NCBI RefSeq assembly: GCF_000024465.1
Contig: NC_014010.1
Coordinates: 930,001-994,000 of the forward strand
DNA: 64,000 nt
Reading direction: 5' to 3'
DNA from: Candidatus Puniceispirillum marinum IMCC1322
GTDB taxonomy: Bacteria > Pseudomonadota > Alphaproteobacteria > Puniceispirillales > Puniceispirillaceae
Position 1 is the stretch's first letter; each line of letters starts with the position of its first letter. A model generated the notes under the pieces. It saw only the letters and a list, made by a program, of their open reading frames with translations, was not told the DNA's origin and searched no databases. The translations under genes and the position numbers were made by a program. This document shows, in pieces, positions 1 through 64,000 of this stretch.

Positions 1-1058
1 TCATGACTCCAGTCAGCCGGACTGCGCATCATCACCGCGCTCATCATGGTAAATGTAACCAAAGGCACCAAGATCAGCATATATATCAGGCGCGAGCCAT
101 GCTTGCGGCCATCATAGCCAGTGAGCGCCAGAATCCGCTGGCGTAACATGCTGTTGCTAATCGCCGGACGCAAGGCATCGATATCAACAAAAGCGACTGA
201 CATGCGCATTGTTGACACCGGATTACCCACCATCATTGAACGACGACCCGCGCGCAACAAACATTCGCAATAAGCACGAATATCATAGCGCCGACGCGTG
301 ATAAGGGACTGGTCACAAGCCATTTCCCGGAGCCGCCCTACATTTTTTCTGAGCAGATAAAAGGCCGGATTCCAGAAGAATAACGGTTGTAAAAAGGCCA
401 GTGCCATATCCCATTCAACATCACGCTGGCGGAAATGCTGAAGCTCGTGGCTGATCGCCATTCTGACATCAGCCATATCTTCAAGCATGACCTCAGGCAA
501 CACAATATAACGCCGCCGCAGACCGCGTGTTGAAAACGGCACCAGAACCGTATCACTAATCAGAAAGGTGACCGAGCCTATGGTACGTAGCGGATGACAT
601 GCCTGCAACACCCGGCGCAATGCCAGCAGATTGATAATGGCTTTGAGCAGAAAACCGACTGTGCCAGCAGTGATAAGCATGGCAAGAGTCACCATGAAGG
701 TACCCGATTGACCAACAAAATCACGGACAAAATGGCTAGGCGCATCAATCAGCAACTGCATTGTCGATGGTTTGATTTCATAATCACCGTCAAGATAATG
801 CGCAACGATGAGATCAAAGACATTCAACGAATATTGGGAAATGATACCATCAGCAAGATAGATCACCACAGGACATAAAGCCCCTGCCAGCATGACGCCA
901 TTGAGTAAGCGCAATTGCGCATCATAAGCCCCCGCAAGCCCGGTTCTGGACAAGATACGCACGGCAAGCCACCATAAGGCAAAAATCACAAATAGTAGCA
1001 AATTTGCATCAATATAGGCGTTCACCACCAGTTCATTTAACAACAGATCATTTAGCAT
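1..1058 (-). CDS. BlaR1/MecR1-like M56 metallopeptidase sensor (partial, runs off window)
   Basis: Integral-membrane zinc peptidase of the M56 (BlaR1/MecR1) family, which senses a signal (cell-wall antibiotic in known members) and triggers removal of a BlaI repressor. I read an open frame of about 352 codons, cut by the left window edge. It has hydrophobic segments near the N-terminus and around residues 105-130, the zinc motif HELQH at residues 204-208, and a downstream REMACDQ motif matching the third-ligand region of the family. The start ATG at 1058 overlaps the end of blaI by 11 bases, the usual blaI-blaR1 operon arrangement. A C-terminal hydrophobic segment lies just before the edge. 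Whether a penicillin-binding sensor domain follows cannot be seen, so the signal is unknown. Confidence 0.85.
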   Translation of the reverse strand, partial: MLNDLLLNELVVNAYIDANLLLFVIFALWWLAVRILSRTGLAGAYDAQLRLLNGVMLAGALCPVVIYLADGIISQYSLNVFDLIVAHYLDGDYEIKPSTMQLLIDAPSHFVRDFVGQSGTFMVTLAMLITAGTVGFLLKAIINLLALRRVLQACHPLRTIGSVTFLISDTVLVPFSTRGLRRRYIVLPEVMLEDMADVRMAISHELQHFRQRDVEWDMALAFLQPLFFWNPAFYLLRKNVGRLREMACDQSLITRRRYDIRAYCECLLRAGRRSMMVGNPVSTMRMSVAFVDIDALRPAISNSMLRQRILALTGYDGRKHGSRLIYMLILVPLVTFTMMSAVMMRSPADWSH

Positions 1059-1443
1059 TTTTTTCAAGCCTCCGATCCAACAGTTCACGCATTTCAGAAA
1101 GCATGTCTTCGGTCAGGTTCTCATCATCGACAAGACGCGCCACCATAGCTGATGGTGTATTGTCAAAAAGCTTTTGCGACACATTCATTAAATAGGTTGA
1201 TTGATAGTCCTCTTTTTCAATAAGCGGTTTATAGATGAAAGACTTTTCCGAGCGTTCACTCACTAAAAAATTCTTTTGTTCAAGGATACGCAAAATCGTT
1301 GATGCCGAAGTATAGGCAAGATCACGGTCAGCATCCAGCTGTGCCATAACCTGGCGTACAGTACCCCCATTGATCTGCCAAACAGCACTCATAAATTCCA
1401 ACTCGACTTCGGTTAAAATCATGCTGTTTTTCTTCTGCCGCAT
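1048..1443 (-). CDS. blaI: BlaI/MecI/CopY-family transcriptional repressor
   Basis: Small winged-helix repressor of 131 aa, the usual length for BlaI/MecI. The N-terminal winged helix covers residues 8-75 (ILTEVELEFMSAVW, then TVRQVMAQL and STILRILEQKNFL), followed by a helical dimerisation tail. In the known systems the partner M56 peptidase causes its cleavage and derepression. It is the first gene of a two-gene unit with the M56 gene, overlapping it by 11 bases. The frame extends one codon to a TTG at 1446, but the ATG at 1443 is better spaced from the upstream TGAGGA. No clear TACA/TGTA BlaI box was seen in the short upstream gap. The regulated target is unknown; no beta-lactamase gene is in the window. 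Confidence 0.85.
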   Translation of the reverse strand: MRQKKNSMILTEVELEFMSAVWQINGGTVRQVMAQLDADRDLAYTSASTILRILEQKNFLVSERSEKSFIYKPLIEKEDYQSTYLMNVSQKLFDNTPSAMVARLVDDENLTEDMLSEMRELLDRRLEKNAK

Positions 1444-1488
1444 CAAACATTCCTCATATACCCATTAACATATTCGCTTAGTAAACAC

Positions 1489-1511
1489 GAAAAATCCGGC
1501 TTTGCAAAGCC
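1489..1511 (-). terminator. Probable rho-independent terminator of the glp-gap operon
   Basis: On the minus strand the palindrome GGCTTTGCAAAGCC (1498-1511) is followed within a few bases by a run of T (complement of the A run at 1489-1494). It lies just after the gap stop codon and before blaI. The stem is short and its loop would need central bases to stay unpaired, so confidence is moderate. Confidence 0.5.
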
Positions 1512-1518
1512 TTGGGCA

Positions 1519-2520
1519 TCAGGCCAATTTGCCAAGCCATGCTGCCGTATCAAGCATCCGGTTTGAAAAACCCCATTCATTGTCATACCACGTCAGGATA
1601 CGAACAAAATTGCCATCCATCACCCGGGTCTGTTCACCGGCAAAGATCGATGAATGCGGGTCATGGTTCATGTCCATCGAGACAACCTTATCCATGGTGA
1701 AATCAAGCACATTTGCCATAGCGCCTTTTGCCGCCGCCGCAATGGCATCATTGATTTCTTCACTGGTGGTATCGCGGCCAGCCTCGAAGGTCAGATCGAC
1801 AACCGATACATTCGGTGTTGGCACGCGCACGGCAACACCATCAAGCTTGCCCGACAATTCAGGCAGAACCAGACCAACCGCCTTGGCCGCCCCGGTTGAG
1901 GTCGGGATCATATTGACCGCCGCCGCCCGCGCCCGATAAAGATCATTATGGAACGCATCCAAGGTCGGCTGGTCGCCCGTATAGCTGTGAATTGTGGTCA
2001 TGAAACCACGTTTGATACCAACCGTGTCATGCAACACTTTGGCTACAGGTGCCAGACAGTTTGTCGTGCAAGACGCGTTGGAGATAATACGATCATCGGC
2101 GGTCAATGTATGATGATTGACGCCATAGACGATGGTTTTATCCGCATCAGCGCCCGGTGCCGAAATAAGCACGCGCGATGCCCCACTTTGCAGATGAATT
2201 GCAGCCTTGTCACGCGCGGTAAAGACACCTGTGCATTCCAGCACAACATCAACATCGCCCCACGGCAAGGCGGCGGGATCACGCTCAGCCGAAACAGCAA
2301 TTTTGCCCAGACCAAAATCAAGGCTATTGCCATCTACGGTGATGTCGCCTTTGAAACGACCATGAGCGCTATCATAACGTAGCAAATGCGCGCCCGTTTC
2401 GATAGGGCCCAGATCATTGATGGCAACAAGTTGAATGTCATCTCGTCCAGATTCGACAAGCGCACGCACGATGTTCCGGCCAATGCGACCGAAACCGTTA
2501 ATAGCAACCTTGGTAGTCAA
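1519..2520 (-). CDS. gap: Type I glyceraldehyde-3-phosphate dehydrogenase
   Basis: NAD-dependent phosphorylating GAPDH of glycolysis/gluconeogenesis, 333 aa, normal family length. The Rossmann motif GFGRIGRNIVRA is at residues 9-20. The catalytic cysteine is C151 in SNASCTTNC, and the catalytic domain contains TGAAKAVGLVLPEL and the C-terminal signature WYDNEWGFSNRM. The only start that fits the conserved N-terminus is TTG at 2520, preceded by a good AGGAGAC ribosome site 8 bases upstream. It is the last gene of the glycerol operon, 36 bases after glpK. This gives a direct line from glycerol through DHAP to 1,3-bisphosphoglycerate. Whether it is the housekeeping GAPDH or a glycerol-specific paralogue cannot be decided here. 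Confidence 0.95.
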   Translation of the reverse strand: MTTKVAINGFGRIGRNIVRALVESGRDDIQLVAINDLGPIETGAHLLRYDSAHGRFKGDITVDGNSLDFGLGKIAVSAERDPAALPWGDVDVVLECTGVFTARDKAAIHLQSGASRVLISAPGADADKTIVYGVNHHTLTADDRIISNASCTTNCLAPVAKVLHDTVGIKRGFMTTIHSYTGDQPTLDAFHNDLYRARAAAVNMIPTSTGAAKAVGLVLPELSGKLDGVAVRVPTPNVSVVDLTFEAGRDTTSEEINDAIAAAAKGAMANVLDFTMDKVVSMDMNHDPHSSIFAGEQTRVMDGNFVRILTWYDNEWGFSNRMLDTAAWLGKLA

Positions 2521-2556
2521 TTTAAAGTCTCCTGAGATAGGGGTGGGGGATTTGCT

Positions 2557-4059
<1,503 letters not shown>

Positions 4060-4083
4060 CTATTTCCCCCTTATACATGTCGC

Positions 4084-4362
4084 CTAGACTTTCCAGAAAC
4101 ACAGAATACTGGCAACAATCGATATGGCAAGTGGCCACCATAGAGGTGTACCAACAAATCCAAGCCATGCCAAAAAGATATATGAACTACCCAGTAAAGA
4201 AATGAATAGCCGATCCCCGCGGGTGGTGGTCAGACCCAGCACGCCTTTGCGTTCCTGTCCGCCAGGATATTTGATTTCCAGCACAATCAGCACTGCCATC
4301 GCCGAGAAAATGCCAACAAAGACCAATGCGGTCGGTAATGTCCATGCCATCCAGCTCAGCAT
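4084..4362 (-). CDS. DUF2160 small membrane protein of the glycerol ABC transporter locus (GlpU-like)
   Basis: 92-aa membrane protein matching the DUF2160 family by its pattern: an N-terminal hydrophobic helix (about residues 8-30), the soluble signature KYPGGQERKGVLGLTTTRGDRLF, then two more helices (about 53-70 and 74-90). In rhizobial glycerol operons a protein of this type is called GlpU and its role is unclear. It may be an accessory subunit of the permease. Its ATG overlaps the glpQ stop by one base (TAATG), suggesting translational coupling. Distance to glpK is 24 bases. Confidence 0.8.
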   Translation of the reverse strand: MLSWMAWTLPTALVFVGIFSAMAVLIVLEIKYPGGQERKGVLGLTTTRGDRLFISLLGSSYIFLAWLGFVGTPLWWPLAISIVASILCFWKV

Positions 4363-5159
4363 TATACCCTCCCCATCGCAAAACCCTTGGCGATATAATT
4401 GCGGACAAAATAAATCACAATCGCCCCCGGAATGATGGTCAAGGTGCCAGCCGCCGCCAGCAAGCCAAGTTCATATCCAGCACTTGACGCGGTCTTGGTC
4501 ATGGTCGCGGCAATCGGCTTGGCCGCCACCGCCGTCAGGGTTTTGGCCAGCAACAGTTCAACCCATGAAAACATGAAACAGAAAAATGCCGCCACACCAA
4601 CGCCCGCCTTGATCGTCGGAATGAAGACGGTGACAAAAAAGCGCGGAAAGGAATAGCCGTCAACATAGGCGGTTTCATCAAGCTCTTTGGGAATGGATTG
4701 CATAAAGCCTTCGAGAATCCAAACCGCCAGAGGAATGTTGAACAGGCAATGCGCCAACGCCACCGCCAGATGCGTATCAAACAAGCCAACCGCCGAATAT
4801 AGCTGGAAAAACGGCAAGGCAAACACCGCCGCCGGTGCCATACGGTTGGTCAAGAGCCAGAAAAACAGATGCTTGTCACCAAGGAAGCTAAACCGCGAGA
4901 AAGCATAAGCCGCCGGTAACGCCACAATCACCGAAATGACCGTATTGATCGATACATAGGTGATCGAATTGATATAACCCCAATACCAGGTCGGATCAGT
5001 AAAGATCACCCGGTAATTATCCAGCGTCCAGGTCTGGGGGAATAGCGAAAATCCCGATAGGATTTCGCCTGTTGTCTTGAAGCTCATCGCCACCAACCAA
5101 TAGATTGGCAACATCAGAAACAGGATGTAGAGCAGTGGAACGATATGGCGTTTTTGCAT
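4362..5159 (-). CDS. glpQ: Glycerol ABC transporter permease GlpQ
   Basis: Inner-membrane permease of a carbohydrate-uptake ABC transporter (MalG-like branch), 265 aa with six predicted helices. The N-terminal helix is PLLYILFLMLPIYWLVAMSF. The coupling-loop signature DETAYVDGYSFPRFFVTVFIPTIKAGV lies around residues 160-185 (EAA motif). It is paired with glpP, which starts upstream and ends 10 bases before this start, and with the two ATPases. Assignment to glycerol rests on operon context with glpK, glpD and glpV. Confidence 0.88.
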   Translation of the reverse strand: MQKRHIVPLLYILFLMLPIYWLVAMSFKTTGEILSGFSLFPQTWTLDNYRVIFTDPTWYWGYINSITYVSINTVISVIVALPAAYAFSRFSFLGDKHLFFWLLTNRMAPAAVFALPFFQLYSAVGLFDTHLAVALAHCLFNIPLAVWILEGFMQSIPKELDETAYVDGYSFPRFFVTVFIPTIKAGVGVAAFFCFMFSWVELLLAKTLTAVAAKPIAATMTKTASSAGYELGLLAAAGTLTIIPGAIVIYFVRNYIAKGFAMGRV

Positions 5160-5169
5160 CTTGATCCCC

Positions 5170-6033
5170 CTAGTTCGGATTGTCTTTGGTCATCAGCGTG
5201 TAGAACAGCCAGCTGACCAGCAAGGTAATAGCAAAATAGATCAACGACATCGCCGCCGCAGGCCCCAGATCGAACTGACCAAGCGCAATCTTGACCAGAT
5301 CAATCGATAATAAGGTGGTCGAATTACCCGGCCCGCCACCTGTCAGAACGAAAGGTTCGGTATAGATATTAAAGCTGTCCATAAAGCGCAGAAGAATAGC
5401 GATGGTCAGAACCGTCTTCATTTTAGGCAACTGAATGAACCGGAAAATAGCCCAGTTACTGGCGCCATCAATCTTGGCAGCCTGATAATAAGCCTCGGGG
5501 ATCGATACCAGCCCCGCATAAGCCAGCAACACAACCAGCGACGTCCAGTGCCACGCATCCATAACGATGATGGTAATCCAGGCGGCAAGCGGGTCTTGCG
5601 TCATATTGTAATTGATCCCCAGCACGTCATTCATGAAATAGCCAACCAGACCTATGTCAGGCAAGGTGAAGATATTCCACATAGCACCAACGACATTCCA
5701 CGGAATCAACATCGGCAAGGCCATCGTCACCAGACAGACCGAAACCCAGATGCCCTTGCGCGGCATTGATAAGGCAATGGCGACCCCAAGTGGCACCTCA
5801 ATCACCAGAATAAGACCGGTGAACAGAAACTGGCGTCCCAAGGCCGCATGAAAACGTTCAGACCGCAGAATATTTTCAAACCAGTCCAGCCCCTGCCAGA
5901 AAAACAGATTATTGCCAAAAGTTTCCTGCACCGAATAATTGACCACCGTCATCATCGGTATCAAGGCATTGAAAGCCACCAGAAGCAGAACCGGCAGAAC
6001 AAAAAACCACGCTTTTTGATTTTGTGTTTTCAT
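5170..6033 (-). CDS. glpP: Glycerol ABC transporter permease GlpP
   Basis: MalF-like permease subunit, 287 aa, with an N-terminal helix (AWFFVLPVLLLVAFNALIPMMTVVNYS) and six helices overall. The EAA-type coupling loop PEAYYQAAKIDGASNWAIFRFIQLPKMK spans about residues 188-215. It forms the membrane channel with GlpQ. It starts 9 bases downstream of the glpT stop. Glycerol specificity is inferred from the operon. Confidence 0.88.
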   Translation of the reverse strand: MKTQNQKAWFFVLPVLLLVAFNALIPMMTVVNYSVQETFGNNLFFWQGLDWFENILRSERFHAALGRQFLFTGLILVIEVPLGVAIALSMPRKGIWVSVCLVTMALPMLIPWNVVGAMWNIFTLPDIGLVGYFMNDVLGINYNMTQDPLAAWITIIVMDAWHWTSLVVLLAYAGLVSIPEAYYQAAKIDGASNWAIFRFIQLPKMKTVLTIAILLRFMDSFNIYTEPFVLTGGGPGNSTTLLSIDLVKIALGQFDLGPAAAMSLIYFAITLLVSWLFYTLMTKDNPN

Positions 6034-6042
6034 AAGCTATTC

Positions 6043-7113
6043 CTAGACCTCGCTTGCCAGCCAGCCGTCACAATAAAGGCGTGTCTGATCCTGTTGGAAG
6101 GCAAGCTTTACGACATCACCCTGATTGGGAGTATCGCTTTCAATGATCGCCGATAATCTCGTGTCGCCAACCATCGCCTGAATAACGCTGTGACGCCCGA
6201 CATCGGACACTTTGACAACGGTCGCTTCAAGACCCTTTTTGCCTATGGAGACAAATTCGGGACGAATGCCAATTTCAGTGCGACCCGATATGCCAGCGCG
6301 TACCTTGCCTTCAAGCGGCAAAGAATGCCCCTCAAAAAAAGCACCTTTGTCACGGATTTCACAAGGCAAGACATTCATGCCCGGAGAGCCAATGAAATGC
6401 CCGACAAAGGTGTGCGCCGGACGGGAAAACAATTCAACAGGGGTGCCAATCTGGACAATTTCGCCTTCATCCATAACCACAACCTGATCAGCAAAGGTCA
6501 AGGCCTCGGTCTGGTCATGGGTGACATAAATCATGGTGAGTTTGACACGCTGATGCAGTTCTTTGAGCTTGGACCGTAATTTCCATTTCAGATGCGGATC
6601 AATCACCGTCAATGGTTCGTCAAACATCACAACATTTACATTGTCGCGCACCAAACCACGCCCCATCGACAGCTTTTGCTTATTATCAGGTGACAAGCCT
6701 GACGCGCGACGGCCAAGCAAGTCCTGTACCTCAAGCAGAGTGGCGATTTCCTGAACACGCTGGTCGATTTTTGCCGCATCAACACCGCGGTTGCGCAACG
6801 GAAAGGCCAGATTATCATATACTGACATGGTGTCGTAGATTACCGGAAACTGGAAAACCTGGGCGATATTACGCTGATCAGGTGACAGGTCGGTAACATC
6901 CACGCCATCAAACAGAATACGCCCTTCAGACGGTGTCAGAAGACCCGAGATAATATTCAGCAAGGTTGATTTACCACAACCAGATGGCCCAAGCAGGGCG
7001 TAAGCACCCCCATCGTTCCAATCAAGATCGATATGTTTGAGCGCATAATCATCGCGCGAGGCCGGATCAGGTGAATAGCTATGCCGAAGATTTGAGAGGG
7101 TTATCTTTGCCAT
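6043..7113 (-). CDS. glpT: Glycerol ABC transporter ATP-binding protein GlpT
   Basis: ATPase subunit, 356 aa from ATG 7113 (the frame opens upstream at 7161, but 7113 has AGGAGATAGT directly before it and begins MAKITL). Walker A GPSGCGKSTLL is near residue 42, Q-loop VFQFPVIY near 85, Walker B VMFDEPLTVID and switch VTHDQTEAL follow, then a C-terminal TOBE-like region. The signature motif is LSPDNKQ rather than LSGGQ, a change I recall as characteristic of this half of the glycerol transporter. It pairs with GlpS, which has the canonical signature, so the ATPase dimer is probably an asymmetric heterodimer. Confidence 0.88.
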   Translation of the reverse strand: MAKITLSNLRHSYSPDPASRDDYALKHIDLDWNDGGAYALLGPSGCGKSTLLNIISGLLTPSEGRILFDGVDVTDLSPDQRNIAQVFQFPVIYDTMSVYDNLAFPLRNRGVDAAKIDQRVQEIATLLEVQDLLGRRASGLSPDNKQKLSMGRGLVRDNVNVVMFDEPLTVIDPHLKWKLRSKLKELHQRVKLTMIYVTHDQTEALTFADQVVVMDEGEIVQIGTPVELFSRPAHTFVGHFIGSPGMNVLPCEIRDKGAFFEGHSLPLEGKVRAGISGRTEIGIRPEFVSIGKKGLEATVVKVSDVGRHSVIQAMVGDTRLSAIIESDTPNQGDVVKLAFQQDQTRLYCDGWLASEV

Positions 7114-7121
7114 ACTATCTC

Positions 7122-8189
7122 CTATGCCACCAGCTGGCCATCGGGTGAAAAGAAAAAGCAATGTGCCGGATCCATGTAAAAGGTCCGATCCGCGCCAATT
7201 TCATAAGGGTGGATGCCATGCGCCAGCGAGACCCAGTTCTGACCTGCGAAACTGAAATGCGCACTGCTTTCAGACCCACTGAGTTCGGTCACCGTAATCA
7301 TGCCTGTCACCGCGACAGTCGCCGCCTTGGTTTTAACAGGTAAAACATTATTAGGACGGATCGCCATAATATAGCTGCCATCAGACAGTGATGCGGTGGT
7401 GCCGTTGGCCGTCCATTCAACAGATGCCGCATCAAGCTTAAATGTGGCGCCCTTTTTGGTAACAGTGATCTGGTTGATAGGCGGGTCAGAAAAGACGCTG
7501 GCCGATACAATATCCATCGGCTGGCGATAAATATCCGCCGTATTGCCAAACTGCGTCACATGGCCATCATGCACCAAACCGGTTTTACCACCAAGCAAAA
7601 GGGCTTCTTCAGGCTCGGAGGTCGCATAGACAACAACGGTACCCCGACCAGCAAATAATTCAGGTAATTGTTCGCGTAATTCTTCGCGCAATTTATAATC
7701 CAGATTGGCTAGCGGCTCATCAAGAAACACTGCATTGCTTTGCTTGGCAATCGCCCGGGCTAGCGCGGTACGCTGTTGCTGACCGCCAGAGAGTTCATGC
7801 GGATAACGTGACAGCATCGGGCGCAGTTGCAGAATATCTGCCGCATCCTCGACACGTCCTTGGATTTCGGATTTAGCCATGCCAGCCACCTTGAGTGGTG
7901 AGGCAATATTATCAAACACAGTCATATGCGGATAATTCACAAAGAACTGATGTACCAAGCTGATATTACGTTTTTGCGTGCTGAGACGCGTTACATCCTG
8001 TCCGTCCATGATAATCGAACCAGACGCACAGCGATCCAAACCTGCCATCAATTTGATAAGCGATGTCTTACCTGCACCCGTTTTGCCAAGCAAAACATTA
8101 AAATAGCCAGTCTCAAGAACCAGACTGGTATCTTTTATATGTATCTGCCCACCCACCTTTTTGGTGATATTTTTTAATTCGAGGGCCAT
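7122..8189 (-). CDS. glpS: Glycerol ABC transporter ATP-binding protein GlpS
   Basis: ATPase subunit, 355 aa, from ATG 8189 (MALELKNITKK) with AAAGGTAGG upstream. A longer frame to 8279 lacks such a site. Walker A is GKTGAGKTSLI, the signature LSGGQQQRTALARAI is canonical, and Walker B VFLDEPLANLD and a C-terminal TOBE-type domain follow. The usual switch histidine after Walker B appears as ATSEPEEAL instead of the THD seen in GlpT. So each half of the pair carries one non-canonical element. It is separated from glpV by a 266-base gap that contains a terminator-like hairpin. Confidence 0.88.
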   Translation of the reverse strand: MALELKNITKKVGGQIHIKDTSLVLETGYFNVLLGKTGAGKTSLIKLMAGLDRCASGSIIMDGQDVTRLSTQKRNISLVHQFFVNYPHMTVFDNIASPLKVAGMAKSEIQGRVEDAADILQLRPMLSRYPHELSGGQQQRTALARAIAKQSNAVFLDEPLANLDYKLREELREQLPELFAGRGTVVVYATSEPEEALLLGGKTGLVHDGHVTQFGNTADIYRQPMDIVSASVFSDPPINQITVTKKGATFKLDAASVEWTANGTTASLSDGSYIMAIRPNNVLPVKTKAATVAVTGMITVTELSGSESSAHFSFAGQNWVSLAHGIHPYEIGADRTFYMDPAHCFFFSPDGQLVA

Positions 8190-8335
8190 AGACCTACCTT
8201 TAAAACAACATGATCCGGCAAACAACCTGATCCGGCAACAAACCATCCGAAACTGGCGCCATTTCACTATGATCAGCATTCTAGCACTTTAAATCTATCA
8301 GGAATAAGCACCGAATATGCGCGTCATATAAGCTT

Positions 8336-8363
8336 GAAAAGCTGGGGCTACGCGAGCCCCAGC
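8336..8363 (-). terminator. Hairpin terminator/attenuator after glpV
   Basis: Perfect 9-bp stem GCTGGGGCT (8341-8349) and AGCCCCAGC (8355-8363) with a 5-base loop. On the minus strand it is followed by TTTT. It lies between glpV and glpS inside the operon, so it probably lowers transcription of the downstream permease genes relative to the binding protein rather than ending the operon completely. The rest of the glpV-glpS gap (8190-8335) shows no gene. Confidence 0.7.
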
Positions 8364-8417
8364 CCAGTTATGGTTCATGCTCGCTAGAACATGATTTTGC
8401 TACAAGTCAGACTAGCC

Positions 8418-8468
8418 TAGTTACTGGCTTAGTTACTGGCTTAGTTACTGGCCCCCTAATTACTGGCC
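8418..8468. repeat. 12-bp tandem repeat duplicating the 3' end of glpV
   Basis: Three contiguous 12-bp units (TAGTTACTGGCY on the plus strand) at 8418-8453, plus a fourth diverged copy at 8457-8468 that is the real end of glpV. On the coding strand every unit reads Ala-Ser-Asn-stop in the same frame, so the gene ends in four successive in-frame copies of its last three codons and stop. Confidence 0.85.
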
Positions 8469-10192
8469 CAGCGTGCAACAAGCTGATCGTAATTGACAGT
8501 CTTACCTGCTGGCTTTTCATTCGCAAGCGGTGGCTTAGCACCACCATTCTTATACCAATAGGCCGCGTCTTTTTCTTCGTTCAGACGAGGACCACAACCA
8601 CCATATACATTGGCGGCTTCGTCAGCTGCCTGCATACGTGCCATTGTGATGTCCATTTCTTCGGCCAGACGATCCATAGCTTGCTGTGGAGTAAAGGCAC
8701 CAGAGTTCACGTCACCGATCTGTTGCCACCAGATTTGAGCCAGCTTTGGATAATCAGGAACGTTAATACCTGTTGGTGACCAGCGTACACGGTCAGGTGA
8801 ACGATAGAATTCTACCAGACCACCAAGATTTTCTGCACGCTCTGAGAATGACTGGTGATTAACAGTACTGTCACGAATGAAGGTCAGACCAACATGTGAC
8901 TTCTTCACGTCAACTGTCTTTGAGACAACAAACTGAGCGTATAGCCATGCCGCCTTGGCACGATCCAAAGGTGTTGACTTGAGGATAGTCCAAGAACCTA
9001 CGTCCTGATAACCAACCTTCTGGCCTTCTTCCCAATATGGACCGTGCGGGCTAGGTGCCATGCGCCATAGTGGCTTGCCGTCACCGTCAACAGTGTTATT
9101 GCCTTCTGACTTTGGCTTTACCATATCGGCGGTAAAGGCTGTGTACCAGAAGATCTGCTGGGCAACGTTACCCTGGCTCAGAGCTGGCAATGACTGATAG
9201 AAGTCAAATGATGCTGCACCTGGAGGGGCATAGTTGCGAAGCCATTCGTCCCATTTACGGATCGCGTAAACAGCGGCGGGGCCGTTCGCAGCACCACCAC
9301 GGGCAACAGATGCACCTGATGGGTTACATGAACCAGCTTCCATACGGATACCCCATTCATCAATCGGAATGCCGTTTGGCTCACCTTTTGAACCGGTACC
9401 TGCCATTGATAGCCACGCATCAGTCATACGCCAGCCCAAGTCAGGCGCACGCTTGCCGTAATCCATGTGTCCAAAGATTTCAACGCCATCGATATTCTTG
9501 ACGTCCTTTGAGAAAAACTCAGCAATGTCTTCGTAAGCAGACCAGTTTACCGGTACGCCTAGATCATAGCCATATTTTGCCTTAAACGCCTTTTGCAGAT
9601 CAGGACGATCAAACCAGTCTTTACGGAACCAGTACAGATTCGCGAATTGCTGATCAGGAAGCTGATACAGATCGCCATCAGGACCCGTGGTAAACTGGGT
9701 ACCCATGAAATCGCCTAGATCAAGATCAGGATTGGTTACGTCTTTACCGTCACCTGCCATGAAGTCAGTCAGGTTATAGGCCAGCTGCAAACGTGAATGC
9801 GTACCGATCAAATCGGAGTCATTAACATAGGCATCATAAAGATTACGCTTTGTTTGCATCTGTGTCTGCACAGCCTGCACAACTTCACCCTCACCAAGAA
9901 TCTGGTGATTCACCTTAATACCGGTGATGTCTTCAAATGCCTTTGTCAGCACTTCAGATTCATATGAGTGCGTTGGAATGCCTTCAGACAGAACATTGAT
10001 TTCCATGCCATTAAATGGCGAAGCGGCGTCAATGAACCACTGCATCTCGGCAGCCTGTTCGGCTTTTGATAGGGTCGATGGCTGAAATTCATCATCGATC
10101 CATTTTTTCGCTGCGGCCATGTCGGCCATAGCTGAAGATGCCCCGGCTATTGCAACAGCTGCAGCAACCGCGGACAAAAGATATGTACGCAT
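8456..10192 (-). CDS. glpV: Glycerol ABC transporter periplasmic binding protein GlpV
   Basis: Large extracellular solute-binding protein (family 1 type), 578 aa, secreted by an N-terminal signal (MRTYLLSAVAAAVAIAGASSAMA, probable cut after AMA at residue 23). The long length matches the glycerol-binding GlpV type rather than ordinary sugar-binding proteins of about 420 aa. It is the first gene of the minus-strand operon glpVSTPQ-DUF2160-glpK-gap and diverges from glpR-glpD. The mature protein is rich in Trp/Tyr, as usual for carbohydrate binders. The gene ends in a small tandem repeat of its own stop region. Confidence 0.9.
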   Translation of the reverse strand: MRTYLLSAVAAAVAIAGASSAMADMAAAKKWIDDEFQPSTLSKAEQAAEMQWFIDAASPFNGMEINVLSEGIPTHSYESEVLTKAFEDITGIKVNHQILGEGEVVQAVQTQMQTKRNLYDAYVNDSDLIGTHSRLQLAYNLTDFMAGDGKDVTNPDLDLGDFMGTQFTTGPDGDLYQLPDQQFANLYWFRKDWFDRPDLQKAFKAKYGYDLGVPVNWSAYEDIAEFFSKDVKNIDGVEIFGHMDYGKRAPDLGWRMTDAWLSMAGTGSKGEPNGIPIDEWGIRMEAGSCNPSGASVARGGAANGPAAVYAIRKWDEWLRNYAPPGAASFDFYQSLPALSQGNVAQQIFWYTAFTADMVKPKSEGNNTVDGDGKPLWRMAPSPHGPYWEEGQKVGYQDVGSWTILKSTPLDRAKAAWLYAQFVVSKTVDVKKSHVGLTFIRDSTVNHQSFSERAENLGGLVEFYRSPDRVRWSPTGINVPDYPKLAQIWWQQIGDVNSGAFTPQQAMDRLAEEMDITMARMQAADEAANVYGGCGPRLNEEKDAAYWYKNGGAKPPLANEKPAGKTVNYDQLVARWASN

Positions 10193-10274
10193 TTTATATC
10201 CTCCCTAACATTTTTAGCGCCATCAATTCGGCTTATTCCAATCTTCATACGAACATGAAGCGAATGTCAAACTA

Positions 10275-10303
10275 AAAATTTAGTCGTTAAAATACTAAAT
10301 TTT
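10275..10303. promoter_or_regulatory. Inverted repeat in the glpV-glpR divergent region (candidate GlpR operator 1)
   Basis: Perfect 9-bp arms AAAATTTAG (10275-10283) and CTAAATTTT (10295-10303), 11-base spacer. It sits between the glpV start (10192) and the glpR start (10436), where a regulator of both operons would bind. Assignment to GlpR is inference. Confidence 0.5.
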
Positions 10304-10306
10304 GGC

Positions 10307-10322
10307 ATTTTACCGGTAAAAT
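10307..10322. promoter_or_regulatory. 16-bp perfect palindrome (candidate GlpR operator 2)
   Basis: ATTTTACCGGTAAAAT is an exact palindrome, 4 bases from the inverted repeat at 10275-10303. Its place in the divergent promoter region and its symmetry suggest a dimeric regulator site. Whether GlpR or another protein binds is not known. Confidence 0.5.
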
Positions 10323-10435
10323 TGAGTGATTTGATGCGCGTTATATGTTCGCTATCGATTAAACGCGCACAAAACGAAAATATTTCGTGCGTTTTTAATA
10401 TAGGTGCGCTACATGATTATTGTCTGGAGATTTTG

Positions 10436-11206
10436 ATGACGCTTAACATAAGACAAAATGAAATTATCGACTTACTCCGCGATAATAGCAAAGTTGACGT
10501 TGATGAATTAGTGGCGCGTTTTGATGTAACGGCGCAAACAGTCCGGCGTGATCTGGGCGATTTATGCGACCGTGGATTAGCGATGCGTACACATGGTGGT
10601 GCCCGCCGTGTGGTATCAACATCAAGCCGGGGTTATGAAGAAAGACGGTTGTCCTATGCTGTCGAGAAAGCCGCGATCGGCAAACAAGCGGCGCATTTGA
10701 TCCCCGATAATTGTTCGGTATTTCTGAATATCGGCACCACAACCGAACAGGTGGCCAAGGCATTGACCACGCATAATGATCTAACGGTCATTTCAAATAA
10801 TATTAACGTGATCCAAATTTTCCTGACTGCGCAGCTTCGCGAACTGGTTCTGGTCGGGGGCGCAGTGCGCAAGAGCGATGGCGCCATCGTTGGTAATCAG
10901 GCGGTTGAGTTCATCGGCCGTTATAAAGCCGATTTTGCCGTTATCGGCGCGTCATCGCTGGATAGTGACGGATCAGTGCTGGATTTTGATGATCGTGAGG
11001 TGGCGGTGGCGCGCGCCATTATCCGTAATGCCCGTATCAAAGTGCTGGTGGCTGATATTTCGAAATTCGAAAGTGACGCACCGGTGCGAATCTGTGATGT
11101 GTCGGAACTTGATTATGTCATTACCGATGCGCGGCCACCAGACGCATTCTGTGCTGCTGCCGAGGCCGCCAATACATCGATAATTATCGTCAATGACACA
11201 AACTAG
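10436..11206 (+). CDS. glpR: DeoR-family repressor of glycerol genes (GlpR)
   Basis: DeoR-family regulator, 256 aa, typical length. The N-terminal HTH is RQNEIIDLLRDNSKVDVDELVARFDVTAQTVRRDL (about residues 5-40), followed by the family motif THGGARR. The sugar-phosphate-binding domain contains NIGTTTEQVAKAL and LVGGAVRKSDGAIVG. I chose ATG 10436 (TGGAGA 6 bases upstream, conserved start MTLNIRQNEI); the frame opens earlier at 10322 without a site and inside a palindrome. It is followed after 29 bases by glpD and divergent from glpV. The effector in known GlpR is glycerol-3-phosphate. Confidence 0.9.
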   Translation: MTLNIRQNEIIDLLRDNSKVDVDELVARFDVTAQTVRRDLGDLCDRGLAMRTHGGARRVVSTSSRGYEERRLSYAVEKAAIGKQAAHLIPDNCSVFLNIGTTTEQVAKALTTHNDLTVISNNINVIQIFLTAQLRELVLVGGAVRKSDGAIVGNQAVEFIGRYKADFAVIGASSLDSDGSVLDFDDREVAVARAIIRNARIKVLVADISKFESDAPVRICDVSELDYVITDARPPDAFCAAAEAANTSIIIVNDTN

Positions 11207-11235
11207 GCAGAGCGCTTTACCCGTAATGGATCCCT

Positions 11236-12876
11236 ATGATGACTGACATGCCAGAACAGCACCGCACCGATAAAACAGTGGATTTCGACCTATTTGTCAT
11301 AGGTGGCGGAATCAATGGATGCGGCATTGCCCGGGATGCCGCAGGACGCGGCATGGCGGTCGGTCTGGCCGAAATGAACGATCTGGCCTCGGCGACATCT
11401 TCGGCATCGACGAAATTGTTTCATGGCGGGCTTCGCTATCTGGAATTTTTCGAATTCAGGCTGGTGCGCGAAGCCTTGATCGAACGCGAAGTGCTGTTGG
11501 CGGCGATGCCACATATCAGCTGGCCGATGCGCTTTGTACTGCCCTATCACGCCGAAATGCGCTTTGAAGGAAATACGCCACTATCAACGCTATTGGGTGG
11601 GATCATGCCCTGGATGAAAGGACGCCGGCCAGCCTGGCTGATCCGGCTGGGACTGTTCATCTATGATCATCTTGGCGGGCGCAAGATTCTGCCGCCGACA
11701 AGAACTGTTAATCTGACCCAAGATCCGGCGGGAGCACCGCTGGATGATAAATTTTCCAAAGCCTTTGAATATTCGGATTGCTGGGTCGAGGATTCGCGGC
11801 TGGTGGTGCTGAATGCCCGTGATGCCGAACAACGTGGCGCACAGATCATGACACGTACCAAGGTCACGCTGGCCGAACGCGGCATTGATGGCTGGATCAT
11901 CCATACCGAAGATCGCGATAGTGGTACCCGTCAGCGCTTTACCGCGAAAGCGCTGGTCAATGCGGGGGGGGCGTGGGTGGAACATATCATCAATAATACC
12001 GCACGGATCAATTCAACCGACGGGTTGCGGCTGGTTCGTGGTAGCCATATTGTCACCCGCAAGCTGTATGATCATGACCGCTGCTATTTCTTTCAAGGCA
12101 CCGATGGGCGCATCTGTTTTGCGATTCCCTATGAAGATGATTTCACGCTGATCGGCACAACCGATGTCGATCATGACGATCCTGACGAACTGCCCGTTTG
12201 CACCCCCGCAGAACAAACCTATCTGCTGGACTTTGTCAGTGGCTTTTTCAACCGAACAATCAGCGATGATGACGTTGTCTGGAGCTATGCTGGCGTGCGC
12301 CCGCTTTATAATGATGGCGCGGCCTCGGCAACAGCGGCAACGCGGGATTATGTTTTGCGGATCGATGCCGCAGATAAGATACCGCTGTTGAATGTATTTG
12401 GCGGCAAGATCACCACCTATCGCAAGCTGGCGGAATCGGCGATGGCCGAACTGACCGCATATCTGCCCGGGTTGAACGGGACAGCGGGCAACTGGACCGC
12501 GCGGGTGACTTTGCCTGGTGGCGATTTTCCAGTTGATGGGTTTGATGATCTATGCGCCATGATCGGGACAAAATATGGCTTTCTGGGTGATAAGCATGTG
12601 CGGCGGCTGGCGCGAGCCTATGGCACCGACGTATTTGATATGCTGGCTAGCTGTGGCACTCGCGCCGATCTGGGGACACATTTCGGGGCGGATATATATG
12701 CTGTCGAACTGGCCTGGAGCGTCGCGCATGAATGGGTTCGATCAGCCGAGGATTTTGTCTGGCGGCGCACAAGGCTGGGTCTCAAACTCGATGATGCACA
12801 GATCAAAGCGATAGATCGCTTTATCACCAAGACATGCAAGAATGCCCGCAGGCCTAAAATCTATGCTGACAGCTAA
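11236..12876 (+). CDS. glpD: Aerobic glycerol-3-phosphate dehydrogenase
   Basis: FAD-dependent, membrane-associated dehydrogenase oxidising sn-glycerol-3-phosphate to DHAP and passing electrons to quinone; 546 aa, slightly longer than the enterobacterial enzyme. The dinucleotide-binding motif DLFVIGGGINGCGIARDAAGRG is at about residues 17-38, followed by SSASTKLFHGGLRYLE, then GTTDVDHDDP and the C-terminal helical domain. Co-transcribed with glpR. It completes the pathway from GlpK product to DHAP, used by gap and triose-phosphate isomerase. Three in-frame ATGs lie near the start (11236, 11239, 11248) and none has a strong ribosome site. Confidence 0.95.
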   Translation: MMTDMPEQHRTDKTVDFDLFVIGGGINGCGIARDAAGRGMAVGLAEMNDLASATSSASTKLFHGGLRYLEFFEFRLVREALIEREVLLAAMPHISWPMRFVLPYHAEMRFEGNTPLSTLLGGIMPWMKGRRPAWLIRLGLFIYDHLGGRKILPPTRTVNLTQDPAGAPLDDKFSKAFEYSDCWVEDSRLVVLNARDAEQRGAQIMTRTKVTLAERGIDGWIIHTEDRDSGTRQRFTAKALVNAGGAWVEHIINNTARINSTDGLRLVRGSHIVTRKLYDHDRCYFFQGTDGRICFAIPYEDDFTLIGTTDVDHDDPDELPVCTPAEQTYLLDFVSGFFNRTISDDDVVWSYAGVRPLYNDGAASATAATRDYVLRIDAADKIPLLNVFGGKITTYRKLAESAMAELTAYLPGLNGTAGNWTARVTLPGGDFPVDGFDDLCAMIGTKYGFLGDKHVRRLARAYGTDVFDMLASCGTRADLGTHFGADIYAVELAWSVAHEWVRSAEDFVWRRTRLGLKLDDAQIKAIDRFITKTCKNARRPKIYADS

Positions 12877-12968
12877 TATAATCACTGGCTGATAGCTAAA
12901 ACGCTGCCAAAGGGCTTCCATGCAACCCGTTACCCTGCTAGCCTTGATTATAGATAGAGGATCATGCC

Positions 12969-13874
12969 ATGCCAGATAGCAATCACCCAACTAGCAATCA
13001 CCCAACTAGCAATCACCCAGACAGCGATCAATCAAACAGCGATCAACGTTACAGCCATATTGACGTAACGCCCTTTGCCCCGAATCTGGGCGCAGAGATC
13101 CGCGGCATCCAGATCGCCGATGGGGTGAATGACGAAGAATTTGCCGAAATTCACCACGCCTTTCTGGCGCATCAGGTGCTGTTTTTCAAAGACCAGAGGG
13201 AAATCACCCCTGAAGCGCATATCGATTTTGGCAAACGCTTTGGCCCCTTGCATGCGCATCCAGCCGCCCCGACCATGGCAGGCTATCCCGAAATTTTCGA
13301 AATTCATGCGCATAAAGATTCTAAAGTTGCCAATGGAGAACATTGGCATTCGGACGTATCATGCGATACCGAGCCACCGCTTGGCACCTTGTTGCAATTG
13401 CATATCCTGCCACCTTGTGGTGGCGACACGATGTTCAGCGATATGTATGCGGCCTTTGACGATCTGTCGCCGACGCTGCGAGCGATGCTGGACGGGTTAA
13501 CCGCAACGCATGAATCCGAGCATTTCTATCGTGGGCGTTATGCTGATCGCGGGCGCAAGGATGCGGATATATCCTATCCAGTCGCCACGCATCCAGTTGT
13601 ACGCACCCATCCCGAGACCGGACGCAAGGCGCTTTATATCAACCGTACCTTTACCACAGGGATCAATGAACTGAGCGCCGCAGAAAGCGATGCTATGCTG
13701 GGCTTTCTGTTTTCCCATATCGAGCATGTCAATTACCAGATCCGATTCCGCTGGGCGCTAAATGATATGGCATTCTGGGATAATCGTTGCTGTATGCATA
13801 GGGCGATCTGGGACTACTGGCCAGAAGAAAGAAAAGGCCGACGGGTGACTGTAAAAGGTGATATACCAGCCTAG
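12969..13874 (+). CDS. TauD/TfdA-family Fe(II)/2-oxoglutarate dioxygenase
   Basis: Soluble dioxygenase, 301 aa. The iron triad is H127-x-D129 (in EHWHSDVSCD) and H277 (in CMHRAIWDYWP), with arginines R291/R292 placed to bind 2-oxoglutarate. The motif EIRGIQIADGVNDEEF near the N-terminus is typical of TauD/TfdA. Known members oxidise taurine, sulfonates, 2,4-D or similar small acids; the substrate here cannot be read. The first 26 residues are a low-complexity stretch with three TSNHP-like repeats encoded by a 15-bp tandem repeat. Neighbouring genes (glpD upstream, ABC-2 exporter downstream) do not point to a substrate. Confidence 0.85.
   Translation: MPDSNHPTSNHPTSNHPDSDQSNSDQRYSHIDVTPFAPNLGAEIRGIQIADGVNDEEFAEIHHAFLAHQVLFFKDQREITPEAHIDFGKRFGPLHAHPAAPTMAGYPEIFEIHAHKDSKVANGEHWHSDVSCDTEPPLGTLLQLHILPPCGGDTMFSDMYAAFDDLSPTLRAMLDGLTATHESEHFYRGRYADRGRKDADISYPVATHPVVRTHPETGRKALYINRTFTTGINELSAAESDAMLGFLFSHIEHVNYQIRFRWALNDMAFWDNRCCMHRAIWDYWPEERKGRRVTVKGDIPA
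12977..13021 (+). repeat. 15-bp tandem repeat in the dioxygenase N-terminus
   Basis: Two exact copies of TAGCAATCACCCAAC and a third with two changes, in frame, coding for (S/T)SNHP units. A more degenerate AGCGATCAA repeat follows to about 13047. Confidence 0.85.
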
Positions 13875-13930
13875 TTAACAGGCATAATTATAGCCATATA
13901 CGTCTTAGATTATATCATTAAAGGAGATCG

Positions 13931-14854
13931 ATGTTGGATCCTATCATTTCGGTAGCCCAGCTTAACAAGACCTATGATTCAGGCACAATCGCGCTTGATT
14001 CAGTTGATCTTGATATCAAGGCCGGCGAGATTTTGGCCCTGTTGGGGCCAAATGGTGCCGGAAAAACAACACTGATTTCAATGATTTGTGGCTTGCTATC
14101 GCATACAAGCGGTCATGTGAAGGTTGGTGGATATGACGTCGTGGCCGACTATCGCAAGGCGCGGACTCTGATCGGGCTGGTGCCACAAGAAGTCATGCTT
14201 GAGCCGTTTGAAACTGTCGATAGTACGGTGCGTTTTTCACGTGGCCTGTTTGGCTATCCGCCCGATGCCGGGTTCGTAGAAACGGTATTGCGGCAATTAT
14301 CACTTTGGGATAAGCGCGATACGCAGATAAAGGAGCTATCCGGCGGCATGAAACGCCGTGTGTTGATTGCCAAGGCACTGAGCCATCATCCAAAGGTGCT
14401 GTTTCTGGATGAACCCACCGCCGGCGTCGATGTCGAATTGCGCAAAGATATGTGGAATGTCGTTGCCGATCTGAAAGCGCAAGGCGTCACAATTCTGCTG
14501 ACAACGCATTATATCGAGGAAGCCGAGGCGATTGCCGATCGTGTGGCGGTGATTGCCAAAGGCCAGATTTTGCTGGTTGAAGATAAAGATGCCCTGATGA
14601 AGCGGATGGGCACCAAGGAACTTCACATTCAGCTTCAGGACACGATCACCGCGATACCTGATAGCCTGCATGCCTATGATCTTAGCATCAATGACGATAA
14701 AACCGGTTTGATCTATAGTTATGACACCAAGGCAGAACGCACCGGTATCACCAGCCTGCTCTCGGATATTTCAGCCGCTGGCCTTGTTTTGCGCGACTTG
14801 CAAACAGCACAAAGCTCGCTTGAAGATATCTTCGTTGATCTGGTAAAGGATTAG
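13931..14854 (+). CDS. ABC-2 type exporter ATP-binding protein
   Basis: ATPase of a two-gene ABC-2 export system, 307 aa. Walker [12 protein letters not shown] is near residue 38, signature [15 protein letters not shown] near 138, Walker [12 protein letters not shown] and switch TTHYIEEAE follow. A C-terminal extension of about 90 residues is as in YadG-like proteins. ATG 13931 is preceded by AAAGGAGATCG, a strong site. It is co-transcribed with the permease 4 bases downstream. The exported substrate is unknown; relatives are annotated for drugs or polysaccharide. Confidence 0.88.
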
Positions 14855-14858
14855 AGGC

Positions 14859-15620
14859 ATGAATTTCCAAGCTGTAAAAGCCATCTATTTTTTCGAAATG
14901 GCGCGCACATTCAGGACATTGGTGCAAAGCATCATCTCGCCAGTGATTTCGACGGTGTTATATTTTGTCGTGTTTGGCACGGCGATAGGCACACGGATGG
15001 AATCGATCGACGGTGTCGAATATGGGGCTTTTATTGTACCCGGTCTGATCATGCTGTCCGTATTGATGCAAAGCATATCGAATGCGTCATTCGGCATCTA
15101 TTTTCCCAAATTCATCGGCACCATTTACGAACCGCTATCGGCGCCTGTATCATTTTTGGAAATCACCACCGGCTTTGTCGGGGCGGCGGCGACTAAATCC
15201 CTGATGATCGGTATCATCATTCTGGGCACTTCATTTCTGTTTGTGCCGGTAAAAATTCTGCATCCAGTATGGATGATGAGTTTTCTGGTGATCACCTGTA
15301 TTTCATTCAGCCTGCTGGGTTTTATTCTGGGCATATGGGCACGCAGTTTTGAACAATTGAATCTGGTGCCGATGCTGATCATCACGCCTTTGGTGTTTCT
15401 GGGCGGTAGCTTCTATTCAATCGATATGCTGCCTGTGTTCTGGCAAAAAGTGACGCTGTTCAATCCGGTTGTTTATCTGGTATCGGGGTTCCGCTGGTCA
15501 TTCTTTGGCGTTGCGGATGTACCTGTGGCACAAAGCCTGATTGCCATCGGGCTATTCAGCGTGCTGTGTATCGGTATTATTTCATGGATGTTCCGCACCG
15601 GATACCGGCTGAAGAACTAG
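14859..15620 (+). CDS. ABC-2 type exporter permease
   Basis: Membrane permease, 253 aa, with about six helices (for instance [71 protein letters not shown]). The ABC-2 signature [36 protein letters not shown] lies near residues 178-213. YadH-like. It starts 4 bases after the ATPase gene and ends convergently with the next gene (24 bases apart). Confidence 0.88.
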
Positions 15621-15644
15621 CCTGTATCCGCATTTATCTAGTAT

Positions 15645-16091
15645 CTAGGGGCGCAACATCACCAGCGTCACACAGATCAAGATGGTACATAGGCATAACA
15701 TAAACGGGATTAAGCAGACCTGAAGCACCATATCCATGCCCGTGACATCGCCATAACATATTTTGATCCGGCGGCGTAGAAATGCCCTTATGGTCTGACT
15801 TTTTTCATGTTCAAACCGCAACATCAAAAGTGGCAAGGCTATGTAAATCAGTAGAAAGCCTATTGCGATCACCAGCATGAATCGCACTTCTGTATTCGCC
15901 CAAAATGTCATGACATAGGTCAGCATCATAACGATTAAACAAGCCGCAAATGACTGGATGATGATGGCGTGAAAGCTGTGTTTCATAGCCGTAGCACGGG
16001 CACCTGCTTTTCTGGCAATATCATTGCCGTCATCATCATACTGGCTGGTCAAGAATGCCGCAGCACGGCGGCGCGCCTTTTGTTCTGCCAT
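15645..16091 (-). CDS. Uncharacterised membrane protein next to nsrR
   Basis: Not recognised. 148 aa from ATG 16091, which has a near-perfect AAAGGAGG 6 bases upstream; the open frame reaches 16109 but that start is upstream of the site. The N-terminal 45 residues are charged and soluble (EQKARRRAAAF). Three hydrophobic segments follow, about residues 45-62, 68-88 and 118-145. A basic cytoplasmic stretch (RAFLRRRIKICYGD) lies between helices 2 and 3. It diverges from nsrR and shares its promoter region, including the NsrR-like operator. So control by nitric oxide is a reasonable inference. Confidence 0.75.
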   Translation of the reverse strand: MAEQKARRRAAAFLTSQYDDDGNDIARKAGARATAMKHSFHAIIIQSFAACLIVMMLTYVMTFWANTEVRFMLVIAIGFLLIYIALPLLMLRFEHEKSQTIRAFLRRRIKICYGDVTGMDMVLQVCLIPFMLCLCTILICVTLVMLRP

Positions 16092-16190
16092 CGCTACCTC
16101 CTTTAGCAATGTTTGATACGCCCTTGGTCTTAAGGCTAGGGGGTTCGGTTTCTTATAGCGTTATTGACATTAACCATTTTTACCAAATAA

Positions 16191-16209
16191 AATGTATTTA
16201 AAATACATT
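16191..16209. promoter_or_regulatory. NsrR-type operator
   Basis: Perfect inverted repeat AATGTATTT (16191-16199), one central base, AAATACATT (16201-16209). This resembles the known NsrR consensus of AATGCATTT-type half-sites around a single base. It lies 42 bases before the nsrR ATG and about 100 bases upstream of the divergent membrane-protein gene. Autoregulation and control of the divergent gene are inferred. Confidence 0.75.
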
Positions 16210-16251
16210 AAATAATGACAACCCTATCCGAAAACGGCCAGAGGTGAAAAG

Positions 16252-16701
16252 ATGCGACTCAGGTTACAAACAGATTATGCCTTGCGTGCCTTAATGTGCC
16301 TTGCCGTCAATACAGAACGGCGGGTCATGATTTCCGAAATCGCAGAACAGCAATCAATTTCTAAAAACCACCTGATAAAGGTCATTCACCGGTTAACTGG
16401 ACTTGGCTTTATCAATAGCCAACCTGGGCGGTCTGGTGGTTTATGGCTCAGCCGTCCAGCCGCGCAGATCAATATTGGTGATCTGATACGGCAACTCGAA
16501 GCCGATAGCGTTTTTCTGGATTGTTTTGAGGGTGGTGCGGGTAGATGCCGTCTGATCCCGCAATGCCAGCTCAAAGCCGTGCTGGCGGATGCGCTGGATG
16601 CCTTTTACGCTGTTCTTGACCGCTTTACATTGGCACAGGTTACATCGAGGCCAGACGAATTACGCGCATTATTGGCATTTGCCGGAACCGATAAGCGCTA
16701 G
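16252..16701 (+). CDS. nsrR: Rrf2-family nitric-oxide-sensing repressor (NsrR-like)
   Basis: Rrf2-family winged-helix regulator, 149 aa. It opens with MRLRLQTDYALRALMCLAV and carries the recognition-helix region SISKNHLIKVIHRLTGLGFINSQPGRSGGLWLS. Three cysteines, C91, C99 and C105, form the Fe-S cluster set (C-x7-C-x5-C; spacing slightly wider than enterobacterial NsrR). GAGGTG precedes ATG 16252. In NsrR, nitric oxide destroys the cluster and releases DNA. The operator just upstream supports the NsrR over the IscR assignment. It is convergent with the reductase gene downstream. Confidence 0.85.
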   Translation: MRLRLQTDYALRALMCLAVNTERRVMISEIAEQQSISKNHLIKVIHRLTGLGFINSQPGRSGGLWLSRPAAQINIGDLIRQLEADSVFLDCFEGGAGRCRLIPQCQLKAVLADALDAFYAVLDRFTLAQVTSRPDELRALLAFAGTDKR

Positions 16702-16777
16702 CTATCAGCCATCGCCAAAGCCGGATATGCGTGTTTCACCGGATGTCAAACCAGAAGCCTGTGGCATTATCAGAATG

Positions 16778-17617
16778 CTAGCCAACAAAGGCACGTTCGA
16801 CGACAAAGCTGCCTGGTTTATTGTTTGCGCCTTCGACAAAACCTGCGGCCTCAACCAATTTGCGCACATCCTTTAGCATCGCCATGGATCCACAAATCAT
16901 CACGCGGTCATGTTCGGGATCAAGCGCGGTAATATCAAGATGCCGGTAAAGCGAACCATCTTGTAAAAGTGTAGTGATACGTCCAGTCAAAGGATGATCA
17001 TCACGTGTCGTGCTGGTTATCAGATGTAATCTGTTAGCTGCCAGTTCGCCCACAAGCGGATCATCCAATGTTGCGGCCACGGTGTCCTGACTGTAACGGA
17101 GTTCGTCATTATAACGACAGGTATGCGTGGCGAATAATGTATCAAATTTTTCATAGGCTTCGGGATCGCGGATCAGTGATGCAAAGGGCGCGAACCCCGT
17201 ACCAGTTGAAATCATCCATAAGCGTTGGCCCGGAAGCAAGGCATCTAGCACCAATGTGCCGGTAGATTTCTTGCGCATCAGGATGGTATCACCAGGCACG
17301 ATATTCTGCAGATGTTCGGTCAATGGGCCACCAGGCACCTTGATCGAAAAGAATTCAATCGTTTCATCCCAAGATGGGCTGGCTATCGAATAGGCACGAA
17401 ACACGGACTTTGCACCAGTTACTGCCTCGGGCAAGCCAATCATGACAAATTCGCCAGACCGGAAACGGAAACTGGCAGGCCGTGTGATGCGGAAACGAAA
17501 CAGATGATCAGTATAATGTTCGACTTCGGTAACGGTCTCGGCAAACATATTATCGGGTATCGGCGTCGGTGCCTGCACATCTGACTTCACATCTGCCGAA
17601 AAGCTGTTCTCTGTCAT
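16778..17617 (-). CDS. fpr: Ferredoxin/flavodoxin-NADP+ reductase
   Basis: FAD-dependent reductase moving electrons between NADPH and ferredoxin/flavodoxin; 279 aa, about 20 residues longer at the N-terminus than bacterial Fpr. FAD-binding motif RAYSIASP and GPLTEHLQ lie in the first domain. NADP-binding GTGFAPFASLIRD and MICGSMAMLKDVRKLVEAAG lie in the second. The C-terminal VERAFVG tail is typical of the alphaproteobacterial (subclass I) FPRs. Monocistronic, convergent with nsrR. The 150 bases upstream hold an AT-rich stretch that may be its promoter, but no certain boxes. Confidence 0.9.
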   Translation of the reverse strand: MTENSFSADVKSDVQAPTPIPDNMFAETVTEVEHYTDHLFRFRITRPASFRFRSGEFVMIGLPEAVTGAKSVFRAYSIASPSWDETIEFFSIKVPGGPLTEHLQNIVPGDTILMRKKSTGTLVLDALLPGQRLWMISTGTGFAPFASLIRDPEAYEKFDTLFATHTCRYNDELRYSQDTVAATLDDPLVGELAANRLHLITSTTRDDHPLTGRITTLLQDGSLYRHLDITALDPEHDRVMICGSMAMLKDVRKLVEAAGFVEGANNKPGSFVVERAFVG

Positions 17618-17766
17618 AAGTTCATCTCGTATATTGGGCTGTCAATCTGGCTTATGTATAGGGCTAGCTTATCACGTGCAATGTAATATCAAAACTTTGC
17701 AAAAATTTTGTCATATCCAGATATAAACAAAAAAATCACGCGCCATGAGCCAGCTAAAGAAAATGA

Positions 17767-18528
17767 CTAGGCGTTATGCAGCCATGCAAGCGAGGTGTCT
17801 GTCGCCCCATCCGGCTTATATTCAGCACCTAGCGGTGCCGTATAACCAATCGAGGCCAGATGCGCATAGATATGCGGGTAATGTATCTCACCATGATCAG
17901 GGGCACCACGATCCGGAACAGCGGCAAACTGGATATGGCCAATAATCGGCAACAGATCGCTGAGTTTAGTGGTGAGATTCCCTTCAAGACGCTGAATATG
18001 ATAGCAATCAAACATCAGTTTGAGATTAGGCGCGCCAACCTCGGCAATGATGGATGCGGCCTGCGTCGTTGAGTCCAGAAAATAACCTGGCGCGTCATAG
18101 TGATTAAGCGGTTCTATCAAAATGGTGATGTCATGTGGGGCGGCGGCTGTGCACGCATAATTAAGATTGGCAATGAAGCAGTCATGCGCGGCCTGACCGG
18201 TGGCAAAACCAGCCATGACATGAATGTTCGCGGCCTTGATCGCAACCGCATAGGTGATTGCCTCGTCGATGAAAGCGCGTGCATCATGTTCGCGGTTGGG
18301 GAGTGCCGCAACGCCATTTTCACCAGCATCCAGATCACCACGCCGCGTGTTCAGCCCCAGCATCGATAGTCCGGTTTCAGCCAAGGCGGCGGCAACATCT
18401 TTGGCAGGCACATCATAGGGCCAGTGACATTCAACAGCATCAAATCCAGCCGCGGCGGCAGCGCGGATCGCGTCGGGCAAGGGCACATCATGCCATAGAA
18501 ACCCAAGATTGGCGGAAAACCGCGCCAT
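17767..18528 (-). CDS. hyi: Hydroxypyruvate isomerase-like TIM-barrel protein
   Basis: AP-endonuclease-2/xylose-isomerase-like TIM barrel, 253 aa. It opens FSANLGFLWHDVPLPDAIRAAAAAGFDAVECHWPYD, the N-terminus of the hydroxypyruvate isomerase/OtnI family. Metal ligands are seen as a Glu in ILIEPLNHYDAPGY, Asp in LKLMFDCYHIQ, His in IGHIQFA and Glu in LGAEYKPDG. Known members interconvert hydroxypyruvate and tartronate semialdehyde, or 2-oxo-tetronates. ATG 18528 is inside the stop of the preceding small gene (TGATG), so it is translationally coupled. The frame also has an ATG at 18537. The 3' neighbour fpr is unrelated. Confidence 0.8.
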   Translation of the reverse strand: MARFSANLGFLWHDVPLPDAIRAAAAAGFDAVECHWPYDVPAKDVAAALAETGLSMLGLNTRRGDLDAGENGVAALPNREHDARAFIDEAITYAVAIKAANIHVMAGFATGQAAHDCFIANLNYACTAAAPHDITILIEPLNHYDAPGYFLDSTTQAASIIAEVGAPNLKLMFDCYHIQRLEGNLTTKLSDLLPIIGHIQFAAVPDRGAPDHGEIHYPHIYAHLASIGYTAPLGAEYKPDGATDTSLAWLHNA

Positions 18529-18716
18529 CAATCCCACGCAACATCAGAATGTGTGACGATATCAGTGATCTGGGCAGGGTTCAGCATACGGACATTTACC
18601 CCGCGCATAAGACAGGCAAGACGCGCCGGATCAAGACGGCAAAAGCTGGTGCCGGTCGGGGATAAACGCAAACCACCATCACTGGTGCGTGCCGAAATAT
18701 ACTTAGAGTCAGCCAT
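18528..18716 (-). CDS. Small hypothetical protein coupled to hyi
   Basis: 62-aa protein, not recognised: no signal peptide or helix, two cysteines, and a basic middle. ATG 18716 has GGGTAGG a few bases upstream; a longer frame to 18743 lacks one. The evidence that it is real is positional: its TGA overlaps the ATG of the isomerase as TGATG, and it is in the same strand and frame spacing as an operon partner. A plus-strand frame covers much of the same DNA (18553-18768) but has no such support. Confidence 0.5.
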   Translation of the reverse strand: MADSKYISARTSDGGLRLSPTGTSFCRLDPARLACLMRGVNVRMLNPAQITDIVTHSDVAWD

Positions 18717-18840
18717 ATGCCTACCCATGTGGTCATTTATCAAAGCAATCGTAACAAGCCTGTTTTAGCCTAGCCCGCGGCAAATGACGATCCCAAAACG
18801 CCAGCCTTTGGACATTAGGGCTTTAGGTGCGCCGCCATCA

Positions 18841-19443
18841 TTATATCGAATACCCCAAAATCGATATCAGCGACAAGCCAACCACACCAATCAAACATAC
18901 GGCCATAAACAGATTGATCCGGCGCTGGGCTGTGCCGGTGATATCAAGACTGCGCAGACGATGGCCTGCATAAAGCCAGCCAATATGAACCGGAATCCAG
19001 ATCGCATTCAAAATCAGCAATTTGATAATGGTCTCGGTCAGAAAGGAATCCGGATAAAAAGCAAACCCCGAGAAAAAGGTCGTGTTCACCGCATAGGCTT
19101 TGGGGTTTATCAACTGTAACATGATGCCGGCAAAAATTGCTGGCGGTTTGGTCGGATTGATGATCGCAATGCGGGCACCGGAAAAAGCGATCTTGGCCGC
19201 CAGATAGGATAAATACCCCGCCGAAAGAACTGCCAAAGCGATGCGGATAACCGGAATATCCAGCATGATTGCCGCCAGTCCCGAAATGACAAGAAGGCCA
19301 ACCAGATTGCTGCCCAGAAACAGCCCTGTCACATAACTTATGCCAGCACGCATACCATAGGCGGTGCCAACACCTGCTGTACTCAACACACCGGGCCCGG
19401 GCGTAATCAAAAGCAGAAAGACAGCGATCACAAAGCTAAGCAC
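18841..19443 (-). CDS. LysE/RhtB-family amino-acid exporter
   Basis: Inner-membrane efflux protein, 200 aa with about six helices. The family start is seen as SFVIAVFLLLITPGPGVLSTAGVGTAYGMRAGISYVTGLFLGSNLVGLLVISGLAA, followed by INPKAYAVNTTFFSGF. Members export amino acids such as homoserine, threonine or lysine; the substrate is not predictable. Divergent from the uronate operon across 148 bases. Confidence 0.85.
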   Translation of the reverse strand: MLSFVIAVFLLLITPGPGVLSTAGVGTAYGMRAGISYVTGLFLGSNLVGLLVISGLAAIMLDIPVIRIALAVLSAGYLSYLAAKIAFSGARIAIINPTKPPAIFAGIMLQLINPKAYAVNTTFFSGFAFYPDSFLTETIIKLLILNAIWIPVHIGWLYAGHRLRSLDITGTAQRRINLFMAVCLIGVVGLSLISILGYSI

Positions 19444-19467
19444 AGGGTTTCCAATTCAGGCAATTCA

Positions 19468-19480
19468 TTCACACTGTGAA
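19468..19480. promoter_or_regulatory. Palindrome between lysE-like gene and uxaC
   Basis: TTCACACTGTGAA, perfect 6-bp arms around one base, 25 bases before the exporter start and 112 bases before uxaC. It could be an operator for either gene. No matching regulator gene is adjacent. Confidence 0.35.
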
Positions 19481-19591
19481 CATCAGAGGATCGAAGAGAG
19501 ATATTTAGCCAATATACCTATTCAAAAGTAGTAATAATTGAAAGCTTGGTTACATTAGATTATCGGCAAAAGTTAAGTCAGGATAGTTATT

Positions 19592-21019
19592 ATGACGCTT
19601 TTAGATGAAAATCGGTTGCTGCCGCATGACCCTGCGGGGCGGAGCATAGCCAGACGGTTATATGACAGCGTCAAAGATACACCCATCATCAGCCCGCATG
19701 GGCATGTCGAACCGGCATGGTTTGCCACGAATGAGTGCTTTTCAAACCCTACCGCGTTGTTCATCACGCCAGATCATTACATTGTCCGGATGCTGGTTTC
19801 GCAAGGTATAACCCTTGATCAACTGGACATTCCCCGCAAAGACGATACAGGCAATACCGAACAGGCTGACCCTCGCGCGGTCTGGCGTATTTTTGCTGCG
19901 CATTATCACTGTTTTCGGGCAACGCCCAGCCGCATGTGGCTGGATCATGTTTTTGAGACATTATTCGGTCTTGATGAGGTTTTAAGCACGGATAATGCCG
20001 ATGCTTATTATGACCAGATTGCCGCCTGTCTGAGCCAAGACGCATTCCGCCCGCGCGCGCTGTTTGACCAGTTCAATATCGAGGTGATCGCCACCACAGA
20101 AAGCCCGCTTGACCCGCTGGAATCGCATCAGGTGATAGCCGCGTCAGACTGGAACGGACGGGTTATCACAACCTATCGGCCCGATGCCATTATCAACCCG
20201 CATGCTTCGGGCGTGAATGACGGTAGCTTTGCCGCCGCCATTGAAGCGCTTGGCGAACTTTCCGGCCTGCCCGCAACCACATGGGATGGCTATCTGGGTG
20301 CGCATCGTGACCGGCGTGCCTATTTCCGTAGCTTTGGCGCGACCGCAACCGATCATGGACATCCAACCGCCTATAGCACGGTGCTGGATCAAGCCACGGC
20401 GGCAGCGCTGTTCGACAAGGCATTACAAAGCAAGATCAGCGCAGACGAAGCCGAAACATTCCGTGGGCATATGCTGGTTGAAATGGCGCGAATGAGCTGT
20501 GATGATGGCATGGTCATGCAGCTTCATGCCGGATCGCATCGCAATCACGCGCAGCAGATATTTGATGATTTCGGCGCTGACAAAGGCTTTGATATCCCGA
20601 TGCGTACAGATTATGTGAACGGGCTGAAACCGCTATTGAACGAGATGGGACATAATCCAGCCTTCAAGATGATCCTGTTCACGCTTGATGAAACAACCTT
20701 GTCACGCGAGTTGGCCCCGCTTGCTGGTGCCTATCCAGCTTTATTACTGGGGCCCGCATGGTGGTTCTATGACAGTCCGGACGGCATGCGGCGCTATCGC
20801 GAATTAACCACCGAGACTGCCGGTTTCTATAACACTGCCGGTTTCAATGACGATACGCGTGCCTTCTGTTCGATTCCGGCACGCCATGATGTTTCACGGC
20901 GGGTTGATTGCGCCTATCTGGCCGATCTGGTGATGCGCGGACGGCTAGGCGAAGATGAAGCCGCCATTGTGGCGCATGATCTGGCCTATGGGCTGGCGAA
21001 AAAGGCCTATAAATTATGA
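19592..21019 (+). CDS. uxaC: Glucuronate isomerase (uronate isomerase)
   Basis: Amidohydrolase-fold isomerase converting D-glucuronate to D-fructuronate and D-galacturonate to D-tagaturonate; 475 aa, matching the family. The metal-site motif ISPHGHVEPAWFA is near residue 33. The internal block EVIATTESPLDPLESHQ, the MQLHAGSHRNHAQQIFDDFG region and LLLGPAWWFYDSPDGMRRYRE with the C-terminal CSIPARHDVSRR are typical. It is the first gene of a tight operon with uxuB (ATGA overlap), uxuA and kdgK, which together convert glucuronate to KDPG. Confidence 0.95.
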   Translation: MTLLDENRLLPHDPAGRSIARRLYDSVKDTPIISPHGHVEPAWFATNECFSNPTALFITPDHYIVRMLVSQGITLDQLDIPRKDDTGNTEQADPRAVWRIFAAHYHCFRATPSRMWLDHVFETLFGLDEVLSTDNADAYYDQIAACLSQDAFRPRALFDQFNIEVIATTESPLDPLESHQVIAASDWNGRVITTYRPDAIINPHASGVNDGSFAAAIEALGELSGLPATTWDGYLGAHRDRRAYFRSFGATATDHGHPTAYSTVLDQATAAALFDKALQSKISADEAETFRGHMLVEMARMSCDDGMVMQLHAGSHRNHAQQIFDDFGADKGFDIPMRTDYVNGLKPLLNEMGHNPAFKMILFTLDETTLSRELAPLAGAYPALLLGPAWWFYDSPDGMRRYRELTTETAGFYNTAGFNDDTRAFCSIPARHDVSRRVDCAYLADLVMRGRLGEDEAAIVAHDLAYGLAKKAYKL

Positions 21020-22455
21020 GCCAAACAGCAAAAGATTCACGCATAAAGCCACCTATTCGTATTGTGCATCTTGGCATTGGCGCGTTTTTTCGTGCCTTTG
21101 GTCTTGCCTATCTTGAAAGGCTGAATGCAACGATAGCGTCACCAGAACAGCGTTATGGCGTGATGGGTGTCAGCTTTCGATCGGCGGCTGTGCGCGACGC
21201 CCTTGCGGCGCAGGATTTTACCTATACAGCACTGGAACGCGGCAAGGATGGTGATATAGCGCGGTACATTACCAGCCTATGTGATGTGGCGCTCAGCACC
21301 GAAGAACAGGCGCGTATTCTGGCGCAAATGGCCGATGAGGCGGTGAGCATTGTGTCACTGACCATAACCGAAAAAGGCTATTGCCATCATAATGGTGCGC
21401 TTGATCTGACGCATCCGGCGATCGCGCATGATATCGCCAATCCGGAAGACCCAATATCGGCACCAGGCTATATCGTTGCGGCATTAATGATGCGGCGTGA
21501 TGCAGGCATTGCGCCCTTTACATGCCTGTCATGTGATAACCTTTCGGATAATGGGCGGTTACTGGCGCATGTGGTGATCGAACTAGCCGAACGGATTGAT
21601 CCCGAACTGGCGGCATGGATCAAGGCTGAAGTGCGCTTTCCAGTCACCATGATCGACCGGATTGTGCCCGCAACGACAGATGCTGACCGGGCGCATGTCG
21701 CCACAATCATCGGGCATGAAGATCACGCCCCCGTTATCCATGAAGCGTTCAGCCAATGGGTTATCGAGGATGATTTCGGGGTTCTTGGGCGACCCGATTT
21801 TGGTGCCGTCGGGGCGCAGATGGTTGCTGATGTCGCCCCGTTTGAAAGTATGAAGCTACGCTGTCTGAATGGCAGCCATACGGCATTGGCCATTCTTGGC
21901 AGCCTGCATGGCAAGGCAACAGTAAGCGACGCGATCAGTGATCCGGCGTTGTCTGATTTCATCGATAGTTTATGGCATCATGAAATATGCCCCTCGGTTG
22001 ATGTGCCAGACGGGGTTGAAATTGCCGACTATTGTCAGGCTCTGCGTGATCGTTACCGTAATTCAGCTATCGTGCATCATACGGCGCAAATCGCAAATGA
22101 TACGTCCAAGAAATTGCCGCCGCGCATTCTGGCACCGATAACGGATAATCTGCGGGCAGACCGGCCTATCTCAAGCCTGTGCCTGATACTTGCTGGCTGG
22201 ATGTTTTTTGTAGAATCTGAATATTTGTCAGGGCATATAATCAATGACCCGATGGCTGATAGGTTTATTGCGATCATTGAGGCGGCGATAGATGACGATG
22301 CCTATGTGACAGCAATGCTAAAAATAGACAGTATTTTCAACGCGGATTTAATCCGCCATGATGTAGTTGTTAAGACCATCAAGAGCTGGTACCGGCAAAT
22401 TGAGGCAGATGGCATTGACGCATGTCTGCGCATTGCGGCAAAGGAGGCACAATGA
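21016..22455 (+). CDS. uxuB: Fructuronate reductase (mannitol dehydrogenase family)
   Basis: NADH-dependent reductase making D-mannonate from D-fructuronate; 479 aa. The Rossmann opening is IRIVHLGIGAFFRAFGLAYLERLNA, mid motif TCLSCDNLSDNGRLLAHVVIELAE, and substrate-site block MKLRCLNGSHTALAILG with catalytic Lys before it. Overlaps uxaC by 4 bases and uxuA by 4 bases, so translation is coupled. Mannitol dehydrogenase activity is the alternative; the operon argues for fructuronate reductase. Confidence 0.92.
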   Translation: MSQTAKDSRIKPPIRIVHLGIGAFFRAFGLAYLERLNATIASPEQRYGVMGVSFRSAAVRDALAAQDFTYTALERGKDGDIARYITSLCDVALSTEEQARILAQMADEAVSIVSLTITEKGYCHHNGALDLTHPAIAHDIANPEDPISAPGYIVAALMMRRDAGIAPFTCLSCDNLSDNGRLLAHVVIELAERIDPELAAWIKAEVRFPVTMIDRIVPATTDADRAHVATIIGHEDHAPVIHEAFSQWVIEDDFGVLGRPDFGAVGAQMVADVAPFESMKLRCLNGSHTALAILGSLHGKATVSDAISDPALSDFIDSLWHHEICPSVDVPDGVEIADYCQALRDRYRNSAIVHHTAQIANDTSKKLPPRILAPITDNLRADRPISSLCLILAGWMFFVESEYLSGHIINDPMADRFIAIIEAAIDDDAYVTAMLKIDSIFNADLIRHDVVVKTIKSWYRQIEADGIDACLRIAAKEAQ

Positions 22456-23636
22456 TCGAGTCATGGCGCTGGTTCGGCCCGTTGGATAAAATCAGCCTAC
22501 CTGAAATCACGCAAACAGGCGCATCGGGAATTGTGACAGCGTTACATGATATTCCCTATGGTGAAGTCTGGCCGGTTGAGGCGATTGCCGCACGCCAGAA
22601 GATGATTGCCGATATTGGCTTGCTGGACTGGATGGTTGTGGAAAGCTTGCCTATTCATGAACGCATCAAGCGTGGTGAAGGTGATCTGAGCCCGCTATTT
22701 GCCACTTACCGACAATCGATGGCCAATCTGGCTACCTGCGGTATCACTACGATCTGCTATAATTTCATGCCGCTACTTGATTGGACGCGCACAACATTGA
22801 ATGCGCCCGTACAAGGGGGTGGCACCGCCTTGCGTTTTGACCGTCAAGACATGGCCGTATTCGAGATATTCATGCTAGAACGCATTGATGCCGAAGCCGA
22901 TTATACGCCAGATATCATTGATGCGGCCAAGCGTCATTTTGACCAGATGCAACCGCATGATAAAGACCATTTGCTGGCCAGTATCATGGCCGGATTGCCC
23001 GGTGCCTATGATCGGTATTCAATCAGCCAGCTTCGCGATGAGCTAGTCAAATATAAAGATATCGACCATGCCAGCTTGCGGGCAAATTATAGCCGCTTTC
23101 TGCATGAAGTCATTCCCACAGCCGCCGAGCTGGGCATGCGGCTATGCGTGCATCCCGATGATCCGCCGCGCGATATTCTGGGGCTGCCACGCATCGTATC
23201 CACCCATGCCGATATTGCATGGATACTCGATGAGGTCGATGACATGGCAAACGGGCTGACCCTATGCAGTGGATCACTGGGGGCTAATCCCGATAATGAC
23301 GTGCCACAGATTGCCGCCGCATTTGCCGAACGGATACATTTTGCGCATCTGCGGAATGTCAGCATTGATGATGACGGATCATTCCAGGAAGCCGCCCATC
23401 TGGATGGTGATGTCGATATGGTGGCACTGGTCAAAATATTAATGGCAGAAGAACAACGTCGCTGGCAAAATGGACGCGCCGATCACGAGATTGTTTTTCG
23501 CCCCGATCATGGACATGAATTGCTGTCAGATATCGGACGCGGCACGCATCCCGGCTACCCCTTGATCGGGCGTATGCGCGGGCTGGCCGAATTACGCGGC
23601 ATTGTGCGTGCATTGGCGCATGGGCAAAAGGATTAG
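22452..23636 (+). CDS. uxuA: Mannonate dehydratase
   Basis: Dehydrates D-mannonate to 2-keto-3-deoxy-D-gluconate; 394 aa. Start ATG 22452 has AAGGAGG 5 bases upstream (22441-22447) and gives the family N-terminus MIESWRWFGPLDKISLPEITQTGASGIVTALHDIPYG; the longer frame from 22422 is an artefact inside uxuB. Motifs include CYNFMPLLDWTRT, CVHPDDPPRDILGLPRIVST and DHGHEL near the end. Part of the uronate operon. Confidence 0.95.
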   Translation: MIESWRWFGPLDKISLPEITQTGASGIVTALHDIPYGEVWPVEAIAARQKMIADIGLLDWMVVESLPIHERIKRGEGDLSPLFATYRQSMANLATCGITTICYNFMPLLDWTRTTLNAPVQGGGTALRFDRQDMAVFEIFMLERIDAEADYTPDIIDAAKRHFDQMQPHDKDHLLASIMAGLPGAYDRYSISQLRDELVKYKDIDHASLRANYSRFLHEVIPTAAELGMRLCVHPDDPPRDILGLPRIVSTHADIAWILDEVDDMANGLTLCSGSLGANPDNDVPQIAAAFAERIHFAHLRNVSIDDDGSFQEAAHLDGDVDMVALVKILMAEEQRRWQNGRADHEIVFRPDHGHELLSDIGRGTHPGYPLIGRMRGLAELRGIVRALAHGQKD

Positions 23637-23642
23637 GCCATA

Positions 23643-24563
23643 ATGAAATTATGTCTTGGCATTGGTGAATTAATGGTCGAAATGGCACCCACCCAGACGC
23701 CGGATTTATGGCAACGTGGTTATGCCGGTGATGTGTTTAACAGCCTGTATTATGCACGCATGATGATGCCCAATGACTGGCAGGTGGCGTTTCATACCGG
23801 CCTTGGCACCGACCAGCTTTCAGATGACATGATCGACTTCATGGTCAGCCATAATATCATCTGTGATAATATCCCCCGGATTGAACACCGAACCGCCGGA
23901 CTCTATATGATCCAGCTACAAGATGGTGAAAGACATTTCAGCTATTGGCGCAATGACTCTGCCGCCCGCCTGATGATGCGTGATCCCAAACAACTCGCCG
24001 ATAAGCTGGCAAAGGCACAATATATCTATCTGTCAGGAATTAGTCTGGCGATCCTGACAGCCGATGAGCGCACTGACTTGCTGGATTTGATCAGATCCAC
24101 CAAAAACGCCGATAGGACAGTGTTTTTCGACAGTAATATCCGGCCAAAATTATGGGCAAGCCCAGATGAAATGCGCGCGGCTATCACCGAGGCCGGACGG
24201 ATTGCCGATATTGTTCTGCCAAGTCTGGAGGACGAGCAAGCCACCTTTGGCGATACTGATGATACCGAGGTGGCCGCCCGCTATCTGGCATGGGGAGCAC
24301 AAGTGGTGATTGTCAAAAATGGCACCGCGCCAGCCTTGTTTGCCACCACATCAGGACATAAGCATATTGCACCCATGCCTGTTGACAATATGCGTGACAG
24401 TACCGCCGCAGGCGATGCCTTTAACGGCGCCTTCATGGCGCGGCTGGCAGCAGGCGACAAAATGGATGATGCGATCGTGGCCGCGCATAAATGCGCCGCC
24501 ATCGTGGTTACACATATCGGCGCTCTGGCACCAAAAGATTTATTTACTAATGCAGATGGCTAG
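23643..24563 (+). CDS. kdgK: 2-dehydro-3-deoxygluconokinase (PfkB family)
   Basis: Ribokinase/PfkB-family kinase, 306 aa, phosphorylating 2-keto-3-deoxygluconate to KDPG. N-terminal GIGELMVEMAP, internal FFDSNIRPKLW, and the ATP/catalytic motif STAAGDAFNGAFMARLAAG with the catalytic Asp in AAGDAF. It begins 6 bases after uxuA and completes glucuronate to KDPG. KDPG aldolase (eda) is not in this window. Confidence 0.92.
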   Translation: MKLCLGIGELMVEMAPTQTPDLWQRGYAGDVFNSLYYARMMMPNDWQVAFHTGLGTDQLSDDMIDFMVSHNIICDNIPRIEHRTAGLYMIQLQDGERHFSYWRNDSAARLMMRDPKQLADKLAKAQYIYLSGISLAILTADERTDLLDLIRSTKNADRTVFFDSNIRPKLWASPDEMRAAITEAGRIADIVLPSLEDEQATFGDTDDTEVAARYLAWGAQVVIVKNGTAPALFATTSGHKHIAPMPVDNMRDSTAAGDAFNGAFMARLAAGDKMDDAIVAAHKCAAIVVTHIGALAPKDLFTNADG

Positions 24564-24652
24564 TTCAGGCTATGTGTAGTCAGTGATCAGCAAACTCTAA
24601 GCAAAATCAGTCATTCAACATTGGATATTCTTTACAGGTAGTGAGGCGAAAC

Positions 24653-25501
24653 ATGAAACTTGTACGTTATGGCGAGATCGGTAGCGAAAAACCCGGGCTG
24701 ATTGATGATGAAGGCAAGATCCGCGATCTGTCAGCGCATATAGACGATATTAATGGTCATATGCTGTCGGATGCCAGCCTTGCTAGATTGCGTTCACTTG
24801 ATCCGGCATCCCTGCCACTGATCGAGGACGATCAGCGCTTTGGTGCCTGTGTAAATGGAGTTGGAAAATTCATGTGTATCGGGCTGAATTATTCGGATCA
24901 TGCCGCCGAAACCGGCGCCGAGATTCCAGCGCATCCGATATTATTCATGAAAGCAACATCTGCCATCACCGGCCCCGATGACAAGGTGATGATTCCGCGT
25001 AATTCACAAGCTACCGACTGGGAAGTCGAACTGGGCGTGGTGATCGGCACGGCGTGTAAATATGTCACGCCAGATCAGGCGCTCGATTATGTTGCTGGCT
25101 ATTGTGTGGTTAATGATGTTTCGGAACGTGATTTTCAGGCCAAGCTGACTGGTCAGTGGACCAAGGGCAAGTCATGCGACACGTTTGGCCCGATTGGCCC
25201 CTGGCTGGTAACACGTGATGAAATAGACGATCCGCAAAATCTTGATATGACGCTGGATGTGAATGGCGAACGCCGCCAGACTGGCAATACCAAAACCATG
25301 ATTTTCAGCATTGCCGAATGTATTTCGCATCTTTCGCAGTTGATGACCCTGCATCCGGGTGATGTAATTTCAACAGGCACCCCGCCAGGCGTCGGGCTGG
25401 GCATGAAGCCTGAGCCTGTTTATCTGAAAGAAGGGGATGTTATGGATGTCTGGATTGATGGGCTAGGCCAGCAACGCCAAACCGTTGGACAGGATGCCTG
25501 A
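24653..25501 (+). CDS. Fumarylacetoacetate hydrolase-family protein
   Basis: FAH-fold enzyme, 282 aa, with a lid-type N-terminal segment and the catalytic domain starting about residue 72 (GKFMCIGLNYSDHAAETG). Metal ligands are E and E in DWEVELGVVIG and D in VVNDVSERDFQ, plus TGTPPGVGLGMKPEPVYLKEGD. The length and motifs match the group including 2,4-diketo-3-deoxy-L-fuconate hydrolase and ureidoglycolate lyase-like proteins. ATG 24653 has GAGG upstream, while the GTG at 24641 lies before that site. Lying after kdgK and before a 2-hydroxyacid dehydrogenase, it probably acts on a keto-deoxy sugar acid. Confidence 0.85.
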   Translation: MKLVRYGEIGSEKPGLIDDEGKIRDLSAHIDDINGHMLSDASLARLRSLDPASLPLIEDDQRFGACVNGVGKFMCIGLNYSDHAAETGAEIPAHPILFMKATSAITGPDDKVMIPRNSQATDWEVELGVVIGTACKYVTPDQALDYVAGYCVVNDVSERDFQAKLTGQWTKGKSCDTFGPIGPWLVTRDEIDDPQNLDMTLDVNGERRQTGNTKTMIFSIAECISHLSQLMTLHPGDVISTGTPPGVGLGMKPEPVYLKEGDVMDVWIDGLGQQRQTVGQDA

Positions 25502-25538
25502 TAATCTGACCTTTGATGCAAATGATTGAAAGACGACA

Positions 25539-26516
25539 ATGACCGCTATGCTGCTGATCGGTGGGGCAACCCCCATCATGATGGATGAATTTCATCGCCA
25601 TTTCACCGTGCATGTCTGGGATGACATTGCCGATAAGGACGGTTTTCTGGCCAGTCATGGCGCCGATATTGCCGCTGTGGCTACGAATGGCCATGATGGT
25701 GTCGCGCCAGATATCATGGCCGGGCTTGGCAATCTGAAGATCATATCCTGCTATGGTGTCGGCTATGACGCGATTGATACCAGCGTCGCCACTGCGCGCG
25801 GGATCATGGTCACGCATACGCCCATTGTGCTGAATAATGATGTCGCCAATACAGCGATCATGCTGATGCTGGCGGTCAGCCGCCGCTTGGTTCATGACCA
25901 TGATTGGGTCTGTTCGGGACGCTGGCAAGAGCAAGGCAACGCGCCGCTAACCCGATCAATCGAAGGCGCAAAGGTCGGTATCTTCGGGCTTGGCCGGATT
26001 GGCCAGACGATTGCCCGCAAGCTGGGCGCATTTGCATGCGACATTGCCTATCATACGCGCACCGAAAAACCCGATTTGCCCTATCGCTTTTATGATGATC
26101 TGACAGCCATGGCAAAAGATGTCGATTATCTGATTGCAATCACGCCGGGAGATGCCTCTACCTATCAGAAAATCAACCGTGAGGTCATTGACGCGCTGGG
26201 GCCTGACGGCACTTTGATTAATGTCGGGCGCGGTTCGGTTGTCGATGAGGACGCGCTGGTGGCAGCCCTCGAAGACGGGCGGCTTGGCGGTGCCGGTCTT
26301 GATGTGTTTGCCAATGAACCGCATGTGCCGCCTGCCCTATGCAAGATGGATAACGTAACGTTGACGCCGCATGTGGCTAGTGCCACGGTTGAAACGCGGC
26401 GCGCGATGGGCGATCTGACAATCGAAAATCTGCTACGTTTTTTCAATGATGGTAGCGTCACAACGCCCGTACCCGAATGTGCGCATATGAAAGTGGCACC
26501 CCTTAGGCCACAATAG
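25539..26516 (+). CDS. D-isomer-specific 2-hydroxyacid dehydrogenase (glyoxylate/hydroxypyruvate reductase type)
   Basis: NAD(P)-dependent reductase, 325 aa. Substrate-side motif SCYGVGYDAIDTSVATARGIMVTHTP, Rossmann GIFGLGRIGQTIARKLGAF, arginine in INVGRGSVVDEDAL, and the catalytic Glu/His pair in DVFANEPHVPPAL and LTPHVASATVETR. The likely substrate is glyoxylate, hydroxypyruvate or a 2-keto-gluconate-type acid. It is the last gene of the uronate cluster and 37 bases after the FAH-family gene. Confidence 0.88.
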   Translation: MTAMLLIGGATPIMMDEFHRHFTVHVWDDIADKDGFLASHGADIAAVATNGHDGVAPDIMAGLGNLKIISCYGVGYDAIDTSVATARGIMVTHTPIVLNNDVANTAIMLMLAVSRRLVHDHDWVCSGRWQEQGNAPLTRSIEGAKVGIFGLGRIGQTIARKLGAFACDIAYHTRTEKPDLPYRFYDDLTAMAKDVDYLIAITPGDASTYQKINREVIDALGPDGTLINVGRGSVVDEDALVAALEDGRLGGAGLDVFANEPHVPPALCKMDNVTLTPHVASATVETRRAMGDLTIENLLRFFNDGSVTTPVPECAHMKVAPLRPQ

Positions 26517-26596
26517 CCCTAGGCCGCACAAGCCCCAGGTTTCAATAGCTTCATAAGCCGCAAGCCCCATACCCAAAGCCCGCATGATAACCACAT

Positions 26597-27109
26597 CTAA
26601 ATGAGCGGGGTGATCGCGGCAAGTATCCGGTCAATGACAGCGTGTTTGCTGGCATTTATGTCGATATGACTGGCAGCTTCGTGACCATCCGGCACCTCAA
26701 GAGCGGCGAACTGGCTATCGATCAAATGCAGTGGCATGAAATGACCATCGCGGGCGGCCATACGCGCAGCGATCAACAAGCGGTCAGCATCAAGATAGAT
26801 GAAATGTAACGGCATCCCTGCCCGGCTGGTCAGATATTCCCGATAGCATCTGCGCAAAGCCGAACAGCTGATAAAGACAAGACCCGAAGGGATAATCATC
26901 TGCGTCGCCAGCGCATCCAGCCATGGCCAGCGATCTGCATCGGTTAAGGGGATGCCTGCGGCCATTTTGCCGATATTGGCAGGAGGATGATAATCATCGG
27001 CATCGATATAGGTCGCATCCATGCGATCAGCCAGCATGGCGGCATAGGTTGACTTGCCACTAGCCGTGACACCCATCAAGATGAAAAGCCGAACCGGAAT
27101 TTGTAGCAT
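26597..27109 (-). CDS. gntK: Gluconokinase
   Basis: Shikimate-kinase-like P-loop gluconokinase, 170 aa. Walker A is GVTASGKSTYAAML at residues 14-27. The gluconate signature YIDADDYHPPANIGKMAAGIPLTDADRWPWL follows. Phosphorylates D-gluconate to 6-phosphogluconate, entering the same Entner-Doudoroff route as kdgK. Convergent with the hydroxyacid dehydrogenase; transcribed alone. Confidence 0.92.
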   Translation of the reverse strand: MLQIPVRLFILMGVTASGKSTYAAMLADRMDATYIDADDYHPPANIGKMAAGIPLTDADRWPWLDALATQMIIPSGLVFISCSALRRCYREYLTSRAGMPLHFIYLDADRLLIAARMAARDGHFMPLHLIDSQFAALEVPDGHEAASHIDINASKHAVIDRILAAITPLI

Positions 27110-27150
27110 CGCTAGGCTTTCGTCCTTTCCAACAGCAGGTCACAAAATAG

Positions 27151-28866
27151 TCAAGCCATCATATCTTGCATCGCTGAAAACTTGCGAAATCGAATATATA
27201 GCCAGACTTGAACGGTTATATAAACAATCATCGGGATAAGCATTTGTAAAATCGCGGCAATGCCAGCCTGTGATCGACTGCCACCTGTAGCGCGAATCAC
27301 CGCCTCTAGCGTCACCGTGTTCACCCGGCCAGCCCCAATAAGTAGGGTTGGTACATAAAGCGCAATAGAAACAGAAACACCTATAAAAATTGAAATTGCC
27401 AAAGGATAAGCCAGAAGTGGCAATTTTATATGAAAGAAACGATAGTACGCATTTTTTCCAAGGGTCGCCGCCACCTGATCAAATCGTGGATCACAAAAAT
27501 CAAAGGCAGGTCGTAGAATCAACCATATATAAGGCAAAATAAACAAGGCATGAACCCAGATCAGCGCTACCCATGTCCCATCAAGGCGTTGCCAGCTAAA
27601 TAAAATCTGCAAGCCAAATAGAAAGCTGATCTGCGGTACCAACAAAGGTAGGTAAAGGGGTAAATGAAGCCAGCCTGAAAGACGATTTTTGTGATGAAAT
27701 TGTCGAGGTGTAAGTTCGCACACCGCCATGACAACAATCAATGCAAGACCAGTTGCCGAAAAGGCCAGTAGCACACTGTTTCCCAGCAGTGGAATCATGT
27801 CAACAGCGCTAACCCAATGTTGCATTGTAAAAGAATTCGGCATAGCCGCGGGAAAAAACCACGAACCAGCAATCGACCAAAGAAGAATTGCTAAAAACCC
27901 AAGAACCGCAAGTACCATTGGCAATAATCCAATAGCAGCCAAAATCGGCAGCAAGCGGTCTGCAATCAACAATCGATAGCCGCTATTTCGAAAATGCCGG
28001 AACAAGTGGCTTATAATAATTTCACCCATTTGCCACAGTAAAATGGCCAAAATCACCACAGCTAGTTGAAGACAGGCACCAAATGACACCGACAAACGTG
28101 TTAATAAGTCACTATGGTCAATAGTCTGGAAAATTAGAACGGCCAGCGGTGGAGGCAAGGTTGGTGCCAATAACAGCGCCATGTCAACAACCGATAAGCC
28201 GTAAACCAGAACCGCTGCCAAAGGTAATCGAATATGTCGATAGACGAGTGGTAAAATTAAAAATAGCCAGCATGCTGCTCGTCCATATCCAAGGCTGACA
28301 CCTGCCCGAATTAATCGCGTTGTCGGCAAGGTAGCCAAAGTCGTCATCCCAACAATAATCAAAAATGGAATTTCCTTGGCAAGCAAACCTAATATTAAGC
28401 TCATCCCATAGGGATCGGGGAACCACGCAAAAAGGGGCGGTCTATCAAAGCCTGTTAGATTTGGCGAAACAAGCCGCATCAACCAGCCTGATGGCGTAAG
28501 TAAAAAAAGCATGCCAATAGCGACGGTGCTGTGTGGAACAGATATGAGGGGGCCAAGTAGGCGACGAAGATATCGCATCAACCGATTTTCGGCACAGGTC
28601 GCTAACACAACAAAGCTGAAAAAAAGCGCCAGAACAGTCGCCGTAATACCTGTAAAAAAAGATAGTAAAATGGCAGACGATAGGCCAGGCGTTGAAATAA
28701 AACGTCTTGCTGGAGCCCATGAAAACCCACCCTCACCAAAGGCTGGAAAAAATCCAACACTCGGCAGGATAACACCAATTAGGCCAACTAAAACCGGGCT
28801 GCAAAACAGAAAAAGACACCCAGCCATCAAATAAGGCCTATTATGCGTTATAGTAGAAACGGCCAT
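27151..28866 (-). CDS. ynjC: YnjC-like ABC transporter permease (fused two-domain)
   Basis: Double-length ABC permease, 571 aa with about twelve helices and two EAA-type loops, one near residue 200 (LPTTRLIRAGVSLGYGRAACWLFLILPLVYRHIR) and one near 455 (DPRFDQVAATLGKNAYYRFFHIKLPLLAYP). This architecture matches YnjC and ThiP-type permeases of Fe3+/thiamine-like importers. It follows ynjB by 3 bases. Base composition is visibly AT-richer than the neighbours. Substrate unknown. Confidence 0.82.
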   Translation of the reverse strand: MAVSTITHNRPYLMAGCLFLFCSPVLVGLIGVILPSVGFFPAFGEGGFSWAPARRFISTPGLSSAILLSFFTGITATVLALFFSFVVLATCAENRLMRYLRRLLGPLISVPHSTVAIGMLFLLTPSGWLMRLVSPNLTGFDRPPLFAWFPDPYGMSLILGLLAKEIPFLIIVGMTTLATLPTTRLIRAGVSLGYGRAACWLFLILPLVYRHIRLPLAAVLVYGLSVVDMALLLAPTLPPPLAVLIFQTIDHSDLLTRLSVSFGACLQLAVVILAILLWQMGEIIISHLFRHFRNSGYRLLIADRLLPILAAIGLLPMVLAVLGFLAILLWSIAGSWFFPAAMPNSFTMQHWVSAVDMIPLLGNSVLLAFSATGLALIVVMAVCELTPRQFHHKNRLSGWLHLPLYLPLLVPQISFLFGLQILFSWQRLDGTWVALIWVHALFILPYIWLILRPAFDFCDPRFDQVAATLGKNAYYRFFHIKLPLLAYPLAISIFIGVSVSIALYVPTLLIGAGRVNTVTLEAVIRATGGSRSQAGIAAILQMLIPMIVYITVQVWLYIRFRKFSAMQDMMA

Positions 28867-28869
28867 GGG

Positions 28870-30126
28870 CTAAAACCCAGAAGCGTAACGGCTTTTCCAT
28901 GCCTCCTCTAGTCGAGACACCCAAGAGGGATGAGGCTCGGCAAGAGTATTTGCAAGATCCGACTCACTCAATGTCGCCACCCCTCGCGGCACTGCAGCTA
29001 AGGCTGTCATATCTGCAGTTGATAATTTATTAGGGGATAATACCATTGGATCACCCCATATACGGGGGTCTGATTTACGGATTTGTGCCTCAGGTGATAA
29101 CATAAAATCGGCAACAACACGCGCCGCCTGAGGTGCCGAAGCGTTAAACGGAATAGCCAGGAAATGCACGTTTGCTAGCGTGCCGACATCATGAATATAT
29201 GTGCTCACTGTTGCTGGCAACTCACCCTTTTCAATTGCGGCAGATGCATCTGCTGGATTAAAAGACAGGGCAATGTCAATTTCACCATCACCAAGGAGTT
29301 GGCGCAAAGCTGTATAATTTGCCGGATATGTAGAGCCTGAGCGCCATAAATGCGGCACGGCATTATCAAGCCAATCCCATAACGGTGCGGTGACGCTTTC
29401 AAAATTAGCTGTATCAACTGGAGCATATAGCGGTGTTTTATCGACTGTCAGTTCAAGTAAAATTTGCTTTAAAAAGGACATCCCAACAAAATCGGTTGGG
29501 TTAGGAAACGTAAAACGTCCAGGGTTGGCTCGAATATAAGCCAATAGCTCTTGTGCCGACCGGGGTGGCGTTAATAAACGTGCTGTATCATAAGCAAAAA
29601 CCAACTGAGCCCGCCCCCAAGGAGACTCCTTGCCTTCGGTCGGTTCGGCAAAATCATATTTAATGGCGGGTAACGATTCTGCATCGGTAAACTTCCAGCT
29701 TGGCAGCGTTTCCACCCACGGCATAGGTTGCAAAAGTCCAGAACGTTTCATGACAGCAAAATTGGCACCATTAATCCAGATGATATCAATGGTGCCATCA
29801 TTGACTCTGCCAGCGGCCTTTTCAGCTAGGATGCGTGAAACAGCAGTCGCAGTATCGGCAAGTTTCACATGCTTTAGAGTAATATCATATCGGCTCTTCA
29901 CCTGTTGTCCGGCCCACGCGATATAGGCATTAATCTTATCATCACCACCCCACGCGTTGAAATAAACTGTTTGTCCTTTTGCCGCGCGAATGGTTGTAGT
30001 AAAATCTTCACCCAATACAGGTATAGTGGTCGATACAAGTAGAATGAAAAGTCCAGCAAGAGAAATAATCAAACGCATGAAAAGTTGCTGAAAACGGCAT
30101 ATTAATGTCATAAATTTCTGTATCAT
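28870..30126 (-). CDS. ynjB: YnjB-like ABC transporter substrate-binding protein
   Basis: Periplasmic binding protein, 418 aa. A hydrophobic signal segment (LIISLAGLFILLVSTTIPVLG, about residues 19-40) ends before EDFTTTI. The mature start TIRAAKGQTVYFNAWGGDDKINAYIAWAGQQV is the YnjB pattern, and a spermidine/thiamine-binding-like fold follows. The signal is unusually far from the first ATG, so a later start (30078) is possible. Operon with ynjC; divergent from the ATPase gene. Substrate unknown. Confidence 0.8.
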   Translation of the reverse strand: MIQKFMTLICRFQQLFMRLIISLAGLFILLVSTTIPVLGEDFTTTIRAAKGQTVYFNAWGGDDKINAYIAWAGQQVKSRYDITLKHVKLADTATAVSRILAEKAAGRVNDGTIDIIWINGANFAVMKRSGLLQPMPWVETLPSWKFTDAESLPAIKYDFAEPTEGKESPWGRAQLVFAYDTARLLTPPRSAQELLAYIRANPGRFTFPNPTDFVGMSFLKQILLELTVDKTPLYAPVDTANFESVTAPLWDWLDNAVPHLWRSGSTYPANYTALRQLLGDGEIDIALSFNPADASAAIEKGELPATVSTYIHDVGTLANVHFLAIPFNASAPQAARVVADFMLSPEAQIRKSDPRIWGDPMVLSPNKLSTADMTALAAVPRGVATLSESDLANTLAEPHPSWVSRLEEAWKSRYASGF

Positions 30127-30221
30127 TCCTATGTTTTCTCTTGAAAGGGTATGGATTACTATATTGACAAAAGCCCCATCTAATTAACAGCGTAGTCTTT
30201 AGACACTGCCCAGACGCCAAG

Positions 30222-30854
30222 GTGATCACAATACTCAAACTAGCAGATATTTCAATAAGCTATAGCGTTGATGTACCCTTGATCACTGGTTTTTCATGTG
30301 TAATCAAACCTGGTCAGTTACGGCTATTGCGGGGGGCAAGTGGAAGTGGCAAATCCAGCCTTTTGTCATTGATATGCGGAACGCCTGACCCAGCTTTAAT
30401 CTGGTCGGGAGATATGTATCTAAATGATATATCGCTATATCCTATACCTGCTGAGCAACGTAATATTGGCTTGCTATTCCAGGATCCATTATTATTTCCA
30501 CATATGACAGTAGCCGAAAACCTAGCTTTTGGTCTTGCCGAAACAAGCCGCAAGAACCGACATGAGGCCGTACTTACAGCGTTGAACCAAGCTGGGCTAG
30601 ATGGCTTTGGCGACCGTGATCCTGCAAGCTTGTCAGGTGGACAAGCCGCACGAATTGGCCTGATGCGGTCATTACTAGCCAAGCCAGATGCCTTATTGAT
30701 GGATGAAGCTTTTTCTTCACTTGACCCAGATTTACGAGAGCAATTCGGCGGTTTCGTCCTATCACAAATCAAGCAAAGGCATATTCCAGCCTTACTAGTC
30801 AGTCATGATGCTGGTGACGCTCTTTTCGCAAGCGACGAGATCATCCAACTCTAA
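30222..30854 (+). CDS. ynjD: YnjD-like ABC transporter ATP-binding protein
   Basis: ATPase, 210 aa. Walker A GASGSGKSSLL near residue 39, signature LSGGQAARIGLMRSL near 136, Walker B LLMDEAFSSLDP, switch SHDAGDAL. The short length and DEAFSSLDP motif match YnjD. The start is a GTG at 30222; no ATG fits. It is divergent from ynjBC rather than co-linear with them, so a shared 95-base promoter region controls both halves. Confidence 0.82.
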   Translation: MITILKLADISISYSVDVPLITGFSCVIKPGQLRLLRGASGSGKSSLLSLICGTPDPALIWSGDMYLNDISLYPIPAEQRNIGLLFQDPLLFPHMTVAENLAFGLAETSRKNRHEAVLTALNQAGLDGFGDRDPASLSGGQAARIGLMRSLLAKPDALLMDEAFSSLDPDLREQFGGFVLSQIKQRHIPALLVSHDAGDALFASDEIIQL

Positions 30855-30905
30855 CATCGCAATTTTCATTTACTTCGCCATTGTTTAAAATAGACATGCC
30901 ATTGC

Positions 30906-30932
30906 CCTATTCATAACTTTTGAATGAATAGG
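30906..30932 (+). terminator. Hairpin downstream of ynjD
   Basis: 9-bp stem CCTATTCAT (30906-30914) and ATGAATAGG (30924-30932) with a 9-base loop. The T tract after it is weak (ATTTT 9 bases later). Possible terminator of ynjD ahead of the ppc gene. Confidence 0.4.
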
Positions 30933-31044
30933 CCTGTATCATTTTGACATCTAATCTGATAGTTTCGCGTCAATATATGGCATAAGCCATGATTGACAAA
31001 GCTGGGGAGCACACCGGTAGATACCAATCTGGCGGGTAAGAATT

Positions 31045-33813
31045 ATGACTGTAAAGCACCTAAAAGCCGACCTTCTGGACAGACTTGACGCCTTTCGCAA
31101 GCAAGGTAAGCATGTTTCGGATATCAATCCCATTCTGGCGCTGGCTGACGAGATCAGCGAGAAGCTGTATAAAGGCCAGATCAGCCAGGATGAAGTCAAT
31201 GACTTCCTTGCGCATATGGGAAGCGAGCTGTGGGATCAGCAAACAACCCGCCTGCATGTCAAAACTGGCCGCGATAACGATGATATCAATGTTTTAGATG
31301 GTGTTGACATTAATGCGCTTGATGTGGGCAAGCCGGTCTATCATGCGGTATTTACCGCGCATCCGGTCTTTGCGCTGGAAAAGGATATATCCGCGATCCT
31401 GTCACAAGCCGCCAGCGATAATAAAATGGGTACGATGCCAGATGATGCCTATCGGCCGCGCAGTAGCATTACGTTGCAAGATGAGCATAGCGAGGCCATG
31501 CAGGCATTGGGGCATGCGCGCACCGCGATCCGGTCATTACATCATACCATTCTGACGGCAAAACGTGCGGCTGGAGATGCCGGCTGGCGCGATGTTTTAC
31601 CCGTAATGTGCGCGGTATCGACATGGGTTGGTTATGATCTTGACGGGCGCTCGGATATCACATGGCTTGACAGTTTTGCCCTGCGGCTTGTCGAAAAACA
31701 GATGGCGCTTGATCTGTATCATGCCGAACTGTCAGCGCATGGTGAAGCGCATCCGGATGTGGCCGGGCTGCTGGCTGAACTTGCAGCCGAAAATGAGGCG
31801 ACACAAGCTGATATCAAACGCTTTTCCGATTTGACCGAAGCCAGCTTTGCCCATGCTGTTGACAGTTTAAGCGAGCGCACCAACAAATTGATCAGTAGCC
31901 GCGATGTCGCCACCCGTCTGCATGATATTGCCAGGACAATCGACGATTATGACACCGCAACCGCACTAATGGTCATTGCCGGCGATATTGCCAGTCATGG
32001 TTTTGGCATGGGCGAAATCCACCTGCGGATCAATGCCGTGCAATTGCGTAACGCGATGCGTGCGGTAGATGGCCGCGGCATTTCATTATCGGGCGATAAT
32101 GTGCAAAACCGTTTGTTAATGGAACGCTTGGCCACACGCATCAAGACCGAAGCCGCATGGCACATAAATTTCCAGAATCTTGATGAAGAAAGTGCCACCG
32201 CACGGCGTCAGCTGATGCTGGCAACACAGTTTCTAAAGCATGTTGATTGTGACCAACCAATCCGCCTGTTAATTGCCGAATGCGAGAAGCCAATCACCAT
32301 CATGAATGCGCTGTATCTGGCGCATAAATTCGGCATTGCTGACCGGCTGGATATTTCCCCTTTGTTCGAGACCACTTTCGGGCTGGAACATGGGGTACAA
32401 TTGATCGAACAATTGCTGGGGCATGATGTGTTCTGCGACTATGTGCGCCGCCGCGGTCGGCTGGCCATGCAAACCGGCTTTTCGGATGCGGGACGCTTTA
32501 TCGGACAGATCGCCGCCAATCTGGCAATTGAACGGCTACAGCTGAAAATTGCACAGCTGATCAAAGACCGGCTTGATGGCGATGTTGACCTGTTGATGTT
32601 CAATACACATGGCGAATCATTTGGCCGTGGATGCGCTGGCCCGCGCATTGCTGACCGGCAGAATTTCATTCTGACACCGCATACAAGAGCACGATGCAAC
32701 GAGATGGGTGTACGCATTCATCATCAATCTAGTTTTCAGGGCGGTGATGGCTATCGGATGTTCGGTTCGCCAGCCTTGGCGCAATCGACTATCAATCATC
32801 TGTTTGCCGCCGAAACCGCACAACCAAGTAGCGCCTGGCAGCATGACAGTTTCTATCAGAATAACGACTTTGCGCTGGATATGTTTCTGGCGCTCAAAGC
32901 GTGGCATGAAAAGCTGTTTTCCGACCCAAGCTATGTCACCTTGCTGGATATTTTTGGTATCAATCTGTTGCCAAAAACCGGCTCGCGGCCTGCCAAACGG
33001 GTTGTTCAGGTAGGTATGGGCCGTCAGGATCCGTCAAAGATGCGTGCCATTCCGCATAATGCGATTCTGCAACAGCTTGGGTTTCTGGCGAATGTCATTT
33101 CGGGATTTGGTAGCGCGGCGCAGATCGATGCTGATCAATTTGCCGAACTATATGAAAGTTCGCCGCGCCTGCAGCAATTGCTAGCGCATGTGCTGGCAGC
33201 AAAGGAGCTGGGATCGCTGAATACGGTTCTGGCCTATGCCAAATTACTGGACAATGGTTTCTGGATCGATCGCGGCTATCATGGCTATCAACCGCGTAAC
33301 TTGCGCGCCTATCGGAAGCTTGGGTTTATGCTGAATGATGACCGGCGTACCCGCGCCGCGCGGCAGATCGTCTGGCGTTTGCGTGATGATCTGATTGACC
33401 TGTATCGCCTGTCAAAATTAGTTGGCGTTGACGATGTTCGGATTAGCGGTGATGAGCGCGTCAGTCTGGATATGATTCACGCCGTCCGTATTGCGCTGAT
33501 CATCGACTCGCTGGCGTTGATTTGCCGGGTGCCACGTTTTGCCGAATCAACACGGCATAGTAATGAAGATGTCCTGCGGCAAGCTTTGAGTCTTGATTTT
33601 GATGAAGCACAAGCCATCATCCGGCAGGAATTTTCACTTGATAAAACCACGCATAGCCAGAGCGACGTTGCCGAAACGCAAAATTACCGCGACGAAAGCT
33701 ATTCCGATTATCAAGCCATCGCCGAACAGATTCTGGCACCGCTGGAACGCAACAACCAGATGATCAAACGGATTACGCAGATGATTAGCGGCCATTACGG
33801 CGCGCATGGCTAA
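31045..33813 (+). CDS. ppc: Divergent phosphoenolpyruvate carboxylase family protein
   Basis: 922-aa protein with the overall plan of PEP carboxylase (PEP + HCO3- to oxaloacetate). It has the histidine motif VFTAHPVF (residue about 111), and GSRPAKR followed by MRAIPHNAILQQLGFLANV, aligning with the GSRPAKR and LRAIPWVF motifs. The glycine loop HGRGGxxGRGG of standard enzymes is changed to THGESFGRGCAG, and GYSDSxKDAG is changed to GFSDAGRF, losing a lysine. So either a divergent subfamily with the same activity or a relative with altered function. The stop directly abuts the stop of the convergent aminotransferase. Confidence 0.78.
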   Translation: MTVKHLKADLLDRLDAFRKQGKHVSDINPILALADEISEKLYKGQISQDEVNDFLAHMGSELWDQQTTRLHVKTGRDNDDINVLDGVDINALDVGKPVYHAVFTAHPVFALEKDISAILSQAASDNKMGTMPDDAYRPRSSITLQDEHSEAMQALGHARTAIRSLHHTILTAKRAAGDAGWRDVLPVMCAVSTWVGYDLDGRSDITWLDSFALRLVEKQMALDLYHAELSAHGEAHPDVAGLLAELAAENEATQADIKRFSDLTEASFAHAVDSLSERTNKLISSRDVATRLHDIARTIDDYDTATALMVIAGDIASHGFGMGEIHLRINAVQLRNAMRAVDGRGISLSGDNVQNRLLMERLATRIKTEAAWHINFQNLDEESATARRQLMLATQFLKHVDCDQPIRLLIAECEKPITIMNALYLAHKFGIADRLDISPLFETTFGLEHGVQLIEQLLGHDVFCDYVRRRGRLAMQTGFSDAGRFIGQIAANLAIERLQLKIAQLIKDRLDGDVDLLMFNTHGESFGRGCAGPRIADRQNFILTPHTRARCNEMGVRIHHQSSFQGGDGYRMFGSPALAQSTINHLFAAETAQPSSAWQHDSFYQNNDFALDMFLALKAWHEKLFSDPSYVTLLDIFGINLLPKTGSRPAKRVVQVGMGRQDPSKMRAIPHNAILQQLGFLANVISGFGSAAQIDADQFAELYESSPRLQQLLAHVLAAKELGSLNTVLAYAKLLDNGFWIDRGYHGYQPRNLRAYRKLGFMLNDDRRTRAARQIVWRLRDDLIDLYRLSKLVGVDDVRISGDERVSLDMIHAVRIALIIDSLALICRVPRFAESTRHSNEDVLRQALSLDFDEAQAIIRQEFSLDKTTHSQSDVAETQNYRDESYSDYQAIAEQILAPLERNNQMIKRITQMISGHYGAHG

Positions 33814-35151
33814 TCAAGCCGAGCTGGCAATGCTGAGATCAATGGCGGTGCCCAGAAGATCGACAAGCTGGTCAATCTCGGCATCGGCAATGATGAAAGG
33901 CGGCGCGATCAGTACATGGTCGCCTTGCTTGCCATTTATCGTGCCCTGCATCGGATAGCAGATCAACCCCAGATCAAGCGCCTTTTTCTTGATCGTGCCC
34001 GCAATATTGCGTTCCCGCGCAAACGGCGTTTTAGCCGCTCGGTCATGAACCAGTTCAATGCCGCGGAACAGACCCCGCCCCCGAATATCACCAACAAAAG
34101 GATGCTGGCCAAGGCGGGCATGAAGCCGGTCATTCAATAGATCGCCTTGCTGGCGAACACGCGCGCATAAATCATCATCCAGAATACGGTGCATTACCGC
34201 CAGTGACGCCGCACAGGCAACCGGATGCCCAAGATAGGTATGGCCATGCTGGAAAAACCCAGAGCCAGCAGCGATTGCATCATAGATAGCATCGGTACAA
34301 AGCGCCGCACCGATCGGCTGATAGCCCGCACCTAGCCCTTTGGCGATGGTGACAATATCGGGAGTGATGTGATCCTGTTCACAAGCAAAAAACGATCCGG
34401 TGCGCCCCATGCCACACATCACTTCATCAAGAATCAACAGCACACCATATTTATCGCAAATCTCACGGATGCGGGTGAAATAGCCCGGCACCGATGCCAA
34501 TGCCCCTGCAGTAGCCCCAACGACAGGTTCAGCCAGAAAGGCCATCACCTTATCTGCACCAACCGCTAGAATTTCAGTTTCAAGTTCATTGGCAACACGC
34601 TGGCCATAGTCATATTCGCTTTCGCCAGCCTGTTGATCACGATAGGCATAGCACGGCGCAATCAAGCTGGTCTCGGCAAGCATTGACTCAAAGAAGGTGC
34701 GCCGCCAGACATTGCCGCCCGCCGCCAACGCGCCTAACGTGTTGCCATGATAGCTTTGCCGCCGCGAGATAATCCGGTGACGTTCAGGTTGGCCGATTTC
34801 AACATAATATTGCTTGGCCAGCTTCAAGGCCGCTTCGACGGCCTCGGAGCCACTCGACACAAAATAGGCACGTGTCACGCCTTTGGGGGCATTGGCAATA
34901 AGCAGATCGGCCAAGGCCTCGGCAGGCTCGCTGGTAAAGAAAGACGTATGCGCAAAAGCAAGGGTTTCGGTTTGCTTGATCATCGCTCGGCGCACGCTAT
35001 CATCCGAATGTCCAAGACAGGACACCGCCGCCCCACCCGAAGCATCCAGATAACGCTTGCCTGCTTTATCAACAATGAAACAACCGTCACCATGTGAGGC
35101 AACAGCTAGATCGGCTTTGCTATGACGCGGAAATACTGACTTACTAATCAT
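33814..35151 (-). CDS. Class III PLP-dependent aminotransferase
   Basis: Fold-type I aminotransferase, 445 aa. SGSEAVEAALKLAKQYYVE near residue 105, LDEVMCGMGRTGSFFACEQ near 245, and PLP lysine in DIVTIAKGLGAGYQPIGA. Relatives act on omega-amino acids (beta-alanine, GABA, taurine, putrescine); the exact substrate is open. AAGGGTG precedes ATG 35151. Divergent from an RpiR-family regulator over 162 bases that contain a perfect palindrome. Confidence 0.9.
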   Translation of the reverse strand: MISKSVFPRHSKADLAVASHGDGCFIVDKAGKRYLDASGGAAVSCLGHSDDSVRRAMIKQTETLAFAHTSFFTSEPAEALADLLIANAPKGVTRAYFVSSGSEAVEAALKLAKQYYVEIGQPERHRIISRRQSYHGNTLGALAAGGNVWRRTFFESMLAETSLIAPCYAYRDQQAGESEYDYGQRVANELETEILAVGADKVMAFLAEPVVGATAGALASVPGYFTRIREICDKYGVLLILDEVMCGMGRTGSFFACEQDHITPDIVTIAKGLGAGYQPIGAALCTDAIYDAIAAGSGFFQHGHTYLGHPVACAASLAVMHRILDDDLCARVRQQGDLLNDRLHARLGQHPFVGDIRGRGLFRGIELVHDRAAKTPFARERNIAGTIKKKALDLGLICYPMQGTINGKQGDHVLIAPPFIIADAEIDQLVDLLGTAIDLSIASSA

Positions 35152-35253
35152 GAAAACACCCTTGGCAAACCTATATAGATAATTTTTCTTAATTCCATAA
35201 CTAGTAGCATATTCGGATGCGATGTAAAACGTTTGTTATATTTCTAATATATA

Positions 35254-35269
35254 TGTTACAAATGTAACA
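35254..35269. promoter_or_regulatory. Palindromic operator candidate, RpiR/aminotransferase intergenic
   Basis: TGTTAC (35254-35259), AAAT, GTAACA (35264-35269): perfect 6-bp arms. It lies between two divergent genes, one of which is a regulator, the usual place for an autoregulatory site. Confidence 0.5.
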
Positions 35270-35313
35270 ATTTAGACTTGCAGTATATTTTGGCCTTGCA
35301 TAGGATCATTGAT

Positions 35314-36111
35314 ATGGGACTACATGACGATCTAAAGCAGCAACATGCCGGCTTGAGCCGCACCCTTCAAAAAGCCAGCGCGGTGATCATAAGGGGGCTG
35401 GCTGATATTCCGTTCCAAAGCATCCGCGAGCTTGCCGCCCTGACCGATGTATCGCCCTTATCAATTATTCGGCTGACGCGTAAATGGGGCTATTCGGGCT
35501 ATCCCGAATTTCAAACTGCGGTTCGCAAGAATTTGTATCCAGAAGCGGTAAAATCGCCAGCCGCCGATGATGCCGTTTCCAGCGCCGACCCGAAAATGCT
35601 ATGGACTGCCAAGACACAGGTGCAGATTGCCAAGGTGGCCGCGCGCATCCACACATCACGCCGGGTTCATATTGCTGGCTTTCGCAGTGCGCAAGCCTTT
35701 GCAAGCTATATGAATTATATGGGCCGGATGGTGTTTGATAATTTTCATTTAATGACCGAGTCGGGGCTGGGCTCGGCGCAGGATCTGGCACAGATGTCGT
35801 CTGCCGATACCTTGATTGCCTTTTCGACAACGCCCTATTCAAGTGAAACTGTCCGCCTTGTTCAGGCGGCGCAATCACTGAACATTCCGACGGTTGCGAT
35901 TACCGATGATATATTATCCCCCTTTGGTGATTATGCCGATCTGGTGATTGATGTGCCGATTTCAAAAACCAAACGGCTGTTTGAAATGGCGCCCATGATT
36001 TCAACGATTGAACATATATTAGAAACCAGCTTTGACATGCTGGGCGATGATGCCGATGCACGCATCGCCTATTTCGGATCACGTATAACGGCGATCAAAG
36101 GCTATTGGTAA
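35314..36111 (+). CDS. RpiR/MurR-family transcriptional regulator
   Basis: 265 aa from ATG 35314 (AGGA 8 bases upstream; a TTG-opened frame reaches 35278). N-terminal HTH with SIRELAALTDVSPLSIIRLTRKWGYSGYPEFQ, then an SIS domain (RVHIAGFRSAQAFASYMNYMGR and DTLIAFSTTPYSSETVRLVQAAQSLNIPTVAITD). SIS domains bind phosphosugars, but RpiR proteins beside aminotransferases also respond to amino-acid-derived signals. It probably controls the divergent aminotransferase gene. Confidence 0.85.
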   Translation: MGLHDDLKQQHAGLSRTLQKASAVIIRGLADIPFQSIRELAALTDVSPLSIIRLTRKWGYSGYPEFQTAVRKNLYPEAVKSPAADDAVSSADPKMLWTAKTQVQIAKVAARIHTSRRVHIAGFRSAQAFASYMNYMGRMVFDNFHLMTESGLGSAQDLAQMSSADTLIAFSTTPYSSETVRLVQAAQSLNIPTVAITDDILSPFGDYADLVIDVPISKTKRLFEMAPMISTIEHILETSFDMLGDDADARIAYFGSRITAIKGYW

Positions 36112-36137
36112 CGTTCCACAGCAGCCGGTCAAAAGGC

Positions 36138-36947
36138 CTATTCGTCAATCCAGACAGCATGGCGTTTTTCAAGAAAAGCGTTAACGCCTTCTTCGGCATC
36201 GCGCTTGAGCATATTATCAACCATAATGCCAGCGGCATAATCATAGGCGTCTGATAAAGACATTTCCGCCTGCTGATAAAATGCGCGTTTGCCGGTTTTA
36301 AGTGTCATGCTTGATTTGCTGGCAATTCTGGTCGCTACCGCCGTCACCGTTTCGGTCAGTTCATCTTCGGCAACCGCCGCATTCAGCAAGCCGATTTCAG
36401 CCGCCCGTGCGGCGCTGGTCATATCGCCCGTAAGCAGCATTTCCATAGCATGTTTTGGCGCGACATTGCGCGACAAAGCCACCATTGGCGTCGAACAGAA
36501 TAGACCAATATGAACGCCCGGGGTGCTGAAACCTGCATCATCGGCGGCATAGGCAAGATCGCAACTGGCCACAAGCTGGCATCCGGCAGCGGTAGCGATA
36601 CCACGTATTTCGGCAATGACCGGCTTTGGATGACGCACAATCGTCTGCATCATGGTCGAACATTGCGTCATGATGGTGGCAAAATAAGCCTTGCCCGCAT
36701 CAGCAGCAGCGCGGCCAGCGGTCAGTTCTTTCAAATCATGGCCAGCGCAAAAGGCCGGGCCATTCGAGGCCAGCACAATGACGCGGACAGCCGCATCATC
36801 TGCCGCCGCATCAAAAGTCGATTGAATGGCACTCAGCATTTTTTCAGACAGGGCATTCCGGCGCGCCGAATCATTTAGGGTCAGTCGCAAAATACCCGTA
36901 TCAGACAGTTCAGATAACAGGATCGAGTCCCCGCCAGCATCCATCAT
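36138..36947 (-). CDS. Enoyl-CoA hydratase/isomerase (crotonase) family protein
   Basis: Crotonase-fold enzyme, 269 aa. The oxyanion-hole motif AFCAGHDLKELTAGR is near residue 66 and the second EIRGIATAAGCQLVASCDLAYA near 114, followed by GLFCSTPMVALSRNV. The second catalytic Glu position of classical hydratases (EA/GE) is not obvious (STPMVAL instead), so a hydratase, isomerase or other acyl-CoA reaction is possible. Downstream of and co-oriented with the DmdA-like gene (66 bases apart), probably one operon. Confidence 0.85.
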   Translation of the reverse strand: MMDAGGDSILLSELSDTGILRLTLNDSARRNALSEKMLSAIQSTFDAAADDAAVRVIVLASNGPAFCAGHDLKELTAGRAAADAGKAYFATIMTQCSTMMQTIVRHPKPVIAEIRGIATAAGCQLVASCDLAYAADDAGFSTPGVHIGLFCSTPMVALSRNVAPKHAMEMLLTGDMTSAARAAEIGLLNAAVAEDELTETVTAVATRIASKSSMTLKTGKRAFYQQAEMSLSDAYDYAAGIMVDNMLKRDAEEGVNAFLEKRHAVWIDE

Positions 36948-37013
36948 GTCATTATCCCCCCTATGGTGACGCCATGCCCATGACGTATGACGCCCTTATA
37001 TCATATCCAAGCC

Positions 37014-38168
37014 CTATGATGACGCCAGCTGTTTTTTTGGATCATAAAACGGCTTTGGCACCACCGTGACCGGCAAACGGCCAACCGAGGTTTCGGCAAA
37101 AGCCTGGGTGCCATTGTCAGCATAAGCTATATCAAGCATTGCTAGGGCAATATTCTGCTCGAGGCGAGGTGAATAGATGGCTGATGTGACCTTGCCGATC
37201 ACCTTGCCATCGCTTTCTACGGGCCAGAAGGTCGTATTTGAAGCTGCAAGCGGCGCACCATCGATGACCAGACCCACCTGTTTCCGGGTGACGCCGTGCT
37301 GGCGAATTTTGGTCAGTGCCGCTTTACCGATAAAATCAGCATCCATATCTAAGTCAATCAAACGGTCAAGGCCCAGTTCGAATGGATTGGTATTGATATC
37401 CATATCGGCATGATAGGACAGCATACCCCCTTCGATCCGGCGAATTGACGATGTATGCCCCGGCTTGAGCCCAAATGGCGCCCCAGCTTTCATGATCGCT
37501 TCCCAGAGCTGATCGCCCTTTGACCCGTCACGCAGATAGATTTCATAACCCAGTTCGCTTGACCAGCCAGTCCGTGACACGACTAGCGGGATACCCTCAA
37601 ATTCAAGCTCAGCCAGCCAGTAATAGCGCAAATCAGATACCACATCGCCAAAAAGCGCATGCGCTATCTCGCCAGATCTTGGCCCCTGCAACTGTAGTGG
37701 CGATACATCAGGCTCGGTGATCGTTACATCCATGCCGGCATTGACCGCGACGCCCTGTGCCCAGAACAGAATGTCGCTATCAGCCAACGAAAACCAGAAA
37801 TGATTTTCACCAAGGCGCAACATCACCGGATCATTCAGCACGCCGCCTTTTTCATTGGTCAGGATCACATATTTACACTGACCAACAGCGCATTTGGAAA
37901 TATCACGCGGGCTGAGCATCTGGACAAAACGTGATGCATCCGGCCCGGTGATTTCGACCTGACGTTCGACCGCAACATCACACAAGATCGCGTCATTGAC
38001 CAGATTCCAGAAATTCTGCACCGGATCACCAAAATCACGCGGAATATACATATGATTATAAACCGAATAGCCCGCCGCGCCCCAGCGCATCGTCGCGTCA
38101 AAATAAGGTGATTTGCGGATCTGAGTTCCGAATCCTACCGCGTCAGTATTCTGGGTATCTTTCGCCAT
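37014..38168 (-). CDS. GcvT-family aminomethyltransferase, DmdA-like
   Basis: Tetrahydrofolate-dependent methyl/aminomethyl-transferase fold, 384 aa. It has several segments close to dimethylsulfoniopropionate demethylase DmdA: YSVYNHMYIPRDF, CDVAVERQVEITGPDASRFVQMLSPRD, QCKYVILTNEKGGVLNDPV, FSLADSDILFWAQGVA, and EPDVSPLQLQGPRSG. It differs at SGWSKQGG (here TGWSSELGYEIY), a region near the substrate pocket in DmdA. DmdA, or a related demethylase for another methylated osmolyte, are the options. It is followed by a crotonase gene, which recalls the DmdD step of DMSP demethylation. Confidence 0.75.
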   Translation of the reverse strand: MAKDTQNTDAVGFGTQIRKSPYFDATMRWGAAGYSVYNHMYIPRDFGDPVQNFWNLVNDAILCDVAVERQVEITGPDASRFVQMLSPRDISKCAVGQCKYVILTNEKGGVLNDPVMLRLGENHFWFSLADSDILFWAQGVAVNAGMDVTITEPDVSPLQLQGPRSGEIAHALFGDVVSDLRYYWLAELEFEGIPLVVSRTGWSSELGYEIYLRDGSKGDQLWEAIMKAGAPFGLKPGHTSSIRRIEGGMLSYHADMDINTNPFELGLDRLIDLDMDADFIGKAALTKIRQHGVTRKQVGLVIDGAPLAASNTTFWPVESDGKVIGKVTSAIYSPRLEQNIALAMLDIAYADNGTQAFAETSVGRLPVTVVPKPFYDPKKQLASS

Positions 38169-38367
38169 GGTTTACCATCCTTGTCACGACCCGCATAGAG
38201 GTCAAAATCTAACTTACATCACACCGATTATAGAGATGGTATGTTCTGTTCATGTGATAAACCCCGACGTGCGACAAAAATAGCGTATGGGCGTCCTTTT
38301 TCGTCTCAAAATGCCAATAATGGTCTGAATGCTATCAGCATCACAATATATCAAAATCAGGCAGAAA

Positions 38368-39438
38368 ATGATTGTTTTTGATCAGGCTATTGGTAATGAT
38401 CAAACCATGGGACAAAAACCAAAACATAATCGGTTTGAAGATATCGCCCGACATGCGGGTGTTGGCACCGCAACCGTTGACCGCGTATTGAACGAACGCG
38501 GCGGCGTTAGCGTCAAAACCATGAAAAAGGTGCTGTATAGCGCCCGCACATTGGGAACACGGCGCGTTTTACCCGAAATTGACCAGCGTACATTGCGGAT
38601 CGAAGCGGTGCTGGCACGCAAACATTCGGCCTATTATGACCGGCTGGCAAAAGCCTTTCAGATGGCGGCTAGCTTTGCGAATGTTCCGGTGACTGTCTAT
38701 CGGACGCATATCGATGATGATGCCCCCGACAAGCTGGCGGCGCATGTGCGTGATGTTGCCAGCTATCGGGACGGGATCATCATCTATGGCAACAACCACC
38801 CCAATGTGGCCGCGCAGATCAGTGCGCTGGCACATCAGGTGCCTGTTCTGACCATCAGCACCGACATTCTGCACAGCAACCGGCATTCGCATGTTGGCAT
38901 TAATGACATTGGCGCAGGTCAGTCAGCCGCCAAATTATGCGAGGCCATTTGCCGCGGCGGTGGGCAGGTGCTGGTCATTGCCCCAGAAAAGCACGCCCAG
39001 TCCTTGCAAGACCGGTTTGGCGGCTTTACCGAGTTTTTCAACGTTATGGGAAAGCGCGATCAATTGGTCATTATCAAACGCGAACCAATTCTTGATCACA
39101 CCTTGTCGAAAATACGTAACATCGTGCGTCAAAACCCGAATATCAGAGCACTCTATTCGACAACAAATGACGATATGCTGGAAATGCTATTCAAAAGCCT
39201 GCAAAGCGATACGCAGAATTTTGACTTTGTGAAAATCGTCCATGATCTTGATAAGGAAACCATCACCCATTTGCGATCAGGTCTGATTGATATCGTAATC
39301 GATTCAAATCCGGCGCGTCAGGTTCTGCGCGCTATTGAAATCATCTCGGCGCATCATGGCATGGCAACCGAAAGCATAAGTGAGCTGGTTGATTTCCAGA
39401 TTTTCACTTCGGACAACATTCCCGAAAGTTATTTTTAA
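38368..39438 (+). CDS. LacI-type transcriptional regulator with periplasmic-binding-protein domain
   Basis: 356 aa from ATG 38368 (AGGCAGAAA upstream); an ATG at 38407 is the alternative. The HTH is RFEDIARHAGVGTATVDRVLNERGGVS, followed by a sugar-binding-type domain (type I periplasmic fold: HVGINDIGAGQSAAKLCEAICRGGGQVLVI and NPARQVLRAIEII). Divergent from the DmdA-like gene and upstream of the long catabolic array. It most likely represses one or both until a pathway compound binds. Confidence 0.85.
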   Translation: MIVFDQAIGNDQTMGQKPKHNRFEDIARHAGVGTATVDRVLNERGGVSVKTMKKVLYSARTLGTRRVLPEIDQRTLRIEAVLARKHSAYYDRLAKAFQMAASFANVPVTVYRTHIDDDAPDKLAAHVRDVASYRDGIIIYGNNHPNVAAQISALAHQVPVLTISTDILHSNRHSHVGINDIGAGQSAAKLCEAICRGGGQVLVIAPEKHAQSLQDRFGGFTEFFNVMGKRDQLVIIKREPILDHTLSKIRNIVRQNPNIRALYSTTNDDMLEMLFKSLQSDTQNFDFVKIVHDLDKETITHLRSGLIDIVIDSNPARQVLRAIEIISAHHGMATESISELVDFQIFTSDNIPESYF

Positions 39439-39745
39439 GCATCATCCGGCTAGAGTGACGCGAAAGCCGAAAGATGATCACGGGATTAAAGCATCATCCG
39501 GCTAGAGCGACGCGAAAGCCGAAAGATGACCGCGGGATTTAAGCATCATCCGGCTAGAGCGGCGCGAAAGCCGAAAGATGATCGCGGAATTTAAGCATCA
39601 TCCGGCTAGAGCGACGCGAAAGCCGAAAGATGACCGCGGGATTAAAGCATCATCCGGCTAGAGCGACGCGAAAGCCGAAAGATGATCGCGGGATTAAAGC
39701 ATCATCCGGCTAGAGCGACGCGAAAGCCGAAAGATGATCGCGGCA
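39439..39745 (+). repeat. Six tandem copies of a 52-bp hairpin-forming repeat
   Basis: Units start at 39439, 39491, 39543, 39595, 39647 and 39699, spaced exactly 52 bp; the last is cut after about 47 bases. Copies differ at a few positions (for example GATGATC/GATGACC, CGACGCG/TGACGCG/GGCGCG). Each unit can pair ATCATC-CGGCT with AGCCG-AAA-GATGAT around a 13-base loop. Period 52 is not a multiple of 3, so this is not a coding repeat. It fills most of the 400-base gap between the LacI-type regulator and the next gene; 39746-39838 shows no further feature. Confidence 0.95.
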
Positions 39746-39838
39746 AACAAGCCTTATCATATGATGTTTTTTGATCAATTTTTGACTGTCTTATTCGCCC
39801 TAGTTATTGCTTTGCTGATCGCTATGGGGAGTAACGAT

Positions 39839-40633
39839 ATGAGACCTGACAAAACCGAACTTGCGGCGCTGGCAGACCTGCTTGCCAACACATGGCCAGA
39901 CCCGTCAAAGCCCGTAGCATTAAAGCCGCACCAGTTTCCGCAAAACCGCTTTGAGGCCTATTTTGTGCAGGATCGCATGTTCGACGCGCTGAATGAAAGT
40001 CTGGCCGGGTGGAAAGTGGGGGCGACCAGCGCCCAGATGCGGGCATTGGATGGACATGATGATATCATTCCCGGGCGCATTGCGTCATCAACATGCTATG
40101 TCGGCACGCATATGACATTACCGATTGCCCGCTTTCCAAATGCACGTGTTGAAACCGAATTTGCATTCCGCCTGACGGAAACGCCAGAGCTGCGCAAAAC
40201 ACCATGGCGCGCCGAGGATATGGCCGAGATCATGACATTGCATCCCGCCATTGAAATTATCGGCAACCGCTATCAGGTCGAAGGCGCCAGCAAAGCACAA
40301 AATTCACTGCTGACAATCGCTGATAATGGCGGCGGCATGGCGTTTGTGTTTGGCGACCCGGTTGATGACTGGCAGGATCTGGATTTTCAGCATCATAACA
40401 TCACCTTGCGCGTTGACGACAAGGCAGCTGCGGAAAATTTCCTTGGTGATATGCGCTGTGTGCCAGCACAAGCCGCCGCCGATCTGGTCAATCATCTGGC
40501 AAGCCGTAATATTTCAATGCAGGCAGACGACTTTCTTTCAACCGGTGCGGCAACCGTGCCGCAACCTTTTGTGGCTGGCAGCACAGTGCATGCTGATTTT
40601 GGCACGCTGGGCGTGATCGAGTTGACATTTTAG
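39839..40633 (+). CDS. 2-keto-4-pentenoate hydratase-like protein (MhpD/FAH-like fold)
   Basis: 264 aa from ATG 39839, where GGGGAG precedes the start; the open frame continues back to 39734 into the repeat array. Motifs of the hydratase family: GWKVGATSAQMRALDG, VETEFAFRL (metal-binding E-x-E), HPAIEIIGNRY, TIADNGGGMAFVFGDP, STGAATVPQPFVAGSTVHADFGTLGVIELTF. Known members hydrate dienols after meta-cleavage of aromatics or act as decarboxylases. It heads a co-oriented array of catabolic genes. Confidence 0.8.
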   Translation: MRPDKTELAALADLLANTWPDPSKPVALKPHQFPQNRFEAYFVQDRMFDALNESLAGWKVGATSAQMRALDGHDDIIPGRIASSTCYVGTHMTLPIARFPNARVETEFAFRLTETPELRKTPWRAEDMAEIMTLHPAIEIIGNRYQVEGASKAQNSLLTIADNGGGMAFVFGDPVDDWQDLDFQHHNITLRVDDKAAAENFLGDMRCVPAQAAADLVNHLASRNISMQADDFLSTGAATVPQPFVAGSTVHADFGTLGVIELTF

Positions 40634-40660
40634 AAAGTGCATAACGTGACTGATACGGTA

Positions 40661-41110
40661 ATGGCAGATATTCTGGTTCTGAACGGTCCCAATCTTAATA
40701 TGCTGGGCACGCGTGAGCCGCATATCTATGGCCACATGACATTGGACGAAATCGAAACCGCAAGTCGCAAAAAAGCCGATAGTCTGGGGCTTTCATTGGA
40801 TTGGTTTCAGTCAAATAGCGAAAGCGCCCTGATCACCCGACTACAACAGGCCAGCCAGAATAGACGTGCCATTATCATTAATGCTGCCGCCTATACACAT
40901 ACATCCTATGCGGTGCGCGACGCGCTGGCCTTATTTGACGGCCCCAAGGTCGAAGTGCATTTATCAAAGAATTTCAATCGCGAGTCCTTTCGCCAGATCA
41001 GCACCATCTCGCCTATATGCGATGGCACGATCGTGGGCTTTGGCTTCCATTCGTATCTGCTAGGCATTCAGGCGATAGAATCATTACTTAACCCAGAATC
41101 AAAGAGGTAA
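40661..41110 (+). CDS. aroQ: Type II 3-dehydroquinate dehydratase
   Basis: 149 aa, the expected length. Opening ILVLNGPNLNMLGTREPHIYG with the catalytic Tyr in HIYG, then DWFQSNSESALITRLQ, INAAAYTHTSYAVRDAL, VEVHLSKNFNRESFRQISTISPICDGTIVGFGFHSYLLGI with catalytic His and the lid arginine. The ATG at 40661 fits the family; a GTG frame reaches 40637. It interconverts 3-dehydroquinate and 3-dehydroshikimate. In a catabolic array this suggests quinate/shikimate use rather than, or as well as, aromatic amino-acid synthesis. Confidence 0.92.
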   Translation: MADILVLNGPNLNMLGTREPHIYGHMTLDEIETASRKKADSLGLSLDWFQSNSESALITRLQQASQNRRAIIINAAAYTHTSYAVRDALALFDGPKVEVHLSKNFNRESFRQISTISPICDGTIVGFGFHSYLLGIQAIESLLNPESKR

Positions 41111-41112
41111 AC

Positions 41113-42057
41113 ATGACTCCAGTATATTCAAACATAATGGTGATGGGTGCAGGTGGCATGGGCGCCTTGTTCGGCATGATTCTGGATGAAGGCGGCATGA
41201 ATGTAACGCTGGTCGATAGTGATACAGCACATGTGGCGGCGATCCAGAAAGACGGATTGAAGGTTTCGGGCCTTGGCGGCGAACGGAGCCGCATTATGGA
41301 TGCCGTGACCTCACCCGACGACATTACCGATATCGATATCGTGCTGGTGCAATGCAAAGGCACAGCCACCAGAGCCGCCGCCGAAAGCATGAAACATCTG
41401 GCAAAGCAGAACGCCATATTCATCAGCTTCCAGAATGGGCTGGGAAATGAGGATATTCTTGCTGAGGTTCTGGGGCCTGAAAATGTGCTTGGCGGTCTGA
41501 CATCAATGGCTGGTGCAAAGCTGGGCTTAGGCCATATTCAGGATTTTGACCGCGTGCCAACATATATCGGCGAAATGGAGGGCGGCATATCGGCACGGGT
41601 CGAAGCGATTGCCAAAGCTTTGAGTGCCGCCGGACTGGAAACCAAACCAAGCGCAGATATCACTGCCGATATCTGGAAAAAACTGATTGGCAATCTGTCC
41701 ATGAGCGCAGTCTCGGGTATCACCAATCTGACCAGTACCGAGATTCTCTCTGTCGAAAGCTTAAAGAATCTATGCTACCGTGCGCTTGACGAAGCGATTA
41801 GCATCGCCAAATCGCAGAATGTAAATCTGGATAAGGATGAAGTCATCGCAGGGTTGCAAATAATGACCCAGCCAGGGGGAACCGGCGACAATAAATCGTC
41901 GTTATGTCTCGACATTCTTGCCCAACGGCAAAGCGAGATTGAATTTATTTATGGTCGTCCGTTGGCGCTGGCCAAACAAGCCAATCTGAATGTACCAACC
42001 TTGCAGACATTATATGGCCTAGTTAAAGGCATCGAAACACATTACGTGAAGGGATAG
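41113..42057 (+). CDS. Ketopantoate reductase (PanE/ApbA)-family protein
   Basis: 314 aa, NADPH-dependent reductase fold. GAGGMGALFGMILDEGGMNVTLVDSD (residues 12-37) binds the nucleotide; FQNGLGNEDILAEVLG and ADITADIWKKLIGNLSMSAVSGITNLTSTEI carry the usual Asn, Lys and Asn of the catalytic region. AGAGGTAAAC precedes the ATG. Starts 2 bases after aroQ, so clearly in the operon. Because of that context it may act on a pathway keto acid rather than ketopantoate. Confidence 0.85.
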   Translation: MTPVYSNIMVMGAGGMGALFGMILDEGGMNVTLVDSDTAHVAAIQKDGLKVSGLGGERSRIMDAVTSPDDITDIDIVLVQCKGTATRAAAESMKHLAKQNAIFISFQNGLGNEDILAEVLGPENVLGGLTSMAGAKLGLGHIQDFDRVPTYIGEMEGGISARVEAIAKALSAAGLETKPSADITADIWKKLIGNLSMSAVSGITNLTSTEILSVESLKNLCYRALDEAISIAKSQNVNLDKDEVIAGLQIMTQPGGTGDNKSSLCLDILAQRQSEIEFIYGRPLALAKQANLNVPTLQTLYGLVKGIETHYVKG

Positions 42058-42063
42058 AATATT

Positions 42064-42867
42064 ATGCAATCTGATAACGGACAGCCAGCTTCCGATACAT
42101 CACTGGCAGGCAAGACAGCTATCATCACAGGCGGGTCACGCGGCATCGGGATGGCGATTGCCAAGAGACTGGCCGCCAGTGGTGCCCATATCATGATTCT
42201 GGGATCAAACGCCGAACATCTGGCACAGGCTAAGGCCAGCATAGCGGGAACGGTGGCGACGCACGCCGCCGATCTGCGGACATTGGCAGGATGTGAAAGC
42301 GCCTTTGCCGCCTTTCAATCGCATTATGAAAAATGTGATATTTTCGTGCATAGTGCTGGCGCGACCAAAGGCGGGGTGTTTCCCGCCCAGCCTGATGACG
42401 ATTTCATCGACGGGTTTGCGCTGAAATTCCATGCTGGCGTGCGCTTGTCACGGCTGTTCTGGCCGATGCTGAAAGCGGCGCATGGCACCGCCATCATGAT
42501 TATTGGGGGGGCATCAAGAACGCCTGATGCCAGCTTTATGGTTGGCGGTGCGGTCAATGCGGCACTGGCCAACTATACCAAGGCGCTTGCCGGACAAGGC
42601 AATATGGATGATGTCAATGTCAACTGGATCAATCCGGGGCAGACCGAAACCGAGCGCTTGCAAATGTTGCTGGAAACACGCGCCCGCGACGAAGGCAAAA
42701 CAGTCGATGATGTACGCGCCGAACGGATGCAGGGCGAAGGTATCCGCCGACTTGGCCAGCCTGATGATGTCGCCAGTCTGGTGCATTATCTGTGTCAGGA
42801 CGAAGCCCGCCATATTCAAGGTACGGGCATTAGTGTCGATGGTGGTGCCACGAAGGGTTACTTCTGA
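42064..42867 (+). CDS. Short-chain dehydrogenase/reductase (SDR)
   Basis: 267 aa. Cofactor motif TGGSRGIGMAIAKRLAASG near residue 19, HSAGATKGG near 95. The catalytic region is atypical: the usual YxxxK is read as NYTKALAGQG (SFMVGGAVNAALANYTKAL), with no clear Tyr-x3-Lys. C-terminal GTGISVDGGATKG. The stop TGA overlaps the next ATG (TGATG). A dehydrogenase or a non-canonical SDR in the catabolic array. Confidence 0.82.
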   Translation: MQSDNGQPASDTSLAGKTAIITGGSRGIGMAIAKRLAASGAHIMILGSNAEHLAQAKASIAGTVATHAADLRTLAGCESAFAAFQSHYEKCDIFVHSAGATKGGVFPAQPDDDFIDGFALKFHAGVRLSRLFWPMLKAAHGTAIMIIGGASRTPDASFMVGGAVNAALANYTKALAGQGNMDDVNVNWINPGQTETERLQMLLETRARDEGKTVDDVRAERMQGEGIRRLGQPDDVASLVHYLCQDEARHIQGTGISVDGGATKGYF

Positions 42868-44036
42868 TGCAATTTGCGCTGGATGATCAGCAACGGCTTC
42901 TGGTGCGGACAATCCGCGATTTTGTGAAACGCGAATTGATGCCGCTTGAAGATAGGGTCGAGGCAGATGGGTTTCTGGCTGATGATATTGCCGCCGAGAT
43001 ACAGCAGAAATCGCGCGATCTGGGGCTATATGCGGTCAATATACCAACCGCATATGGCGGCGGTGGTTTGTCGGTTTTTGACTGGATGCTGGCCGAAGAA
43101 CAATATGGCTATACCAGCGATATTCTGATCCGGCGCGCCTTTGGTAATGTCTATGAAATCCTGCTTGAAGGGAATGCCGAACAGATCGAGACCTATCTTT
43201 TGCCGACTGTGCGTGGCGAGCGCACCTGTTCGGTCGCCTTTACCGAACCTGCCGCCGGGTCGGACGCCGCCAGTATCAAGACACGCGCTGTGCGTGATGG
43301 CGATGACTGGATTTTGAACGGAGCCAAACATTTCATTTCAGACGGGCTTTATTCGGACTTTTTTGTCGTGACGGCGGTGACTGACCCCGATGCCGGATAT
43401 AACGGCATTTCCACCTTTATCGTCGAAAAAGGCATGTCCGGATTCAATGTTGGCCGCGATCAGCCAATGATGGGATTGCGTGGCACCTCGCATGTTGAAA
43501 TGAGCTTTGACGATGTACGGTTATCGCAAGCTCATCTGCTGGGCCCCGAAGGCAAAGGGTTGAAAATGGCTTTGTCGACTTTAGGGCGGGTCAGGCTGGC
43601 ACAGGTGGCTGCACGCGCAACCGGCAAGGCCACGCATATCATGGATTTGATGCTGGAACATGCCCGCGAGCGCAAACAATTTGGCGCCCAGATCGGCACC
43701 TTTCAGATGGTTCAGCAGATGCTGGCAGACTCGGCTATGGACATTAACGCGACTCGGCTGGCCTTATGGCAGACCGCCAGCCGGATTGATAATGGTGAAG
43801 ATCCACGCGCCAATATTTCGATGCTGAAAGTGCAGGCCGCCGAAATGCTGGGGCATGTGGTAGATCGCGCCGTACAGATTTTTGGCGGCATGGGCTATTG
43901 CCGCGATCTGCCGATTGAACGCTATTACCGTGATGCCCGTATTTACCGGATTTATGACGGCGCATCGGAAATTCATCGGGTGGTCATGGCCAAGAGCCTG
44001 ATGAAAGGCGACACATCCCTTTACAGCGTTGAATAG
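42867..44036 (+). CDS. Acyl-CoA dehydrogenase
   Basis: FAD-dependent acyl-CoA dehydrogenase, 389 aa. N-terminal helical domain; CSVAFTEPAAGSDAASIKTRAVRDGDDWILNGAKHFISDG (FAD/substrate region, residues 112-152); GLRGTSHVEMSFDDVR; ERKQFGAQIGTFQMVQQMLADSAM; FGGMGYCRDLPIERYYRDARIYRIYDGASEIHRVVMA. The YDGASEIH motif has Asp where many family members have the catalytic Glu, as in ACAD10/11-like proteins. Translationally coupled to the SDR upstream. Confidence 0.92.
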   Translation: MQFALDDQQRLLVRTIRDFVKRELMPLEDRVEADGFLADDIAAEIQQKSRDLGLYAVNIPTAYGGGGLSVFDWMLAEEQYGYTSDILIRRAFGNVYEILLEGNAEQIETYLLPTVRGERTCSVAFTEPAAGSDAASIKTRAVRDGDDWILNGAKHFISDGLYSDFFVVTAVTDPDAGYNGISTFIVEKGMSGFNVGRDQPMMGLRGTSHVEMSFDDVRLSQAHLLGPEGKGLKMALSTLGRVRLAQVAARATGKATHIMDLMLEHARERKQFGAQIGTFQMVQQMLADSAMDINATRLALWQTASRIDNGEDPRANISMLKVQAAEMLGHVVDRAVQIFGGMGYCRDLPIERYYRDARIYRIYDGASEIHRVVMAKSLMKGDTSLYSVE

Positions 44037-44078
44037 GCAGACAGCACTATATGATGAAAGCTAGAACGGAATTGAATA

Positions 44079-45614
44079 ATGAGTGATGATAAATTCATTT
44101 CGGCAGATCAGGCCGCTGATCTGATCTCCGACAATGCCACAATCGGTCTGATTGGCGGCGGCGGCGGGCTGGTCGAAGCAACAAGCCTGCACGCGGCAGT
44201 CGAGAGACGTTTTCTGGACTCAGGCCATCCACGCGGGCTGACCTGTATTCATGCGCTTGGCATCGGTGATCGCGACAGCCGCGGTATGAACCGCTTTGCG
44301 CATAAGGACATGACCCGCCGCGTGATTGGCGGCCATTGGGTCTGGTCGCCACGAATGCAGGAGATGGCGCGGCATAACGAGATTGAAGCCTATGTTCTGC
44401 CTGGTGGCGTGATGATGCAATTAATGCGGGAAGTGGCCGCCGGACGCCCGGGATTGATTACGCATGTCGGGCTTGGCACCTTTGTTGACCCCCGGCTTGA
44501 TGGCGGGCGCATGAATAGCGCTGCCACAGATAAACTGGTCGAAGTCATGACTATCGACGGCAAAGATTATCTGCGCTATCTGCCAATACCCGTTGATGTG
44601 GCATTGTTGCGCGGGTCTGTCGCCGATGAAGATGGCAATATCTCGCTAGAAGAAGAACCTGCCAATCTGGATATCTATGCGATGGCAGCCGCCGCACATA
44701 ATAGTGGCGGCAAGGTCATTTTTCAGGTCAAACGCAAAGTCGTCCGCGGCAGTCTGCCAGCGCGTGAAGTGCGGATTCCGTCAGCGCTGGTCGATGCGGT
44801 GGTGATCGATTCCGGACAAAGACAGGGCTATGAGCTGGTCTATGACGCGGCTGTATCAGGCCAGAAAGTCAACCCCAACGTTCCCCGCGATATGCCCGCC
44901 TTTTCGGCACGCATGGTGATTGCACGGCGCGCGCGCACCGAACTGCATGATGGGGCGGTGGTAAATTACGGTTTCGGCATTCCCGATCAGGTGGCCAAAA
45001 TTGTTGCCGCCGAACATGCCGAAGGACGCTATTATCAGACCATCGAGCATGGCACCTATGGCGGTACCTTGTTGGATGGTGATCTGTTTGGCTATGCGCT
45101 TAATCCCAGCTCTATGATTGATGGCCCGTCACAATTTGATTTCTATTCGGGTGGGGGGCTGGATATCGCCTTTCTTGGCTTTGGTGAAATTGATGCGCAT
45201 GGCAATGTTAATGTATCGAAACTGGCTGGTAATACGGTGGGGCCAGGCGGCTTTATCGATATCGCGCAAAATGCGGCAAAGGTCGTGTTCTGCGGTACCT
45301 TTGATACAGGTGGTGCCAAACTGGCCGTTGGCGATGGCACTTTATCGGTGATCACTCCGGGCAGGATCGGCAAATTCAAACAGGATGTTGACCAGATCAC
45401 CTTTTCCGGATCACAGGCTTTGCGCCAGAAACAGGATATCCTGTATGTCACCGAACGGGCGGTTTTCAAACTGACCGCAGCTGGCATATGCCTGATTGAG
45501 ATTGCGCCCGGTATCGATCTGCAAGAAAATATTCTGGACAAAATGGCATTCACACCACTTATCGCCGATGATCTAAAAATCATGGATTCATCATTTTTTA
45601 CGGAGACTTTGTAA
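44079..45614 (+). CDS. Acyl-CoA:carboxylate CoA-transferase (YdiF/propionate CoA-transferase type)
   Basis: Single-chain class I CoA-transferase with alpha and beta domains fused, 511 aa. N-terminal domain starts SADQAADLISDNATIGLIGGGGGLVEATSLHAAVERRF; the C-terminal domain begins RRARTELHDGAVVNYGFGIPDQV, with the probable catalytic Glu in QTIEHGTYGG (about residue 323). Moves CoA from an acyl-CoA donor to a carboxylic acid and so can activate the acid substrate of the neighbouring acyl-CoA dehydrogenase without ATP. Stop overlaps the next start (TAATG). Confidence 0.9.
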   Translation: MSDDKFISADQAADLISDNATIGLIGGGGGLVEATSLHAAVERRFLDSGHPRGLTCIHALGIGDRDSRGMNRFAHKDMTRRVIGGHWVWSPRMQEMARHNEIEAYVLPGGVMMQLMREVAAGRPGLITHVGLGTFVDPRLDGGRMNSAATDKLVEVMTIDGKDYLRYLPIPVDVALLRGSVADEDGNISLEEEPANLDIYAMAAAAHNSGGKVIFQVKRKVVRGSLPAREVRIPSALVDAVVIDSGQRQGYELVYDAAVSGQKVNPNVPRDMPAFSARMVIARRARTELHDGAVVNYGFGIPDQVAKIVAAEHAEGRYYQTIEHGTYGGTLLDGDLFGYALNPSSMIDGPSQFDFYSGGGLDIAFLGFGEIDAHGNVNVSKLAGNTVGPGGFIDIAQNAAKVVFCGTFDTGGAKLAVGDGTLSVITPGRIGKFKQDVDQITFSGSQALRQKQDILYVTERAVFKLTAAGICLIEIAPGIDLQENILDKMAFTPLIADDLKIMDSSFFTETL

Positions 45615-46654
45615 TGCGTCCTGTCAAAATCGGCCTCGTCGGTGCAGGCGTTATCGGCAAACGCCATGTTGAAGCGCTTGGCCAGATAACAGAAGGTGAA
45701 CTGGTTGCCATCGCCGACCCGTTGCCAGCGGCGGCTGAATATGCGGTTTCACTTGACGTGCCTATCTATAAAAGCGCAGGCGAAATGGCCGCAAAAAGTG
45801 GTGCCGAAGCGATTATCATAGCCACGCCAACCGAACGGCATCTTGACGATGCGATGGCCTGTATGGAAGCCGGTGCGCATTTGCTAATCGAAAAGCCCAT
45901 TACCGCTACGGTGGCAGAGGCAAACCAGATCATCGCCTATTCAACAGAGCATAATCTGCATGTACTGGTCGGGCATCAGCGGCGATATTATCCTTGTGCA
46001 CATAAAGCCAAGCAGATGATCGCCGACGGCGCATTAGGCCAGCTTATCGGCATGACTGGCCAGTGGAATGCCAAAAAGGACACCCCCTATTACGAGCCGG
46101 ACTGGCGCAAGGATGCCAAGGCCGGACCGGTATTGACCAATCTGATCCATGAGATGGATCTGCTTCGCTATATTTGCGGCGATGTCGTGTCGGTATCTGC
46201 CGAAGTCACCAACCATAACCAGAATTTTGACAAGGAAGATGCCGTTGCCATCAGCCTGCGCTTTGCCAATCAGGCGGTTGGCACGTTTCTGTTGTCTGAT
46301 CGCACACCATCACCCTGGACATGGGAATTTGGTATTGGCGAAAGTGACCGGTTTCCGAAAAGCGGCCAGAACAGCATCCGGTTTCTGGGCGCGGATGCGG
46401 CACTGGAATTTCCAAATTTAGTATTATGGCGGCACGACGCAGTACCTGGCGACTGGGGTAATGTCATCAGCGACACGCCGATTGCAACTGATTTTATTGA
46501 TGCCTATCAGGCGCAATGCAGGCATCTTTGCGCGGTTGTGCGGGGCGAAGAACAGCCGCGCATTACCGCAAGCGACGCTACCAAATCATTAATGGCCACA
46601 TTGGCCGTGATGGAATCAGCGCGCAGCGGGCAGCGCGTTACCATGTCACAATAG
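45614..46654 (+). CDS. Gfo/Idh/MocA-family oxidoreductase
   Basis: 346 aa. Rossmann motif VKIGLVGAGVIGKRHVEALGQ, then IIATPTERHLDDAMACMEAGAHLLIEKPITATVAEA with the EKP catalytic lysine, HQRRYYPCAHKAKQMI, and Asp/His pair in LTNLIHEMDLLRYICG. This fold includes inositol, glucose and quinate/shikimate-type dehydrogenases. It sits between the CoA-transferase and MaoC genes, so an NAD(P)-dependent alcohol oxidation of a ring substrate is the best guess. Confidence 0.88.
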   Translation: MRPVKIGLVGAGVIGKRHVEALGQITEGELVAIADPLPAAAEYAVSLDVPIYKSAGEMAAKSGAEAIIIATPTERHLDDAMACMEAGAHLLIEKPITATVAEANQIIAYSTEHNLHVLVGHQRRYYPCAHKAKQMIADGALGQLIGMTGQWNAKKDTPYYEPDWRKDAKAGPVLTNLIHEMDLLRYICGDVVSVSAEVTNHNQNFDKEDAVAISLRFANQAVGTFLLSDRTPSPWTWEFGIGESDRFPKSGQNSIRFLGADAALEFPNLVLWRHDAVPGDWGNVISDTPIATDFIDAYQAQCRHLCAVVRGEEQPRITASDATKSLMATLAVMESARSGQRVTMSQ

Positions 46655-46696
46655 CGATCAATGAAGGATAATGACCATGCGAGGGGAAAGATAGCA

Positions 46697-47128
46697 ATGG
46701 ATGATTTCTATGTAAAAATTGGTGATGAGTCACGCTTTACCAAAACGGTATCTGAAAGCGATGTCTATATGTTTGCTGGTATCACAGGTGATTTTTCACC
46801 TAACCATGTCAATAAATCCTATATGGAAAAATCATCCTATGGCCGGTTGATGGCGCATGGTGCCTTGATGGTTGGCTTCATGTCCACCGTATCGACGATG
46901 GTCATTGCCCATTGCCGCGACGCCGATGAAACACCAGTGTCGGTCGGCTATGACAAGATACGCTTTCTTAAGCCGGTTTTCCTTGGCGATACAGTGTCGC
47001 TGGTTTACCGTATTTCATCGATCGACACGACCCGCCGACGGTCAGTCGGTGATATCGAAATCACCAATCAGGATGACGAGCTGGTTGCTGTTGGCAATCA
47101 TATTTTGCAATGGGTACCAAATAGCTAG
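46697..47128 (+). CDS. MaoC-like (R)-specific enoyl-CoA hydratase
   Basis: Hot-dog fold hydratase, 143 aa from ATG 46697 (GAGGGG upstream; a frame from 46661 has no site). The hydratase-2 motif is intact: FAGITGDFSPNHVNKSYMEKSSYGRLMAHGALMVGFMS with catalytic D and H. It can hydrate the double bond made by the acyl-CoA dehydrogenase in the same array. Confidence 0.88.
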   Translation: MDDFYVKIGDESRFTKTVSESDVYMFAGITGDFSPNHVNKSYMEKSSYGRLMAHGALMVGFMSTVSTMVIAHCRDADETPVSVGYDKIRFLKPVFLGDTVSLVYRISSIDTTRRRSVGDIEITNQDDELVAVGNHILQWVPNS

Positions 47129-47150
47129 GCACTATGCCGGGGAGTGAATC

Positions 47151-47888
47151 ATGGAACGCCTGCTTGACCTATCAGGACAGACATTCATCGTGACGGGTGC
47201 TGCCCGTGGAATCGGGCTGGCGATCAGCACTTATTTTCACAGCCTAGGCGCCCGGGTCTGTGGCTGGGATCTGGATGATGCCGGTATGCAAGGCAATCCG
47301 GTTTTTGCCGACTACCAGATTGCCGATGTCAGCAATGAAGCCAGTGTCGCCACTGCCTTTGCCGCCAGCATGGCCGCGATGGGTGATGTTGACGGTATCG
47401 TCGCTAATGCCGGTATCAACGGGCCAACCAAGCCGTTATGGGACTATTCGCTGGATGAATGGCAACAGGTGATCGATATCGACCTGACCGGCGTGTTTTT
47501 GTCGGTACAACCGGTACTCAGGCACCTGCTGGCCAAAGGCAAAGGCCGGATTATTGTGATGTCATCAGTCGCTGGCAAAGAGGGCAATCCGGGGGCGGTC
47601 CCCTATGGCGCGGCAAAAGCCGGCCTGGTCGGCTATGTCAAAGGGCTGGCTCGTGAAGTCTTGCCCTCTGAAATCACGGTAAATTGTATCGCACCAGTGA
47701 TCACCGAAACCGATTTGCTGACTGGCATGTCGGCTGATTATATCAGTGACAAGAAAAGCCGGATTCCGATGGGCCGGTTTTGCACACCGCAAGAAGTCGC
47801 CACGATGGCCGCCTGGATTGCCTCGCCGCAATGTAGCTTCACCACCGGCCAGATTTTCGATGTCACCGGCGGGCGGGCAACATGGTAA
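47151..47888 (+). CDS. Short-chain dehydrogenase/reductase (SDR), classical
   Basis: 245 aa. TGAARGIGLAISTYFHSLGA cofactor motif, VANAGINGP, catalytic Ser in VMSSVAGKEGNPGAVPYGAAKAGLVGYVKGLAREV with YxxxK (Y-G-A-A-K), and a C-terminal FDVTGGRATW. Intact, unlike the other SDR at 42064. It probably oxidises the hydroxyacyl-CoA or hydroxy-ring intermediate. 22 bases after maoC-like. Confidence 0.88.
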   Translation: MERLLDLSGQTFIVTGAARGIGLAISTYFHSLGARVCGWDLDDAGMQGNPVFADYQIADVSNEASVATAFAASMAAMGDVDGIVANAGINGPTKPLWDYSLDEWQQVIDIDLTGVFLSVQPVLRHLLAKGKGRIIVMSSVAGKEGNPGAVPYGAAKAGLVGYVKGLAREVLPSEITVNCIAPVITETDLLTGMSADYISDKKSRIPMGRFCTPQEVATMAAWIASPQCSFTTGQIFDVTGGRATW

Positions 47889-47892
47889 TGCT

Positions 47893-48699
47893 ATGCGCAC
47901 GCTGACAAAGGCTGATCTCTGTATTCATCAGGTCTGTCTGGTTGAGCAATGTGACTTTGCCTCATCACTGGATGTGCTGGCACGTAATCAGATTGGCAAG
48001 ACCGCTGTGTGGCGGCCGATGCTCGAGGCTGTTGGCACGAAGACCGCCAGAAAAATGCTTGATGATAGTGGTGTGCAGGCGCACGCCCTATGCGCGTTGG
48101 AACTTTTGAAAGGTATTGAGGATGGCACCCGCATGCTGGATATCGCCGCCAGCATCGGTGCCAAAAGCGTGGTCGCCATCACCGGTGGCTTTGATGCCGA
48201 TAACACAACATTGGCAGATGCGCGTCACAATGCCATAGATATGCTGGCCAAGCTGTTGCCGATTGCCCAATCTTACAACATCACCATCGCGCTGGAACCT
48301 CTGCATCCAATGGTCTGTGGTTTGCGATCGGTGATTAGCAGCCTGCGTGAGGCTAATGATATACTCGATCAGCTAGACAGCTCAGATAATGTTGGAATCG
48401 CGCTGGATAGCTATGCGGTCTGGTGGGAGCCCGACCTAATGACGCAGATCAGCCGCGCCGGTAATCGCATCGTCAATTATCATGTTGCCGACTGGTTAGC
48501 CGAAACCAGAGATATAAGACTGGATCGGGGTATGCCAGGTGAAGGAATCATTGCATTACCTGCATTAAGAGACGCTGTGGAAGCGACTGGCTTTACCGGC
48601 CCTGTCGAAGTTGAAATTTTTTCAACCCTCACATGGTGGCAAGCCGAACCACAACACGTCGTTGACGAAATTCTGGCGCGCATAAACAGGTACTTCTGA
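47893..48699 (+). CDS. Xylose-isomerase-like TIM-barrel protein (isomerase/epimerase or 3-dehydroshikimate dehydratase-like)
   Basis: 268 aa from ATG 47893; the longer frame from 47746 is inside the SDR gene. Metal ligands are seen in ITIALEPLHPM (Glu), GIALDSYAVWW (Asp), NYHVADW (His) and VEVEIFS (Glu), the AP-endonuclease-2 fold. Distinctive start CIHQVCLVEQCDFASSLDVLARNQIGKTAVWRPMLEAVG. Proteins of this fold include 3-dehydroshikimate dehydratase (QuiC/AsbF-like), which would link AroQ to protocatechuate, but sugar isomerases share it, so function is not settled. Confidence 0.72.
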   Translation: MRTLTKADLCIHQVCLVEQCDFASSLDVLARNQIGKTAVWRPMLEAVGTKTARKMLDDSGVQAHALCALELLKGIEDGTRMLDIAASIGAKSVVAITGGFDADNTTLADARHNAIDMLAKLLPIAQSYNITIALEPLHPMVCGLRSVISSLREANDILDQLDSSDNVGIALDSYAVWWEPDLMTQISRAGNRIVNYHVADWLAETRDIRLDRGMPGEGIIALPALRDAVEATGFTGPVEVEIFSTLTWWQAEPQHVVDEILARINRYF

Positions 48700-48746
48700 T
48701 TAGATCAACAAAGATCAATTCGTAAAATGATGGTTTTCAATCAATT

Positions 48747-48776
48747 TTGACATTTAGATTGGCACATAAGCTATGT
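48747..48776 (+). promoter_or_regulatory. Possible sigma70-type promoter for the liv operon
   Basis: TTGACA at 48747-48752 (exact -35) with an imperfect -10 (CTATGT, 48771-48776) 18 bases later, in the 129-base gap before livF. The -10 match is weak. Confidence 0.35.
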
Positions 48777-48828
48777 CGCGCCAAAATAAAAATGATAAGA
48801 TTTTTGAGTGATAATTAGGGAGTAAACC

Positions 48829-49566
48829 GTGCTTGAACTAAAAAACGTTCATGCTGGCTACGGCAAGCTAAAGATATTGCGCGGCATTGATATGACTGTC
48901 GAGCGCGGGTCTATAGTTGCCTTGCTTGGCGGTAATGGTACTGGCAAATCAACTTTGTTAAAAACAGTGTCTGGTCTATTGCCTTTAATGGAAGGCAGTA
49001 TGACTTTTGACGGCGTTGATATTGGCGCACTCAAACCTCATGAACGGATGCGCTTAGGGTTGGTTCAGGTGACCCAATCTAAAGAAGCCTATCCGGCGAT
49101 GACGGTTGAAGAAAATCTGGTTCTTGGCGCCTATACGCGTAATGACCGGGTTGGCACCCTCGCCGATCTTGAAAAAGTATATGACTTTTTCCCGGTTCTG
49201 CGCGAACGCCGCAAACAGCTATCAGGCACATTATCGGGTGGTGAAGTGCAGATGCTGGTGATTGGACGCGGCTTGATGGCCAATCCGAAAATGCTGATGC
49301 TTGATGAGCCAAGCGCCGCACTGGCACCGAAAGTGGTGCTGGAAATTTTTGCCAACATCAATAAGATTGCCAAATCAGGCGTTACCATTCTTGTGGTCGA
49401 GCAGAATGTGCGCATGGCGCTGATCCTGGCCCAATATGGCTATATCATTCGTGATGGCATCATCATGATGGAAGGTGAAGCCAAGAAACTCATAAGCGAT
49501 CCGGCGGTCAAGGAATCATTCCTCGGCGGTTCTGTTGCCAACACATCAAAAAAGCTGAACGCATAA
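48829..49566 (+). CDS. livF: Branched-chain amino acid-type ABC transporter ATPase LivF
   Basis: 245 aa, GTG start at 48829 with AGGGAG upstream. Walker A GGNGTGKSTLLKTVSGLL near residue 36, signature LSGGEVQMLVIGRGLM, Walker B MLMLDEPSAALAP, switch VVEQNVRMAL. First gene of a complete five-gene Liv (HAAT) transporter, order livF-H-K-M-G. Substrate in this family ranges from Leu/Ile/Val to urea, short-chain amides and aromatic acids; the catabolic context suggests a cyclic or aromatic acid. Confidence 0.88.
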   Translation: MLELKNVHAGYGKLKILRGIDMTVERGSIVALLGGNGTGKSTLLKTVSGLLPLMEGSMTFDGVDIGALKPHERMRLGLVQVTQSKEAYPAMTVEENLVLGAYTRNDRVGTLADLEKVYDFFPVLRERRKQLSGTLSGGEVQMLVIGRGLMANPKMLMLDEPSAALAPKVVLEIFANINKIAKSGVTILVVEQNVRMALILAQYGYIIRDGIIMMEGEAKKLISDPAVKESFLGGSVANTSKKLNA

Positions 49567-49586
49567 AGCTAGGGAACATAAATATC

Positions 49587-50498
49587 ATGGACTTCGATTA
49601 TAATTCTCTGATGGCTTTCATCATTTTTGGCGTGACGATAGGTGTTGTTTACGGCATCGTCGCATTAGGTATATCCCTGATTTATTCAGGTCTGGACATT
49701 GTACATTTTGCGCATGGTGAAATGTATATGTTCGGAGCGTTTTTTGGCCTGGTGTTGGCAAATAATGTCGGGCTTCCCTATCCAGTTGCGTTAATCGGCG
49801 CGATGATAATGACGGCGTGTCTGGGCATGTTTGTCGAACGCGTGTTCTATCGACGCCTGACAAGTGCTGGCGGCGGCTATACCGTGGCCGGCATGGGCAT
49901 GATTATCTGTGGTTTTGGCATGTCTGTCGCCTTGGTCAATGTCGCTTATTTCATCTGGGGTGCCGAGGCTGAGCCATTCCGTGCCAATCTTGATTATATC
50001 CCACGTCTGCAATTTGCCGGTGATATCGAAGTTCCCGAAAGCTATGTTTTAACCGCGATCATTTCGGTTGTTCTGATGGCGGCGCTGCATTACTTCCTGC
50101 GCCACACCAAGACAGGTCTGGCGGTGCGGGCTGTCGCACATAATAAAGACATCGCTTATCTGATGGGCATCAATGTACCGTTGATGATTTCACTGATCTT
50201 TGGTCTGTCATGCGCATTGGCAGCTGCGGCCGGGGTGTTGATCGGGCCGATGCAGTCAGTTCAGGTCGAGATGGGCTATCTGATGTTGATGAAGGCTTTT
50301 GCCGCGGCGGTTGTTGGCGGCTTTGGGTCACTGCCGGGGGCAATCCTTGGCGGTATCATGGTTGGTATTTTCGAAAATCTTGGGGCGGCATATATATCGC
50401 CAAGCCATAAAGATATTTACGCATTTTTGCTTTTAATTCTTGTACTTATGTTCCGCCCGTCGGGACTGTTTGGAATTGAAGCAAAAGTAAAGGCATAG
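49587..50498 (+). CDS. livH: Liv-type ABC transporter permease LivH
   Basis: 303-aa membrane permease with about eight helices. GVVYGIVALGISLIYSGLDIVHFAHGEMYMFGAFFGLVLA at the start is the LivH signature. FAAAVVGGFGSLPGAILGGIMVGIFENLGAAYISPSHKD is the conserved C-terminal loop. 20 bases after livF. Confidence 0.88.
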   Translation: MDFDYNSLMAFIIFGVTIGVVYGIVALGISLIYSGLDIVHFAHGEMYMFGAFFGLVLANNVGLPYPVALIGAMIMTACLGMFVERVFYRRLTSAGGGYTVAGMGMIICGFGMSVALVNVAYFIWGAEAEPFRANLDYIPRLQFAGDIEVPESYVLTAIISVVLMAALHYFLRHTKTGLAVRAVAHNKDIAYLMGINVPLMISLIFGLSCALAAAAGVLIGPMQSVQVEMGYLMLMKAFAAAVVGGFGSLPGAILGGIMVGIFENLGAAYISPSHKDIYAFLLLILVLMFRPSGLFGIEAKVKA

Positions 50499-50569
50499 CG
50501 AACGGTAAAAATTTCGCGCTACGCTACTAAAGAAGGCAAAATGTAATAATTGCTAAAATGGAGGAGAAG

Positions 50570-51775
50570 ATGAATATCATGAAATCAACCTTTGCTAGCT
50601 TACTTGTCGGGGGTGTAGCCCTTGCCAGTACGGCAGCATTTGCAGGTGACATCCGCGTTGGTATCACAATGCGTATGGTCAGTGAAAATGGTCAGAAATA
50701 CGGCCAGATGATGATGGATGAAATCAAATCCATCAATGATTCTGGTGGTATCAATGGCAATATGATTAAAGCCACTTTGATGAATGACGAATGTAAGTCA
50801 GACAAAGGTGTCGCCAACGCCAACAAGCTTATTTTCCAGGAAAAGGTTCATATGCTTATCGGTTCGACCTGTTCGTCAGTGTCTTTGCCGATTGTTGACG
50901 TAACCGCCAAAGCCGGCGTTGCCCAGCTGATCCCGCATTCAACAAATGCAAAAATCACCCAGAAGGGCAGTGAGTGGGTCTTCCGCATTCCTGTATCTGG
51001 TCGTTATTACGGTGGTGTGAACGCCAAATATGTTGGTGACAACATTGGTAAAAAGATCGCCTATATCTGTGCGGCTGATGCGGCTTCGGTCAATGACTGT
51101 GCTGCCATGCAGGGTCAGATCAAAAAGCAGTTTGGTGCCGATCCAGCCTATATTGCCAATGTGCAGGAAAAAGAAGTCGATTTCCGTTCACATATGCAGA
51201 AAATCAAGTCAATGAATGTTGACGGTATCATGGTTGCGGCTTTGGCTGAGACAATGGCACGTGCGCTTATGCAGTCATATGAAGCAGGTATCGGCGATGA
51301 TGTTCGCCGTATCGGTTCATCATCAGCATCTAACGCACCTGTGCCACGGATTGCTGGCGATGCTGTCAAAGGCGTGTTCTTTACAGCGGCCTATGCCGCA
51401 GCTGATCAGCGCCCAATTGCCAAGCTGTTCAACGCAATGGTTAAAGACAAATATGGCATCCACGCACCTGACCATGATTTCTCGCAGGCATATGACCTCG
51501 TGCGGATCATGGAACAGGCTCTGAACAGTGCGGATTTGAACCTGGACAGTGCCTCACTTGAAGCTGACCGTACAGCCATTCGTGATGCGATTGCTGGCGT
51601 GAAGAACTATGAAGGTCTGGCATCAGGCCCAATCAGCTTCTGTGCGGCCGCAACACCTCAGTGCCGTGACGGTAACAGAACAGCCGTTCTGATCGGTTAC
51701 ACAAAGGGTGGCGAAAACTTTGAAACCGAAGTTCTTGCCCGTGTGACCATGCCTATCGATTTTGGCCTTGAATAG
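50570..51775 (+). CDS. livK: Liv-type ABC transporter substrate-binding protein
   Basis: Periplasmic type I binding protein, 401 aa from ATG 50570 (GGAGGAGAAG directly upstream; ATG 50558 is before the site). Signal peptide MNIMKSTFASLLVGGVALASTAAFA, cut before GDIRVG. The mature protein begins RVGITMRMVSENGQKYGQMMMDEIKSINDSGGINGN; cysteines at CKSDK, CSSVSLP, CAADAASVNDCAAM and FCAAATPQC could form disulfides. Followed by a hairpin before livM, consistent with its needing higher expression. Confidence 0.88.
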   Translation: MNIMKSTFASLLVGGVALASTAAFAGDIRVGITMRMVSENGQKYGQMMMDEIKSINDSGGINGNMIKATLMNDECKSDKGVANANKLIFQEKVHMLIGSTCSSVSLPIVDVTAKAGVAQLIPHSTNAKITQKGSEWVFRIPVSGRYYGGVNAKYVGDNIGKKIAYICAADAASVNDCAAMQGQIKKQFGADPAYIANVQEKEVDFRSHMQKIKSMNVDGIMVAALAETMARALMQSYEAGIGDDVRRIGSSSASNAPVPRIAGDAVKGVFFTAAYAAADQRPIAKLFNAMVKDKYGIHAPDHDFSQAYDLVRIMEQALNSADLNLDSASLEADRTAIRDAIAGVKNYEGLASGPISFCAAATPQCRDGNRTAVLIGYTKGGENFETEVLARVTMPIDFGLE

Positions 51776-51793
51776 GTCATAGCCCACCTTTTG

Positions 51794-51826
51794 AAGCTGG
51801 GGCAGATTTCCCTGCTCCAGCTTTTC
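51794..51826 (+). terminator. Intra-operon hairpin between livK and livM
   Basis: AAGCTGGGGCAG (51794-51805) pairs with CTGCTCCAGCTT (51812-51823), one G-T pair, 6-base loop, followed by TTCTTCCCC. Probably an attenuator that lowers livMG relative to livK. Confidence 0.65.
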
Positions 51827-51855
51827 TTCCCCCTGAGATATGGACAATTAAACAG

Positions 51856-52944
51856 ATGAATATCTTTGTTTTAATTATTGAAAAATTTGTTGCATTGGGT
51901 GAGTCATTAGCTCGCAAACACCGGCTTTTGCCGTGGCTACTTGCCTATATTGCGCTCCTGCCCTTGCCCTTTATTTTATCATTTTTATTTAGTGAGTATC
52001 TGATTAATCTGGCTAATCGTGCCTGTCTGTTCATTCTGCTGGCGGTTGGTCTGAATATCGTTAAAGGCTTTTGTGGTCAGGTAACGGTTGGCCATATCGG
52101 TCTTTATGCGATTGGTGCCGTGACCTCGGCGATTTTGGCCTTAGAGCCTGGTAGCTTTGGCGACACATGGGGCTTTGGCCTGTCAGTATGGGTCGCTATC
52201 CCGATTGCGGTTCTGGTCACGGCGCTGGCTGGCGTTATCGTTGGTCTGCCATCGGTACGGCTTGAAGGAGCGTATCTGGCACTGGCCACGCTTGGCCTTG
52301 GCGAGTCTGTGCGGATCATGATTGCGGTCACACCACAATTGGGATCTAGCACCGGATTGATGATGATCCCGCCACCATCTGTTGGCGGCTTCGCTTTCGA
52401 AAGCTTCACCAGCTATTATTATCTGGTAATGACCGCCGCCGTTATCGGCATCTATTTTTCTTTTGCCATTTTGCGTTCGGCAACTGGCCGCGCCTTTCAG
52501 GCGATACGCGAAGATACCATCGCCGCGTCAGTCAATGGTATCAATGTGGTGAAATATAAGCTACTTGCCTTTGTGCTGAGCGCGGTTTATGCCGGTCTGG
52601 CTGGAGCCTTATTTGCGCATATGCCACCAGGCTATCTGCACCATAATAATTTCACCATCATCGAAATGGTCACGCTGTTGTTGATGGTCGTGCTTGGCGG
52701 TATTGGCAATGTATGGGGCGGCGTCATTGGTGCAATCGTCGTCACCATTGCCTATGATCAGACCAAGGATCTGGTGTTCTATTTCATGGATCGTCCGATC
52801 ATCATCCAGCCGATTGTGTTTGGCCTGAGCATGGTGCTGCTGGTTCTGTTCATGCCACGCGGTATTGGTGGCTGGATCGAAGGTTTCCAGCGCAACCGTC
52901 GCTTTATCAAACAAAGTGAGGAGCGCTTAGATGGCACTGCTTGA
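51856..52944 (+). CDS. livM: Liv-type ABC transporter permease LivM
   Basis: 362-aa membrane permease. FCGQVTVGHIGLYAIGAVTSAILA near residue 75 and IREDTIAASVNGINVVKYKLLAFVLSAVYAGLAGALFAHMPPGYLHHNNFTIIEMVTLLLMVVLGGIGNVWG are the conserved blocks. Overlaps livG by 14 bases. Confidence 0.88.
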   Translation: MNIFVLIIEKFVALGESLARKHRLLPWLLAYIALLPLPFILSFLFSEYLINLANRACLFILLAVGLNIVKGFCGQVTVGHIGLYAIGAVTSAILALEPGSFGDTWGFGLSVWVAIPIAVLVTALAGVIVGLPSVRLEGAYLALATLGLGESVRIMIAVTPQLGSSTGLMMIPPPSVGGFAFESFTSYYYLVMTAAVIGIYFSFAILRSATGRAFQAIREDTIAASVNGINVVKYKLLAFVLSAVYAGLAGALFAHMPPGYLHHNNFTIIEMVTLLLMVVLGGIGNVWGGVIGAIVVTIAYDQTKDLVFYFMDRPIIIQPIVFGLSMVLLVLFMPRGIGGWIEGFQRNRRFIKQSEERLDGTA

Positions 52945-53728
52945 AACGCGTAATCTGAGCAAAAGTTTTGGCGGCTTGCAGGCAATCAATGATGTCAGCC
53001 TGAAAGTAGAGCCCAATACGGTGCATGGTCTGATCGGGCCGAATGGCTCGGGCAAATCGACCTTTTTCAATCTGCTGACAGGTGTGTATCAGCCAGATGC
53101 CGGAAGCTATATCGAATTTAATGGTATCGATATCACCAATAAACCCGCGCATTATATTGCCGAACAGGGGCTGTCACGTACGTTTCAGCTTTTGCGTCTT
53201 TATGGCGAATTGAGCGTGCTTGATAATGTTATGGTTGGCTATCATCCACATACCAAATACAGCCCGCTAGCGCCCTTTTTCAAAGGGGCCGAAGTGCGCC
53301 GTCAGGATGCCATTGTCCGCGATGAAATGATGGAATTGCTGGAATTTATCGGACTGGCAGAACATGCGGAAATTCCGGCAGCCGAACTATCTGGTGGCCA
53401 GCGTCGTTTGCTGGCTCTGGGGCGGGCGATTGCCACCCGGCCTAAATTGCTGTTGCTGGACGAACCAGGCGCGGGCCTGTCACCCGTCAATGTCGATAAT
53501 CTGATGGCGACGATCATGACGCTGAAAGAACGCTATAACCTGACTATTGTCGTGGTTGAGCATATTCTGAAAGTTGTGATGAATACCTGTGAAACGGTAA
53601 GCGTCCTTGACCATGGCCAGAAAATCTCGGAAGGCACGCCTGAATTCGTGAAGAATGATCCGGCGGTGGTCGAAGCCTATCTGGGACGTGAAATGGCCGA
53701 CGAGGAAATCCGCGCCGCGATGGGGTGA
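52931..53728 (+). CDS. livG: Liv-type ABC transporter ATPase LivG
   Basis: 265 aa. Walker A GPNGSGKSTFFNLLTGVY, LSRTFQLLRLYGELSVLDNVMVGYH, signature LSGGQRRLLALGRAIA, Walker B LLLDEPGAGLSP, switch VVEHILKVVMN. Last gene of the transporter; partner of LivF. Confidence 0.88.
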   Translation: MALLETRNLSKSFGGLQAINDVSLKVEPNTVHGLIGPNGSGKSTFFNLLTGVYQPDAGSYIEFNGIDITNKPAHYIAEQGLSRTFQLLRLYGELSVLDNVMVGYHPHTKYSPLAPFFKGAEVRRQDAIVRDEMMELLEFIGLAEHAEIPAAELSGGQRRLLALGRAIATRPKLLLLDEPGAGLSPVNVDNLMATIMTLKERYNLTIVVVEHILKVVMNTCETVSVLDHGQKISEGTPEFVKNDPAVVEAYLGREMADEEIRAAMG

Positions 53729-53846
53729 TTCTGGCTATCCGGCAAGGTATGACCCCCGCGCCACAATTCAACATTGTCCCATCTCAAGAAAGATACAGGT
53801 TGTGACAACGTCAAACTTCGGTTTGAGGCCTTTTGTGCGCCCTAAT

Positions 53847-53919
53847 CACGCCCCGCGATCAGGTACATCTCACGCCCCCGCGATCAGGTACATCTCATGC
53901 CCCGCGATCAGGTACATCT
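53847..53919 (+). repeat. Three tandem 24-25-bp repeats
   Basis: Units at 53847-53870, 53871-53895 and 53896-53919 sharing GCGATCAGGTACATCT and a preceding CAYGCCCC. They lie in the 349-base gap between livG and the MFS gene. The rest of that gap has no gene or clear promoter boxes. Confidence 0.9.
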
Positions 53920-54077
53920 AATGACCATTACGCCAAAATTCAAGTCGCCATGGTAACAATGGCGTTTGCTTAATGCCTAGCATGGTTTGACATGAATAAG
54001 GTTCTGTATGGATTAGTTCTTTTTAAAATAATGTGTCTATTGGCCATATGACCGCCATTCACTTTTTGGAGGACGTC

Positions 54078-55304
54078 ATGGAAAAATTAACAGGTATCAT
54101 GTTCTTTGCAACCTTGTTGTGTTTTACTGCCTTTATCGGGGTTACATACGGTTTTGGGGTATATTTGTTTCCCGCACTCGCGCCTGAAATGATGCGCGAT
54201 ATTGAGTTTACATATCGTGACATGGGGTTAGCGACGGGATTAGCACAGGCTGGTTTTCTATGCTGTGCTTTGCTTAGCGGATTGCTGACCAAACGTTATG
54301 GCGGTTTTACCATTATCCGCATATCCCTTTTGACATGCCTGTTGAGCCTGGCTGGCATAGTCATAACAGACAGCTTTATGGTGATATCTGCGATGCTTGT
54401 GCTTCTTGGTGGCAGTGCCGCAGCGGTCTGGACACCAATGGCCGAACTGTCACAACGTTTCTTTGCATCGCGGCATCAAGGCAAGTCACTTGGTTTAATG
54501 TCATCAGGTACGGCTTACGGGGTTTTTATCAATAGCTTGCTCATTGCTGTAGTTTTTCAAACATATGGCTGGCGCGCTATATGGCTTATATCCTGTGTGT
54601 TGGTAGTGCTGTTATGCGCTGGCTCATTCATTCTGCTTGGCACATTAGAGAGATTGGATCAGCCACCTAAGCCCCAAGCTGAAACGCAGATGAGGACAGA
54701 GCCAACGGTTGCGTCGCAAATCAAATCCCTGCCATTGGGAAACACGTCGCTCATTCTATGTCTTATGTTGCTTAATGGTTTTGCATGTATTCCGTTCCAG
54801 ACCTATCTGACATCATTTCTGGTCGATGAACATATGTTCAACCTGCAAAATAGCGCTAACGCATGGCGTCTGATCGGTTTGATCGGAATGTTTAGCGGGT
54901 TTGCCATGGGGGCGTTAGGTGACCGGATCACTATTCGCTGGTCGTTGTTGATAACCTATGGTGCACTTGGTCTTGCCACGTCAATGTTGCTGATAGGACA
55001 AGTCGAAACCTTTCACCTCTATATTATCGCATCCGCATTCGGACTTGCCTTTTATGCGATCTTTGGACTTTTGCCAGCCTATATCAGCCACAATTATCAG
55101 GGTAATAAAGCCTCGATTGTTTTTGCCTTTGGTAATATTGCGCTGGGCTTGGGTGGCATTATTGGCAATGCAGCGGGCGGCATGATCAAACAGCAAACCG
55201 GATCATTCGCTGGACTCTATAGTGCCATTTTGATCGTCACATGTGTATCGATTGGTCTGTGTTTCCGGCTTAAACCAGAATCCAGCTTGCGCAAGATAGG
55301 CTGA
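54078..55304 (+). CDS. MFS transporter
   Basis: 408-aa major facilitator with 12 predicted helices. ATG 54078 has TTGGAGGAC upstream; the open frame reaches 54033. Loop 2-3 motif is seen as GLLTKRYGGFTI, and a central loop with PPKPQAETQMRTEP separates the halves. GDRITIRWSL lies after helix 8. Type suggests small carboxylate uptake. Being just before the lig operon and convergent with its LysR gene, it may import protocatechuate or a precursor; this is inference. Confidence 0.82.
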   Translation: MEKLTGIMFFATLLCFTAFIGVTYGFGVYLFPALAPEMMRDIEFTYRDMGLATGLAQAGFLCCALLSGLLTKRYGGFTIIRISLLTCLLSLAGIVITDSFMVISAMLVLLGGSAAAVWTPMAELSQRFFASRHQGKSLGLMSSGTAYGVFINSLLIAVVFQTYGWRAIWLISCVLVVLLCAGSFILLGTLERLDQPPKPQAETQMRTEPTVASQIKSLPLGNTSLILCLMLLNGFACIPFQTYLTSFLVDEHMFNLQNSANAWRLIGLIGMFSGFAMGALGDRITIRWSLLITYGALGLATSMLLIGQVETFHLYIIASAFGLAFYAIFGLLPAYISHNYQGNKASIVFAFGNIALGLGGIIGNAAGGMIKQQTGSFAGLYSAILIVTCVSIGLCFRLKPESSLRKIG

Positions 55305-55307
55305 ATG

Positions 55308-56213
55308 CTATTTCGCCGTGGCCACACACGTCTTGGCAAAATCGATAAAGACACGGATTTTCTGCGGAACGAAACGGTGCCGCAAATAAAGAGCCGAGAC
55401 GGTAGCATCCATATCGAGCTTGACCGTGGGTAAAATCTGTAACAATGCACCCGTAGCCAAGGCTGACTTGCAATAGATATCAGGCATGAAACTGATACCA
55501 CCACCCTGCTTGATGGTTTCCCTTAACAATACCGGATCATTGACTGGCATCGCACCAAGACAATTCAGAAAGCGACGCGATGCGGGTGCAGGATCATCAA
55601 ACAGAACCGGCATTTTGCGCAAAAGATAGCGCTGTTCACAAAAGCGCATATGCGCGGTGATGGACTCTATATCAGCCGTTACCTTGGCAAGTTCCAGATA
55701 GTCAGGGCTGGCCACCCAGATCAGCTTGGTACGCATCAAGGTCTGGCAATAAAGATCCGAATCTTCCTGCACATCCGGCGAGATAGACAGATCAATATGA
55801 TCCGTCATCAGATTAACCGGATGGCCAACAACGCGGATATCCAGATTTATGTCAGGATAGACTGCCGTGAATTCTGCCAGACGCCCACCAATGATCTCGC
55901 GGCTAAAGGCCATCGGAACCGCCACCGTCAGATTACCCGAAGGGCGTTTCTGGATACCGGCCAGCGCGGCACTGGCCGCTTCAGCCTGTTCGACGATCAG
56001 GCTGGCATGCGAGAGGAATACCTGCCCTTCATCAGTCAGGCGCACATTGCGCGTATTGCGGTCAAACAGGCTAAGGCCAAGCGCCGCTTCAAGCCGGGTA
56101 ATCGCGCGGGATACGGATGATTTCGGCATACCAAGCTTACGCGCGGCGAGGCTGATGCCTGCATGTTCGGCAACCGCAACAAAGACAGGAATGTCATTTA
56201 TGTTCCATTTCAT
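55308..56213 (-). CDS. LysR-family regulator of the protocatechuate operon
   Basis: 301 aa from ATG 56213 (a TTG extends the frame to 56219). HTH: DIPVFVAVAEHAGISLAARKLGMPKSSVSRAITRLEAALGLSLFDRNTRNVRLTDEG. The effector domain follows (GNLTVAVPMAFSREIIGGRLAEFTAVYPDINLDI). Divergent from ligA with an 84-base gap, so the usual LysR layout for control of the neighbouring operon. The effector is probably a lig-pathway intermediate. Confidence 0.88.
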   Translation of the reverse strand: MKWNINDIPVFVAVAEHAGISLAARKLGMPKSSVSRAITRLEAALGLSLFDRNTRNVRLTDEGQVFLSHASLIVEQAEAASAALAGIQKRPSGNLTVAVPMAFSREIIGGRLAEFTAVYPDINLDIRVVGHPVNLMTDHIDLSISPDVQEDSDLYCQTLMRTKLIWVASPDYLELAKVTADIESITAHMRFCEQRYLLRKMPVLFDDPAPASRRFLNCLGAMPVNDPVLLRETIKQGGGISFMPDIYCKSALATGALLQILPTVKLDMDATVSALYLRHRFVPQKIRVFIDFAKTCVATAK

Positions 56214-56244
56214 GAACAATCCGTTCTATTTTTGATTATTGTTC
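56214..56244. promoter_or_regulatory. Inverted repeat at LysR-ligA intergenic region
   Basis: GAACAAT (56214-56220) and ATTGTTC (56238-56244), 17-base spacer, perfect 7-bp arms, adjoining the LysR start. Candidate LysR-type binding region; it does not clearly contain a T-N11-A core. Confidence 0.35.
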
Positions 56245-56297
56245 TTAAATTCAATCTAATTTACTGTCAGATATTATGCTAATTGTCAAAAGGCAAG

Positions 56298-56711
56298 ATG
56301 ATGACCGAAGTAGCACCTGAAAATGATTTCGAGTCGATCCCCGGCACCTATGTGCAAGACGCCGCGCATTACCAGAATGGTTATGGGTTGAACATGTTCT
56401 GTATGTCGCTGAATAATGCCGAAAACCGTGCCAAATTCAAAGCGGATGAAGCCGCATATATCGATCAATTTGACATGAGCCCTGCCCAGCGCAGCGCCGT
56501 TCTCGAGCGTGACTGGCTGGGCATGTTACAGCTTGGCGGCAATATCTATTACACGTTCAAGATTGCCGCCTTTGACGGGCTGAATATGCAGCAGGTTGGT
56601 GCCAAGATGTCCGGCACCGGCATGCGTTTTGAAGACTTCCAGCAGATGATGCTGAATGGTGGCCGCCCGATTGACGGCAACCGCTATAAGGGGGAAAGCG
56701 ACAATGGCTAA
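56298..56711 (+). CDS. ligA: Protocatechuate 4,5-dioxygenase alpha subunit
   Basis: 137 aa from ATG 56298 (AAGGCAAG upstream), the small subunit of the extradiol dioxygenase LigAB. Motifs: GTYVQDAAHYQNGYGLNMFCMSLNNAENRAKFKADEAAYIDQFDMSPAQRSAVLERDWLGMLQLGGNIYYTFKIAAFDG. Overlaps ligB by 8 bases. Together they open the protocatechuate ring between C4 and C5. Confidence 0.93.
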   Translation: MMTEVAPENDFESIPGTYVQDAAHYQNGYGLNMFCMSLNNAENRAKFKADEAAYIDQFDMSPAQRSAVLERDWLGMLQLGGNIYYTFKIAAFDGLNMQQVGAKMSGTGMRFEDFQQMMLNGGRPIDGNRYKGESDNG

Positions 56712-57546
56712 AGTTTTTTCAGGTATGGGTACGTCGCATATTCCGGCAGTTGGCGCCGCCATTGACCATGGCAAGCAAGGCGAGGATTACTGGCAAGGCT
56801 ATTTCAAGGGGCTGGAGCCTGCCCGCGCATGGCATGCCCAGAACAGACCTGATGTGGTTATCATTGTCTATAATGACCATGCGTCGGCCTTTTCGCTGGA
56901 ACAGATTTCGACCTTTACCATTGGCGTGTCGGACAAGTTCCTGCCTGCCGATGAAGGCTATGGCCCGCGTAAAGTGCCTGTTGTTCAGGGGCATCCGGCA
57001 TTGGCATGGCATCTGGTGGAAAGTCTGGTGCTTGATGAATTCGACATGGCGATCAGCAATAATATGCCGGTTGACCATGGTCTGACCGTGCCACTATCCG
57101 TGGCCTATGACGCGCCAGCAGAATGGCCGGTAAAGGTCATTCCGCTTTGTGTGAATGTGATTCAATATCCGCAGCCAACGGCAAAAAGATGTCATGATCT
57201 GGGCGTGGCAATCCGCAAGGCCATTCACAGTTATGGTGAAGATATCAATGTTTCAATCTGGGGCACAGGCGGGCTTTCGCATCAACTTCAGGGTGAGCGC
57301 GCCGGCGTCATCAATTCCGACTTTGACACTGTATTCATGGATAATCTGGTCAATGACCCGATCGCCAACACCAAACTCACCCATGCTGATTTTATCCGTG
57401 AGGCCGGATCAGAAGGGATCGAGATGATCATGTGGAATATCATGCGCGGTGCCATGGCGCCAAAAGTCGAAGAACTGTATCGTTTCTATCATGTGCCCGT
57501 TTCCAATACGGCTTATGGACTTCAGATTTTAAAAGACAGCGAATAG
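56704..57546 (+). CDS. ligB: Protocatechuate 4,5-dioxygenase beta subunit
   Basis: Catalytic Fe(II) subunit, 280 aa. ATG 56704 follows AAGGGGGAAAG. Iron ligands: H12 in MGTSHIPAVG, H59 in VYNDHASAF, and a Glu in the C-terminal region. The acid/base histidine is in GTGGLSHQLQGERAG. VDHGLTVPLSVAYD is also typical. The product is 4-carboxy-2-hydroxymuconate-6-semialdehyde, substrate of ligC. Confidence 0.94.
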   Translation: MAKVFSGMGTSHIPAVGAAIDHGKQGEDYWQGYFKGLEPARAWHAQNRPDVVIIVYNDHASAFSLEQISTFTIGVSDKFLPADEGYGPRKVPVVQGHPALAWHLVESLVLDEFDMAISNNMPVDHGLTVPLSVAYDAPAEWPVKVIPLCVNVIQYPQPTAKRCHDLGVAIRKAIHSYGEDINVSIWGTGGLSHQLQGERAGVINSDFDTVFMDNLVNDPIANTKLTHADFIREAGSEGIEMIMWNIMRGAMAPKVEELYRFYHVPVSNTAYGLQILKDSE

Positions 57547-57570
57547 ACGCATATTTTCAGGGAGTGGTTT

Positions 57571-58527
57571 ATGGGTAAGGTACGAGTTGGCATTGCAGGC
57601 GCGAATGGCGCCTTTGGTTCCAAACATATGGATGCTATCAGCGCCATTGAAGATGCCCAGATTTCAGCCGTTATGGCGACGTCAATGGCCAAGGCAGATA
57701 AGGCGGCTGATCGGCTTGATGTGCCGCATCGTTTTGATAATTTCGACGCCTTTCTGGCCTGTGATGATCTGGATGCCGTTATTCTGGCAACGCCAACGCA
57801 ACTACATGCAACGCAAGGGCTTGCCGCAATGGATGCGGGCAAGCATGTATTGATCGAGATTCCGATGGCCGATACGCTGGCTGACTCGCAAAGGCTGGTT
57901 GCCCGCCAAGCCGAAACCGGCGTGACCGCAATGGCCGGGCATGTGCGCCGTTTTAACCCCTCGCATCAATATGTGCATAATGAATTAAGCGCTGGCAAGC
58001 TATCTATTCAGCAGATGGATGTACAGACCTATTTCTTTCGCCGTAGCAATATGAACGCCAAGGGCGAACCGCGGTCATGGACTGATCATCTGCTATGGCA
58101 CCACGCTTGTCATACGATTGATCTGTTCATGTATCAGACCGGTGAAATGGTTACTGAAGCCCATGCTGTGCAAGGGCCTATTCATCCTGAACTTGGCATT
58201 GCCATGGATATGTCGATCATCATGAAAACGCCTAGTGGCAAAATCTGTACACTTTCACTGTCCTTTAATAATGACGGGCCTTTGGGGACTTTCTTCCGCT
58301 ATATCTGCGATAACGGCACCTATGTAGCGCGTTATGACGACCTATTTGACGGGCATGATGCGCCAATCGACGTGTCAAAAGTCGATGTGTCGATGAATGG
58401 TATCGAACTGATTGACCGCGAATTTATCAGCGCCATCAAAGAAGGACGTGAGCCTAACGGCAGTCTGGCACAATGTCTGCCAGCGATGCAGGTGATGCAC
58501 ATGATCGAAGAAAAGATGAGCGCATAG
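57571..58527 (+). CDS. ligC: 4-carboxy-2-hydroxymuconate-6-semialdehyde dehydrogenase
   Basis: Gfo/Idh-fold NADP dehydrogenase, 318 aa. Rossmann VRVGIAGANGAFGSKHMDAI, IEIPMADTLADSQRLVARQAETGVTAMAGHVRRFNPSHQYVHNE, HHACHTIDLFMYQTGEMV. Converts the hemiacetal of the LigAB product to 2-pyrone-4,6-dicarboxylate. Assignment depends on fold plus position directly after ligAB. Confidence 0.9.
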   Translation: MGKVRVGIAGANGAFGSKHMDAISAIEDAQISAVMATSMAKADKAADRLDVPHRFDNFDAFLACDDLDAVILATPTQLHATQGLAAMDAGKHVLIEIPMADTLADSQRLVARQAETGVTAMAGHVRRFNPSHQYVHNELSAGKLSIQQMDVQTYFFRRSNMNAKGEPRSWTDHLLWHHACHTIDLFMYQTGEMVTEAHAVQGPIHPELGIAMDMSIIMKTPSGKICTLSLSFNNDGPLGTFFRYICDNGTYVARYDDLFDGHDAPIDVSKVDVSMNGIELIDREFISAIKEGREPNGSLAQCLPAMQVMHMIEEKMSA

Positions 58528-59651
58528 TGAGCAACCAGACCGCCATTCCCTATATGCAGATGCGCGGCGGCAGTTCCAAAGGTGTTTATTTTCTGGCCAC
58601 TGACCTGCCTGCCGACCCGATCACGCGTGACAATGTATTGAAATGGGTGATGGGGGCATATGGTGACCCGCGCCAGATTGACGGACTTGGCGGCGCCGAT
58701 CCACTGACGTCGAAAATTGCGATTATTGAAGCGTCATCGCATGATGGCTGTGATATCGATTACAGCTTTGTGCAGGCACTTGTTGGCGAGGATCGTCTTG
58801 ATGATACGCCCAATTGCGGCAATTTGCTGTCGGCGGTGGGTGCCTTTGCGCTGGAAAGCGGCCTGCTTTCGCGCAATGGAAGCGACGCCGATATTGATGT
58901 CTTTATGACCAATAGTGGCAAAAGATGCCGCCTTCGCTTTCCCATCAAGAACGGCCTGCCTGTCTATGATGGGGCGGCGCGCATAGATGGCGTGTTTGGC
59001 ACGTCAGCCCCGGTGGTCTGTCATTATGCCGATCTCGCCGGTTCTGCCTGCGGTTCTTTATGGCCAACAGGCGCAGTCCGTGATGAATTTCTGGGCTATA
59101 GCGCCAGCTGTGTTGATAATGGCATGCCCGTTGTCGCTTTGCGTGCCGAAGAATTTGGTATTAGCGGTCTGGAAACACCAGATGCGTTGAATGCGAATGA
59201 TGATTTAAAACAAAAGCTGGAGGCGGTGCGATTGCTGGCAGGTGAAGCCATGGGGCTTGGCGACGTTGCGGGCAAGGCCGTGCCAAAGATGTGCCTGATT
59301 TCAGCGCCCATCAATGGCGGCACGATCCATACACGCACCTTTATCCCAAAGACATGCCACAAGGCCATTGGCGTGCTTGGTGCAGTCTCGGCGGCTACAG
59401 CAGCGATACATCCCGATAGCGCCGTATATGATCTTGCCATCATGCCACAGATACAGATAGAGCCACAGACAGATACGCAAGAGACACTGACAGATGTGAC
59501 AATAGAGCATCCGTCAGGTGTTTTTGATGTCACGCTGCGGTTGTCGGCAGGTCATGATTTTGAAATCATGGGCGCAGGCTTGCTGCGGACTGCACGCTTG
59601 CTGGCGCGTGGTGAGGTTTTTGTCCCCATGTCAGTCTGGAAAGGTGCGTAA
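58527..59651 (+). CDS. galD: PrpF-family protein, probable 4-oxalomesaconate tautomerase
   Basis: 374 aa, PrpF-type isomerase fold (diaminopimelate-epimerase-like). MQMRGGSSKGVYFLATDLP near the start and GGADPLTSKIAII plus FVQALVGEDRLDDTPNCGNLLSAVGAFALE are diagnostic. The start is GTG 58527, whose G is the last base of the ligC TAG stop (TAGTG); the longer frame from 58473 lies in ligC. In protocatechuate or gallate 4,5-cleavage loci this protein converts the keto and enol forms of 4-oxalomesaconate. AconitateD-like isomerases share the fold. Confidence 0.82.
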   Translation: MSNQTAIPYMQMRGGSSKGVYFLATDLPADPITRDNVLKWVMGAYGDPRQIDGLGGADPLTSKIAIIEASSHDGCDIDYSFVQALVGEDRLDDTPNCGNLLSAVGAFALESGLLSRNGSDADIDVFMTNSGKRCRLRFPIKNGLPVYDGAARIDGVFGTSAPVVCHYADLAGSACGSLWPTGAVRDEFLGYSASCVDNGMPVVALRAEEFGISGLETPDALNANDDLKQKLEAVRLLAGEAMGLGDVAGKAVPKMCLISAPINGGTIHTRTFIPKTCHKAIGVLGAVSAATAAIHPDSAVYDLAIMPQIQIEPQTDTQETLTDVTIEHPSGVFDVTLRLSAGHDFEIMGAGLLRTARLLARGEVFVPMSVWKGA

Positions 59652-59652
59652 A

Positions 59653-60558
59653 ATGACGGATATATCAGATGCGAAAATGGTAGATAAAAAAAGCTGTATG
59701 CCGCCCGATCCCGATACACGCACCCCCGTTTTCAAGGCACCGGCCAAAGCGTGCGACGCGCATTGCCATGTATTTGGCCCGCATGATCTGTTTCCCTATC
59801 ACCCAAGCTCGACCTATCATCCCCCCGATGGCCCTCGCGAGAAACTGGCCGAACTGCATGGTAAGCTGGGCATTGAGCGCGCCGTCATCGTGCAGGCCAG
59901 TTGTCATGGCCCTGATAATCGGGCGATGCTAGATGCGATCAAGCATAATCCAGATAATTACCGCGGTGTATGTATCGCGAATGACAGCTTTTCAGATGAA
60001 GATTTTGCCGATCTGGATGCAGGCGGTGTTCGCGGTGTGCGTTTTAACTTTGTCACGCATCTAGGCGGCACCCCCGATCTGGAGATGATGAAGCGTGTGC
60101 TTGAGCGTGTACAGCCGCTGGGCTGGCATCTGGTGATTCATGTAAATGCCGAAGATATCATCAGCTTTCAGGATTTCTTTCTGCAATTCGATATGGATAT
60201 CATCGTCGATCATATGGGGCGTGTGCCGACCAGTGCCGGCGTGCATCAAGACGCCTTTCAGATTCTGAAACGGTTTATGGAACGCGAAAACTGGTGGGTA
60301 AAAATATGTGGGTCGGAACGTATTTCAGCCGCGGGGCCACCCTTTTATGACGCGGTGCCCTATGCACAGGAATTGGTAGAGATTGCGCCAGACCGCACGC
60401 TATGGGGTACTGACTGGCCACATCCGAATATCAAAAAATTCATGCCCAATGATGGTGATCTGCTTGATCTGGTACCGCTGCTGGCGCGTGATGAAACTTT
60501 GCAACGCAAAATTCTGGTTGATAATCCGGCGCGGCTTTATGGGTTTGACGACGCATAA
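59653..60558 (+). CDS. ligI: 2-pyrone-4,6-dicarboxylate hydrolase
   Basis: Amidohydrolase, 301 aa from ATG 59653. ACDAHCHVFGPHDLFPYHPSSTYHPPDGPREKLAELHGKLGIERAVIVQASCHGPDN, then RGVRFNFVTHLGG, IIVDHMGRVPTSAG, and TLWGTDWPHPNIKKF with catalytic Asp. Opens the pyrone ring to 4-oxalomesaconate. Starts one base after galD stop. Confidence 0.93.
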   Translation: MTDISDAKMVDKKSCMPPDPDTRTPVFKAPAKACDAHCHVFGPHDLFPYHPSSTYHPPDGPREKLAELHGKLGIERAVIVQASCHGPDNRAMLDAIKHNPDNYRGVCIANDSFSDEDFADLDAGGVRGVRFNFVTHLGGTPDLEMMKRVLERVQPLGWHLVIHVNAEDIISFQDFFLQFDMDIIVDHMGRVPTSAGVHQDAFQILKRFMERENWWVKICGSERISAAGPPFYDAVPYAQELVEIAPDRTLWGTDWPHPNIKKFMPNDGDLLDLVPLLARDETLQRKILVDNPARLYGFDDA

Positions 60559-60584
60559 TACCCGCGGGGGTGAAAGGAAAGATA

Positions 60585-61595
60585 ATGATTATTGATTGCC
60601 ACGGCCATTACACGACAACACCGCCAGGTGTCGAAGCCTATCGCAATGCGCAGAAAGAGGCTTTGGCGCAAAATCCCGATCATCTTTTTGAAAAAGGCAC
60701 AATGGCGGTATCAGATGATCAAATCCGCGACTCTATTGCCAATAACCAGCTCAAACTGCAACAGGAACGCGGCACCGATCTGACAATCTTTTCACCGCGC
60801 GCAAGCTGGATGGGGCACCATGTCGGCAATGCCAGCACATCGGCCGCATGGACAGCGCATTGCAATGATCTGATCAAACGTGTCTGTACATTGTTTCCAG
60901 ACAATTTTGCCCCGGTCTGTCAGTTGCCGCAAAGCCCGGGCACCAGCATCGATAACAGCATTGCCGAATTGACCCGCTGTGTAGAGGAAATGGGCTTTAT
61001 CGGTTGTAATCTGAATCCTGATCCGTCGGGTGGGTTCTGGCAGGATGCGCGCTTGAGTGACCGCTACTGGTATCCGTTTTATGAAAAAATGGTTGAATAT
61101 GATGTGCCCGCCATGATCCATGTATCAGGCGCATGCCAGCATTCACTGGATACGACATCAAGCTATTATCTGGGTGCCGACACCACCGCCTTTGTGCATT
61201 TCATGTTTTCAGATGTTTTTGTCGATTTTCCCGAGCTGAAATTCATCATCCCGCATGGTGGTGGCGCGGTACCGTATCATTGGGGACGGTTTCGCGGCAT
61301 TGCCCAGGATAAGGGGCTTGGCGATCTAAATGAACGGGTGCTGAATAATATCTTTTTTGACACATGCGTCTATCACCAGCGTGGTATTGATCTGTTGCTG
61401 GATGTGATACCAGTCAAGAATATACTGTTTGCTTCGGAAATGATTGGCGCGGTGCGCGGCATTGATCCGCATAGCGGGCATTATTATGACGATACAAAGC
61501 GCTATATCGATGGTAATAAGGCGCTGGATGACGCGCAGAAGAAAATGATCTTTGAGGGTAATGCCCGTGCGGTATTTAGCCGGTTGACGCTATAG
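60585..61595 (+). CDS. ligJ: 4-oxalomesaconate hydratase
   Basis: Amidohydrolase-fold hydratase, 336 aa from ATG 60585 (GAAAGGAAAG upstream). Metal motif MIIDCHGHYTTTPPGVEAYR, LTIFSPRASWMGHHVGNASTSAAWTAHCNDLIKRV, FIIPHGGGAVPYHWGR, and ILFASEMIGAVRGIDPHSGHYYDDTKRYI. Makes 4-carboxy-4-hydroxy-2-oxoadipate. The aldolase that would split this (LigK-type) is not in the window. Last gene of the operon. Confidence 0.92.
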   Translation: MIIDCHGHYTTTPPGVEAYRNAQKEALAQNPDHLFEKGTMAVSDDQIRDSIANNQLKLQQERGTDLTIFSPRASWMGHHVGNASTSAAWTAHCNDLIKRVCTLFPDNFAPVCQLPQSPGTSIDNSIAELTRCVEEMGFIGCNLNPDPSGGFWQDARLSDRYWYPFYEKMVEYDVPAMIHVSGACQHSLDTTSSYYLGADTTAFVHFMFSDVFVDFPELKFIIPHGGGAVPYHWGRFRGIAQDKGLGDLNERVLNNIFFDTCVYHQRGIDLLLDVIPVKNILFASEMIGAVRGIDPHSGHYYDDTKRYIDGNKALDDAQKKMIFEGNARAVFSRLTL

Positions 61596-61674
61596 AAAGC
61601 GCTTTTTTGCAACAAAAATGTAACATTATGTGGTTACACTTTTTATTTTAATAAGAGGGTTTATTAGTTTGCTT

Positions 61675-62052
61675 ATGTTTCGTGCTTTTGTGGGTTGGAT
61701 TATCTTTATCGCTGTTATCGCTTTGGCTATCATAAGCAATGACTCGGCGCGTCATTTCATCGATCTACCATCATTACTGGTTGTCGCGCTTGGCATGATT
61801 GCCTTTATGATCGCCGCACCATCGGGCCTGATCAACCGGCTGGAATATGCCGCAAGCGGCGCGGTCACATCTGGCTGGCTTGGCTTTGTCATAGGGCTTG
61901 TCATTACTCTGCGGAATGCTGAATCTTTCGAAGCTACTGCGATTGCACCAGCATTATCGATCATGGTTCTGCCGGTTTTCTATGGCTATATGATCTCGGT
62001 TTTGATGAGCTTTATGGTCAATGCGTTAGACGATACGTCAGACGAGTTGTAG
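61675..62052 (+). CDS. Small MotA-like membrane protein
   Basis: 125 aa from ATG 61675; starts at a TTG (61669) or GTG (61630) are possible because AGAGGG lies at 61653-61658. Four predicted helices. The segment FIDLPSLLVVALGMIAFMI resembles the DxPSLLxV start of MotA/ExbB channels. But the protein lacks the long cytoplasmic loop and C-terminal domain of MotA. Function unknown. It follows ligJ by 80 bases. Confidence 0.62.
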   Translation: MFRAFVGWIIFIAVIALAIISNDSARHFIDLPSLLVVALGMIAFMIAAPSGLINRLEYAASGAVTSGWLGFVIGLVITLRNAESFEATAIAPALSIMVLPVFYGYMISVLMSFMVNALDDTSDEL

Positions 62053-62142
62053 CCTAGGCTCCGACATGAAAGTGGTATAAAAACATGAAACGGCGTATCA
62101 TTACGTCAGACGACATGCGCGCTGCGTATGGGGATAATACTA

Positions 62143-63057
62143 ATGGCCAAAGACAACTATAATGAAAAAGACTGGCTGGCGTTAGAAATCGAAGAAACGC
62201 TGGAAGAAATGTTTGAGACTGAATTCAGCGAACCCATGCTGTCGCCTGAACTTCGGGAGGCTCTACGCACGCGCAACGCCAATCATCTTGATAATCAGAC
62301 CTATTACCGGAACCTGTTGCGCCTGCAATCGGAAATGATCAAGTTACAGGATTGGGTGGTTGCAAATAACGCCAAGATACTGATCATTTGCGAAGGCCGT
62401 GATAGCGCTGGCAAAGGCGGCGTGATCAAACGGATCACCCAGCGTATGGACCCCCGTGTTGCGCGTGTGGTGGCGCTGCCCAAACCATCCGAGCGCGAAT
62501 TAAGCCAATGGTATTTTCAGCGCTATGTGCCGCATCTGCCAGCCGGGGGTGAAATCGTGCTGTTTGACCGGTCCTGGTATAACCGCGCTGGTGTCGAACG
62601 CGTCATGGGCTTTGCCAGTGACGAACAGGTTGAACAGTTTTTTCAGGATGTAACCGAATTTGAACGGATGCTGATCCGTTCGGGTGTTATCGTACTTAAA
62701 TACTGGTTTTCAATTACCGATGAAGAACAGCAATTACGGTTCCAGATGCGCATCGAAGATCCGATGAAACAATGGAAATTATCACCTATTGATCTGGAAG
62801 CGCGTATCCGCTGGGAACAATATACCACCGCCAAGGAAGAAATGTTCGAACGCACATCCTTTCCCGAAGCGCCATGGTATATTGTCGAAGGGAATGACAA
62901 AAAGCGTGAGCGGCTGAATTGTATGGAACATATTCTGTCAAAAATTAACTATCATGAAATCCCGCATGAAAAGGTCACCCTGCCCAAGCGCGTATTCAAG
63001 CCAAATTACGAAAGGCGCGTGCTACCCGATGATCTATATGTGCCGAAAGTATATTAA
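62143..63057 (+). CDS. ppk2: Polyphosphate kinase 2
   Basis: 304 aa from ATG 62143 (GGGGATAA upstream; frame open to 62128). P-loop CEGRDSAGKGGVIKRI at residues 83-98, lid region LPKPSERELSQWYFQRYVPHLPAGGEIVLFDRSWYNRAGVERVMGF, then EFERMLIRSGVIVLKYWFSITDEEQQLRF. Uses polyphosphate to phosphorylate nucleotides (class I type by length). Convergent with the next gene. Confidence 0.93.
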   Translation: MAKDNYNEKDWLALEIEETLEEMFETEFSEPMLSPELREALRTRNANHLDNQTYYRNLLRLQSEMIKLQDWVVANNAKILIICEGRDSAGKGGVIKRITQRMDPRVARVVALPKPSERELSQWYFQRYVPHLPAGGEIVLFDRSWYNRAGVERVMGFASDEQVEQFFQDVTEFERMLIRSGVIVLKYWFSITDEEQQLRFQMRIEDPMKQWKLSPIDLEARIRWEQYTTAKEEMFERTSFPEAPWYIVEGNDKKRERLNCMEHILSKINYHEIPHEKVTLPKRVFKPNYERRVLPDDLYVPKVY

Positions 63058-63062
63058 TCTAT

Positions 63063-63629
63063 CTAGACAACAACCATGACATGCGGGCGTCTGGCCGATA
63101 TATCAGTAAAGCCCTGGCGGGTAGATGCCGAAAAATGATTGCCTTCAACGCATATCATAGTGAGGTTTTTGGCACGGTTAGCCCAGTCAAGAATGGCTTT
63201 GCCACTCTCGTCACCTAGATCACAGCTTACCAGCCCAAGCTCAGTCAGCGTTGATGGTAAAACACGCGCAAGCGCGATTATACCCGGGTCAGTGATGCCT
63301 GTGTTATAGCTGAGGCTGAAAGATCGTAAGACAGGATCGGCATTAGCGCTTTCCGACATGGCTCCTGACATGGCTTCGGCAATCAGCAAGGTATTCTGAT
63401 ATGAAAGGCCTGCATCGCGCAGATGCAGATCATAAAATCCATAGCGTGGTGGTGACGTTGTAAACCGGTTGGCAAGGCGGATACAGGCTGCATTTCCGGT
63501 CACATGTAGAGCCATTACCATAGCATCAAAAGACGGTGTACCAGCCATGGCTTTGTCAATCCGCATCAGGCCCCCTGCGCTAGCAAGCGTTATTAGCAAC
63601 CCATTATATAGAAGTTCGCGCCGGTTCAT
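63063..63629 (-). CDS. Secreted leucine-rich-repeat-like protein
   Basis: 188 aa. The N-terminus MNRRELLYNGLLITLASAGGLMRIDKAMAG is an export signal with a twin Arg near its start, so Tat export is possible. The rest has imperfect repeats of the ribonuclease-inhibitor LRR kind: LRSFSLSYNTGITDPGIIALARVLPSTLTELGLVSCDLGDESGKAILDW. Function unknown. Convergent with ppk2, 5 bases between stops. Confidence 0.68.
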   Translation of the reverse strand: MNRRELLYNGLLITLASAGGLMRIDKAMAGTPSFDAMVMALHVTGNAACIRLANRFTTSPPRYGFYDLHLRDAGLSYQNTLLIAEAMSGAMSESANADPVLRSFSLSYNTGITDPGIIALARVLPSTLTELGLVSCDLGDESGKAILDWANRAKNLTMICVEGNHFSASTRQGFTDISARRPHVMVVV

Positions 63630-63752
63630 TTGATCTGGACAAACAAGGCCTGATGTCGGCAGGTGCTATCGCAGGGCATGAGACCTCCAATCATCAAGAA
63701 CATTTATCAAGTAGCATAGACCAGATTAGGGAAAACCGAGCTTAAACGCCAC

Positions 63753-64000
63753 TCAATACCATGCGTCGGGCATTGAGTCCTTGCGTCGGGCGATGAATTC
63801 AGACAAGGCCGCATCAATATCCGGATTCATCGCGGGCTCCTCATAGTTTGCCAGCATATCTTTCCAGCGCTGATTAGCGCGCTGTTCGGCTGTTAGCGCC
63901 CCTTTTTCAAGCCAGATTTCATAGGCCCCTGCTTCGGCAATCTCTGGCTGATAATTGCATGTCGCAAAATGCTTGATTGTGTGGGTTGTCGATAGAAAAT
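63753..64000 (-). CDS. MttB-family trimethylamine methyltransferase-like protein, C-terminal end (partial)
   Basis: Only the last 82 codons are in the window; the gene runs off the right edge. I translated it by eye: HFATCNYQPEIAEAGAYEIWLEKG, TAEQRANQRWKDMLANYEEPAMNPDIDAALSEFIARRKDSMPDAWY. This is the C-terminal pattern of the MttB superfamily (COG5598), which includes glycine-betaine and other quaternary-amine methyltransferases. Most alphaproteobacterial members lack pyrrolysine; that cannot be checked here. Confidence 0.75.
   Translation of the reverse strand, partial: FLSTTHTIKHFATCNYQPEIAEAGAYEIWLEKGALTAEQRANQRWKDMLANYEEPAMNPDIDAALSEFIARRKDSMPDAWY

What the first reader, a model, noticed from the sequence alone, without database searches (positions are those of the whole stretch)
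38368..53728. Long co-oriented catabolic array with its own Liv-type importer, mixing ring-polyol and CoA-thioester chemistry
Seen: a LacI-type regulator, then hydratase-like, aroQ, PanE-like, SDR, acyl-CoA dehydrogenase, CoA-transferase, Gfo/Idh, MaoC hydratase, SDR, TIM-barrel protein and livFHKMG, all on one strand with several overlapping stops and starts. Known: CoA-transferase, acyl-CoA dehydrogenase, MaoC and SDR together form a beta-oxidation-like sequence; AroQ, Gfo/Idh and TIM-barrel proteins act on cyclitol or quinate-like rings. Inferred: the array may degrade a hydroxylated cyclic carboxylic acid by a route I do not recognise as a described pathway. This is the best candidate for an undescribed system in the window.
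Basis: partly seen in the sequence, partly recalled or inferred. Interest (0 to 1): 0.65.

Follow-up and report, generated by a model that had tools for sequence, protein, structure and literature searches.

The report
Undescribed ring-acid degradation gene cluster
A marine bacterium carries a conserved set of sixteen genes that probably imports and breaks down sugar-like ring acids related to quinate and shikimate by first attaching them to coenzyme A, a route we found no description of, and related sets occur in many ocean and soil bacteria.

Summary
Sixteen co-oriented genes (LacI, hydratase, AroQ, PanE, SDR, acyl-CoA dehydrogenase, CoA-transferase, Gfo/Idh, MaoC, SDR, TIM barrel, LivFHKMG) lie at 38.4-53.7 kb. 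Four fetched relatives keep all sixteen in order; a distant member of the class keeps fifteen, rearranged.

Of 80 loci with a close CoA-transferase, 44 carry AroQ, the unrelated AroD, an AroE-type protein or a 3-dehydroshikimate dehydratase; 0 of 21 loci with distant CoA-transferases do. But 20 of the 35 loci with most core genes show none. AroQ here is a second copy with conserved active-site residues. Protocatechuate 4,5-cleavage genes follow in the window. LivK has Ser where leucine-binding protein has Glu226. The dehydrogenase's presumed base is Asp, not Glu, in 48 of 48 relatives. The first SDR lacks YxxxK; its nearest solved relative is AerF.

Best reading: a CoA-thioester branch of quinate/shikimate-type (hydroaromatic) acid catabolism. 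Substrate, step order and ring-opening step are not shown. Searches of the open library found no description. The relative YdiF lies in E. coli's ydiB-aroD-ydiF-ydiO cluster, whose enzymes are mostly 'putative'.

The parts
38407..39438 (+). LacI-type regulator (mechanical ORF from 38329)
   Evidence: Pfam PF00356 and PF13407; 43-49% identical LacI genes in the SAR116-family loci, first gene where the array is complete
39437..39743 (.). 52-bp tandem repeat, 5.9 copies, between regulator and first enzyme gene; role unknown
   Evidence: TRF; all 6 matches of its pattern in the genome lie here
39824..40633 (+). 2-oxo-enoate hydratase/decarboxylase superfamily protein (HpaH-like)
   Evidence: NCBIfam HpaH 59.5 bits, below its cut-off of 351.5; no Pfam hit; PDB 2eb4 E 2e-10
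40661..41110 (+). AroQ2, second type II 3-dehydroquinate dehydratase
   Evidence: TIGR01088 178.7 bits over cut-off; the other copy is at G000:1100076 beside an accB-like gene; recalled catalytic columns invariant in 9 sequences
41113..42057 (+). PanE-like 2-oxo/2-hydroxy acid oxidoreductase
   Evidence: TIGR00745 224.9 bits over cut-off
42064..42867 (+). SDR1, SDR without the YxxxK motif, AerF-like
   Evidence: motif absent in 28 of 28 rows, window included; nearest solved 6jh7 130 bits, next 95; 6jha titled AerF
42867..44036 (+). acyl-CoA dehydrogenase with Asp364 as presumed catalytic base
   Evidence: Asp in 48 of 48 locus proteins and the window; Glu in the five nearest solved enzymes; best NCBIfam model acryloyl-CoA reductase 284 bits, cut-off 640
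44079..45614 (+). CoAT, fused family I CoA-transferase (YdiF type)
   Evidence: PDB 2ahu YdiF E 2e-131, the only hit at 1e-20; Glu323 invariant in 8 of 8; best NCBIfam model FadX 401.7 bits, cut-off 750
45614..46654 (+). Gfo/Idh/MocA dehydrogenase; candidate quinate/shikimate-type ring alcohol dehydrogenase
   Evidence: PF01408; 61% ortholog at the end of a dehydroshikimate dehydratase-plus-lig gene set in G395
46661..47128 (+). MaoC-type enoyl-CoA hydratase
   Evidence: PF01575; 68-86% identical in the array's relatives
47151..47888 (+). SDR2, FabG-like 3-hydroxyacyl dehydrogenase with YxxxK
   Evidence: NCBIfam FabG models up to 208 bits, under cut-off; motif
47893..48699 (+). TIM-barrel (AP_endonuc_2) isomerase/dehydratase-like protein
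   Evidence: PF01261; 28% to the TIM half of the fused dehydratase of L051
48829..49566 (+). LivF-type ATPase
49587..50498 (+). LivH-type permease
50558..51775 (+). LivK-type binding protein, Ser255 where leucine-binding protein has Glu226
   Evidence: 17 of 17 rows, window included
51856..52944 (+). LivM-type permease
52931..53728 (+). LivG-type ATPase
54033..55304 (+). MFS transporter
55308..56219 (-). LysR regulator beside the lig genes
   Evidence: LysR next to lig genes also in L051 and L060
56301..56711 (+). LigA, protocatechuate 4,5-dioxygenase alpha
   Evidence: TIGR02792 over cut-off
56704..57546 (+). LigB, class III extradiol dioxygenase beta
   Evidence: NF009903 415 bits over cut-off; PF02900
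57571..58527 (+). LigC-like Gfo/Idh dehydrogenase
   Evidence: position and Gfo/Idh family; 74% beside lig genes of L051 and L060
58527..59651 (+). 4-oxalomesaconate tautomerase-like
   Evidence: NF033377 427.9 bits, just under its cut-off of 440
59650..60558 (+). LigI-like lactonase
   Evidence: 4-sulfomuconolactone hydrolase model 253.9 bits, cut-off 500; 85% in L051
60585..61595 (+). LigJ-like hydratase (name from position and recall; no NCBIfam hit at 1e-15)
   Evidence: 83% among the lig genes of L051

Best explanation
The array is a catabolic operon for a hydroaromatic acid: a saturated or unsaturated cyclohexane carboxylic acid with ring hydroxyls, of the quinate/shikimate/dihydroshikimate type. 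LivFGHMK imports it. The YdiF-type CoA-transferase (CoAT) loads it with CoA from another acyl-CoA. The Asp-base acyl-CoA dehydrogenase then desaturates the ring next to the thioester, for example dihydroshikimoyl-CoA to shikimoyl-CoA. MaoC (with an enoyl-CoA hydratase in some relatives), SDR2, the AerF-like SDR1 and Gfo/Idh adjust ring hydroxyls, ketones and double bonds. AroQ2 interconverts 3-dehydroquinate and 3-dehydroshikimate. A 3-dehydroshikimate dehydratase, elsewhere in this genome and next to the cluster in some relatives, makes protocatechuate, which the Lig-type genes downstream cleave. The HpaH-like hydratase and PanE hint at a second, ring-opening exit through a 2-oxo-enoic acid. 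Shown here: gene content, conservation, association with dehydroquinate/dehydroshikimate genes, and active-site features. Inferred: substrate, order of steps, direction of each enzyme and the ring-opening step. I put the substrate class at about 0.6 and this exact order at about 0.2.
For: Conservation: all 16 genes in the same order in L052, L056, L059 and L060; 15 of 16 rearranged in G200, where Gfo is only 34% identical; at least 4 of 7 core enzyme genes in 35 of 80 loci. Substrate class: 44 of 80 close loci carry AroQ (18), AroD (5), an AroE-type protein (28) or the fused dehydroshikimate dehydratase (7), against 0 of 20 loci of distant CoA-transferases and one more distant locus, L050, also without. 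Fisher p 1.6e-6; after collapsing at 80% identity 14 of 26 against 0 of 17, p 1.5e-4. AroQ and AroD are unrelated proteins with one activity, so the shared feature is the reaction. AroQ2 is extra to the AroQ near the accB-like gene and keeps the recalled catalytic columns. The genome has the fused dehydratase at 57% identity and LigAB downstream, and no intradiol dioxygenase. LivK Ser255 in 17 of 17. ACAD Asp in 48 of 48. SDR1 nearest solved relative AerF; that AerF is an ene-reductase on a cyclohexenone is recalled.
Against: 36 of 80 close loci have none of the four marker genes within the DNA held, and 20 of the 35 loci richest in core genes are among them; some are cut by contig ends, but L088, L095 and L098 for example hold long stretches. 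Eight of the 15 core loci that do have a marker are the SAR116-type arrays with their own AroQ, so outside them the full array is tied to the markers less often. Two distant CoA-transferases outside the control set do have markers (Enterococcus 47%; E. coli YdiF 42%), so the association is not confined to the close clade. AroE is present once only in the genome, away from the array. No ring hydrolase or thiolase lies in the array, and the enoyl-CoA hydratase of some relatives has no ortholog in this genome. If quinate simply goes to protocatechuate, CoA activation is not needed. The best curated model for ACAD is acryloyl-CoA reductase and for CoAT FadX of fatty-acid degradation, both under cut-off. 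Gfo occurs without the array in 3 of 11 fetched family neighbourhoods. After collapsing at 70% identity only 3 of 5 against 0 of 16 remains, p 0.0075.
Confidence: 0.55

Rival explanations
1. The ring is never made aromatic: after CoA loading, desaturation, hydration and oxidation to a 2-oxo acyl-CoA, the C1-C2 bond is cut hydrolytically, giving a trihydroxypimelyl-CoA-like chain that is dehydrated to 4-hydroxy-2-oxoheptanedioate-type 2-oxo acids handled by the HpaH-like hydratase and PanE, then by an aldolase.
For: The hydratase is a member of the 2-oxo-enoate hydratase/decarboxylase superfamily; MaoC and SDR2 are core members, and an enoyl-CoA hydratase ortholog is present in 16 of 80 loci, 12 of the 35 core loci; 20 of 35 core loci show no AroQ, AroD, AroE or dehydratase yet keep the CoA genes.
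Against: No ring hydrolase identified; the relatives' enoyl-CoA hydratase has both glutamates of a plain hydratase (read by eye from L089; roles recalled); no aldolase in the array.
Confidence: 0.23
2. Two independent functions lie side by side: a quinate-to-protocatechuate branch (AroQ2, Gfo, lig genes) and a CoA route for an unrelated acyclic or side-chain acid, for example the phenylpropanoid half of a quinate ester.
For: CoA-transferase, ACAD, MaoC and SDR are generic beta-oxidation families; Gfo is found with lig genes alone in G395.
Against: The CoAT-ACAD pair occurs with AroE and AroD or AroQ in several distant groups; no esterase, CoA ligase or thiolase in the array; the ACAD base is Asp in 48 of 48 relatives.
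Confidence: 0.15
3. The substrate is another seven-carbon ring compound, such as a gadusol- or mycosporine-type molecule, with AroQ2 removing its tertiary hydroxyl.
For: AroQ chemistry and marine habitat fit (inference); an AroB-like fusion protein lies near CoAT in L084 (by eye).
Against: Gadusol-type rings lack the carboxylate that the CoA-transferase needs (recalled); the dehydratase and lig genes point to dehydroshikimate and protocatechuate.
Confidence: 0.03
4. An ordinary branched-chain amino acid importer with unrelated fatty-acid genes.
For: Family names alone.
Against: Strict synteny and LivK Ser255 in 17 of 17. A paper on strain IMCC1322 (PMC11813361, passages seen) says branched-chain amino acid degradation is impaired in that genome.
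Confidence: 0.02

Closest known systems
Quinate/shikimate to protocatechuate pathway (AroQ or AroD, quinate/shikimate dehydrogenase, 3-dehydroshikimate dehydratase) with protocatechuate 4,5-cleavage (Lig/Pmd)
   Same: AroQ2 in the array, fused dehydratase in the genome, LigAB and partners downstream
   Different: Adds CoA-transferase, Asp-base ACAD, MaoC, two SDRs, HpaH-like hydratase, PanE and a Liv importer; no AroE-type dehydrogenase in the window array
E. coli ydiN-ydiB-aroD-ydiF-ydiO-ydiQRST-fadK region
   Same: YdiF is the only solved relative of CoAT at 1e-20 (42%); quinate/shikimate dehydrogenase and DHQ dehydratase beside a CoA-transferase and an ACAD
   Different: YdiO is only 27% identical to the window ACAD and has Gly in place of its Asp; YdiF's place in the CoAT tree is weak (support 31); no electron-transfer genes among the 16
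Cyclohexanecarboxylate/benzoate CoA routes (bad/ali type; recalled)
   Same: Ring acyl-CoA desaturation, hydration and oxidation logic; ACAD scores 237 bits to the cyclohexane-1-carbonyl-CoA dehydrogenase model, under its cut-off of 650 and behind acryloyl-CoA reductase at 284
   Different: CoA-transferase in place of a CoA ligase, no BadI-type ring hydrolase identified, polyol-type enzymes added
AerF (aeruginosin biosynthesis SDR; function recalled)
   Same: SDR1 lacks YxxxK and shares the VNAAL stretch
   Different: 34% identity over the aligned part; catabolic context; activity not tested

Membership tests
Classical quinate/shikimate catabolism | 3-dehydroquinate dehydratase | tested here: met
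   AroQ2 over cut-off with invariant recalled catalytic columns
Classical quinate/shikimate catabolism | dedicated quinate/shikimate dehydrogenase | tested here: inconclusive
   one AroE N-domain in the genome, at 105808, outside the array; no AroE-type hit in the window; Gfo is only a candidate; AroE-type genes sit in distant relatives
Classical quinate/shikimate catabolism | 3-dehydroshikimate dehydratase | tested here: met
   fused protein 57% identical to the copy beside the lig genes of G395, at G000:2009168; its name and activity are recalled
Protocatechuate 4,5-cleavage | LigA and LigB | tested here: met
   both over curated cut-offs
YdiF-type family I CoA-transferase | full-length fused homology to YdiF with conserved Glu | tested here: met
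   residues 7-509 on 16-519; Glu323 invariant in A1; its match to YdiF Glu333 rests on offset and recall
bad/ali-type ring CoA pathway | CoA ligase for the ring acid in the gene set | tested here: not met
   no ligase among the 16 genes; CoA-transferase instead; the rest of the genome was not searched for one
bad/ali-type ring CoA pathway | 2-oxocyclohexane-carboxyl-CoA ring hydrolase | tested here: inconclusive
   window genome lacks an ortholog of the relatives' enoyl-CoA hydratase; the nearby 36138-36947 protein is 33% identical
Leu/Ile/Val binding protein | Glu226 for the ligand amino group (role recalled) | tested here: not met
   Ser255 in 17 of 17
Classical SDR | YxxxK in SDR1 | tested here: not met
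   28 of 28 rows lack it
HpaH equivalog | score over curated cut-off | tested here: not met
   59.5 against 351.5 bits
Any | enzyme activity or ligand binding | not testable with these tools
   no bench data

The most novel reading that the evidence does not exclude
A general CoA-thioester pathway for hydroxylated alicyclic acids, with its CoA-transferase clade in SAR116, SAR324, SAR202/Dehalococcoidia, marine Deltaproteobacteria and many soil Proteobacteria, opens the ring without passing through an aromatic compound and so lets ocean bacteria consume carboxyl-rich alicyclic matter. The E. coli ydi cluster would be a small relative of it, possibly run in the reductive direction.
Probability: 0.2. 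Interest if true: 0.85.

Novelty: new variant of a known kind. Interest (0 to 1): 0.6.

Why it matters
If right, the array adds a CoA-dependent entry to quinate/shikimate-type catabolism, suggests a function for a widespread CoA-transferase clade, and offers a concrete hypothesis for the E. coli ydiB-aroD-ydiF-ydiO genes, several of which are annotated only as putative. The same CoA-transferase clade occurs in ocean lineages such as SAR116, SAR324 and SAR202 (titles), where, as I recall, the fate of alicyclic carboxylic acids is an open question. The proposed steps can be tested with purified enzymes.

Tried and rejected
Considered and set aside: branched-chain amino acid import (LivK Glu lost); AroQ2 as the housekeeping enzyme (a second AroQ exists); intradiol protocatechuate cleavage (no PF00775); a type I dehydroquinate dehydratase in this genome (none). 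The upstream DMSP-demethylase-like gene was considered as part of the array and dropped: it gave no match in the 20 loci. A LacI operator was sought: TTGATCAA upstream of the hydratase is no more frequent in the window than chance (2 found, 2.62 expected; see also 107), and the promoter scan found 22 against a shuffle mean of 24.4 (terminators 29 against 20.1). One repeat unit does not fold better than shuffles (z -0.82). Structure comparison of SDR1 (model pLDDT 75.7) gave a general SDR fold with many tied rows and no sharper answer than the sequence search. An SDR1 search of plasmids gave only two 43-44% hits; the one I looked at has another context. Of ten plasmid-collection places that I opened from the CoAT search, nine had gene tables; four of the nine show a shikimate dehydrogenase or dehydroquinate dehydratase gene and five do not (33, 34, 58, 60, 61).

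The same recount showed 20 of 35 core loci without a marker gene; for that I lowered the main confidence from 0.6 to 0.55, the substrate class from 0.65 to 0.6, and raised the ring-opening rival from 0.2 to 0.23.

Paper searches found nothing; others gave listings with titles and starts of abstracts, none describing the route. For the SAR116 paper PMC12262181 and the IMCC1322 paper PMC11813361 I saw passages only; for PMC11659651 passages and sections 27 and 31. PMC8547437 was seen only as a listing.

Recalled, from no call: the genome's identity as Candidatus Puniceispirillum marinum IMCC1322 (by its length), residue roles in LBP, DHQ dehydratase, ACAD, crotonase and hydratase proteins, the Glu333 of YdiF, the function of AerF, the names of lig proteins beyond the model hits, and the name and activity of the fused dehydratase.

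Full report
WHAT IS THERE. The window is bases 930001-994000 of a single-contig genome of 2,753,527 bases; from the length I recall this as Candidatus Puniceispirillum marinum IMCC1322 (SAR116), which no call confirmed. Several stops and starts touch or overlap.

CONSERVATION. A search for Gfo in 61 genomes (own and relatives) gave 12 other same-family genomes with a match at 56% identity or more. I fetched the neighbourhoods of 11 of these 12; the twelfth, G410, lies on a 3.7 kb contig. Eight of the 11 hold the array. Four of them (L052, L056, L059, L060) have all 16 genes in the same order, and four are cut by contig ends. In three (L051, L053, L061) Gfo stands without the array. G200, a distant member of the class, has 15 of the 16 genes (no LacI; Gfo only 34% identical) in rearranged blocks on one contig. 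A scan of named genome contigs with a CoAT alignment found 200 related stretches among 223 matched; the best 80 were kept. Of these 80 loci, 35 hold at least 4 of 7 core enzyme genes (PanE, SDR1, Gfo, MaoC, SDR2, TIM, hydratase) at set identity thresholds. Record titles include SAR116, SAR324, SAR202/Dehalococcoidia, Deltaproteobacteria, Pelagibius, Silicimonas, Hyphomicrobiaceae, Aromatoleum, Bosea, Shinella and Limnohabitans. The rows are not independent; many are close kin, and some are contigs already fetched under G handles.

SUBSTRATE CLASS. In G200, G370 and G122 a gene read by eye as shikimate-dehydrogenase-type adjoins Gfo; the G200 protein is 33% identical to E. coli YdiB. On the Azoarcus KH32C plasmid the ACAD-CoAT-ETF genes lie about 14 kb from an annotated shikimate dehydrogenase and type I 3-dehydroquinate dehydratase. 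Annotated Shinella and Bosea plasmids place CoAT and MaoC with a shikimate dehydrogenase, and an Enterococcus raffinosus plasmid has CoAT (47% identical), MaoC, a ketopantoate reductase, a VOC protein and aroQ in a row. Five other annotated plasmid places from the same search show no such gene. Counting with small profiles built here, 44 of 80 close loci (1.33 Mb) carry at least one of AroQ (18), AroD (5), an AroE-type protein (28) or the fused 3-dehydroshikimate dehydratase (7). None of 20 loci of distant CoA-transferases (37-48% identical; 0.38 Mb) does, nor does a further one, L050. These 21 were fetched of 29 distant matches (under 50% identity) listed. Fisher p is 1.6e-6 for 44 of 80 against 0 of 20; after collapsing CoATs at 80% identity it is 14 of 26 against 0 of 17 (p 1.5e-4), and at 70% 3 of 5 against 0 of 16 (p 0.0075). 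AroQ and AroD are unrelated proteins with the same reaction, which is why I read this as shared chemistry. The association is weaker for the full array than for the small ACAD-CoAT loci: only 15 of the 35 core loci have a marker in the DNA held, and 8 of these 15 are SAR116-type arrays with their own AroQ. In a quick tree the 82 close CoATs, the window's and Azoarcus KH32C's among them, form one well supported group; YdiF falls outside with weak support (31), and the marker label needs 20 changes, at least 16 by starred branches.

THE WINDOW GENOME. AroQ2 is a second copy; the other lies directly upstream of a gene that looks like accB (accB read by eye). All columns that I recall as catalytic (Asn11, Arg18, Tyr23, Asn74, His80, Asp87, His100, Ser102, Arg107, Arg111) are invariant in nine sequences, the housekeeping copy included. 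The genome has no AroD, no intradiol dioxygenase, one AroE N-domain far away, and one LigB-type dioxygenase, which lies in this window at 56725-57513. The genes at 56.3-61.6 kb are LigA, LigB, a LigC-like Gfo/Idh, a 4-oxalomesaconate tautomerase-like protein, a lactonase-like protein and a LigJ-like protein; only LigA and LigB pass curated cut-offs. In G395 the same genes are preceded by the fused dehydratase and followed by a 61% ortholog of the array's Gfo, which makes Gfo a candidate ring-alcohol dehydrogenase on the way to dehydroshikimate. The fused dehydratase is in the window genome too, at 2,009,168, 57% identical and without evidently related neighbours. It lies, whole or in part, within the fetched stretch around the array or its CoAT in L044, L045, L054, L056, L059, L089, L092, L096, L109, L131 and L132.

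ACTIVE SITES. CoAT's only solved relative at 1e-20 is E. coli YdiF. Glu323 is invariant in eight sequences, at about the place of the YdiF glutamate that I recall as catalytic. ACAD has Asp364 where the five nearest solved enzymes have Glu; Asp stands in 48 of 48 locus ACADs above 50% identity and 90% coverage. [quoted passage not shown] here it is Tyr or Phe. I read the Asp as making room for a ring, which is inference; the best curated models for ACAD and CoAT, all under cut-off, are acryloyl-CoA reductase and FadX. SDR1 lacks YxxxK in 28 of 28 rows, with a conserved replacement. Its nearest solved relative is 6jh7, whose sister entry 6jha is titled AerF from Microcystis; that AerF is an ene-reductase on a ring enone is recalled. 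LivK has Ser255 where leucine-binding protein has Glu226, in 17 of 17 rows. SDR2 has Ser, Tyr and Lys in place.

A PART THAT SOME RELATIVES HAVE. An enoyl-CoA hydratase ortholog (45% or more to that of L089) is present in 16 of 80 loci, 12 of the 35 core loci, and in L044, L054 and L059; in L054 and L059 it follows LivG, and in G200 it lies about 4 kb beyond MaoC. The window genome has no ortholog; its best match, 33%, is the divergent gene at 36138-36947, upstream of the array. This may be a substitute, or the step may not be needed.

READING. I favour a CoA-thioester branch of hydroaromatic acid catabolism. The small pair CoAT plus ACAD, seen with AroE and AroD or AroQ in several distant groups, could turn a saturated acid such as dihydroshikimate into shikimate through their CoA esters, feeding dehydroshikimate and protocatechuate. 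The larger clusters add hydration, ketone and enone chemistry and possibly a ring-opening exit. Only content, conservation, association and active-site features are shown; the rest is inferred. Against it: 36 of 80 close loci and 20 of 35 core loci show no marker gene, and a plain quinate route would not need CoA.

KNOWN OR NEW. The held open library gave no paper that describes such a route (searches; listings only, apart from the passages named above); subscription papers and preprints were not searched. The parts are known families; the combination looks new. The E. coli K-12 cluster ydiN-ydiB-aroD-ydiF-ydiO-ydiQRST-fadK shows the same grouping, with putative names for many of its members; YdiF is 42% and YdiO 27% identical to the window proteins, so I call it a related arrangement, not the same system.

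Noticed in passing
window 39437-39743: A 52-bp unit repeated 5.9 times between the LacI gene and the hydratase; all 6 pattern matches in the genome lie here.
   Followed up: partly
window 37014-38168 (-): DMSP-demethylase-like GcvT-family protein, 371 bits to PRK12486 with cut-off 410, divergent to the array; no match in the 20 loci.
   Followed up: no
L084 5945-9809; also L079, L094, L120: Near CoAT in four loci lies a protein family whose L084 member looks, by eye, like a histidine phosphatase fused to a dehydroquinate synthase; in L084 it stands near a type I dehydroquinate dehydratase.
   Followed up: no
L150 8696-18479: An E. coli record has a TetR, SDR, TIM barrel, enoyl-CoA hydratase, CoA-transferase (51% to the window's), FAD protein and TRAP transporter between ytfB and rplI; substrate unknown.
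   Followed up: no
L142 5009-7633; family seen in 14 loci: A large FAD-dependent oxidoreductase-like protein (by eye) in loci with ACAD-CoAT, mostly Burkholderiales and Rhodobacteraceae-type records; a possible ring desaturase.
   Followed up: no
L084, L089, L093, L094, L105, L112, L127, L128: The MaoC gene lies on the strand opposite to CoAT in 8 loci and on the same strand in 27.
   Followed up: no
L065 2783-4571: A second TIM-barrel protein (12 loci) and a beta-hydroxyacid-dehydrogenase-like protein (14 loci), named by eye, stand side by side upstream of the regulator here; neither has a match in the window at 1e-5.
   Followed up: partly
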